Assembly (NCBI RefSeq): GCF_026151205.1
Contig: NC_087078.1
Location: 18,245,118 to 18,309,117 of the forward strand
Length of the DNA stretch: 64,000 nucleotides
Origin: Bolinopsis microptera
Taxonomy: Eukaryota > Ctenophora > Tentaculata > Lobata > Bolinopsidae
Reading direction: 5' to 3'
Below the pieces are notes generated by a model. It searched no databases. It was not told the origin of the DNA and saw nothing but the letters and a program-made list of their open reading frames with translations. The position numbers and the translations under genes are program-made. Every line of letters starts with the position of its first letter. The first letter of the stretch is position 1. Below are positions 1 through 64,000 of this stretch, piece after piece.

Positions 1-4
1 TATA

Positions 5-296
5 ATGGAAGAGGTGAGTTTGGGGAGGCACGATGTGTACACCATTGTGGGGGTTATAAAGGAAGAGGTAAGTTTGAGGAGGCACGATGTGTACACCATT
101 GTGGGCGTTATAAAGGAAGAGGTGAGTTTGGGGAGGCACGATGTGTACACCATTGTGGGCGTTATAAAGGAAGAGGTGAGTTTGGGGAGGCACGATGTGT
201 ACACCATTGTGGGCGTTATAAAGGAAGAGGTGAGTTTGGGGAGGCACGATGTGTACACCATTGTGGGGGTTATAAAGGAAGAGGTGAGTTTGGGGA
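5..296. repeat. 54-bp minisatellite, about 5.4 copies
   Basis: A 54-bp unit containing TTTGGGGAGGCACGATG and the palindrome GTGTACAC repeats head to tail, with only a few substitutions between copies. Because 54 is a multiple of three, one frame stays open across the array and would encode an 18-residue repeat. This follows automatically from the unit length and I see no flanking coding signal. The array runs up to the left edge of the window, so its full length is unknown. Confidence 0.9.
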
Positions 297-300
297 GGCG

Positions 301-1147
301 ATGTTTTCGATTAAATTGTTACAAATTGGCCCCCATTTGTAAAGGTCTGCCCCCATCGCAATATGGCCGTGCCAATCTAATTAAGTTTGCCTGTGTGATT
401 TTGTAATGTGTTACATTTGATGAAATTATTCTTAAAATGGCTTCTTGATGGTTTATTTTACGGTCTATATTGCACCTGTGCACCACTCCAGTAACCACTA
501 ACAATTATTATACCACCTGAAACCACCTTACATTATATTACAGCGGTATCCTTTGTCAATCAATACTCTGAGAAACTTAATCCACTATACTTCAATACTC
601 TGAACAAATTAACATCTCATCGTGCATTAATTAAATTAGGGTGTGAAGCTGTGGTAGTGTATTGGATAAGAGCATGAACTAATTGATATAAACGAAACGC
701 CAGATGAGACCCGTTGTTTCATGTTTTATATAATATATAACTGCAGATTTAGGAAGGGGGCAGCGTTACAACTCCTTAGAAAACATCCTCGAGTTTGGGA
801 CAAAATATGCAGTTTTGTGCAATTGACGGAGCGCGCGACTGTTTTATTTTGATAATGACAGCGCATAACGTGCGTTCGTTTGTACGTCATGTATTATATA
901 TAGTGTGCATGGCTGGCCGGATCATATGATCGATGTATATGACGATGTGCACGATGAATACAATTATCAATAATAAATTCCTTCCTTAGGTCTAATGAAA
1001 CTGTATTCAGTATTAAATGACTATTTGTCTCACTGTTAACCACTATACTATCAGAAAAGTTAAAGCATTCTCATAGATTTTATAAAATGAGTTGAAAATA
1101 TTAACGTTACATGATTGATATGTACTAACAGTGGATATTTTGTTCAG
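301..1147 (+). other. Non-coding stretch with one possible CRBN-A exon (about 747-831)
   Basis: Most of this stretch holds nothing I recognise. After the acceptor-like CTGCAG ending at 746, one frame reads through about 28 residues that include LLRKHPRVWDKICSF. This loosely resembles the LRGPLPVWQHRLRDVF segment of the neighbouring paralogue in the expected order. The only donor available (GTTTTA after about 831) is poor. I regard this as a weak candidate for the missing exon upstream of 1148. Confidence 0.3.
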
Positions 1148-2706
1148 ATTGCACGCTACAGTCCCTTGATCAAAGTAAACGTTGCCCCGGTTCAGCCTGA
1201 CATGTTTTCCTACTGGCTCATCAGTGCAATGCCCTTCAAATTCAACCAGAGGTCTGTTGATCAATTAATAGCTGTACTAGTAAATACTTCATTAACTTAA
1301 AGTTTATATATACGAGATTACGAGTGTGTCGCGTTTTCTTCCTTGATGAGCAATGATATAAGTTATATATTGATTTAAATTAGTTTTCTCCCAATAGAGC
1401 GGAGATGTTACGAGAGAATAACCTGGTAGTGCGTCTGAAGTCCCAGCTGGACCACATCAAGGAACTAAACCAGTTTGACTATTGTTGCCAGCTTTGTGGT
1501 AAAGATATTATTAACTCTAGCCGGCTTGTCTCCATGTCAGCAGACGGTTCCTTCTTTGTTAATCCCCAAGGTTAGTCGAATAGTCGGTCTTTATTTCTAC
1601 CATCTGGTATCCAGATATGATTGGAGGTTATGTTTTTATGCGAAAATTCCTGTTCTAGATCAGTTTAACTTTAGTCGAAATTTTTCGGTGATCAATCGGT
1701 TTCGTGTTTTACTGTTGGATTGTTACTGATTTCTCTACTTATTGCAAAAAATTAAACGTTGATTTTGAGAAGTATAATTATTACATGCACGAGAAATATT
1801 TCCGATTTGTCCCTCTTTACAGCGAAGTTTCTTGCCAGGTTTCGCTTTTGAGCTGATCACAGCATACAGTGTACAACACGCCATAGCAGACGGGGTGCCC
1901 ACCACACAAGACTCATGGTTTCCTGGATACGCCTGGAGTTATCTCAAGTGTCTTAGGTAAGTCTGGTTACCTGGTTACCTGGTTACCTGGTTCCCTGGGT
2001 ACGCCTGGAGTTACCTCAAGTGTCTTAGGTTAGTCTGGTGGTACAGATCAGGTGTCCACAAACACATCTACATAGAACCATATAATTTATGTTTTGGAAC
2101 AAAGTACGAGAGTCTCCACTCAGTTGTTCAACGTTTTTATTGAGCTATGTAACGTAATTGTAACGTCTCGTCCATGACAAAGGCGTGGGCCGAAACGTCG
2201 ACAACTATTTGTTTGAAAAACTGAGTGGAGACTCTCACTTTCTCCCAAAACATCATTTATATGATCGACCCACTCAAAAAAACATAATATTTGTCTGCAG
2301 GTGTGATAGTTTTCTGGGTTGGAAGTTCACTGCAGTTGTTGAGGAGACCCAGCCACGAATCTTTTACGGAATTCAGCGGAAAGTTGTCAGGGTGCTCAGA
2401 CACAGGTTAGATTTATTGTTGGCCTTAAGAAAATTACATATTAAATAATTAAAATACAAATTATGTTTAAAATTAAATATTTAAACTAATACATTCATAA
2501 TTGACAGATATTTATAAATTTGAAATGCAGTAAAAAGTTGTAGGGTCTACTAAAAAAGCAGGATTTTTTTACTAGTAAAAATATAAAAACTCCGTCAATA
2601 TTGCAGCGAAGTCGAACCTGAACCAGAAGAAGATATTACTGACATTAATTTCGGCAGAGATCGAATAATTTATGACGCGGACGGAAACTACCCCAGATAC
2701 ATATAA
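1148..2706 (+). CDS. CRBN: Cereblon paralogue A, C-terminal exons (5' part outside window)
   Basis: Cereblon is the substrate receptor of the CRL4 (DDB1-CUL4-RBX1) ubiquitin ligase. Its C-terminal CULT domain binds zinc and captures cyclic-imide degrons in a three-tryptophan cage. Exons 1148-1251, 1398-1570, 1839-1956, 2301-2405 and 2607-2706 join in phase with GT-AG borders to a TAA stop. Visible landmarks in order: MFSYWLISAMPFKFNQR (end of the helical linker), CCQLC (first zinc CxxC), DSWFPGYAW (tryptophans 1 and 2 of the cage), CLRC spanning a splice junction (second zinc CxxC) and GWKF (third tryptophan), then an acidic tail ending NYPRYI. The residue before the serine is Asp where human CRBN has His378. 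The LON half is not in the window, so I cannot say whether the gene is complete. The intact phase, zinc and tryptophan residues suggest a working CULT domain. Confidence 0.88.
1957..2028. repeat. GGTTACCTG repeat plus duplicated 3' end of a CRBN-A exon
   Basis: Immediately after the 5' splice site at 1956/1957 come three to four copies of a TGGTTACC motif. They are followed by 1991-2028, a near-copy of the last 38 bases of exon 1839-1956. It encodes PGYAWSYLKCLR in the same frame and is followed by a second donor-like GTTAGT. It looks like a short tandem duplication across the exon-intron border. Confidence 0.8.
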
Positions 2707-3611
2707 ATCATCTGATAACTCTCAAATACTTTTCATCATCATCTGAATATTACTGTCTCCTGGTGAGACGAATATATCAAATAATTATTATCTGGGTTTA
2801 CCAATCAGGGGAGATTTTATCACCGAGAAGTGAGAACAGATATTTGGTTTGTCTCTAAGTTTTACCAACAAAAAACATGCAGAAACAATTCTCAGCAGGA
2901 CGATGAATCAATAAGAATCAAACTTTACATTCAATTTACATTTAAACTTGTAATTGTTCAGGGATCGAGATTCAAGTCTAAATTAACAGCATTTCAGTTT
3001 TATTTTATAGGATTTGCAGAGGGCAGGTTATTTATTTTATTTAATATTTTAAACACTTTTATTTTGTCAACTAAAGTTATATGCGCAGATATGTTGCTTA
3101 TACCTTCGATATCTTGGACTTTGGTCAATTTTAAAATAACAAGAAGGTAATTTGATCGCGTCACGTACTCAATTAATCCTAATAATCTTATACAAATTTA
3201 TAAATCGCAACATCAAACTCTTCTTCGATCAATATCATTAAATATCATAACTTCTTGTACAGCATGTCTCATTATATTGCTCTCTTATTGGGTGATATTA
3301 TAGCACGATAATCAAGTTAGTCAGCATTTTGGTAATGCAAATTAAACGGTTCTTTATCTTATTGTTGTTACTTGTAATCAATTAAAGCTCCTTCATTATC
3401 GTTTGTGAGATCGTGCATACTGTCGAGATATTTGTTTTTCTTCTATATGGGTGCTTTTCGTTTCTAAGGAAATTAAAACGTTCGATTGTTTTTAACACTT
3501 CATCTAACATAGGTTTAGATAATTTGAAGATGTACGAATTGTAAACATTATTGTAAAGTTTTCTCGTGATCGTTCAAAGTTAACTGTTTAATTATGCATG
3601 TGTGTTTTTTG
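2707..3611. other. Intergenic, nothing recognised
   Basis: AT-rich sequence between the stop codon of CRBN-A and a small inverted-repeat element. I see no exon with splice borders, no RNA gene and no clear repeat. Confidence 0.6.
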
Positions 3612-3615
3612 TTAA

Positions 3616-3872
3616 AGGCCCCATAGCATCCAGACAAAACTATATGTTTATATGTCTGCAAGATTATTCCCTGCACAGACAGGGGCTGACTAGATTACCA
3701 AAATTTCAATAAAATTGAAACGCAGCAGCAACCATTGTACGCTCAAATCGTGATAAAAAGTATCAAACTGAGGGAAATGATCACAGATAAGACTAACGTA
3801 TCCGTATGATGATATATTTTTACGGTAGAGATTTTAGTTGGACGCTATTTTTAGCTGGAGGCAATGGGGCCC
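3616..3872. mobile_element. 257-bp MITE with TTAA target duplication
   Basis: TTAA at 3612-3615 and at 3873-3876 flank a segment whose ends are inverted: AGGCCCCATAGC at the left and GCAATGGGGCCC at the right. TTAA duplications are typical of piggyBac-like and Kolobok-like elements. There is no coding capacity. Confidence 0.6.
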
Positions 3873-4046
3873 TTAACCAAATGTTTTATTTCAACGCTTA
3901 ACCCGTAAATTCCGCATTTTCAATGAATTCCATCAAGTATTTTTCATTTCGCCTAGAAAACCATCTTCGACAAACAAAAATCTACATAAACTTTTCATCG
4001 CTAAGATTATATCCCCCAGTTTTGACCATCTCTCCACCCGGAAACC

Positions 4047-7000
4047 ATGTCTGAGGACGAGTCAAGACCTGAACATGAACTGGAAGGAGAGGAAGACGCG
4101 TTTGGGGAACTGGTGCAGAATTACAACAGGCCCCGCGGAAGGGGCGGAGCCGATTTGATGCAGATGGGACTAGCTCGACGGTACTCACAGATCCCAAGTA
4201 AGTGATTTGGTTGTGATTGTATTATTGTTGTTTATTCTAGAAGATTATTATGCCCAGTAAGTAATTACCTGCCCCTGGTACGCCACTGATCCCTATGCGC
4301 GGCGCTCTTTTCAAGCTTCTTGCACGATCCTCTTTCCGTGAGACAGTTGAGCAATGGACTAGGTAAAATAAATAACAATAAAATGGTATTTAAAGAAATA
4401 ACAAGATGTGTTTATGGTTGTTCTCCTCAGATATCACGACTCCTAACAGTGTAAACACTAATTAAGGCCCCTTCCAGCCATTGCCACTGCGAATTTAACC
4501 TAAAACCTGCCCAGTTAATAGCGAAGACTGCGAAATTACCACTCCTGCCTAGTAATCTAATTTACCCTGTCCAGATCAGCAGTATATTACACTAAATCCG
4601 CAGGTTTTCTCTTAATTTTTTATGTCAAAACCTGCCTAATTAACTAGTGATCCTGCATCAACAGCGCAGGTATTTGTTATTTGGCAGGTTTTCTATTAAC
4701 TTGGCAGGATTTGCTATAAAATTATCAATCCTTTCCGGATGGATTACGGCAGTGATAAAGTTAAATCGGCAGGTTTTCCATTAACTTGGCAGGATTTTTT
4801 ATAAAATTATCAATCCTTGCCGGATAGATTACGGCAGTGATGAAGTTAAATCGGCAGGTTTTCCATTTACTTTGCAGGATTTGTTATAAAATTATCAATC
4901 CATGCCAAATAGATTATAATGCTATAATCTTATTATGGCAGCGTTAAATTTATAAATTGGCAGGTTTCTTTTATCTTTCTTTTAAGTTCTTAAGTTATTT
5001 GGAATTTTGCTTATTTGGCACCAAAACTAAAAGTCAATAAAACCGAGTTGATTAGCGCAGTCAAGAAATTGGCCGGAGTTGATAAATAGCTGACAACCAT
5101 GGCACTGAATCTCCAAATGAGAGGTATAGTACGCTATATACTTATATAGTACGGTACCGCAACAATTGACCCCCCCCCCCCCCCCCCTCCGACAAATGAC
5201 CCCCTGATGCAATCTACCCCCGACAATTGACCCCCCATGTAATTACACTGGGGTCAATTCAGGGTTAGGGTAAGGGTTAGGGTCAGGGTTAGGGTCAGGG
5301 TTAGGGTCAGGGTTAGGGTCAGGGTTAGGGTCAGGGTCAGGGTTAGGGTCAGGGTTAGGGTCAGGGTTAGGGTTAGCGTTAGGGTTAGGGTTAGGGTCAG
5401 GGTAAGGGTTAGGGTCAGGGTTAGGGTTACTGGGTAACACGACTCCTGTCAGCGACATCTGTCCGACAGCGACATCTGTCCGACTCAGGGTACCAGAAAA
5501 ACGACATTTGTCCGAAATTGTGATCTGATTTCAATACAACACATTTCCAATTAGAGACGTGATCTGAACTGTTAATTTGAATACGTAACATTGCCAATTT
5601 GAGATATGATCTGAGCCATAGTGTACTACTAGTTTATTTTCGACCTAGGCAGGCAGGCATGAAGCAACTGCGTTGTGAATGGCGAGCTCGTAGTCCATGA
5701 GAATGTATTGTGGTTGGTAGCCCCAAGGCCTCAGAAGCCCAGGTGTCTATCTCCTCGAACATGTCGTCGATTTTCCAGGAATGAGTCCTTAGAAGAGGGG
5801 GAGGTGCCAGCCGTCAGGGAAGAGTCCGTGGACTGTGAAGAGCTGATGGAAGAGATTAGGTGCGGATTTGAAGGTACCGTTGGGCGTTGACTACGCAATG
5901 CTCCGCGTCCACCATATGATCTGCGTTCTTAGGAGTCCCCCAAAGGAATGATCGACGAGTCTGTTCGTCCCATCCAGAGTCCCAGAGCATCATTGGACTG
6001 TTGTCGGTAGAGAGGATTTAGTTTGCAGGAATGGATAGCGTTTCCAGATCTCTCGGGTCTGTTTGCTGCAGATCTGGGTCTGTTTACTGAAGATTGGTTG
6101 CCATTGTGGATTGCGATAACTGATCTCCATACGGCTGCTATCCTATATGTACTCATGTAGGCTGTGTCCTGTGATGTGATCGACAGCTTGTTAGTGTACG
6201 GCTAGCACAATCCTGTCCTTAAATAGTCAATCACGTATCGATGGATCAGATCTCAATGGATCAAATCAGCATTCGAACAATGGGAGCAACGTCACGAAAT
6301 TACCCGTGAGTTTGTGAAATACGAATGTGAACCGAAATTACAATATGATCCGAAATTCGGACAGATGTCGCCAAAAACGACTCCTGTCCGACAGCGAAAT
6401 CTGTCCGAAATCCCCAATTCGGCTGTCGGACAGATGTCGCTGTCGGACAGATGTCGCCCAATCGGGTTACTGTTAGGGTAAGTATAATAAATATATTTGT
6501 TTGGTCAATTGTCGGGGGGGGGGGGGGGGGGGGGTCAATTTTCAAGTATTATATCACTTGCACCGTTTAGCTCCACGTGGTTTCTTAAGCGTAAATACTT
6601 AACTGTCCTGTCAAGATAAAGTAAATCACTATCACCTCTCATTCTTAATAAGTTAGTAAGCAAGCATCTGATCATTTTAAAACAGTCGCCTCCCAATTTA
6701 GCAAGTTCTTACATCTATATTACAGTCTACACCCTTCAATAATGAGATAATATGTTTGGCCGGTAGAGGGTCCGCAGTAGTCCCATTACAGCATTACCTG
6801 GCCTCATTACCTTAGCATTGCTGTACAGTGTACAACTACTATAAGAGTATAAGATATACATCCTTCACCAAAACTGGTTTGTCCGCTTTCTATTACTAAT
6901 TTTCCGCTGAAAGTGCCACATCAGTGATCAATTAATATTGGTAAATAGCAATAATTTGAGTTATAGGTTGACCTCCCACTTAGAGCATATGTGGGAGGTC

Positions 7001-10000
7001 AACCTATAAATTATAGTACGAGCTATTTCCAATTCGTGAATACGAATTTCGATTAAGGTCCAACTTATTAAGTGTCACTTTAACGTGTGACAAATTTCCG
7101 ATCAAATATCTCATAATCTGAAAATAACTGCATATTTAGAACTATTATATTAATTGTAATTGAAGATTCTTTCAGAATCACTTCATTCACTAAATCTTAC
7201 AATGTGAACAATGAACAGGTAGAGGCACTGCAACTGAAAAAGTGCTGTCCTCACTACTTAAGAACATAGCAATCTAATCTAAAAATGGCAACCTAAGAAC
7301 TGAAGTTAAGCAAACAGTTATTTTCCAATAATCGGTTTTTATACATGCTTCATATCGCGGTCATCTGAGAAGCTAGAACTCTCATTCTTTCAGGGCAAAC
7401 GTAATTCGAATGGCCAAACACAATTCAATAACATTTAGCTTGATCCGATTATCCAAACTATCAAAAAAATGTGAAAATGAACCTCCATTTGAAAAAAATG
7501 AACGCGAATATTTTTCGAGTTGACAAATTCCTCGAACCAGTGGTGGTACTAAGTCATACCAGAAGGAAGTATTTCAATTGGGCACTCAGTGACTGAGCTA
7601 TTAAGGCCAACGTTTGCACACTGACTTTTGGCCCACCCTGTACTTTTATACTCAAACTTATCATAGACCCCGTGTTGGTAACAGTGGATAATATGCAGTG
7701 GCGAAACGTACCTAAGAGGCCGCAGCTGCACCCCCCCCATCCCCTTCCGCATAGCAGGGGTTGCCGGAGTGTCGGGCGGTCGTTTCGCCACTGACTAGTA
7801 GTAGTGACTGCATGTATAAAAGTATAAACTATAGAGCCATGTAGGCATGTAGCATTCTGTACTTCTGTAGCTTTTCACAAACCAAGTCTCAGTCCTACAC
7901 CCTACCTAGTAATAAGGTTATACGATCATTACAGTATTCCACATTGTACACTCAAATTATCCAAAACCCCTGCCAATATAGGTTTAATCACGCCACAAGT
8001 TGATTCAAATTATCTCAACTTACGCAAGATTTGCGTTAAATCTGCAGCATTCGACTTTATATTTAACGGAAAACCTGCCAAAATAGAGCAAACCTGCCGA
8101 GAGTAGGTGAAAGGTGAGGCAGGTTTTGTGTTAATTTTGCAGGCTTTTCTATAAATCAACAACTCGATTAAATAATTACGTGAGATAAATCTCTGCACGA
8201 ATACGATAAATAGGCAGGTTTTCGGTTAATTTTGCAGGAATCATTTTAAGACTTCAAATTGATTATCAGTCTTAATGTAAAACCTGCCAAATTAGGTGGC
8301 AGGTGGCAATGGCTGGAAGGGGCCTTAATTATAATGAGGGAGATAGGGTAACCTGGGTAACCTGTTAACCTGGGTAACCTGGGTAATCTGGGTAATCTGG
8401 GTAACCTGGGTAACCTGGTAACCTGGGTAACAAGATGTATTTATAGTTGTTCTCATCAGATATTCCGACTCCGAACAGCGTATACACTAATTATAATGAA
8501 GGAGATAGAGTGAGTCTACTGCTCATCCCTACTAACATCATCGTTATTCCAGGTAACACACTTCCAATTATATCATTAATTAGAATTTTAATAGCAACTC
8601 CAATTAATTCTTGCTGAACAATTCAATTTTGAGGGGAAATTTGAATCGGAGTGATAAGCTGATCTCTTCGATAAAACAATAATTCGCATCAAGCGAAATA
8701 TTCTTCACTCAAACCAGCACCTTATAAACTTACACGAGATTTATCCCAGGATTAATGTTCCCGCTGAGGTTTAGAGACGACCAACACACAGGATTACAGT
8801 TCGCTCTGCTCAAAAACCTACTTGATAGTGACGATCCTAATGTGTTTGGGGCCGTGCACGTGCCTAACGAAGAGTGAGTCATAAAAATGAAAAAGAAATG
8901 CTGTCTTAGAATAGGCTGCGGAATATGGTCGCAAGCTTAATTCTTCTTCTTAAAGTCTGTTTAAGGTAACATTGGTTGACAGTCTGCTCATAATCAAGCG
9001 AGCTTTCCCGAACTGATACTTTCTGTCAGAGTCGGCCGTGTACTAATCGGCAGACTTGATCCTGATCATTCACTTGATAATTAACTCCAAGCTAACTAAC
9101 CAATTTTGTGCAGTGAAAGATTAGAGGATACCTGGTGCGACTGCGGTGTTACAGTTCAGATACTTGAGGTAACAGAAGAGAATCAGAGCAAACTGGAACT
9201 AAAGTGCATGGGTACTATACTACCTCATTAATATATAATTGATTATCTAATTATCTTCACGCAATGTTTACACTTTACACGTAAACATGGATTATATATA
9301 TCTTTACAGTGCCTTATCAAACATCAAATGATAATTATAGCCTCTCTTGGCCTGAATAATAGAGAATTTGGAAACTTCCATTCTGTTTTTTCACACAGAT
9401 ACACTTAATAAATCTAGTATACAGGGTGAGTTGAAAATAGTATATATATGTATATATATATATATATATATATCCATAGACACAGTGTTTCGTCCTATTA
9501 GGACTCATCAGTATGGCTCAAATCATCAAGGTTGGTTTTGCCGATGGCGGGTATCGATCCAGCAACCTTGCGATTACTGGCTCGACGCCGCACCACTGGG
9601 CCACCAGGGCCTTAATAATGAGGGAATTACATAGGTACCAGAGTGCTCTACAAACATATATATATATATTTATATAAACTATACTATAATATATATGTAC
9701 AGGTAGACAGAGATATGAGGTGATATCAGAAGAGTTAACTTCAAGACATATGAGAGCTACAGATACACGAGGACCAGAAACAACCTCGCCTTCTTGATCC
9801 TGGTATAGACTAATACTTTAATAGACTGCGCAGTTTGAGAAATCGAGGAGGGTTAACTCTCCGTTATTTTATTCCGATCAAACATAAACCCTAAACTTAT
9901 CTTTATTTTAAGAGCATTTATTTATTAAATACAAACTCTCAGAAATCTCTTAGAACTTGATCTCTCACAAACAAATGTCCGGTTTATTACACCACGTCCC

Positions 10001-12608
10001 ACAGCTGGTAAAGTAAAAGATACGTTCCTGCGAGGACCCCTCCCAGTGTGGCAGCACCGACTCAGGGACGTCTTCACTCTGGAGAAACTGATTAAGAACG
10101 AGATAACAACGAGTTGCCCTGGTATTAATGCGGACTCTGCCCCAACTGAGCCCATCATGTTCTCTTATTGGATAATCAGTACTATGCCCTTCAAGTTCAA
10201 ACAAAGGTTAGATATTGTTAATTATAATGATGAATGTTGAATTGAAGAACATTCACCGGTAATAGGACTTCAAGAGTCTATTGTCAACCCATTCAAGGGG
10301 AGATGTTATCTCTTATCTCTATCATAGGGCCCGCTGTTAGGCCCTTAAATAGAGTTATGATGGTCAGTAAATGAGGATGTAGCACTGGTATAAATCATAA
10401 ATTCCTGCGAAACTAACAATTACCATCTACACAGAAACAAGATGCTGAGAGAGGATAACCTGATTGTGAGACTCCGATCTCAACTGAACTACTTGCGACT
10501 TCTCAACCACTTTGATTACTGTTGTCTCGAGTGTGGACCCAACCATCCAGTTGTCAGCTGCTCTGATCTTATGTCCATGAAGTCTGAAGGTCCTTTTTAT
10601 CATCTCAAACCGGAGGGTACGTCGTTATGATAACAACCATTTAATTAAGTTATGTTGAGATTAGTTAGTTATTAATTTATGTTAAGATTAGTTAGTTATT
10701 ATGTAACTTTTAGGAGATTAGTTGTTAACTTTAGTTTCCTTTAAATATTTCTGTTACAGTGTGTCACATCTTAACCATTGCAGTATAATTAACGCATATA
10801 AATTTAGATTTTTTTCCCTACTCTTGCCGAAGGCAAAAAGATCGTAGGGAATAAGTAATCGGGTTTAGATATATGAGGTGGCCCGATGGACCTGCGGTGA
10901 CGACAAAAGTCTGCTCCTTCGCAATATAGACCACTCCCCTATTTTATCTTAAACTTTTCGAACAATACATAATTATACAGAATTGAATGCTTCTAAATAA
11001 ACCCAGTTATAAAAGGAAAAAACCGATATAGCCCTAATTTTCACTATCCCAGAATATCGAAACCCAAATTATGTATTGAAAGAGGGGTAACCAAAACACG
11101 GTAGTGTGCAGTAAGAAATACCACACCCGCAATAACATTGGGCCCTAGCAACAATTAATTAATCAATGAATCAAAACATATAATATTGTACTTATAGAAA
11201 ATATATCACTCTGAAGGCTCCTTCTCCGAGCTAATGACTCTTAAGTTCCTGATTACGTGAACTTTGTCCGGCTCTGCTGTCCTTTTATTCAAGGTTGTTA
11301 AATACGTATTAGGAGGGAATACGTATTGGAATACGAATACGTATTAATGCTCGAAAATTGACGTATTACGAAAAGGTGTGGCTTGAAGTTGAAATTGATC
11401 ACGGACGGTCTTTAAATTCTGAACATCAAAATCATTAAATATGTATTAATATGTAATTGATAATTTCGCAAAAAATGTTAGCTTATCGGATTATCCATGA
11501 AATTTGATTACAAATTTAAGTTATCATGTATAACTGCACTCCTTTAATGCATGATCAATGATGAGGGTGGCGCGCAGCTGTAATGTTTAATTTTGACAAA
11601 TCAGCGTATTACGGCGTATTATGGCGTATTCGTGGACGTATTTAACAATCCATAGAAATTACCGTATTACGGCGTATTACGACGTATTCTTTATTAGAAC
11701 CGAATACGTCGTATTATTTCACGAAAATTTGACGTATTTAACAACCTTGCTTTTATTGAGTAGCTGTACGACAACTTTCTTGTAGGCTATTCTGTCTGCA
11801 GCTGATCTATCAGGAGTTATGTAAACAGAAGTAAAATAATTAAGTGTATAGGAAACGTCTGTTATGCTGCGCGCGACGCTAGCCATGTGTTAATTAATTA
11901 CAGTGAAATTCCTCCTTCGCAAAGTTATTTTCCGCAATTTTCTGGATGTCACATCTTAACCATTGCAGTATAATTAACGCATATAAATTTAGATTTTTTA
12001 TTTACAGTCCTTCAATTATTAGCAAATTAACAATATTAATTTATAAATATCAGGAGGATAGAACAACTCAAATGTATATTTCAACTTTTAGATAGCTCCC
12101 GATTTCACAGCCACTACCTCCAGGAATGTTCGACGAGACAGTACTGACCACCAACGTAAACACTGATCATGTGTACTGGTACGGTACCGCTACCAGGAAG
12201 AGTGACCTTACTGGATATGGTAGAACACTGCTCGGTTGTAAAACGTAGGTAACCTTGGTAACCTTGGTAACCTGGGTAACCTGGGTAACCTCTGGTAACC
12301 TGGGTAACCTGGTAACCTGAGTAACCTGGGTAACCTGAGTAACCTGAGTAACCTGGGTAACCTGAGTAACCTGAGTAACATGGGTAACCTTACCTTTGAT
12401 GTGATCGGATATTTTATCTTGCATAACAATTTGACTTCATTTTAATATCGCTACAATTGTTTTATTTTGCAGGTGTTTGAGAGATCTAGGCTGGAAATTT
12501 GCTGCATTTGACGTGACCACTCAACCACAAATGTTCTATGGTTTGAAAAGGAAACTCTTGCTCATACAAGCCAGCAAAGATTACGAATCAAGCTCAGACT
12601 CTGAATGA
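4047..12608 (+). CDS. CRBN: Cereblon paralogue B, nine exons, one apparent +1 frameshift
   Basis: Exons 4047-4197, 8460-8552, 8750-8873, 9114-9211, 9703-9802, 9954-10206, 10435-10616, 12124-12244 and 12473-12608 have matching phases and GT-AG borders. They total 1258 nt, one more than 419 codons, against 442 residues in human CRBN. The start ATG at 4047 opens an acidic leader (MSEDESRPEHELEGEEDAFG). LON-domain landmarks are LIPTNIIVIPG, LMFPLRFRDDQHTG, the EIYAYRE-like strand at 9114 and GRQRYEVISEEL at 9703. The helical linker ends MFSYWIISTMPFKFKQR. CULT-domain zinc pairs CCLEC and CKTC are present. Two cage tryptophans are replaced: the SWFPGYAW segment reads SDLTGYGRT (W380 to Asp, W386 to Arg by alignment), while GWKF is kept. 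Exon 9703-9802 starts in one frame and must end in another (LQIHEDQKQPRLLDP), so there is one extra base near 9750-9757. The gene is either recently broken or carries a sequencing error. Intron 1 holds a large transposon. Confidence 0.87.
4431..4464 (+). pseudogene. Duplicated copy of CRBN-B exon 2, left half
   Basis: The segment and its preceding intron end (ACAAGATGTGTTTATGG, then the TTCTCCTCAG acceptor) match the functional exon at 8460 and its acceptor. The match runs on until TAATTA, where the 3.86-kb element begins. The remainder of the exon copy resumes at 8326-8349 (TAATTATAATGAGGGAGATAG). This exon copy can no longer be used intact. Confidence 0.8.
4675..4945. repeat. About 92-bp subterminal tandem repeat, three copies
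   Basis: Units begin GGCAGGTTTTC and contain GGCAGGATTT, then TATAAAATTATCAATCC and a GGATxGATTACGGCAGTGAT segment. Three copies are recognisable, the last one degenerate. The GGCAGGTTTT motif recurs near the other end (8120-8300), so it belongs to the host transposon. Confidence 0.75.
5254..5432. repeat. Telomere-like GGGTTA/GGGTCA repeat
   Basis: About 175 bp of GGGTTAGGGTCA permutations, mixed with a few GGGTAA units. It resumes for a few bases after the MULE (6473-6480, TTAGGGTA). The mixed TTAGGG/TCAGGG composition and the internal position argue against a chromosome end. Confidence 0.85.
5433..6463 (-). mobile_element. 1.03-kb Mutator-like element, TSD GGGTTACTG
   Basis: The 9-bp GGGTTACTG occurs at 5424-5432 and 6464-6472. 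Both ends carry inverted copies of GCGACATCTGTCCGACA, duplicated in tandem at each end. Nine-base duplications with such ends are characteristic of MULEs. A decayed transposase fragment on the minus strand supports this. It sits inside the telomere-like repeat. Confidence 0.75.
5648..5891 (-). pseudogene. MULE transposase fragment, frameshifted
   Basis: Read on the minus strand, one frame gives NGTFKSAPNLFHQLFTVHG, matching the DGTFK..P..F.QLYTIH signature of the MULE transposase domain with the catalytic Asp replaced by Asn. A second frame, reached after stops and a shift, gives PQYILMDYELAIHNAV, matching the following D.E.A..NA signature. Several stops and at least one frameshift separate the two, so no functional product is possible. 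The rest of the transposase is missing. Confidence 0.7.
6961..7009. repeat. Perfect 19-bp stem hairpin
   Basis: TTATAGGTTGACCTCCCAC at 6961-6979 pairs completely with 6991-7009, leaving an 11-nt loop. It lies within the 3.86-kb transposon. It could be a tiny inverted-repeat element or a small structured RNA; sequence alone does not decide. Confidence 0.85.
7696..7793. mobile_element. 98-bp MITE with CAGTGGCGAAACG ends
   Basis: CAGTGGCGAAACG at 7696-7708 is inverted at 7781-7793. CAGTGGCG termini are common in hAT elements. I could not find an 8-bp flanking duplication, so the family call is tentative. Confidence 0.5.
8334..8432. repeat. GGTAACCTG minisatellite
   Basis: About nine copies of a GGTAACCTG(G) motif, directly following the broken exon-2 copy and ending at the ACAAGATGTAT start of the duplicated intron end. 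The same motif occurs after two other CRBN 5' splice sites. Confidence 0.85.
9470..9640 (-). mobile_element. tRNA-derived SINE in a CRBN-B intron
   Basis: On the minus strand 9612-9545 reads like a tRNA head. It has an A box TGGCCCAGTGG, a GGTTGC stretch and a B box GGATCGATACC, the two internal promoter elements of RNA polymerase III. The body continues towards a TA-rich stretch at 9446-9472. The anticodon region is not that of a working tRNA. Ends and target duplication are not clear. Confidence 0.65.
10617..12123. other. CRBN-B intron 7 with 52-bp direct repeats and a hairpin
   Basis: A segment starting TGTCACATCTTAACC at 10762 recurs almost identically at 11947, 1185 bp downstream, each copy about 52 bp. 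Between them are a hairpin at about 10814-10852 (CCCTAC paired with GTAGGG, inner TTGCC/GGCAA) and a hAT-like MITE. No exon is visible apart from the flanking ones. Confidence 0.7.
11290..11749. mobile_element. 460-bp hAT-like MITE, TSD CTTTTATT
   Basis: CTTTTATT at 11282-11289 and 11750-11757 flank inverted ends CAAGGTTGTTAAATACGT. An 8-bp duplication and CAAGGTTG-type termini fit hAT transposons. The interior carries many ACGTATT/AATACGT subterminal motifs on both strands and no coding capacity. Confidence 0.8.
12246..12395. repeat. GGTAACCTGG/A minisatellite beside a splice donor
   Basis: About 15 units of GGTAACCTGG, GGTAACCTGA or GGTAACCTT begin at the 5' splice site of CRBN-B exon 12124-12244. 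The donor itself (GTAGGTAACC) merges into the first unit. Confidence 0.9.
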
Positions 12609-12950
12609 GACACAGAGGCACCACGTGGTACCTCACATTACACTACACAGAGTGATTTACTATTCTAGAAAACACTCTCTTAACTCAAATAATTGGCGGA
12701 TACAGCCTACAGGGACTATTATATTGTAGAGCTGACACTGTCAACTGTTGATCGAACCAAACTTGATGATAACTAAGTTGTTGCTGAGGACCCGTGACCT
12801 TTGAATATTTTGTGATATTTTATTATATTTAAGGTTTGAAAATTCAATTACTGAGTCCAATCAGTTTATTTACCGGGAAAATGCATTATGAATTATCTAA
12901 CTGTATTCAGTAATTTTATTAAATTTGTACCCGACTTCGGGCACTAAAAA
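12609..12950. other. CRBN-B 3' flank
   Basis: This stretch has no features beyond the likely 3' untranslated region of CRBN-B and a short palindrome CCCGACTTCGGG near 12930. The closest clear AATAAA downstream of the stop is at 13048-13053, already inside the diverged edge of the satellite. Confidence 0.5.
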
Positions 12951-15900
12951 TGAAAACCCTGAATACTTTGGCCTAAAATTCTGTCAAATATCATGTTTGA
13001 AAATGAAACAGAAATGGAATAATTTATAATACCACTTTCCGTTCTGTAATAAAGTCTCTAGAAAGTACCTCAATTGTACCTTGACCAAAATTTCACAGTT
13101 TTGACTAAATTTTTCTCCAGTGACCAATTAAGCAGTGAACAATAGATGGCATTTGACACAACTGAGGTGCTGGAAGTTTGATTTCGGTCGGAGGAAGCCC
13201 ACAGCAGAAAGCTTAACAAAACGAAAAGTTGTATTTTCAAAATTCTGTCCCATTTTCAAATGTGAAATTTTCTGAACACAAATTTGACAGATCGGATGAA
13301 CTTTTTGCCCAGAAACCAATTAGTCAGCTAATTGATGATGATATGAAACCAAACTGAGGTACTGGGAGTCAAAATCCCGAATAAAATTGCAAAATCATAT
13401 TGTCCCAATCTCTGTCCCATTTTCAGTTTTTGAAGATGAAATTTCCAGGACCGAAATTTTACAGTTTTTACTGATTTTTTCACCCGCAACCAATAAGTAA
13501 GTCAACTATAGGTGCCATATGACACGACTGAGGTGCTGGAAGTTTGATTTCGGTCGGAGGAAGCCCACAGCAGAAAGCTCAACAAAACGAAAAGCTGTAT
13601 TTTCAAAATTCTGTCCCATTTTCAAATGTGAAATTTTCTGAACACAAATTTGACAGATTGGATGAAATTTTTGCCCAGAAACAAATTAGCAGCTAATTGA
13701 TCATGGTATGAAACCAAATTGAGGTACTGGGAGTCAAAATCCCGAATAAAACTGCAAAATCATATTGTCCCAATCTCTGTCCCATTTTCAGTTTTTGAAG
13801 ATGAAATTTCCAGGACCAAAATTTTACAGTTTTTACTGATTTTGTCACCCGCAACCAATTAGTAAGTCAACTATAGGTGCCATATGACACGATTGAGGTG
13901 CTGGAAGTTTGATTTCGGTCGGAGGAAGCCCACAGCAGAAAGCTTAACAAAACGAAAAGTTGAATTTTCAAGATTCTGTCCCATTTTCAAATGTGAAATT
14001 TTCTGAACACAAATTTGACAGATTGGATGAAATTTTTGCCCAGAAACAAATTAGCAGCTAATTGATCATGGTATGAAACCAAATTGAGGTACTGGGAGTC
14101 AAAATCACGAATAAAACTGCAAAATCATATTGTCCCAATCTCTGTCCCATTTTCAGTTTTTGAAGATGAAATTTCCAGGACCGAAATTTTACAGTTTTTA
14201 CTGATTTTGTCACCCGCAATCGATTAGTAAGTCAACTATAGGTGCCATATGACACGATTGACGTGCTGGAAGTTTGATTTCGGTCGGAGGAAGCCCACAG
14301 CAGAAAGCTTAACAAAACGAAAAGTTGTATTTTCAAAATTCTGTCCCATTTTCAAATTTGAAATTTTCTGAACACAAATTTGACAGATTGGATGAACTTT
14401 TTGTCCAGAAACCAATAAGCAGCTAATTGATGATGGTATGAAACCAAATTGAGGTACTGGGAGTCAAAATCCTGAATAAAACTGCAAAATCATATTGTCC
14501 CAATCTCTGTCCCATTTTCAGTTTTTGAAGATGAAATTTCCAGGACCGAAATTTTACAGTTTTTACTGATTTTGTCACCCGCAACCAATTAATAAGTCAA
14601 CTATAGGTGCCATATGACACGATTGAGGTGCTGGAAGTTTGATTTCGGTCGGAGGAAGCCCACAGCAGAAAGCTTAACAAAACGAAAAGTTGTATTTTCA
14701 AAATTCTGTCCCATTTTCAAATTTGAAATTTTCTGAATACAAATTTGACAGATTGGATGAAATTTTTGCCCAGAAAAAAATTAGCAGCTAATTGATCATG
14801 GTATGAAACCAAATTGAGGTACTGGGAGTCAAAATCCCGAATAAAACTGCAAAATCATATTGTCCCAATCTCTGTCCCATTTTCATTTTTTGAAGATGAA
14901 ATTTCCAGGACCGAAATTTTACAGTTTTTACTGATTTTGTCACCCGCAACCAATTAGTAAGTCAACTATAGGTGCCATATGACACGATTGACGTGCTGGA
15001 AGTTTGATTTCGGTTGGAGGAAGCCCACAGCAGAAAGCTTAACAAAACGAAAAGTTGTATTTTCAAAATTCTGTCCCATTTTCAAATTTGAAATTTTCTG
15101 AACACAAATTTGACAGATTGGATGAACTTTTTGCCCAGAAACAAATTAGCAGCTAGTTGATGATGGTATGAAACCAAATTGAGGTACTGGGAGTCAAAAT
15201 CCCGAATAAAATTGCAAAATCATATTGTCCCAATCTCTGTCCCATTTTCAGTTTTTGAAGATGAAATTTCCATGACCGAAATTTTACAGTTTTTACTGAT
15301 TTTATCACCTGCAACCAATTAGTAAGTCAACTATAGGTGCCATATGACACGATTGAGGTGCTGGAAGTTTGATTTCGGTCGGAGGAAGCCCACAGCAGAA
15401 AGCTTAACAAAACGAAAAGTTGTATTTTCAAAATTCTGTCCCATTTTCAAATTTGAAATTTTCTGAACACAAATTTGACAGATTGGATGAAATTTTTGCC
15501 CAGAAACAAATTAGCAGCTAATTGATCATGGTATGAAACCAAATTGAGGTACTGGGAGTCAAAATCCCGAATAAAACTGCAAAATCATACTGTCCCAATC
15601 TCTGTCCCATTTTCATTTTTTGAAGATGAAATTTCCAGGACCGAAATTTTACAGTTTTTACTGATTTTGTCACCCGCAACCAATTAATAAGTCAACTATA
15701 GGTGCCATATAACACGATTAAGGTGCTGGAAGTTCGATTCCGGTCGGAGGAAGCCCACAGCAAAAAGCTTAACAAAACGAAAAGTTAAATTTTCAAGATT
15801 CTGTCCCATTTTCAAATGTGAAATTTTCTGAACACAAATTTGACAGATTGGATGAAATTTTTGCCCAGAAACAAATTAGCAGCTAATTGATCATGGTATG

Positions 15901-18900
15901 AAACCGAATTGACTAATTGAGGTACTGGGAGTCAAAATCCCGAATAAAACTGCAAAATCATATTGTCCCAATCTCTGTCCCATTTTCATTTTTTCAAGAT
16001 GAAATTTCCAGGACCGAAATTTTACAGTTTTTACTGATTTTGTCACCCGCAACCAATTAGTAAGTCAACTATAGGTGCCATATGACACGATTGACGTGCT
16101 GGAAGTTTGATTTCGGTCGGAGGAAGCCCACAGCAGAAAGCTTAACAAAACGAAAAGTTGTATTTTCAAAATTCTGTCCCATTTTCAAATTTGAAATTTT
16201 CTGAACACAAATTTGACAGATTGGATGAACTTTTTGCCCAGAAACAAATTAGCAGCTAGTTGATGATGATATGAAACCAAACTGAGGTACTGGGAGTCAA
16301 AATCCCGAATAAAATTGCAAAATCATATTGTCCCAATCTCTGTCCCATTTTCAGTTTTTGAAGATGAAATTTACATGACCGAAATTTTACAGTTTTTACT
16401 GATTTTATCACCCGCAACCAATTAGTAAGTCAACTATAGGTGCCATATGACACGATTAAGGTGCTGGAAGTTTGATTTCGGTCGGAGGAAGCCCACAGCA
16501 GAAAGCTTAACAAAACGAAAAGTTGTATTTTCAAAATTCTGTCCCATTTTCAAATTTGAAATTTTCTGAACACAAATTTGACAGATTGGATGAAATTTTT
16601 GCCCAGAAACAAATTAGCAGCTAATTGATCATGGTATGAAACCAAATTGAGGTACTGGGAGTCAAAATCCCGAATAAAACTGCAAAATCATACTGTCCCA
16701 ATCTCTGTCCCATTTTCATTTTTTGAAGATGAAATTTCCAGGACCGAAATTTTACAGTTTTTACTGATTTTGTCACCCGCAACCAATTAGCAAGTCAACT
16801 ATAGCTGCCATATAACACGATTAAGGTGCTGGAAGTTCGATTTCGGTCGGAGGAAGCCCACAGCAAAAAGCTTAACAAAACGAAAAGTTAAATTTTCAAG
16901 ATCCCATTTTCAAATGTGAAATTTTCTGAACACAAATTTGACAGATTGGATGAAATTTTTGCCCAGAAACAAATTAGCAGCTAATTGATCATGGTATGAA
17001 ACCGAATTGACTAATTGAGGTACTGGGAGTCAAAATCCCGAATAAAACTGCAAAATCATATTGTCCCAATCTCTGTCCCATTTTCATTTTTTCAAGATGA
17101 AATTTCCAGGACCGAAATTTTACAGTTTTTACTGATTTTGTCACCCGCAACCAATTAGTAAGTCAACTATAGGTGCCATATGACACGATTGACGTGCTGG
17201 AAGTTTGATTTCGGTCGGAGGAAGCCCACAGCAGAAAGCTTAACAAAACGAAAAGTTGTATTTTCAAAATTCTGTCCCATTTTCAAATTTGAAATTTTCT
17301 GAACACAAATTTGACAGATTGGATGAAATTTTTGCCCAGAAACAAATTAGCAGCTAATTGATCATGGTATGAAACCAAATTGAGGTACTGGGAGTCAAAA
17401 TCCCGAATAAAACTGCAAAATCATACTGTCCCAATCTCTGTCCCATTTTCATTTTTTGAAGATGAAATTTCCAGGACCGAAATTTTACAGTTTTTACTGA
17501 TTTTGTCACCCGCAACCAATTAGCAAGTCAACTATAGCTGCCATATAACACGATTAAGGTGCTGGAAGTTCGATTTCGGTCGGAGGAAGCCCACAGCAAA
17601 AAGCTTAACAAAACGAAAAGTTAAATTTTCAAGATCCCATTTTCAAATGTGAAATTTTCTGAACACAAATTTGACAGATTGGATGAAATTTTTGCCCAGA
17701 AACAAATTAGCAGCTAATTGATCATGGTATGAAACCGAATTGACTAATTGAGGTACTGGGAGTCAAAATCCCGAATAAAACTGCAAAATCATATTGTCCC
17801 AATCTCTGTCCCATTTTCATTTTTTCAAGATGAAATTTCCAGGACCGAAATTTTACAGTTTTTACTGATTTTGTCACCCGCAACCAATTAGTAAGTCAAC
17901 TATAGGTGCCATATGACACGATTGACGTGCTGGAAGTTTGATTTCGGTCGGAGGAAGCCCACAGCAGAAAGCTTAACAAAACGAAAAGTTGTATTTTCAA
18001 AATTCTGTCCCATTTTCAAATTTGAAATTTTCTGAACACAAATTTGACAGATTGGATGAACTTTTTGCCCAGAAACAAATTAGCAGCTAATTGATCATGG
18101 TATGAAACCAAATTGAGGTACTGGGAGTCAAAATCCCGAATAAAACTGCAAAATCATACTGTCCCAATCTCTGTCCCATTTTCATTTTTTGAAGATGAAA
18201 TTTCCAGGACCGAAATTTTACATTTTTTACTGATTTTGTCACCCGCAACTAATTAGTAAGTCAACTATAGGTGCCATATGACACGATTGAGGTACTGGAA
18301 GTTTGATTTCGGTCGGAGGAAGCCCACAGCAGAAAGCTTAACAAAACGAAAAGCTGTATTTTCAAAATTCTGTCCCATTTTCAAATGTGAAATTTTCTGA
18401 ACACAAATTTGACAGATTGGATGAACTTTTTGCCCAGAAACCAATTAGCAGCTAATTGATGATGGTATGAAACCGAATTGAGGTACTGGCATGGGAGTCA
18501 AAATCCCGAATAAAATTGCAAAATCATATTGTCCCAATCTCTGTCCCATTTTCATTTTTTGAAGATGAAATTTCCAGGACCGAAATTTTACAGTTTTTAC
18601 TGATTTTGTCACCCGCAACCAATTAGTAAGTCAACTATAGGTGCCATATGACACGATTGAGGTGCTGGAAGTTTGATTTCGGTCGGAAGAAGCCTACAGC
18701 AGAAAGCTCAACAAAACGAAAAGCTGTATTTTCAAAATTCTGTCCCATTTTCAAATGTGAAATTTTCTGAACACAAATTTGACAGATTGGATGAACTTTT
18801 TGCCCAGAAACAAATTAGCAGCTAATTGATCATGGTATGAAACCAAATTGAGGTACTGGGAGTCAAAATCCCGAATAAAACTGCAAAATCATACTGTCCC

Positions 18901-21900
18901 AATCTCTGTCCCATTTTCATTTTTTGAAGATGAAATTTCCAGGACCGAAATTTTACATTTTTTACTGATTTTGTCACCCGCAACTAATTAGTAAGTCAAC
19001 TATAGGTGCCATATGACACGATTGAGGTACTGGAAGTTTGATTTCGGTCGGAGGAAGCCCACAGCAGAAAGCTTAACAAAACGAAAAGCTGTATTTTCAA
19101 AATTCTGTCCCATTTTCAAATGTGAAATTTTCTGAACACAAATTTGACAGATTGGATGAACTTTTTGCCCAGAAACCAATTAGCAGCTAATTGATGATGG
19201 TATGAAACCGAATTGAGGTACTGGCATGGGAGTCAAAATCCCGAATAAAATTGCAAAATCATATTGTCCCAATCTCTGTCCCATTTTCAGTTTTTGAAGA
19301 TGAAATTTCCAGGACCGAAATTTTACAGTTTTTACCTATTTTTTCACCCGCAACCGATTAATAAGTCAACCATATCTGCCATATGACACGATTGAGGTGC
19401 TGGAAGCTTGATTTCGGTCGGAGGAAGCCCACAGCAGAAAGCTTAACAAAACGAAAAGCTGTATTTTCAAAATTCTGTCCCATTTTCAAATGTGAAATTT
19501 TCTGAACACAAATTTGACAGATTGGATGAACTTTTTGCCCAGAAACCAATTAGCAGCTAATTGATGATGGTATGAAACCGAATTGAGATACTGGGAGTCA
19601 AAATCCCGAATAAAATTGCAAAATCATATTGTCCCAATCTCTGTCCCATTTTCAGTTTTTGAAGATGAAATTTCCAGGACCGAAATTTTACAGTTTTTAC
19701 TGATTTTGTCACCCGCAACCAATTAGTAAGTCAACTATAGGTGCCATATGACACGATTGACGTGCTGGAAGTTTGATTTCGGTCGAAAGAAGCCCACAGC
19801 AAAAAGCTTAACAAAACGAAAAGTTAAATTTTCAAGATCCCATTTTCAAATGTGAAATTTTCTGAACACAAATTTGACAGATTGGATGAAATTTTTGCCC
19901 AGAAACAAATTAGCAGCTAATTGATCATGGTATGAAACCGAATTGACTAATTGAGGTACTGGGAGTCAAAATCCCGAATAAAACTGCAAAATCATACTGT
20001 CCCAATCTCTGTCCCATTTTCATTTTTTGAAGATGAAATTTCCAGGACCGAAATTTTACAGTTTTTACTGATTTTGTCACCCGCAACCAATTAGCAAGTC
20101 AACTATAGCTGCCATATAACACGATTAAGGTGCTGGAAGTTCGATTTCGGTCGGAGGAAGCCCACAGCAAAAAGCTTAACAAAACGAAAAGTTAAATTTT
20201 CAAGATCCCATTTTCAAATGTGAAATTTTCTGAACACAAATTTGACAGATTGGATGAAATTTTTGCCCAGAAACAAATTAGCAGCTAATTGATCATGGTA
20301 TGAAACCGAATTGAGGTACTGGGAGTCAAAATCCCGAATAAAACTGCAAAATCATATTGTCCCAATCTCTGTCCCATTTTCAGTTTTTGAAGATGAAATT
20401 TCCATGACCGAAATTTTACAGTTTTTACTGATTTTATCACCCGCAACCAATTAGTAAGTCAACTATAGGTGCCATATGACACGATTGAGGTGCTGGAAGT
20501 TTGATTTCGGTCGGAGGAAGCCCACAGCAGAAAGCTTAACAAAACGAAAAGTTGTATTTTCAAAATTCTGTCCCATTTTCAAATTTGAAATTTTCTGAAC
20601 ACAAATTTGACAGATTGGATGAAATTTTTGCCCAGAAACAAATTAGCAGCTAATTGATCATGGTATGAAACCAAATTGAGGTACTGGGAGTCAAAATCCC
20701 GAATAAAACTGCAAAATCATACTGTCCCAATCTCTGTCCCATTTTCATTTTTTGAAGATGAAATTTCCAGGACCGAAATTTTACAGTTTTTACTGATTTT
20801 GTCACCCGCAACCAATTAATAAGTCAACTATAGGTGCCATATAACACGATTAAGGTGCTGGAAGTTCGATTCCGGTCGGAGGAAGCCCACAGCAAAAAGC
20901 TTAACAAAACGAAAAGTTAAATTTTCAAGATTCTGTCCCATTTTCAAATGTGAAATTTTCTGAACACAAATTTGACAGATTGGATGAAATTTTTGCCCAG
21001 AAACAAATTAGCAGCTAATTGATCATGGTATGAAACCGAATTGACTAATTGAGGTACTGGGAGTCAAAATCCCGAATAAAACTGCAAAATCATATTGTCC
21101 CAATCTCTGTCCCATTTTCATTTTTTCAAGATGAAATTTCCAGGACCGAAATTTTACAGTTTTTACTGATTTTGTCACCCGCAACCAATTAGTAAGTCAA
21201 CTATAGGTGCCATATGACACGATTGACGTGCTGGAAGTTTGATTTCGGTCGGAGGAAGCCCACAGCAGAAAGCTTAACAAAACGAAAATTTGTATTTTCA
21301 AAATTCTGTCCCATTTTCAAATTTGAAATTTTCTGAACACAAATTTGACAGATTGGATGAAAAGCTTAACAAAACGAAAAGCTGTATTTTCAAAATTCTG
21401 TCCCATTTTCAAATGTGAAATTTTCTGAACACAAATTTGACAGATTGGATGAACTTTTTGCCCAGAAACCAATTAGCAGCTAATTGATGATGGTATGAAA
21501 CCGAATTGAGATACTGGGAGTCAAAATCCCGAATAAAATTGCAAAATCATATTGTCCCAATCTCTGTCCCATTTTCAGTTTTTGAAGATGAAATTTCCAG
21601 GACCGAAATTTTACAGTTTTTACTGATTTTGTCACCCGCAACCAATTAGTAAGTCAACTATAGGTGCCATATGACACGATTGAGGTGCTGGAAGTTTGAT
21701 TTCGGTCGAAAGAAGCCCACAGCAAAAAGCTTAACAAAACGAAAAGTTAAATTTTCAAGATCCCATTTTCAAATGTGAAATTTTCTGAACACAAATTTGA
21801 CAGATTGGATGAAATTTTTGCCCAGAAACAAATTAGCAGCTAATTGATCATGGTATGAAACCGAATTGACTAATTGAGGTACTGGGAGTCAAAATCCCGA

Positions 21901-24900
21901 ATAAAACTGCAAAATCATACTGTCCCAATCTCTGTCCCATTTTCATTTTTTGAAGATGAAATTTCCAGGACCGAAATTTTACAGTTTTTGCTGATTTTGT
22001 CACCCGCAACCAATTAGCAAGTCAACTATAGCTGCCATATAACACGATTAAGGTGCTGGAAGTTCGATTTCGGTCGGAGGAAGCCCACAGCAAAAAGCTT
22101 AACAAAACGAAAAGTTAAATTTTCAAGATCCCATTTTCAAATGTGAAATTTTCTGAACACAAATTTGACAGATTGGATGAAATTTTTGCCCAGAAACAAA
22201 TTAGCAGCTAATTGATCATGGTATGAAACCGAATTGAGGTACTGGGAGTCAAAATCCCGAATAAAACTGCAAAATCATATTGTCCCAATCTCTGTCCCAT
22301 TTTCAGTTTTTGAAGATGAAATTTCCATGACCGAAATTTTACAGTTTTTACTGATTTTATCACCCGCAACCAATTAGTAAGTCAACTATAGGTGCCATAT
22401 GACACGATTGAGGTGCTGGAAGTTTGATTTCGGTCGGAGGAAGCCCACAGCAGAAAGCTTAACAAAACGAAAAGTTGTATTTTCAAAATTCTGTCCCATT
22501 TTCAAATTTGAAATTTTCTGAACACAAATTTGACAGATTGGATGAAATTTTTGCCCAGAAACAAATTAGCAGCTAATTGATCATGGTATGAAACCAAATT
22601 GAGGTACTGGGAGTCAAAATCCCGAATAAAACTGCAAAATCATACTGTCCCAATCTCTGTCCCATTTTCATTTTTTGAAGATGAAATTTCCAGGACCGAA
22701 ATTTTACAGTTTTTACTGATTTTGTCACCCGCAACCAATTAATAAGTCAACTATAGGTGCCATATAACACGATTAAGGTGCTGGAAGTTTCGATTCCGGT
22801 CGGAGGAAGCCCACAGCAAAAAGCTTAACAAAACGAAAAGTTAAATTTTCAAGATTCTGTCCCATTTTCAAATGTGAAATTTTCTGAACACAAATTTGAC
22901 AGATTGGATGAAATTTTTGCCCAGAACAAATTAGCAGCTAATTGATCATGGTATGAAACCGAATTGACTAATTGAGGTACTGGGAGTCAAAATCCCGAAT
23001 AAAACTGCAAAATCATATTGTCCCAATCTCTGTCCCATTTTCATTTTTTGAAGATGAAATTTCCAGGACCGAAATTTTACAGTTTTACTGATTTTGTCAC
23101 CCGCAACCAATTAGTAAGTCAACTATAGGTGCCATATGACACGATTGACGTGCTGGAAGTTTGATTTCGGTCGGAGGAAGCCCACAGCAGAAAGCTTAAC
23201 AAAACGAAAAAGTTGTATTTTCAAAATTCTGTCCCATTTTCAAATTTGAAATTTTCTGAACACAAATTTGACAGATTGGATGAAATTTTTGCCCAGAAAC
23301 AAATTAGCAGCTAATTGATCATGGTATGAAACCGAATTGACTAATTGAGGTACTGGGAGTCAAAATCCCGAATAAAACTGCAAAATCATATTGTCCCAAT
23401 CTCTGTCCCATTTTCATTTTTTGAAGATGAAATTTCCAGGACCGAAATTTTACAGTTTTTACTGATTTTGTCACCCGCAACCAATTAGTAAGTCAACTAT
23501 AGGTGCCATATGACACGATTGAGGTGCTGGAAGTTTGATTTCGGTCGGAAGAAGCCTACAGCAGAAAGCTCAACAAAACGAAAAGCTGTATTTTCAAAAT
23601 TCTGTCCCATTTTCAAATGTGAAATTTTCTGAACACAAATTTGACAGATTGGATGAACTTTTTGCCCAGAAACAAATAGCAGCTAATTGATCATGGTATG
23701 AAACCAAATTGAGGTACTGGGAGTCAAAATCCCGAATAAAACTGCAAAATCATACTGTCCCAATCTCTGTCCCATTTTCATTTTTTGAAGATGAAATTTC
23801 CAGGACCGAAATTTTACATTTTTTACTGATTTTGTCACCCGCAACTAATTAGTAAGTCAACTATAGGTGCCATATGACACGATTGAGGTACTGGAAGTTT
23901 GATTTCGGTCGGAGGAAGCCCACAGCAGAAAGCTTAACAAAACGAAAAGCTGTATTTTCAAAATTCTGTCCCATTTTCAAATGTGAAATTTTCTGAACAC
24001 AAATTTGACAGATTGGATGAACTTTTTGCCCAGAAACCAATTAGCAGCTAATTGATGATGGTATGAAACCGAATTGAGGTACTGGCATGGGAGTCAAAAT
24101 CCCGAATAAAATTGCAAAATCATATTGTCCCAATCTCTGTCCCATTTTCAGTTTTTGAAGATGAAATTTCCAGGACCGAAATTTTACAGTTTTTACCTAT
24201 TTTTTCACCCGCAACCGATTAATAAGTCAACCATATCTGCCATATGACACGATTGAGGTGCTGGAAGCTTGATTTCGGTCGGAGGAAGCCCACAGCAGAA
24301 AGTTTAACAAAACGAAAAGCTGTATTTTCAAAATTCTGTCCCATTTTCAAATGTGAAATTTTCTGAACACAAATTTGACAGATTGGATGAACTTTTTGCC
24401 CAGAAACCAATTAGTCAGCTAATTGATAATGGTATGAAACCGAATTGAGATACTGGGAGTCAAAATCCCGAATAAAATTGCAAAATCATATGTCCCAATC
24501 TCTGTCCCATTTTCAGTTTTTGAAGATGAAATTTCCAGGACCGAAATTTTACAGTTTTTACTGATTTTTTCACCCGCAACCAATAAGTAAGTCAACTATA
24601 GGTGCCATATGACACGACTGAGGTGCTGGAAGTTTGATTTCGGTCGGAGGAAGCCCACAGCAGAAAGCTCAACAAAACGAAAAGCTGTATTTTCAAAATT
24701 CTGTCCCATTTTCAAATGTGAAATTTTCTGAACACAAATTTGACAGATTGGATGAACTTTTTGCCCAGAAACAAATTAGCAGCTAATTGATCATGGTATG
24801 AAACCAAATTGAGGTACTGGGAGTCAAAATCCCGAATAAAACTGCAAAATCATATTGTCCCAATCTCTGTCCCATTTTCAGTTTTTGAAGATGAAATTTC

Positions 24901-27900
24901 CAGGACCGAAATTTTACAGTTTTTACCTATTTTTTCACCCGCAACCAATTAATAAGTCAACCATATCTGCCATATGACACGATTGAGGTGCTGGAAGCTT
25001 GATTTCGGTCGGAGGAAGCCCACAGCAGAAAGCTTAACAAAACGAAAAGCTGTATTTTCAAAATTCTGTCCCATTTTCAAATGTGAAATTTTCTGAACAC
25101 AAATTTGACAGATTGGATGAACTTTTTGCCCAGAAACCAATTAGCAGCTAATTGATGATGGTATGAAACCGAATTGAGATACTGGGAGTCAAAATCCCGA
25201 ATAAATTGCAAAATCATATTGTCCCAATCTCTGTCCCATTTTCAGTTTTTGAAAATGAAATTTCCAGGACCGAAATTTTACAGTTTTTACTGATTTTGTC
25301 ACCCGCAAACCAATTAATAAGTCAACCATAGCTGCCATATGACACGATTGAGGTGCTGGAAGTTTGATTTCGGTCGGAGGAAGCCCACAGCAGAGAGCTC
25401 AACAAAACGAAAAGCTGTATTTTCAAAATTCTGTCCCATTTTCAAATGTGAAATTTTCTGAACACAAATTTGACAGATTGGATGAACTTTTTGCCCAGAA
25501 ACAAATTAGCAGCTAATTGATCATGGTATGAAACCAAATTGAGGTACTGGGAGTCAAAATCCCGAATAAAACTGCAAAAATCATATTGTCCCAATCTCTG
25601 TCCCATTTTCAGTTTTTGAAGATGAAATTTCCAGGACCGAAATTTTACAGTTTTTACCTATTTTTTCACCCGCAACCAATTAATAAGTCAACCATATCTG
25701 CCATATGACACGATTGAGGTGCTGGAAGCTTGATTTCGGTCGGAGGAAGCCCACAGCAGAAAGCTTAACAAAACGAAAAGCTGTATTTTCAAAATTCTGT
25801 CCCATTTTCAAATGTGAAATTTTCTGAACACAAATTTGACAGATTGGATGAACTTTTTGCCCAGAAAACCAATTAGTCAGCTAATTGATGATGGTATGAA
25901 ACCGAATTGAGGTACTGGGAGTCAAAATCCCGAATAAAACTGCAAAATCATATTGTCCCAATCTCTGTCCCATTTTCAGTTTTTTGAAGATGAAATTTCC
26001 AGGACCGAAATTTTACAGTTTTTACCTATTTTTTCACCCCGCAACCAATTAATAAGTCAACCATATCTGCCATATGACACGATTGAGGTGCTGGAAGCTT
26101 GATTTCGGTCGGAGGAAGGCCCACAGCAGAAAGCTTAACAAAACGAAAAGCTGTATTTTCAAAATTCTGTCCCCATTTTCAAATGTGAAATTTTCTGAAC
26201 ACAAATTTGACAGATTGGATGAACTTTTTGCCCAGAAACCAATTAGTCAGCTAATTGATGATGGTATGAAACCGAATTGAGATACTGGGAGTCAAAATCC
26301 CGAATAAAATTGCAAAATCATATTGTCCCAATCTCTGTCCCATTTTCAGTTTTTGAAGATGAAATTTCCAGGACCGAAATTTTACAGTTTTTACTGATTT
26401 TTTCACCCGCAACCAATAAGTAAGTCAACTATAGGTGCCATAAGACACGACTGAGGTGCTGGAAGTTTGATTTCGGTCGGAGGAAGCCCACAGCAGAAAG
26501 CTCAACAAAACGAAAAGCTGTATTTTCAAAATTCTGTCCCATTTTCAAATGTGAAATTTTCTGAACACAAATTTGACAGATTGGATGAACTTTTTGCCCA
26601 GAAACAAATTAGCAGCTAATTGATCATGGTATGAAACCAAATTGAGGTACTGGGAGTCAAAATCCCGAATAAAACTGCAAAATCATATTGTCCCAATCTC
26701 TGTCCCATTTTCAGTTTTTGAAGATGAAATTTCCAGGACCGAAATTTTACAGTTTTTACTGATTTTTTCACCCGCAACCAATAAGTAAGTCAACTATAGG
26801 TGCCATATGACACGACTGAGGTGCTGGAAGTTTGATTTCGGTCGGAGGAAGCCCACAGCAGAAAGCTCAACAAAACGAAAAGCTGTATTTTCAAAATTCT
26901 GTCCCATTTTCAAATGTGAAATTTTCTGAACACAAATTTGACAGATTGGATGAACTTTTTGCCCAGAAACAAATTAGCAGCTAATTGATCATGGTATGAA
27001 ACCAAATTGAGGTACTGGGAGTCAAAATCCCGAATAAAACTGCAAAATCATATTGTCCCAATCTCTGTCCCATTTTCAGTTTTTGAAGATGAAATTTCCA
27101 GGACCGAAATTTTACAGTTTTTACCTATTTTTTCACCCGCAACCGATTAATAAGTCAACATATCTGCCATATGACACGATTGAGGTGCTGGAAGCTTGAT
27201 TTCGGTCGGAGGAAGCCCACAGCAGAAAGCTTAACAAAACGAAAAGCTGTATTTTCAAAATTCTGTCCCATTTTCAAATGTGAAATTTTCTGAACACAAA
27301 TTTGACAGATTGGATGAACTTTTTGCCCAGAAACCAATTAGTCAGCTAATTGATGATGGTATGAAACCGAATTGAGATACTGGGAGTCAAAATCCCGAAT
27401 AAAATTGCAAAATCATATTGTCCCAATCTCTGTCCCATTTTCAGTTTTTGAAGATGAAATTTCCAGGACCAAAATTTTACAGTTTTTACTGATTTTTTCA
27501 CCCGCAACCAATAAGTAAGTCAACTATAGGTGCCATATGACACGACTGAGGTGCTGGAAGTTTGATTTCGGTCGGAGGAAGCCCACAGCAGAAAGCTCAA
27601 CAAAACGAAAAGCTGTATTTTCAAAATTCTGTCCCATTTTCAAATGTGAAATTTTTCTGAACACAAATTTGACCAGATTGGATGAACTTTTTGCCCAGAA
27701 ACAAATTAGCAGCTAATTGATCATGGTATGAAACCAAATTGAGGTACTGGGAGTCAAAATCCCGAATAAAACTGCAAAATCATATTGTCCCAATCTCTGT
27801 CCCATTTTCAGTTTTTGAAGATGAAATTTCCAGGACCGAAATTTTACAGTTTTTACCTATTTTTTCACCCGCAACCAATTAATAAGTCAACCATATCTGC

Positions 27901-30900
27901 CATATGACACGATTGAGGTGCTGGAAGCTTGATTTCGGTCGGAGGAAGCCCACAGCAGAAAGCTTAACAAAACGAAAAGCTGTATTTTCAAAATTCTGTC
28001 CCATTTTCAATGTGAAATTTTCTGAACACAAATTTGACAGATTGGATGAACTTTTTGCCCAGAAACCAATTAGTCAGCTAATTGATGATGGTATGAAACC
28101 GAATTGAGGTACTGGGAGTCAAAATCCCGAATAAAACTGCAAAATCATATTGTCCCAATCTCTGTCCCATTTTCAGTTTTTGAAGATGAAATTTCCAGGA
28201 CCGAAATTTTACAGTTTTTACCTATTTTTTCACCCGCAACCAATTAATAAGTCAACCATATCTGCCATATGACACGATTGAGGTGCTGGAAGCTTGATTT
28301 CGGTCGGAGGAAGCCCACAGCAGAAAGCTTAACAAAACGAAAAGCTGTATTTTCAAAATTCTGTCCCATTTTCAAATGTGAAATTTTCTGAACACAAATT
28401 TGACAGATTGGATGAACTTTTTGCCCAGAAACCAATTAGTCAGCTAATTGATGATGGTATGAAACCGAATTGAGATACTGGGAGTCAAAATCCCGAATAA
28501 AATTGCAAAATCATATTGTCCCAATCTCTGTCCCATTTTCAGTTTTTGAAGATGAAATTTCCAGGACCGAAATTTTACAGTTTTTACTGATTTTGTCACC
28601 CGCAACCAATTAGTAAGTCAACTATAGGTGCCATATGACACGATTGAGGTGCTGGAAGTTTGATTTCGGTCGGAAGAAGCCTACAGCAGAAAGCTCAACA
28701 AAACGAAAAGCTGTATTTTCAAAATTCTGTCCCATTTTCAAATGTGAAATTTTCTGAACACAAATTTGACAGATTGGATGAACTTTTTGCCCAGAAACAA
28801 ATTAGCAGCTAATTGATCATGGTATGAAACCAAATTGAGGTACTGGGAGTCAAAATCCCGAATAAAACTGCAAAATCATACTGTCCCAATCTCTGTCCCA
28901 TTTTCATTTTTTGAAGATGAAATTTCCAGGACCGAAATTTTACATTTTTTACTGATTTTGTCACCCGCAACTAATTAGTAAGTCAACTATAGGTGCCATA
29001 TGACACGATTGAGGTACTGGAAGTTTGATTTCGGTCGGAGGAAGCCCACAGCAGAAAGCTTAACAAAACGAAAAGCTGTATTTTCAAAATTCTGTCCCAT
29101 TTTCAAATGTGAAATTTTCTGAACACAAATTTGACAGATTGGATGAACTTTTTGCCCAGGAAACCAATTAGCAGCTAATTGATGATGGTATGAAACCGAA
29201 TTGAGGTACTGGCATGGGAGTCAAAATCCCGAATAAAATTGCAAAATCATATTGTCCCAATCTCTGTCCCATTTTCAGTTTTTGAAGATGAAATTTCCAG
29301 GACCGAAATTTTACAGTTTTTACCTATTTTTTCACCCGCAACCGATTAATAAGTCAACCATATCTGCATATGACACGATTGAGGTGCTGGAAGCTTGATT
29401 TCGGTCGGAGGAAGCCCACAGCAGAAAGCTTAACAAAACGAAAAGCTGTATTTTCAAAATTTCTGTCCCATTTTCAAATGTGAAATTTTCTGAACACAAA
29501 TTTGACAGATTGGATGAACTTTTGCCCAGAAACCATTAGTCAGCTAATTGATAATGGTATGAAACCGAATTGAGATACTGGGAGTCAAAATCCCGAATAA
29601 AATTGCAAAATCATATTGTCCCAATCTCTGTCCCATTTTCAGTTTTTGAAGATGAAATTTCCAGGACCGAAATTTTACAGTTTTTACTGATTTTTTCACC
29701 CGCAACCAATAAGTAAGTCAACTATAGGTGCCATATGACACGACTGAGGTGCTGGAAGTTTGATTTCGGTCGGAGGAAGCCCACAGCAGAAAGCTCAACA
29801 AAACGAAAAGCTGTATTTTCAAAATTCTGTCCCATTTTCAAATGTGAAATTTTCTGAACACAAATTTGACAGATTGGATGAACTTTTTGCCCAGAAACAA
29901 ATTAGCAGCTAATTGATCATGGTATGAAACCAAATTGAGGTACTGGGAGTCAAAATCCCGAATAAACTGCAAAATCATATTGTCCCAATCTCTGTCCCAT
30001 TTTCAGTTTTTTGAAGATGAAATTTCCAGGACCGAAATTTTACAGTTTTTACTGATTTTTCACCCGCAACCAATAAGTAAGTCAACTTATAGGTGCCATT
30101 ATGACACGACTGAGGTGCTGGAAGTTTGATTTCGGTCGGAGGAAGCCCACAGCAGAAAGCTCAACAAAACGAAAAGCTGTATTTTCAAAATTCTGTCCCA
30201 TTTTCAAATGTGAAATTTTCTGAACACAAATTTGACAGATTGGATGAACTTTTTTGCCCAGAAACAAATTAGCAGCTAATTGATCATGGTATGAAACCAA
30301 ATTGAGGTACTGGGAGTCAAAATCCCGAATAAAACTGCAAAATCATATTGTCCCAATCTCTGTCCCATTTTCAGTTTTTGAAGATGAAATTTCCAGGACC
30401 GAAATTTTACAGTTTTTACTGATTTTTTCACCCGCAACCAATAAGTAAGTCAACTATAGGTGCCATATGACACGACTGAGGTGCTGGAAGTTTGATTTCG
30501 GTCGGAGGAAGCCCACAGCAGAAAGCTCAACAAAACGAAAAGCTGTATTTTCAAAATTCTGTCCATTTTCAAATGTGAAATTTTCTGAACACAAATTTGA
30601 CAGATTGGATGAACTTTTTGCCCAGAAACAAATTAGCAGCTAATTGATCATGGTATGAAACCAAATTGAGGTACTGGGAGTCAAAATCCCGAATAAAACT
30701 GCAAAATCATATTGTCCCAATCTCTGTCCCATTTTCAGTTTTTGAAGATGAAATTTCCAGGACCGAAATTTTACAGTTTTTACCTATTTTTTCACCCGCA
30801 ACCGATTAATAAGTCAACCATATCTGCCATATGACACGATTGAGGTGCTGGAAGCTTGATTTCGGTCGGAGGTAGCCCACAGCAGAAAGCTTAACAAAAC

Positions 30901-33900
30901 GAAAAGCTGTATTTTCAAAATTCTGTCCCATTTTCAAATGTGAAATTTTCTGAACACAAATTTGACAGATTGGATGAACTTTTTGCCCAGAAACCAATTA
31001 GTCAGCTAATTGATGATGGTATGAAACCGAATTGAGATACTGGGAGTCAAAATCCCGAATAAAATTGCAAAATCATATTGTCCCAATCTCTGTCCCATTT
31101 TCAGTTTTGAAGATGAAATTCCAGGACCGAAATTTTACAGTTTTTACTGATTTTTTCACCCGCAACCAATAAGTAAGTCAACTATAGGTGCCATATGACA
31201 CGACTGAGGTGCTGGAAGTTTGATTTCGGTCGGAGGAAGCCCACAGCAGAAAGCTCAACAAAACGAAAAGCTGTATTTTCAAAATTCTGTCCCATTTTCA
31301 AATGTGAAATTTTCTGAACACAAATTTGACAGATTGGATGAACTTTTTGCCCAGAAACAAATTAGCAGCTAATTGATCATGGTATGAAACCAAATTGAGG
31401 TACTGGGAGTCAAAATCCCGAATAAAACTGCAAAATCATATTGTCCCAATCTCTGTCCCATTTTCAGTTTTTGAAGATGAAATTTCCAGGACCGAAATTT
31501 TACAGTTTTTACCTATTTTTTCACCCGCAACCAATTAATAAGTCAACCATATCTGCCATATGACACGATTGAGGTGCTGGAAGCTTGATTTCGGTCGGAG
31601 GAAGCCCACAGCAGAAAGCTTAACAAAACGAAAAGCTGTATTTTTCAAAATTCTGTCCCATTTTCAAATGTGAAATTTTCTGAACACAAATTTGACAGAT
31701 TGGATGAACTTTTTGCCCAGAAACCAATTAGTCAGCTAATTGATGATGGTATGAAACCGAATTGAGGTACTGGGAGTCAAAATCCCGAATTAAAACTGCA
31801 AAATCATATTGTCCCAATCTCTGTCCCATTTTCAGTTTTTGAAGATGAAATTTCCAGGACCGAAATTTTACAGTTTTTACCTATTTTTTCACCCGCAACC
31901 AATTAATAAGTCAACCATATCTGCCATATGACACGATTGAGGTGCTGGAAGCTTGATTTCGGTCGGAGGAAGCCCACAGCAGAAAGCTTAACAAAACGAA
32001 AAGCTGTATTTTCAAAATTCTGTCCCATTTTCAAATGTGAAATTTTCTGAACACAAATTTGACAGATTGGATGAACTTTTTGCCCAGAAACCAATTAGTC
32101 AGCTAATTGATGATGGTATGAAACCGAATTGAGATACTGGGAGTCAAAATCCCGAATAAAATTGCAAAATCATATTGTCCCAATCTCTGTCCCATTTTCA
32201 GTTTTTTGAAGATGAAATTTCCAGGACCGAAATTTTACAGTTTTTACTGATTTTTTCACCCGCAACCAATAAGTAAGTCAACTATAGGTGCCATATGACA
32301 CGACTGAGGTGCTGGAAGTTTGATTTCGGTCGGAGGAAGCCCACAGCAGAAAGCTCAACAAAACGAAAAGCTGTATTTTCAAAATTCTGTCCCATTTTCA
32401 AATGTGAAATTTTCTGAACACAAATTTGGACAGATTGGATGAACTTTTTGCCCAGAAACAAATTAGCAGCTAATTGATCATGGTATGAAACCAAATTGAG
32501 GTACTGGGAGTCAAAATCCCGAATAAAACTGCAAAATCATATTGTCCCAATCTCTGTCCCATTTTCAGTTTTTGAAGATGAAATTTCCAGGACCGAAATT
32601 TTACAGTTTTTACTGATTTTTTCACCCGCAACCAATAAGTAAGTCAACTATAGGTGCCATATGACACGACTGAGGTGCTGGAAGTTTGATTTCGGTCGGA
32701 GGAAGCCCACAGCAGAAAGCTCAACAAAACGAAAAGCTGTATTTTCAAAATTCTGTCCCATTTTCAAATGTGAAATTTTCTGAACACAAATTTGACAGAT
32801 TGGATGAACTTTTTGCCCAGAAACAAATTAGCAGCTAATTGATCATGGTATGAAACCAAATTGAGGTACTGGGAGTCAAAATCCCGAATAAAACTGCAAA
32901 ATCATATTGTCCCAATCTCTGTCCCATTTTCAGTTTTTGAAGATGAAATTTCCAGGACCGAAATTTTACAGTTTTTACCTATTTTTTCACCCGCAACCGA
33001 TTAATAAGTCAACCATATCTGCCATATGACACGATTGAGGTGCTGGAAGCTTGATTTCGGTCGGAGGAAGCCCACAGCAGAAAGCTTAACAAAACGAAAA
33101 GCTGTATTTTCAAAATTCTGTCCCATTTTCAAATGTGAAATTTTCTGAACACAAATTTGACAGATTGGATGAACTTTTTGCCCAGAAACCAATTAGTCAG
33201 CTAATTGATGATGGTATGAAACCGAATTGAGATACTGGGAGTCAAAATCCCGAATAAAATTGCAAAATCATATTGTCCCAATCTCTGTCCCATTTTCAGT
33301 TTTTGAAGATGAAATTTCCAGGACCGAAATTTTACAGTTTTTACCTGATTTTTTCACCCGCAACCAATTAAGTAAGTCAACTATAGGTGCCATATGACAC
33401 GACTGAGGTGCTGGAAGTTTGATTTCGGTCGAGGAAGCCCACAGCAGAAAGCTCAACAAAACGAAAAGCTGTATTTTCAAAATTCTGTCCCATTTTCAAA
33501 TGTGAAATTTTCTGAACACAAATTTGACAGATTGGATGAACTTTTTGCCCAGAAACAAATTAGCAGCTAATTGATCATGGTATGAAACCAAATTGAGGTA
33601 CTGGGAGTCAAAATCCCGAATAAAACTGCAAAATCATATTGTCCCAATCTCTGTCCCATTTTCAGTTTTTGAAGATGAAATTTCCAGGACCGAAATTTTA
33701 CAGTTTTTACCTATTTTTTCACCCGCAACCAATTAATAAGTCAACCATATCTGCCATATGACACGATTGAGGTGCTGGAAGCTTGATTTCGGTCGGAGGA
33801 AGCCCACAGCAGAAAGCTTAACAAAACGAAAAGCTGTATTTTCAAAATTCTGTCCCATTTTCAAATGTGAAATTTTCTGAACACAAATTTGACAGATTGG

Positions 33901-36900
33901 ATGAACTTTTTGCCCAGAAACCAATTAGTCAGCTAATTGATGATGGTATGAACCGAATTGAGGTACTGGGAGTCAAAATCCCGAATAAAACTGCAAAATC
34001 ATATTGTCCCAATCTCTGTCCCATTTTCAGTTTTTGAAGATGAAATTTCCAGGACCGAAATTTTACAGTTTTTACCTATTTTTTCACCCGCAACCAATTA
34101 ATAAGTCAACCATATCTGCCATATGACACGATTGAGGTGCTGGAAGCTTGATTTCGGTCGAAAGAAGCCCACAGCAGAAAGCTCAACAAAACGAAAAGCT
34201 GTATTTTCAAAATTCTGTCCCATTTTCAAATGTGAAATTTTCTGAACACAAATTTGACAGATTGGATGAACTTTTTGCCCAGAAACAAATTAGCAGCTAA
34301 TTGATCATGGTATGAAACCAAATTGAGGTACTGGGAGTCAAAATCCCGAATAAAACTGCAAAATCATATTGTCCCAATCTCTGTCCCATTTTCAGTTTTT
34401 GAAGATGAAATTTCCAGGACCGAAATTTTACAGTTTTTACCTATTTTTTCACCCGCAACCGATTAATAAGTCAACCATATCTGCCATATGACACGATTGA
34501 GGTGCTGGAAGCTTGATTTCGGTCGGAGGAAGCCCACAGCAGAAAGCTTAACAAAACGAAAAGCTGTATTTTCAAAATTCTGTCCCATTTTCAAATGTGA
34601 AATTTTCTGAACACAAATTTGACAGATTGGATGAACTTTTTGCCCAGAAACCAATTAGTCAGCTAATTGATGATGGTATGAAACCGAATTGAGATACTGG
34701 GAGTCAAAATCCCGAATAAAACTGCAAAATCATATTGTCCCAATCTCTGTCCCATTTTCAGTTTTTGAAGATGAAATTTCCAGGACCGAAATTTTACAGT
34801 TTTTACCTATTTTTTCACCCGCAACCAATAAGTAAGTCAACCTATCGGTGCCATATGACACGACTGAGGTGCTGGAAGCTTGATTTCGGTCGGAGGAAGC
34901 CCACAGCAGAAAGCTCAACAAAACGAAAAGCTGTATTTTCAAAATTCTGTCCCATTTTCAAATGTGAAATTTTCTGAACACAAATTTGACAGATTGGATG
35001 AACTTTTTGCCCAGAAACAAATTAGCAGCTAATTGATCATGGTATGAAACCAAATTGAGGTACTGGGAGTCAAAATCCCGAATAAAACTGCAAAATCATA
35101 TTGTCCCAATCTCTGTCCCATTTTCAGTTTTTGAAGATGAAATTTCCAGGACCGAAATTTTACAGTTTTTACCTATTTTTTCACCCGCAACCAATTAATA
35201 AGTCAACCATATCTGCCATATGACACGATTGAGGTGCTGGAAGCTTGATTTCGGTCGGAGGAAGCCCACAGCAGAAAGCTTAACAAAACGAAAAGCTGTA
35301 TTTTCAAAATTCTGTCCCATTTTCAAATGTGAAATTTTCTGAACACAAATTTGACAGATTGGATGAACTTTTTGCCCAGAAACCAATTAGTCAGCTAATT
35401 GATGATGGTATGAAACCGAATTGAGGTACTGGGAGTCAAAATCCCGAATAAAACTGCAAAATCATATTGTCCCAATCTCTGTCCCATTTTCAGTTTTGAA
35501 GATGAAATTTCCAGGACCGAAATTTTACAGTTTTTACCTATTTTTTCACCCGCAACCAATTAATAAGTCAACCATATCTGCCATATGACACGATTGAGGT
35601 GCTGGAAGCTTGATTTCGGTCGAAGAAGCCCACAGCAGAAAGCTCAACAAAACGAAAAGCTGTATTTTCAAAATTCTGTCCCATTTTCAAATGTGAAATT
35701 TTCTGAACACAAATTTGACAGATTGGATGAACTTTTTGCCCAGAAACAAATTAGCAGCTAATTGATCATGGTATGAAACCAAATTGAGGTACTGGGAGTC
35801 AAAATCCCGAATAAAACTGCAAAATCATATTGTCCCAATCTCTGTCCCATTTTCAGTTTTTGAAGATGAAATTTCCAGGACCGAAATTTTACAGTTTTTA
35901 CCTATTTTTTCACCCGCAACCGATTAAGTAAGTCAACCATATCTGCCATATGACACGATTGAGGTGCTGGAAGCTTGATTTCGGTCGGAGGAAGCCCACA
36001 GCAGAAAGCTTAACAAAACGAAAAGCTGTATTTTCAAAATTCTGTCCCATTTTCAAATGTGAAATTTTCTGAACACAAATTTGACAGATTGGATGAACTT
36101 TTTGCCCAGAAACCAATTAGTCAGCTAATTGATGATGGTATGAAACCGAATTGAGATACTGGGAGTCAAAATCCCGAATAAAACTGCAAAATCATATTGT
36201 CCCAATCTCTGTCCTATTTTCAGTTTTTGAAGATGAAATTTCCAGGACCGAAATTTTACAGTTTTTACTGATTTTTTCACCCGCAACCAATAAGTAAGTC
36301 AACTATAGGTGCCATATGACACGACTGAGGTGCTGGAAGTTTGATTTCGGTCGGAGGAAGCCCACAGCAGAAAGCTCAACAAAACGAAAAGCTGTATTTT
36401 CAAAATTCTGTCCCATTTTCAAATGTGAAATTTTCTGAACACAAATTTGACAGATTGGATGAACTTTTTGCCCAGAAACAAATTAGCAGCTAATTGATCA
36501 TGGTATGAAACCAAATTGAGGTACTGGGAGTCAAAATCCCGAATAAAACTGCAAAATCATATTGTCCCAATCTCTGTCCCATTTTCAGTTTTTGAAGATG
36601 AAATTTCCAGGACCGAAATTTTACAGTTTTTACTGATTTTTTCACCCGCAACCAATAAGTAAGTCAACTATAGGTGCCATATGACACGACTGAGGTGCTG
36701 GAAGTTTGATTTCGGTCGGAGGAAGCCCACAGCAGAAAGCTCAACAAAACGAAAAGCTGTATTTTCAAAATTCTGTCCCATTTTCAAATGTGAAATTTTC
36801 TGAACACAAATTTGACAGATTGGATGAACTTTTTGCCCAGAAAACAAATTAGCAGCTAATTGATCATGGTATGAAACCGAATTGAGGTACTGGGAGTCAA

Positions 36901-39900
36901 AATCCCGAATAAAACTGCAAAATCATATTGTCCCAATCTCTGTCCCATTTTCAGTTTTTGAAGATGAAATTTCCAGGACCGAAATTTTACAGTTTTTACC
37001 TATTTTTTCACCCGCAACCGATTAATAAGTCAACCATATCTGCCATATGACACGATTGAGGTGCTGGAAGCTTGATTTCGGTCGGAGGAAGCCCACAGCA
37101 GAAAGCTTAACAAAACGAAAAGCTGTATTTTCAAAATTCTGTCCCATTTTCAAATGTGAAATTTTCTGAACACAAATTTGACAGATTGGATGAACTTTTT
37201 GCCCAGAAACCAATTAGTCAGCTAATTGATGATGGTATGAAACCGAATTGAGATACTGGGAGTCAAAATCCCGAATAAAACTGCAAAATCATATTGTCCC
37301 AATCTCTGTCCCATTTTCAGTTTTGAAGATGAAATTTCCAGGACCGAAATTTTACAGTTTTTACCTATTTTTTCACCCGCAACCAATTAATAAGTCAACC
37401 ATATCTGCCATATGACACGATTGAGGTGCTGGAAGCTTGATTTCGGTCGGAGGAAGCCCACAGCAGAAAGCTTAACAAAACGAAAAGCTGTATTTTCAAA
37501 ATTCTGTCCCATTTTCAAATGTGAAATTTTCTGAACACAAATTTGACAGATTGGATGAACTTTTTGCCCAGAAACAATTAGCAGCTAATTGATGATGGTA
37601 TGAAACCGAATTGAGGTACTGGAGTCAAAATCCCGAATAAAACTGCAAAATCATCCCAATCTCTGTCCCATTTTCAGTTTTTGAAGATGAAATTTCCAGG
37701 ACCGAAATTTTACAGTTTTACTATTTTTTCACCCGCAACCAATTAATAAGTCAACCATAGCTGCCATATGACACGATTGAGGTGCTGGAAGTTTGATTTC
37801 GGTCGGAGGAAGCCCACAGCAGAAAGCTCAAACAAACGAAAAGCTGTATTTTCAAAATTCTGTCCCATTTTCAAATGTGAAATTTTCTGAACACAAATTT
37901 GACAGATTGGATGAACTTTTTGCCCAGAAACCAATTAGCAGCTAATTGATCATGGTATGAAACCGAATTGAGGTACTGGGAGTCAAAATCCCGAATAAAA
38001 CTGCAAAATCATATTGTCCCAATCTCTGTCCCATTTTCAGTTTTTGAAATGAAATTTCCAGGACCGAAATTTTACAGTTTTTACCTATTTTGTCACCCGC
38101 AACCAATTAATAAGTCAACCATAGCTGCCATATGACACGATTGAGGTGCTGGAAGCTTGATTTCGGTCGGAGGAAGCCCACAGCAGAAAGCTCAACAAAA
38201 CGAAAAGCTGTATTTTCAAAATTCTGTCCCATTTTCAAATGTGAAATTTTCTGAACACAAATTTGACAGATTGGATGAACTTTTTGCCCAGAAACCAATT
38301 AGCAGCTAATTGATCATGGTATGAAACCGAATTGAGGTACTGGGAGTCAAAATCCCGAATAAAATTGCAAAATCATATTGTCCCAATCTCTGTCCCATTT
38401 TCAGTTTTTGAAGATGAAATTTCCAGGACCGAAATTTTACAGTTTTTACCTATTTTTTCACCCGCAACCAATTAATAAGTCAACCATAGCTGCCATATGA
38501 CACGATTGAGGTGCTGGAAGTTTGATTTCGGTCGGAGGAAGCCCACAGCAGAAAGCTCAACAAAACGAAAAGCTGTATTTTCAAAATTCTGTCCCATTTT
38601 CAAATGTGAAATTTTCTGAACACAAATTTGACAGATTGGATGAACTTTTTGCCCAGAAACCAATTAGCAGCTAATTGATGATGGTATGAAACCGAATTGA
38701 GATACTGGGAGTCAAAATCCCGAATAAAACTGCAAAATCATATTGTCCCAATCTCTGTCCCATTTTCAGTTTTTGAAATGAAATTTCCAGGACCGAAATT
38801 TTACAGTTTTTACTGATTTTTTCACCCGCAACCAATTAATAAGTCAACCATAGCTGCCATATGACACGATTGAGGTGCTGGAAGCTTGATTTCGGTCGGA
38901 GGAAGCCCACAGCAGAAAGCTCAACAAAACGAAAAGCTGTATTTTCAAAATTCTGTCCCATTTTCAAATGTGAAATTTTCTGAACACAAATTTGACAGAT
39001 TGGATGAACTTTTTGCCCAGAAACCAATTAGCAGCTAATTGATCATGGTATGAAACCAAATTGAGGTACTGGGAGTCAAAATCCCGAATAAAATTGCAAA
39101 ATCATATTGTCCCAATCTCTGTCCCATTTTCAGTTTTTGAAGATGAAATTTCCAGGACCGAAATTTTACAGTTTTTACTGATTTTGTCACCCGCAACCAA
39201 TTAATAAGTCAACCATAGTGCCATATGACACGATGAGGTGCTGGAAGTTTGATTTCGGTCGGAGGAAGCCCACAGCAGAAAGCTCAACAAAACGAAAAGC
39301 TGTATTTTCAAAATTCTGTCCCATTTTCAAATGTGAAATTTTCTGAACACAAATTTGACAGATTGGATGAACTTTTTGCCCAGAAACAAATTAGCAGCTA
39401 ATTGATCATGGTATGAAACCAAATTGAGGTACTGGGAGTCAAAATCCCGAATAAAACTGCAAAATCATATTGTCCCAATCTCTGTCCCATTTTCAGTTTT
39501 GAAGATGAAATTTCCAGGACCGAAATTTTACAGTTTTTACCTGATTTTTTTCACCCGCAACCAATAAGTAAGTCAACTATAGGTGCCATATGACACGACT
39601 GAGGTGCTGGAAGTTTGATTTCGGTCGGAGGAAGCCCACAGCAGAAAGCTCAACAAAACGAAAAGCTGTATTTTCAAAATTCTGTCCCATTTTCAAATGT
39701 GAAATTTTCTGAACACAAATTTGACAGATTGGATGAACTTTTTGCCCAGAAACAAATTAGCAGCTAATTGATCATGGTATGAAACCAATTGAGGTACTGG
39801 GAGTCAAAATCCCGAATAAAACTGCAAAATCATATTGTCCCAATCTCTGTCCCATTTTCAGTTTTTGAAGATGAAATTTCCAGGACCGAAATTTTACAGT

Positions 39901-41360
39901 TTTTACTGATTTTTTCACCCGCAACCAATAAGTAAGTCAACTATAGGTGCCAAATGACACGACTGAGGTGCTGGAAGTTTGATTTCGGTCGGAGGAAGCC
40001 CACAGCAGAAAGCTCAACAAAACGAAAAGCTGTATTTTCAAAATTCTGTCCCATTTTCAAATGTGAAATTTTCTGAACACAAATTTGACAGATTGGATGA
40101 ACTTTTTGCCAGAAACAAATTAGCAGCTAATTGATCATGGTATGAAACCAAATTGAGGTACTGGGAGTCAAAATCCCGAATAAAACTGCAAAATCATATT
40201 GTCCCAATCTCTGTCCCTTTTCGTTTTTATGAAAAGGGGAAAAATTTTTCCAGAAACCAATTTTAATTATATCCCGCCGGGGGGGATTTTTTCAACCCCC
40301 AAAAAATTAAAAAAGAAAAAACCCAAAACGCCCCTTTTCAAATTTTAAATTTTTGAAACCTTGACTTGGAGAAGCCCAAAAAAAAGCAGAAAGTAAAAAA
40401 CAAAAGGGGGCTGTAAAAATTCAAATTTCCCTTTTCCCCCCCCCCCATTTTCATTTTTTAAAATAAACCAACAAATTTTACGTTTTTACTTTTTTTCCCG
40501 AAAACCAAATTTTAAAAATAAAATTGATATGGAAAACATTGAGGTCTGGAAATTTATTTTTCCGAAAAGCCCCCCCCAAAAGTCCCCAAAAACATTTTCC
40601 CAATTCTGTCCCCCTTTTCAAATTTTTTTGAAAAAATTTTAAATTTAGAATTTTCCCGAAAAATTACAGTTTTAAATTTTAAAAATTGGGGACGGGGGAA
40701 AACCAATAAAAGAAAACGCTTACAAAAGCTTGTATTTTCAAAATTCTGTCCCATTTTCAAATGTGAAATTTTCTGAACACAAATTTGACAGATTGGATGA
40801 ACTTTTTGCCCAGAAACCAATTAGCAGCTAATTGATGATGGTATGAAACCGAATTGAGATACTGGGAGTCAAAATCCCGAATAAAATTGCAAAATCATAT
40901 TGTCCCAATCTCTGTCCCATTTTCAGTTTTTGAAAATGAAATTTCCAGGACCGAAATTTTACAGTTTTTACTGATTTTGTCACCCGCAACCAATTAATAA
41001 GTCAACCATAGCTGCCATATGACACGATTGAGGTGCTGGAAGTTTGATTTCGGTCGGAAGAAGCCCACAGCAGAAAGCTCAACAAAACGAAAAGCTGTAT
41101 TTTCAAAATTCTGTCCCATTTTCAAATGTGAAATTTTCTGAACACAAATTTGACAGATTGGATGAACTTTTTGCCCAGAAACAAATTAGCAGCTAGTTGA
41201 TCATGGTATGAAACCAAATTGAGGTACTGGGAGTCAAAATCCCGAATAAAATTGCAAAATCATATTGTCCCAATCTCTGTCCCATTTTCAGTTTTTGAAG
41301 ATGAAATTTCCAGGACCGAAATTTTACAGTTTTTACCTATTTTTTCACCCGCAACCAATT
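12950..41360. repeat. ~365-bp satellite array, about 78 monomers
   Basis: Monomers are marked by GAGGTGCTGGAAG, TTTCGGTCGGAGGAAGCCC, ATTCTGTCCCATTTTC and CCAATCTCTGTCCCATTTTC. Adjacent copies are 364-366 bp apart. Two common monomer classes alternate: one with CTATTTTTTCACCCGCAACC and GGAAGCTTG, the other with CTGATTTT, a CAATAAGTAAG spacer and GGAAGTTTG. Class-specific spacing of about 730 and 1097 bp shows two- and three-monomer higher-order units. The leftmost monomer (12950-13130) is strongly diverged, as expected at an array edge. The array ends sharply at about 41360. A 60- to 63-residue minus-strand frame recurs in many copies but is a by-product of homogenisation. Confidence 0.97.
40210..40735. 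other. Corrupted satellite segment
   Basis: The satellite is recognisable only in outline. Runs of C, G, A and T are lengthened or shortened everywhere (for example a run of about 13 C near 40437) and clean monomers resume on both sides. This is more like a poor consensus than biological decay. Confidence 0.75.
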
Positions 41361-41609
41361 AGAAGGTACTCCCCAACCTTTTATGAAAATACGTACCATC
41401 TCCCAACTAGTGCTCTCTGCTGTAGTATTTATACCCTTATTATATACTCTTGTTAGGAGACTTTGTCTCTTCTAGTTCTCTACCCGGAAGCCGTCCCAGC
41501 TACACTCAATTGAGCTGTCTAGATTTCTCAGTCTTATTACCTAAAATTATCACACCGCTTGTTAAATTAAAATTAGTTTTTGCTATTCCAGAACCCTCTT
41601 TTCCCCAAG

Positions 41610-43274
41610 ATGCACGCCCCGAGCGTGTCGGAGAGTTGTGTGGTGTTATTGTTTATAGTGGGGGTTACGTTTGGAGGGGGCTTCGCAACTTCCGCTCTCA
41701 CCATGGCTGAGGATGGGGACGACTGGTAAGCTTACTGAAGCTTACTGAAGATAGAATACAGAATATTATAAATGTTATTTTTATTCGATTGCGATTTTGG
41801 GGAAATTCTTTTCTATGCATTGAACTGTTTCAAACCAAATGTCATCAGGAAATTGCTCTTTTACCTCAAAATTTCGTTTAAGCTTGAACATCTAGTTAAA
41901 ATTTGCAACATATGATCCTGAATCATGGCAAATAGATAAATTTTCACTTAAATTAGGTCAGAGCTGCAAGTACCTTAAATCAGTCTCCTCGTGCAGGTAC
42001 GAAGGTCTCGAGAAACCGGACTGGACACCCCCTAACTCTGTGTTTGGTCCTGTTTGGGCTGCACTTTACCTCCTCATGTCCTTTGCAGGTAGTGACTTGT
42101 GGTGCATATTAAATACTGTCTTATCCAGTTTGCACCTAAACTGGTGTTGTAGATCAGATGTTGTAGGAGCTGTTGAGTGGCAAATACAAATCTAAAAAGC
42201 CCTGCGAAAAGGACCCTGCAACAAACAAACAACAACATTAATTGTTGTTTGTTTGTTGCAGGATTGGGTTTCTTATTGATAATCTAAAATTCTTCCCGTT
42301 ATCATTTTGCCCATATTGAATGAACTGCCAAAGTTTTTAGTTTGTTCCACGAGTAATTTCAACTAATAACTTTAAACATGAACTTAATCACGTGACAGAA
42401 TATTCAAAAATGCAGCGTTCTTGGTGTGGAGAAGGGGAGGTTTCATGAAGCAAGCGTTACCTCTCTCGCTCTACACAGTACAGCTGGTGGCTAACTTCTC
42501 CTGGGTCTTCATCTACTTGGAAGCTAGAGACCTGCTGGCAGTTAGTAGTGATTTGTTGTGTTTTTATAACATATATATCAAAACATGTTTTCAGTTCCTT
42601 CATAATCCATCGGTCTAATATTGCAATAATCATGATGGCGATTGGCGATGTTCATGGTGTTATTGTCATTGATATATAAATGTTACCCGATTTTCCCGAT
42701 CGATTCTCTGAATATAATTCTACTCAAATTTAAATTTTACACAATTTTTATCTGTTATACTCTACAGTGTACACTCAGACACTACAGCCACATTTAAATT
42801 CTACAATTTTAAAGTGTGCACCATGTTATATTTATAACCCATGCTCAATACAGGCGTTCATAGAGCTGTGCTGTTTATGGGTACTGATAATAATAACTGC
42901 AATTCTCTTTGGTAGAGTCCGTAAGAGTGCAGGTATAGTAGTAACATTAGTAGTAACTAGTAACTTTGTTACACTTAATAACCAAGCAATTAAAACCTAC
43001 TTTAAATTATAAAGCTTAACGCCATAGGAAATCACTTGAATTTTCTATCTACATTTTTAGTAGAATCTTGTGTTGCATTCCACCCAAATTTACTAATATG
43101 GTCCACATAATCTTAGTTTATGAATTGAATTATAAATGAATTTTTAAAAACAACTCTGTAATTTCAGCGTTCCTGCTTGCACCGTACATAGCCTGGGTAG
43201 CGTTTGCTGGATCTCTAAACTTAGAACTGTGGCTTTTAAACAAAGATAACGAAGATAGCAAGAAGTCGAGCTGA
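41610..43274 (+). CDS. TSPO: Translocator protein TSPO, five exons
   Basis: TSPO (peripheral benzodiazepine receptor) is a five-helix protein of the outer mitochondrial membrane that binds cholesterol and porphyrins. Exons 41610-41725, 41997-42088, 42416-42540, 42854-42932 and 43168-43274 join in phase to 519 nt, giving 172 residues, the usual family length. The family signature is unmistakable: KPDWTPPNSVFGPVWAALY at the end of the first loop and start of helix 2, then LPLSLYTVQLVANFSWVFIY in helix 3 and APYIAWVAFAGSLN in helix 5. The start ATG gives a short leader followed by helix 1 (VVLLFIVGVTFGGGFA). In the C-terminal cholesterol-recognition (CRAC) region the sequence is SLNLELWLLNKDN, without the tyrosine found in vertebrate TSPO. 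The gene begins only about 250 bp after the satellite array, so its promoter must be short or overlap the array edge. Confidence 0.95.
42215..42262. repeat. Perfect 21-bp stem hairpin in TSPO intron 2
   Basis: CCTGCAACAAACAAACAACA (42215 onward) pairs over 21 bp with TGTTGTTTGTTTGTTGCAGG ending at 42262, with a six-base loop CATTAA. The right arm resembles a splice acceptor (T/G-rich, then GCAG|G). Confidence 0.9.
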
Positions 43275-44171
43275 TTGATTTTAACTTGATTGGATCAGGC
43301 GTGTTTACCTGCCTGTTTAATCTTACTGTATGAGAAATCCGGAAAGAAGACCACAGAAATCTCATCCACCTGAATTCTTCCGCTGATTTGTGAGCATTCA
43401 ATTAACTAATCTCAACGACCCTTATATGGTCGTTGCTTGTGAGGATACCCTTGTTCCCAGTACAGCGGCCCGGAATGATAAACTTTAAGATATATTAGTA
43501 GATACTAATAGTAGTATAGATACTGGCGGCGTATCTAACTATCAGTATTTTGAACTGTAAAATAATATAATTGTCTGAACTTATTTATATTATCACATTT
43601 CTTGGCAGTTGGCAATAATTTAATCAGCATTTTCAAATTGTTTTTAAATATTGAGCGGTTATTTAAATTTTGCACTTGATACATTCATCCTAATTTTACC
43701 AATTGCTTAAAGATAAAAGCCTTTCTGAGGCCGAGTTAAATTACAAATCTTACTTATTCGGGATGCAATGTATAGCAAAGCAATACAATAGGCTTTGTAG
43801 TCATTGCGATGACCAAATAGTAATACCATATTCCTTTATACATCATCACTAAGGTGAGGATAAAATAGTTTTCTACTCATTCAGAACCGTACAGAAGGAG
43901 ACAATGAGATTGAGACATTCCGAACCACGTAAAGGTGATCTCAAGTACAATTATAGGGAGTACTACCTATCCAGAGTTACTTGAGACGTTGCACAGATAT
44001 TGTTGCGTCAAATGACCTCCTCTAGCCAATGAGAGACAGTTAAATAGTAATCCGTGAAATGTCCCCTACTCAAATAATATAATCGACACCCTGGCTCTAT
44101 GATAAGATAATATGATATGAAGGATTTGAGTCATTTAACCATAGTACAGTTCGATTTGTCAACAACTCAAC
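43275..44171. other. Intergenic, with a duplicated block at 43390-43745
   Basis: 43390-43745 (from AATCTCAACGACCC to TTTCTGAGGCCGA) is similar in order to 46990-47390, with indels. The rest is unremarkable upstream sequence of the receptor gene. No gene was seen. Confidence 0.7.
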
Positions 44172-45471
44172 ATGAAAGTGTTTGTTTCCCTCCTCTGTAT
44201 CATCATGATAGCGAGTAAGTTTATATATTCTTTAAAAACCATTAATCCTTTTAATTTTAAATTGCAAAATAAAGAAGAGAGTCCCTCTGATTTTAAAACT
44301 GAATTGCAACAATATCACCTCAAAATTAGCAAGTTCTGTTTTCCAAGGTGCAGCAGAACAGTTTACGATATGGAAGACAGACAGTGAGCGCTCCTACGAA
44401 GGGTTACTGATGGTGAGTATCAACGGAGCAGCTCGTAAAAACGTATGTCGACACTATTCTTCTTACTATTACTATCCCGATGCAAGTACTTCTCTCCAGA
44501 TCTGCAAGAAGCTACACTTCCACCTACTTGTCTCCGTGGACATCACAAGCGGCAGCCTCTATCCGTTCCGCAATCACTACTCCTCAGGTATGTACAAACT
44601 AAGGGGCTGTAACCCAACTTGTAGTTACAGTTCATCTTCTGCTTGTACTAGCATAAGTTATTACACCAAGATCTCTTGCGGATGCTCTGGAAACTTCTAT
44701 GCAACAGCTGACGGCTGCATCTCCTGCCCAACAAACAGTGTAAACGCAACTGGTACTGTGGGTAGATGTTCCTGCGAAGCTGGCCTGTACTGGTCGGGGG
44801 GTCACTGTCTACCTTGTCCAGCGTACAAGTATAGTGCTGCTAACTCAGTGAACTGCACCCAGTGTCCTAACGGAGCTACCTCCACCCCTGGTTCAAGTAA
44901 CTGTGTCTGCTTTCCAGGGCTACACAAGGAAGGTACAGAGTGTAGGGAATGTGGTGGGAACACTTTCAGTGTTCGGAACAGCACATCTTGTACAAATTGT
45001 CCTGAAAACAGCACCGCCTCTCTCGACCACTCTGCTTGTGAGTGTCTGGGCAACTATCTCTGGAACCCAGCCGGCAACAACTGCACTGAGACAGAGAAAC
45101 ACCACTCAGAGGAACCTTCAACCAACATGACTACCACAGTGCCATCGAACAACGCCGCTCAACCATTAACCACAAAGAATAATATCACCCAAAACAACAA
45201 GCAGACAGCAGCTCCGCAAATACTGGACAAAAAGACCAAACTTGGAAATCCTCATCCCGTGACGACAGCACTACTGATTGTGATTCTGGTGGCAGTTCTG
45301 GCTTGCCTCGTTGCAATTGTGATCCGGACATCCTGGAGAAAGACAAAGGAACCCGGGAGGATGATCATGGGAGGACTGCAAGATCGAGATCTCCCGACTG
45401 GACCCCCTCCAAAACCACCAACTTGCTGTGTAGACGAGGAGGATATTTATGTCGACCAAGATATTGCATAA
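44172..45471 (+). CDS. Cysteine-rich type I membrane protein, copy 1
   Basis: Exons 44172-44214 and 44348-45471 join in phase to 388 residues. Exon 1 is a signal peptide (MKVFVSLLCIIMIA). Residues about 30-125 have a GLLMVSING..VC and QICKKLHFH pattern that faintly recalls a scavenger-receptor (SRCR) domain; this is inference. Residues about 125-260 hold three to four cysteine-rich repeats of the ephrin-receptor-like (GCC2/GCC3, TNFR-like) kind, for example CISCPTNSVNATGTVGRCSC. A Ser/Thr/Asn-rich stalk with N-glycosylation sequons follows. One transmembrane helix spans about 320-340 (ALLIVILVAVLACLVAIVI). The cytoplasmic tail carries a proline motif (PPPKPP), a CC pair and an acidic tyrosine motif EEDIYVDQ. 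The role is unknown; adhesion, recognition or immune reception are possible. A second copy lies 9.7 kb away. Confidence 0.85.
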
Positions 45472-45516
45472 CTTAAAGAGCTAGGAGTAGGAGGACGCGA
45501 CTAAACATTATTTTAT

Positions 45517-45661
45517 GGGGTCGTTTACATATTTCGTAATCACTGAGGGGGTTCCAAGTGATTGCGCTGGTGTAATCTTAACACAATTGCTATGACGTGT
45601 AAAACTGATTACGGAGGGGGGAATAACCAAAAAAGTGATTACGTAATATGTGAACGACCCC
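45517..45661. mobile_element. 145-bp MITE with GGGGTCGTTTACAT ends
   Basis: The left end GGGGTCGTTTACATATT and right end AATATGTGAACGACCCC are inverted, continuing inward with CGTAATCAC / GTGATTACG. Termini of the GGGGTCGT..ATTACGT type are known from ISL2EU/PIF-related elements. The target duplication is not clear. Confidence 0.7.
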
Positions 45662-45879
45662 TCATGACCAGTGAAAGGACCTGTGAGTATGGCAAAATAA
45701 GAAAATGGTGGCATAAAATAAGGACGAACTATTGCAGCATTGTTTTTATAATTATAATGATTTTTTCGACTTTTTTACCACTCTTACATCCTAGCCTCAT
45801 ATCATTATCAGGGTTATTGAAAGTGTGAAAATTGGAGTTTGATTTTTTAGCTTGCAATTTTTCAACATCTCATTATTTG

Positions 45880-46254
45880 GGCTCTTACTAAATCGCTCGC
45901 CCAAAAATTTCACGTGACTTTGGTTTTTTTGGTTTTGCAGCCGTACAAAACGGTTTTACATAAACTATAATCCCAACCCTAACCCTAACCATAACCCCGA
46001 AGCTATCCATAATCTTAACCACAACCCTAACCCTAACCCGAGCCCGAAATAATCGAATTCACGTTTTACTAGCCTGTCACGTGACCAAAACGGTTTTTTG
46101 CCCATAACTCTCCAGGGAAGCATTTTAACCCTACGTCATGGGGGGTGATTCAGAATCAGCGTCCAAAAATACACCGATCTAGATCACTTTCATGCCTAAA
46201 GGGCCTTTTCACAAGAATTTTCTTAAAATTTGGGCGAGCGATTTAGTAGGAGCG
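45880..46254. mobile_element. 375-bp MULE-type MITE, TSD CATTATTTG
   Basis: CATTATTTG at 45871-45879 and 46255-46263 flank inverted ends containing TACTAAATCGCTCGCCCA. The paralogous sequence at 46890-46912 (CATTTCATTTAATTTGACC) looks like the empty site. The centre has telomere-like CCCTAA units (about 45974-46040) and two CACGTGA boxes. Confidence 0.75.
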
Positions 46255-47966
46255 CATTATTTGACCATGACAGTCAAACATTTAGATCAGCAATTAAGAC
46301 ATAAGAATTGGCCTTTGAGAGTGGTATTATGTATACTTATTATATTATTTCAACGGTGGTCCGTGGCAATCATGATTTTTTGCGATATATTAATTGCTCC
46401 TGCGCTGATTACTGGTTTACTAATATTATTTTGAACGGTTTTGGGAATTTTGTTTGACGGTAAAATAGAACTAACCAATTAGGAGCCAATACCATGGTTT
46501 AAGTTTTAACTTGGTGCATTGTTATCCATACATTTTATTTTAAAGCCTATTTGTCAAACATTTCTGATTTGTAGGCATTCAATTAATAATAATTAGTCTC
46601 AATGTATGAAACCAATTGAGTGCAAGATGATACAAATAGTTAAGTGAAGTTGGATGACATCAAATACAATAAACACTTTATGGTGTTCTTGTAATTTTTG
46701 TTCCTCGTTTTTGTCCCATTTGGAAAAAAGGGGCAGAGTCTGAGAGTCGGAGTGCGGTGTATCGGGGTTTTACTTTTTGTTTTACTGTATTGTTTTTATG
46801 ATAATTTTTGAGGTTTGAACTTTTTTGGCCACTCCTGATCCTAGAGTAAAAGTGTGAAATTAGATTTTTTTAGCTTGCAATTTTCCAACATTTCATTTAA
46901 TTTGACCTTGAAACTAACTACAGGAGCCAATATGTATTGTGCTGTAAACTTGGTGCACTGTTATCGATAAATTTCATTTTATTAATTAATCTCAACATCG
47001 ACATGCAACTGACTATAATAATACAAATAGTTGAGTGAAGTTGAATGACAACAAATACAGTAAACACTTCTAATTCTTATATAGCAACATGACAAAAAAC
47101 AACAAATCTCATCGACCCTAAAATGGACGTTGCATGTGATGATGCCTTCATGCGAGTCCCCAGCGAAATAATAGACTTAGATACTGGTAACGTCTTTTGA
47201 ACTGTAAAATAATGTAATGGTCTGAACTAATTATTATTACATTTCTTGACGGTAATTTAATAAGAATTTTCAATTTGTTTTGAAAATTGGATGGTTATTA
47301 GTAATACACTTGATAAATTCATCCTAATTTTACCAATCGTTCAAATTTTACAATTTTCTTAAAAGTCTTTCTGAGGCCGATGAGTAAGATTTCAATATTT
47401 CACAAAAACATTCTTGAAAGAAACCAAAAACAAGATCTAACTTACAAACACGGCTTCTTTTTCCCATTGGAGGTAAACTCAAATAAATGTACTAGTGTGT
47501 CTTTGTACCCAGTACAACCTACAATACTACAGTTCGACATGTATTCATAAAATCAGATAACTTATAATTATATGAGTTATAGTTACCCAAACCGTGTTCA
47601 TTTTCATTACTAATATAGGATAATATTCAATTTTAATTCGAAAAATTGTAAATCTTTAAGCTTAAAAGAAACTGCCGCAATGCTTCATCAAAAAACCAAG
47701 TATATTCATGGAAAGAAAAATGTAAATTTACACTAAATGGTATTGTTCACGTATTTACAGTATGCAAGCACTGCACACAACATCATGTGACCAGCCCTAT
47801 TATTGACCATACTGGTGGAACTAAGATCAAAAATGATATGTAAATCATTGGAATGGCCATAATCATGATCAGATCTTGTTGCTTCCATTGTGCAGAATAA
47901 ACGCTGACTTGGTAATGCGCTACAGCGCTACAGAAAGTTGATAAATAGTCTCCGGATGGATAATGG

Positions 47967-58082
<10,116 letters not shown>

Positions 58083-59409
58083 CTACATGAGAGGAAAACG
58101 GGGAATCATTCACCATCAAGGAAAAACTCCTGGAATGCGCTAGCCTATGATAAATACCGACAAGCCCTAATAAACAACAAATTTCGATTTAATCTTGATT
58201 GTACAAAATACATTTTCATTCTATCCAGTGCCGAAATTTGACACGGTTAAAGTTCGCTCAGTTGCGCGTTCAAGAGATAAAATTGCGCGGCTTAATGAAT
58301 CTTTATTTTGGATAAACAATCGAAGATAAACAATAAAATCAAAAATTAAAATTTACACATAATTTTGAAGATTTTATTGCATCATCAGTGACAATCTTTA
58401 TGATTTACTGGTGGTTGACTCAATCAGTATTTGTCATCGAGTACTTTGGCTATTATTTTAGTATTTGTTCATGTTTGCAAAATTAAAATTAAAACTTCAC
58501 GTTCCACGTTCGCGTTTTTAATAAATAAACCAATTAATTATTTTATATGTATCGTATATTTATATATATATATTTAAGTGTTATAATTTACCAATTGTTC
58601 GTTTGTACTTATTAAAATAGTAAAATACTACATATTGTACAATAATATAAAATAAGTAATTGGAGGACTTCGCCGCTTCGACGCGCCGCGCAAACTAGCA
58701 CTCTTGCTTCGCATCGACGAGATTGTTGCAAAGCATTTAATAGATCTGGAAGGGTTGACATCTTCAATCAATAAAACGATAATGTGGGCCACGACGTAAT
58801 ACTTGAAGGCTTTTCAAAATTTGTACCATTTTTATTATGTTAAATCTATTGTATTTCGTATTGGTTTATGCACTTTTCGAGGATATCTGTCCTTATATTG
58901 TAGCTAGTCAATACCAGTGCTGAAATTATCTGTATACGGTTGAACCATTTTTATAGCATTCAGTTAGCTGATCGTTGGGGCTGTGCTGATCGAGATTTTG
59001 TTAAGCTGTTTCTATCAAATAGTTATGTACAGAATTGTGAAATCACGAACTGTTATTATCTAAATTAACCACATTCATCACAATGAATTTGTCATCTCAA
59101 ATAAAATAGCCATCTACACTTAATTAACAATGATTCGTCTAAATTTATTGCATGCAGTTTTTAATACAGAGTCCCTGTTGCAAGCCAGGAGAGTACGACT
59201 CCTGAGAAGCACAGATTAAGGGGCTTCAAACTCTGAGGGTCTCTTATCTGCGCAATCATTCAGAGAACTGTAAACAGAAGTTTGACAGCCTCGATAAGCT
59301 TACTAATATCCGAGGTACTTTGTAACTTTGGGAGAGTTATGGTGCCTACCACAAGCAATACGATCAATTACATTAAAGCTTTACTGCCCGGAGAGACCTA
59401 CTATAATAG
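58083..59409. other. Upstream region of YY1
   Basis: This contains the likely YY1 promoter and 5' untranslated region, read on the minus strand. The only notable composition is a short CG-rich patch (GACGCGCCGCGC near 58680) in otherwise AT-rich sequence. No further exon is evident. Confidence 0.4.
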
Positions 59410-59419
59410 GTGTAGGCTG

Positions 59420-61449
59420 AGGCGGTTCATTTTACCATAAGTTGTTTAAATAATTAGAGAACATATCTTATTAGTTGCTCTATAGGGTCAGGAACAACCA
59501 AACAATTTTTTTGACTCTAATGTTTCGGATAATGTTGACTTAGGCCACGCCCATATTTTTCACCAATTTTTAACAGGTAAAATTCTCCAAATCGTCAATT
59601 TAGTCATGAAGGGGTATGGTAGGAGTTCAAAATGTGTGCTCCTCTAATATAAACAGTAGAAAATGGTTAACTTTAGTCGAGGTCTCAGGTCTCTACAATG
59701 TCGGGAAGTTCCTGCAGGAGTTTGCGCATTGCGCTGAAGCGCTAGATTCACTGCGCCAAAAGTGAAGGTCGTAGAGACATGAGACCTTGACTAAAGTTAA
59801 CCATTTTATACCATTACTATACAAGAGTGTGACACTTTCAGAGTCCTGAACACACTCCTAAATCTCTTAAATTTTACCTCTTTAAAATATATCATCTTAA
59901 TAACATAATAATTTAAATAAAATTTTTCAAACAGTATACAGTACACATAATGTCACAATAACTCTATATAAAAATAAAAATAAACCCTTCAACAACTCAA
60001 AATTTTGAAAATCACCCTTGGCCTTGCGGCTCCAAGTTGAAATCTAAATCTTGGAGCCGCCTCTCTCTTTAACTGATGTCAATTTGGTTTAACACTGTTA
60101 ACTTTTAAAAAGAAAATAATGCTTCACACCCAACTTACACACAGTATAAAGATATACAAAAAGATTCCAAATTGAACTTTGATTTTATCCTGGGACTGAT
60201 TATCACTTCTCGATTGTTCTCCATTCTCCAATGCAGTCAGAAAGTTCAGATTTAGGTAGACTTGGTTTTGGAATCTTTGTATGTTCAGAAACAGGCCAGA
60301 AGGGGTTTGGTTACCAGAGGAATTGAATATCTTCGTGGAACAAGGAAATTAATGAGGTCTTCGTTGATTTCTATATAACTCGTCACTGACAGGATGAGTA
60401 TTGACGAGATCCACTGCTTACTTCATAGCTCGTCATTGATAGGATCAGTATTAGTGAGGTTGAATGATTACTTCATAGCTCGTCACTAACTGGATCAGCA
60501 TAACACGACTAACGACTAACGAGGTCCAGTGATATCTTGCTGATATGTCAAGACAAGGTCAGTAAATAACTATAAAAAAATTGCTTACAAATTACTGAGT
60601 GCAAATGCCTTCTTCACAACTACCGGCTATGAACGGAACAGATGAATCTCTTCTTTGGCTTCATCTTTTTAAATGACCCAGTCCCTCTGTAACGAGATAA
60701 TGTTTAGGACTAGGAGGAACTTAGTGAAGTTCTCATAGGATTCGCTAAGAGGAAAATTCCTTAGTAAGCTAACATTCTTTTGTAGGATGTTACCACTTAT
60801 CATATCTGTTATCACTTATCCAGCATAATCCCACAACTAGACCCTCTCATTCTTGAGTCTTGACAATGACAGCTGCATTGGCATTATTTTGATGCTCGGT
60901 CCAGGTCGTCTCCATGAAAACCTTTCTTTTGTATACTCTCATATTGTGTGTTAGTTTGGTGTGAAGTAAATTATTTTCTTTTTTAAAGCTAATAGTGTTA
61001 AACTTAATTGATATCAGTTAAAGGGAGGAGTGTGTTCAGGACTCTGAAGTAATGGTATAAAATGGTTAACTCTAGCCAAGGTCTCATGTCTCTACGACCT
61101 TCGCTTTTGGCGCAGTGAATCTCGTGCTTCAGCGCAATGTGCAAACTCCTGCAGGAACTTCCCGACATTGTGGAGACCTGAGACCTCGACTAAAGTTAAC
61201 CATTTTTTACTGTTTATATTAGAGGAGCACACATTTAGAACTCCTTCCATACTCCTTCATGACTAAATTGACGATTTAGAGAATTTTACCTGTTAAAAAT
61301 TGGTGAAAAATATGGGCGTGGCCCAAGTCAACATTATCCGAAACATTAGAGTCAAATAAAATTGTTTGGTTGTTCCTGACCCTATAGAGCAACTAATAAG
61401 ATATGATCTCTAATTATTTGAACAACTTATGGTAAAATGAACCGCCCTA
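59420..61449. mobile_element. 2.03-kb MULE with ~430-bp terminal inverted repeats
   Basis: GTGTAGGCTG (10 bp) occurs at 59410-59419 and 61450-61459. The left arm (59420 to about 59860) begins AGGCGGTTCATTTTACC. The right arm (about 61025-61449) is its inverted copy with scattered differences and ends GGTAAAATGAACCGCC plus CTA. Long arms and a 9-10-bp duplication are hallmarks of Mutator-like elements. The interior has no transposase that I can see. It contains an 11-bp stem hairpin (60026-60060) and three loose copies of AGCTCGTCACTGA at about 60376-60490. Confidence 0.85.
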
Positions 61450-61459
61450 GTGTAGGCTG

Positions 61460-62542
61460 CTGCACATCAGGTCATATTATTCAGAATCGGAGGCATCTGT
61501 TGATAGATGGGTCCTGGTGTGCCAACAATAAGACAGTGCTTTTAGTTAGTGTTAAACGTCATTCAATACATACATTTAATTAAATCATTTGATGCAATTG
61601 GCAGAGCACAATTATAAATCATGAGGAATAAATCTCATCTATCCCTCGTTGTGACAGGCTTATATTACCCAATTTTACATGAACGATATTCTCACTAGAG
61701 AAAATACTACAATATAATCAAGGTACGATGTTGGATACCTGAGTTCTATATCTGTCGATAGTAACTCCATCTATGTATCTGCTTAGCTTCCATCACTGAT
61801 CCTGGTACTTGAGATTCCAGGTGTGGCTTAAAACAATGTTTTAAGGGCCCAACACTCAGCTCACTCAGTTGATGGTAGAACAGTGGGTCTTTGTGCGATG
61901 TTGTAGCAGGGACTCCACTTCTTGTTTTCTCTTGCTAACCAGATTGCATAGGAACATCTGAGAGCAACCAAAGCCGCCTCTTGGAACACTGCTTTCTTTA
62001 CTCTCTTTGTAACACCAATATAAAGTAGAGTAAAGCAAAGTAAAATTTATGACATGTCTACAAAATATTATCGCACTATGTGAAAAAATATAGAATAAAT
62101 ATTTTGAGAGCGTAAAGAGAATGCTTTCCTACACTAGGGTACACTGGGATTCGAACCATGGACCTCCTGCGCGGAAGGCAGAAGCTCTAACGCATGTGTG
62201 TCTTTTCTTGCTATGTTATTAAATTTGTAGAATGCCTCATTAACTCAGATGCTGCTAATAATGTTTATAATAGTTCACCAATTTAATGCATTGGCGTTTA
62301 AAGTAATTTATAAGTTATTGCATTAAATAGAGAATGACTGTAATGTATGATCAATTAAAGCTGATAAAACTCGTTTGAGATCCATTCATTCCATTGCTAT
62401 CATTAAGAACCGGTTTTAACTTAAATTTATCCTAATCATGACAACAATTTCTACCACTTAACTTGATATTTTTCTAATGATTACACCCTTATTTTACTAC
62501 AATATACTCGACTTCTACAGTGTATACACATAGGTGCTCAAT
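61460..62542. other. Intergenic, nothing coding
   Basis: Apart from the tRNA-like remnant near 62150-62205 I see no gene or element here. Confidence 0.5.
62145..62206 (-). ncRNA. tRNA-like remnant (tRNA pseudogene or SINE head)
   Basis: On the minus strand the sequence reads GTTAGAGCTTCTGCCTTCC, then GCGCAGGAGG and GGTTCGAATCCC, which is an anticodon arm and a T-loop B box. The T stem has mismatches and no convincing D arm or acceptor stem closes, so I do not call a working tRNA. Confidence 0.45.
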
Positions 62543-62805
62543 GGGGGGGGGTGTCACGTCCGTCTATGTCCGCTTGTCTCATAGAATCCAAAAAGGACAG
62601 GACATAGGCGGACATAGACGGACATAGGTGGACATAGGCGGACATAGACGGACATAGGCGGACATAGGCGGACATTAATGGACACCTAAATTGCTAAATA
62701 AAATGTTCAATTTTTGCTGTTATAGGGGGATCATGTTTTTTGTCCGTTCGGTACCCTATATTTTCAAAACGGACAAAAAATAGAGCGGACAAAAACGGAC
62801 AAAAA
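62543..62805. repeat. G-run plus GGACATAGGC minisatellite
   Basis: Nine G at 62543-62551 are followed by TGTCACGTCCGTCTATGTCC. After a short spacer come about nine units of GGACATAGRC in the opposite sense, ending near 62680. GGACAAAAA units follow up to 62805. The left end resembles the G-run-capped elements, but no closing C run is seen. Confidence 0.75.
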
Positions 62806-62814
62806 TGGAAATAA

Positions 62815-64000
62815 CATTTAGATGCTTCCTCCTCCTACTCTTCCTCCTCCTCCCCCTGGGTCTTCCTGATCTTCCTCAGTCCTCTTCCTCCTCCCCTCCT
62901 CAGTCCTCCTCCTACTCCTCCTCCTCGTCCTCAGTCCTCCTTATCAGTCCTCAACAGTCCTCCTCCTCCCCAGTCCTCCTCCTCCTCCTGAGTCCTCCTC
63001 CTGGGTCCTCCTCCTGGGTCCTCCTCCTGGGTCCTCCTCCTCCTCTTCATCCTCCTCCTCTTCCTCCTCAGTCCTCAGTCCTCCTCCTCATCCTTCTCCT
63101 CAGTCCTCCATCCTCCTCCTCAGTCCTCCCCCAGTCCCCCTCTTCCTCCTCCTATTCAGTCCTCCTCCTCCTCCTTCTCAGTCCTCCTCAGTCCTCCTCC
63201 TCCTCCTTCTCAGTCCTCCTCAGTCCTCCTCCTCCTCCTCCTCCTCTTCCCTCTCAGTCATCCTCCTCAGCCATCCTCCTCAGTCCTCCTCCTCCTGGGT
63301 CCTCCTCCTCCTCTTCATCCTCCTCCTCTTCCTCCTCGGTCCTCAGTCCTCCTCCCCCTGGGTCCTCCTCCTCATCCTTCTCATCAGTCCTCCTCCTCCC
63401 CAGTCCTCTCCCAGTCCCCCTCCTCCTCCTCCTCCTATTCAGTCCTCCTCCTCCTCCTCCTCAGTTCTCCTTAGTCCTCCTTCTCATTTCTCCTAAGTCC
63501 TCCTCCTGAGTCCTCCTCCTCTTCCTTCTGAGTCCTCCTCCTGAGTCCTCCTCCTCCTCCCTCTCAGTCATCCTCCTCAGCCATCCTCCTCAGCCATCCT
63601 CCTCAGTACTCCTCAGTCCTCCTCCTTCTCAGTCATCGTCAATCCTCCTCCTCAGTCCTCCTCAGTCCTCCTCCTCCTGGGTCCTCCTCCTCCTCCTGGG
63701 TCCTCCAGCCTCCTGGGTCTTCCTGATCCTCCCCAGTCCTCTTCCTCCTCCCCTCCTCAGTCCTCCTCCTACTCTTCCTCCTCGTCCTCAGTCCTCCTCA
63801 TCAGTCCTCAACAGTTCTCCTCCTCCCCAGTCCTCCTCCTCCTCCTGGGGCCTTTTCCTGGGTCCTCCTCCTGGGGCCTTTTCCTGGGTCCTCCTCCTAG
63901 GTCCTCCTTCTCCTGCTCAGTCCTTCTCCTCCTCAGTCCTCTTCTTCCTCTTCCTCCTCCTCCTCCCTCTCAGCCATCCTCCTCAGCCATCCTCTTCAGC
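62815..64000. repeat. Polypyrimidine TCC/CAGTCCTCC tract to window end
   Basis: About 1.2 kb consist almost only of C and T on the plus strand, built from TCCTCC and CAGTCCTCCTCC with GGGTCCTCC variants. Large blocks recur; 62870-63000 resembles 63730-63850. One frame is open for 234 codons, but the product is a Ser/Pro/Leu low-complexity string. The tract continues beyond the window. Confidence 0.95.

What the first reader, a model, noticed from the sequence alone, without database searches (positions are those of the whole stretch)
5164..62805. A family of G-run-capped inverted elements, each with its own ~10-bp motif
Five loci (5164-6540, 51117-51990, 53961-54712, 56114-56475, 62543-62805) share a plan but not a sequence. 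Each has a long G run at one end (written C at the left for the first), a short tandem motif just inside (GGGTTAGGGTCA, TGTCAATTAA, ATATACTTTA, TTTACACT, GGACATAGGC), and a non-coding core. In the three complete ones there is also an inverted motif and a C run at the other end. One has a clear 7-bp duplication, so they move. I know of no described class with this combination; the motif seems to be replaced between members while the cap is kept.
Basis: partly seen in the sequence, partly recalled or inferred. Interest (0 to 1): 0.8.

Follow-up and report, generated by a model that had tools for sequence, protein, structure and literature searches.

The report
G-capped, hairpin-ended mobile DNA families
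Several unrelated families of small jumping DNA in this animal genome share one unusual layout, a run of Gs at each outer end and a hairpin copied in the same direction just inside both ends; they clearly have moved, but the enzyme that moves them was not found.

Summary
Largely real. Four of the five loci (E2 51117-51989, E3 53961-54712, E4 56114-56475, E5 62543 to beyond the window) belong to dispersed families in a 264.65-Mb animal genome (probably the ctenophore Bolinopsis microptera; inferred). The fifth (E1, 5164-6540) is not independent: sister copies share its flanks, and its core is a decayed MULE. Target duplications: E2 8 bp (23 of 24 copies; 0 of 552 mismatched flank pairs), E5 6 bp (4 of 4), E3 6 bp (11 of 15 resolved of 20 fetched). 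Among listed exact termini of E2, E3b and E5, close neighbours face each other 110 times, stand back to back 2 times, same strand 4 times. This resembles composite KolobokP and Mutator/foldback ends but fails a defining test of each. No transposase of their own was seen in the long copies sampled; 11 MULE loci examined had no facing G/C caps that could be assigned to the MULE. Best reading: non-autonomous cut-and-paste DNA transposons of an apparently undescribed composite variety.

The parts
51117..51989 (+). E2 element: G cap 51117-51123, direct terminal repeats about 51128-51226 and 51875-51974 built on TGTCAATTAA, non-coding core, C cap 51981-51989
   Evidence: sequence; 556 candidates, 40 scored; direct 156, inverted 42
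51109..51116 (.). left copy of the 8-bp target duplication CATGTGTA (right copy 51990-51997)
   Evidence: (8 bp fits)
51990..51997 (.). right copy of the 8-bp target duplication CATGTGTA; its C is the last C of the run
53961..54712 (+). E3 element: G cap 53961-53979, direct terminal repeats about 53992-54063 and 54604-54675 built on ATATACTTTA, C cap 54682-54712; no visible duplication here
   Evidence: (1572 candidates, 40 scored; direct 129, inverted 70; flanks shared with L033)
56114..56475 (+). E4 element, old: G-rich cap 56114-56130, direct terminal repeats about 56133-56189 and 56417-56469; right cap missing
   Evidence: (103 candidates, 40 scored; direct 50, inverted 30; sister L060 69 and 31)
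62543..64000 (+). E5 element, left part: G cap 62543-62551, hairpin repeat with motif GGACATAGGC, then TCC-rich minisatellite core; the element runs on past the window end
5164..6540 (+). E1 region of the finding: C run, telomere-like array, decayed MULE, G run; internal to a larger repeat, not a capped element
   Evidence: flanks shared in 3 of 3 copies; outer part 77-85% like the ends of MULE L088
5431..6464 (-). decayed MULE inside E1, no intact transposase frame
   Evidence: 87-89% identical to L086 over three pieces; no frame above 81 aa
4463..8327 (.). larger repeat that contains E1, ends AAGGCCCCTTCCAGCCATTGCCAC and its inverse

Best explanation
E2, E3, E4 and E5 (and F6 and F7, met elsewhere in the genome) are separate families of non-autonomous DNA transposons built on one composite plan: an outer G-run cap that is inverted between the ends; just inside it a 55-100-bp, mostly palindromic terminal repeat made of a motif of about 10 bp, standing in DIRECT orientation at both ends; and a non-coding core. 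Shown: dispersal, target duplications of 8 bp (E2) or 6 bp (E3, E5), head-to-head termini, inner repeats that match better direct than inverted, one solo cap-repeat-cap copy with the 6-bp duplication of its family and two more solo-like units. Inferred: a transposase supplied in trans binds the palindromic repeat (which reads alike whichever way it points), cuts at the G end and inserts by staggered strand transfer; two duplication lengths suggest at least two such enzymes. The longest G runs are later slippage of a G5-7 end. Solos arise by recombination between the direct repeats, as solo LTRs do, or because cap-repeat-cap is itself mobile; elements with new cores could form when two units mobilise the DNA between them.
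For: Target duplications: E2 23 of 24, E5 4 of 4, E3 11 of 15 resolved; mismatched flank pairs 0 of 552, 0 of 12, 2 of 210. Exact termini: 131+135 (E2), 111+136 (E3b), 373+350 (E5) matches, reversed control 0 each; among the first 100 places of each, 33, 35, 42 close neighbours face each other, 0, 2, 0 are back to back. Direct above inverted score in 9 of 9 elements of six families. Solo L103 with AAATAA on both sides; solo-like units at C1:7819656 (E4) and C1:4497176. Hairpin z of -2.4 to -7.3 in 12 of 14 units folded. G/C runs at E2 ends: median 6 and 6, maxima 22 and 14, 20 copies.
Against: No transposase found inside any G-capped copy sampled, so the class of enzyme is unknown. The direct excess is modest in E5 (105/78, 104/84) and E4 (50/30, 69/31), and palindromes give inverted matches too. 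Two hairpin units fold weakly (E4 solo z -1.6, E5 right end z -1.7). Four of 15 resolved E3 copies do not fit 6 bp (L033, L034, L041, L047) and five of 20 were not resolved. A G-run element in L090 (TTAA ends) has inverted, not direct, ends (22/315), and the MULE family of L090/L091 has direct hairpins without G caps, so the two features are not strictly tied. The flanks of the two solo-like units were not read.
Confidence: 0.7

Rival explanations
1. The G-capped families are simply non-autonomous Mutator-like (foldback, Tm1-type) elements moved by the genome's MULE transposases.
For: 88 MULE domain matches in the genome; MULE ends here are arrays or hairpins of 15-17-bp motifs; one MULE family has direct hairpins (L090 107/66, L091 112/66) and flank repeats of 8-10 bp were found at 3 of 4 MULE loci tested, close to the 8 bp of E2.
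Against: In the 11 MULE loci examined no facing G/C caps could be assigned to the MULE; in L090 a facing G8/C8 pair brackets the MULE but belongs to an outer TTAA inverted-repeat element. 6-bp duplications of E3 and E5 are short for MULEs. 77 of the 88 matches were not examined.
Confidence: 0.35
2. They are KolobokP-like composite transposons in which the terminal repeat is itself the mobile unit and recombination between direct repeats makes solos and multimers.
For: Direct terminal repeats with short inverted ends and purine/pyrimidine termini, solo units, as described for KolobokP (PMC9587614).
Against: KolobokP has 3-5-bp duplications and repeats of about 450 or 660 bp; here 6 or 8 bp and 55-100 bp. 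Kolobok transposases were not searched for.
Confidence: 0.12
3. They are miniature LTR-type retroelements (TRIM-like): direct terminal repeats and solos by LTR recombination.
For: Direct terminal repeats, a solo copy, 6-bp duplications in E3 and E5.
Against: 8-bp duplications in E2; palindromic repeats; inverted G/C-run ends lying outside the direct repeats. Primer-binding sites were not searched.
Confidence: 0.03
4. Chance neighbours of homopolymers and microsatellites.
For: Long G runs are very common (71583 + 78551 G14 start positions), and 14 of 16 sampled stretches gave no facing partner with repeated flanks.
Against: Dispersed copies with shared ends, target duplications, 110 facing against 2 back-to-back neighbours.
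Confidence: 0.01

Closest known systems
KolobokP composite-like DNA transposons (Kojima and Bao 2022, PMC9587614; abstract and passages seen)
   Same: Core flanked by terminal direct repeats that carry their own short inverted ends; solo repeats with target duplications; purine...pyrimidine termini
   Different: KolobokP repeats are about 450 or 660 bp, duplications 3-5 bp, and the core encodes a transposase and a His-Me nuclease; here repeats are 55-100 bp hairpins, duplications 6 or 8 bp, no coding core seen
Tm1 Mutator/foldback family of root-knot nematodes (PMC3169594; passages seen)
   Same: Ends made of a variable number of short tandem motif units; MITE-like and histone-hairpin non-autonomous forms beside transposase-bearing ones
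   Different: Tm1 ends are inverted, motif 13-15 bp, duplications 8-10 (mostly 9) bp, no long G-run cap in the passages read
MULEs of this same genome (L086-L096)
   Same: Motif-array or hairpin ends, 8-10-bp flank repeats at L086, L088, L090; direct hairpin in L090/L091
   Different: Motifs of 15-17 bp, no facing G/C caps assigned to them in 11 loci examined
Placozoan Mutator ends and ctenophore chromatin loops (PMC12221973; passages and one section read)
   Same: Early-branching animals whose promoters carry many transposable elements
   Different: No G caps or direct hairpins in what was read; any link to these families is untested

Membership tests
Non-autonomous DNA transposon (MITE in the broad sense) | Dispersed copies, short inverted ends, fixed-length target duplication, no coding core | tested here: met
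   E2, E3, E5; coding absence only in the copies sampled
Non-autonomous DNA transposon (MITE in the broad sense) | An autonomous partner with the same ends | tested here: inconclusive
   Not found in the long E2, E3b and E5 copies sampled nor in 11 MULE loci; other transposase families not searched
KolobokP | Core between terminal direct repeats with own short inverted ends; solo repeats | tested here: met
KolobokP | 3-5-bp duplications; repeats of about 450 or 660 bp | tested here: not met
   6 or 8 bp; 55-100 bp
KolobokP | Kolobok transposase and His-Me nuclease | not tested
   No search for Kolobok proteins was made
Mutator/foldback (Tm1 type) | Ends of tandem short motif units, variable in number | tested here: met
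   E2 left 5-14 and right 8-18 units in the 18 usable copies; arrays
Mutator/foldback (Tm1 type) | Motif arrays inverted between the two ends | tested here: not met
   Direct above inverted in 9 of 9 elements
Mutator/foldback (Tm1 type) | 8-10-bp target duplications | tested here: inconclusive
   E2 8 bp; E3 and E5 6 bp
Mutator/foldback (Tm1 type) | MULE transposase in a full-length member | tested here: inconclusive
   Present in MULE loci but not found inside G caps; 77 of 88 matches unexamined
IS3EU/GingerRoot | TA..TA (or TG..CA) termini with 6-bp duplications | tested here: not met
   Termini are G..C; the 6 bp alone agrees for E3 and E5. Definition from passages of PMC10045372
Dada | No terminal inverted repeat; insertion in small RNA genes | tested here: not met
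   Inverted caps are present and duplications differ from copy to copy; flanks were not searched for RNA genes. Definition from passages of PMC3706591
TRIM / LTR retroelement | TG..CA repeat ends, primer-binding site, 4-6-bp duplications | tested here: not met
   G..C ends and 8 bp in E2; primer-binding site not tested. Definition recalled

The most novel reading that the evidence does not exclude
An undescribed structural class of eukaryotic DNA transposon: the mobile unit is a G-capped palindromic hairpin (the solo), and two units in direct orientation mobilise whatever lies between them, so that many families with unrelated motifs and cores share only the cap and the hairpin plan. The transposase would read hairpin geometry and the G end rather than one fixed sequence, and more than one enzyme (8- and 6-bp duplications) serves the same plan.
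Probability: 0.25. Interest if true: 0.75.

Novelty: new variant of a known kind. Interest (0 to 1): 0.5.

Why it matters
If the plan is general, composite (unit-core-unit) DNA transposons are not limited to KolobokP, facing G runs with a direct hairpin inside become a simple signature for finding them in early-branching animals, and part of the poly-G content of this genome is explained. It also raises a testable question: what reads the ends of elements whose motifs share no sequence.

Tried and rejected
E1 as a capped element: rejected; flanks shared in 3 of 3 copies compared and core 87-89% identical to MULE L086 over three pieces.

Autonomous partner by long paired ends: a 14-kb E2 copy (C2:14698090-14712052, AGTCTACT on both sides) proved to be an E2 with two nested insertions whose frames look like LINE proteins (read by eye; no domain search was run on them). 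Four E5 copies of about 4.9-6.5 kb were sampled by 1.8 kb each and one 2-kb E3b copy by 1.2 kb: GGA/TCC core or minisatellite (L104-L106), a nested reverse-transcriptase-like frame (L107, by eye) and a nested E2-like G-capped end (L108). A 2.1-kb E2 copy (L097) has no frame of 80 aa or more. Only parts of these copies were read.

MULE as direct partner: 11 of 88 matched loci examined; no facing caps that belong to the MULE. The facing G8/C8 pair in L090 belongs to an outer element.

Every long G run as a cap: 14 of 16 sampled stretches gave no facing partner with repeated flanks within what was fetched.

Short-spacing tests without family sequence: G8-N10-40-C8 2090 start positions against 718 for the reversed order; G10-N60-90-C10 757 against 350. 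The counts are start positions, swollen by long runs and by a G/C minisatellite at C1:2117355, so they are weak support; of five places visible in the listing two look like solos.

Literature: nine paper searches ran; no title or abstract start shown to me named G-capped elements with direct hairpin ends. They cover open-licence papers only and list at most 20 of the hits.

In one search the array-unit counts of L017 and L026 are not usable, because these two were read on the other strand.
Full report
Where it is. The window is C7:18245118-18309117 of a 264,652,675-base genome in 232 contigs. The printed lengths of contigs C1-C13 are 15-26 Mb.

Are the loci real repeats? Each was searched in its own genome; 40 candidates were scored each time: E2 556 candidates, full-length hits 91-100% identical; E3 1572, 78-100%; E1 1162, 90-100%; E4 103, 70-87% apart from itself; E5 1513, 94-100%. 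High identity suggests recent movement of E2 and E5; E4 is old. G/C runs of 7 or more number 13 in the window against 3.1 expected.

Termini and target duplications. For E2, 20 copies fetched with flanks, L097, L098, the 14-kb copy and the window copy were tested: an 8-bp duplication fits 23 of 24 when single Gs or Cs shared with the runs are counted, and 0 of 552 mismatched left-right flank pairs. The exception, L098, shows ATTAGCAT against ATTAGAAT. For E3, 15 of 20 fetched copies were resolved and 11 fit 6 bp, with 2 of 210 mismatched pairs; L033, L034, L041 and L047 do not fit 6 bp, and L047 fits 7 or 8. For E5, 4 of 4 fit 6 bp (0 of 12 mismatched). The window E3 and L033 share flanks at 99%: one segmental duplication, one missing duplication.

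Do the caps pair head to head? Exact terminal words: E2 131 and 135 matches on the two strands, E3b (the CCAACC subfamily of E3) 111 and 136, E5 373 and 350, each with 0 in the reversed control. Among the first 100 listed places of each, successive places within 5 kb (E2) or 7 kb (E3b, E5) face each other 33, 35 and 42 times, are back to back 0, 2 and 0 times, and on the same strand 1, 1 and 2 times. Both back-to-back cases lie in one tandem array on C5.

The unexpected anatomy. Local alignment of the two ends of each element, caps removed, gives direct/inverted scores of 156/42 (E2), 129/70 (E3), 137/49 (E3b, L047), 50/30 and 69/31 (E4, window and L060), 105/78 and 104/84 (E5, L065 and L067), 135/34 (F6) and 99/65 (F7); the highest score of 20 shuffles was 31 or less. 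Inverted matches exist too, as palindromes demand, but are lower in 9 of 9; the margin is modest in E4 and E5. In six comparison elements the inverted score is equal or higher: MULE L086 69/70, L088 30/223, L087 20/264, a TTAA element in L090 22/315, the repeat round E1 46/49, a small hAT-like element 10/21. The TTAA element has G runs near its ends, so a G run does not always go with direct ends. One MULE family has direct hairpins without G caps (L090 107/66, L091 112/66). Hairpin folding gives z of -2.4 to -7.3 in 12 of 14 units, but -1.6 in the E4 solo and -1.7 in the E5 right end.

Solo units. Direct repeats predict solo copies. One E3b pair lies 70 bases apart: C2:16545420-16545760 (L103) reads G23, one 85-base hairpin, C31, with AAATAA on both sides, the 6 bp of its family. 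A short-spacing search also showed an E4 solo at C1:7819656 and a unit of a further family at C1:4497176; their flanks were not read. Solos are rare where they could be counted: 1 of 35 facing E3b pairs, 0 of 33 E2, 0 of 42 E5.

Unbiased look at G runs. The first 16 G14 clusters of C1 on the + strand were fetched. L071 holds G32, 12 bases, C24 between copies of AGTATAT (7 bp). L080 with L081, completed as L085, resolves into F7 nested in F6; the F7 flank repeat is ATCTTTT, or ATCTTTTG with one shared G; that of F6, GTTCCCA(G), lies in a tandem repeat and is uncertain. In the other 14 no facing partner with repeated flanks was seen; some lie in tandem repeats, and three beside a shared CAGGCACGTAGC motif (L075, L083, L084). 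Long G runs here have several origins.

E1. Three of three sister copies compared share the sequence from window 4463 through and beyond E1, which ends in AAGGCCCCTTCCAGCCATTGCCAC and its inverse. The inner 1 kb is a decayed MULE, 87-89% identical to L086 over three pieces; the outer C/G-run repeats resemble the end motif of MULE L088 (77-85%). E1 is a nest.

Who moves them? The MULE domain has 88 matches; the three frames scanned carry FLYWCH and MULE domains. Flank repeats were found at L086 (8 bp), L088 (10) and L090 (9) and not at L091. In the 11 MULE loci examined, no facing G/C caps could be assigned to the MULE; a facing pair in L090 belongs to an outer element. The long E2, E3b and E5 copies sampled hold nested LINE-like frames, minisatellite or another capped element. 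The partner remains unidentified; other transposase families were not searched.

Mechanism. Shown: dispersal, duplication length, paired caps, direct inner repeats, one solo with its duplication. Inferred: trans-acting DDE transposases, palindrome recognition, slippage of the G run (median 6 at each end of 20 E2 copies, maxima 22 and 14), and recombination or solo mobility as the origin of solos. Two duplication lengths suggest at least two enzymes.

Relation to known kinds. KolobokP is the nearest published architecture and Tm1 the nearest in end composition. A defining feature of each was tested and not met, so the families are filed under neither; that lowers 'it is a KolobokP/Tm1', not 'it is built like one'. 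No title or abstract start shown by nine paper searches named this combination.

Noticed in passing
window 13083-40233: A 27-kb satellite array, 365-bp unit, about 74 copies, 89% matches.
   Followed up: no
window 4463-8327: A 3.9-kb repeat with ends AAGGCCCCTTCCAGCCATTGCCAC that carries nested MULE material; no frame above 81 aa.
   Followed up: partly
window 7698-7795: Small element with ends CAGTGGCGAAACG and inverse round a C8 run; hAT-like by recalled motif.
   Followed up: no
window 44410-45471 and 54959-55942: Two similar cysteine-rich membrane-protein frames with weak, below-cut-off NCD3G matches; the second sits in a stretch duplicated at C7:17885400.
   Followed up: partly
L086, L087, L088: MULE frames of 467-487 aa without stops that carry FLYWCH and MULE domains between motif-array ends.
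   Followed up: partly
L101 2859-9957: Two adjoining long frames (1224 and 1143 aa) that look like a LINE, nested in an E2 element; no domain search run.
   Followed up: partly
L090 547-3494: Element with 85-bp inverted ends TTAAGGGGGCCGGGGGGGGTCTTC that brackets a MULE; G runs with inverted ends.
   Followed up: partly
G000 C1:2117355-2117917: Minisatellite of G runs and C runs round TACTCATGACT, akin to the 12 bases inside the L071 unit.
   Followed up: no
L075, L083, L084: Three of the 16 sampled G runs lie beside a shared CAGGCACGTAGC motif, perhaps the end of another repeat.
   Followed up: no
G000 C5:6766346-6771165: E3b copies repeated in tandem with a period near 2.4 kb.
   Followed up: no
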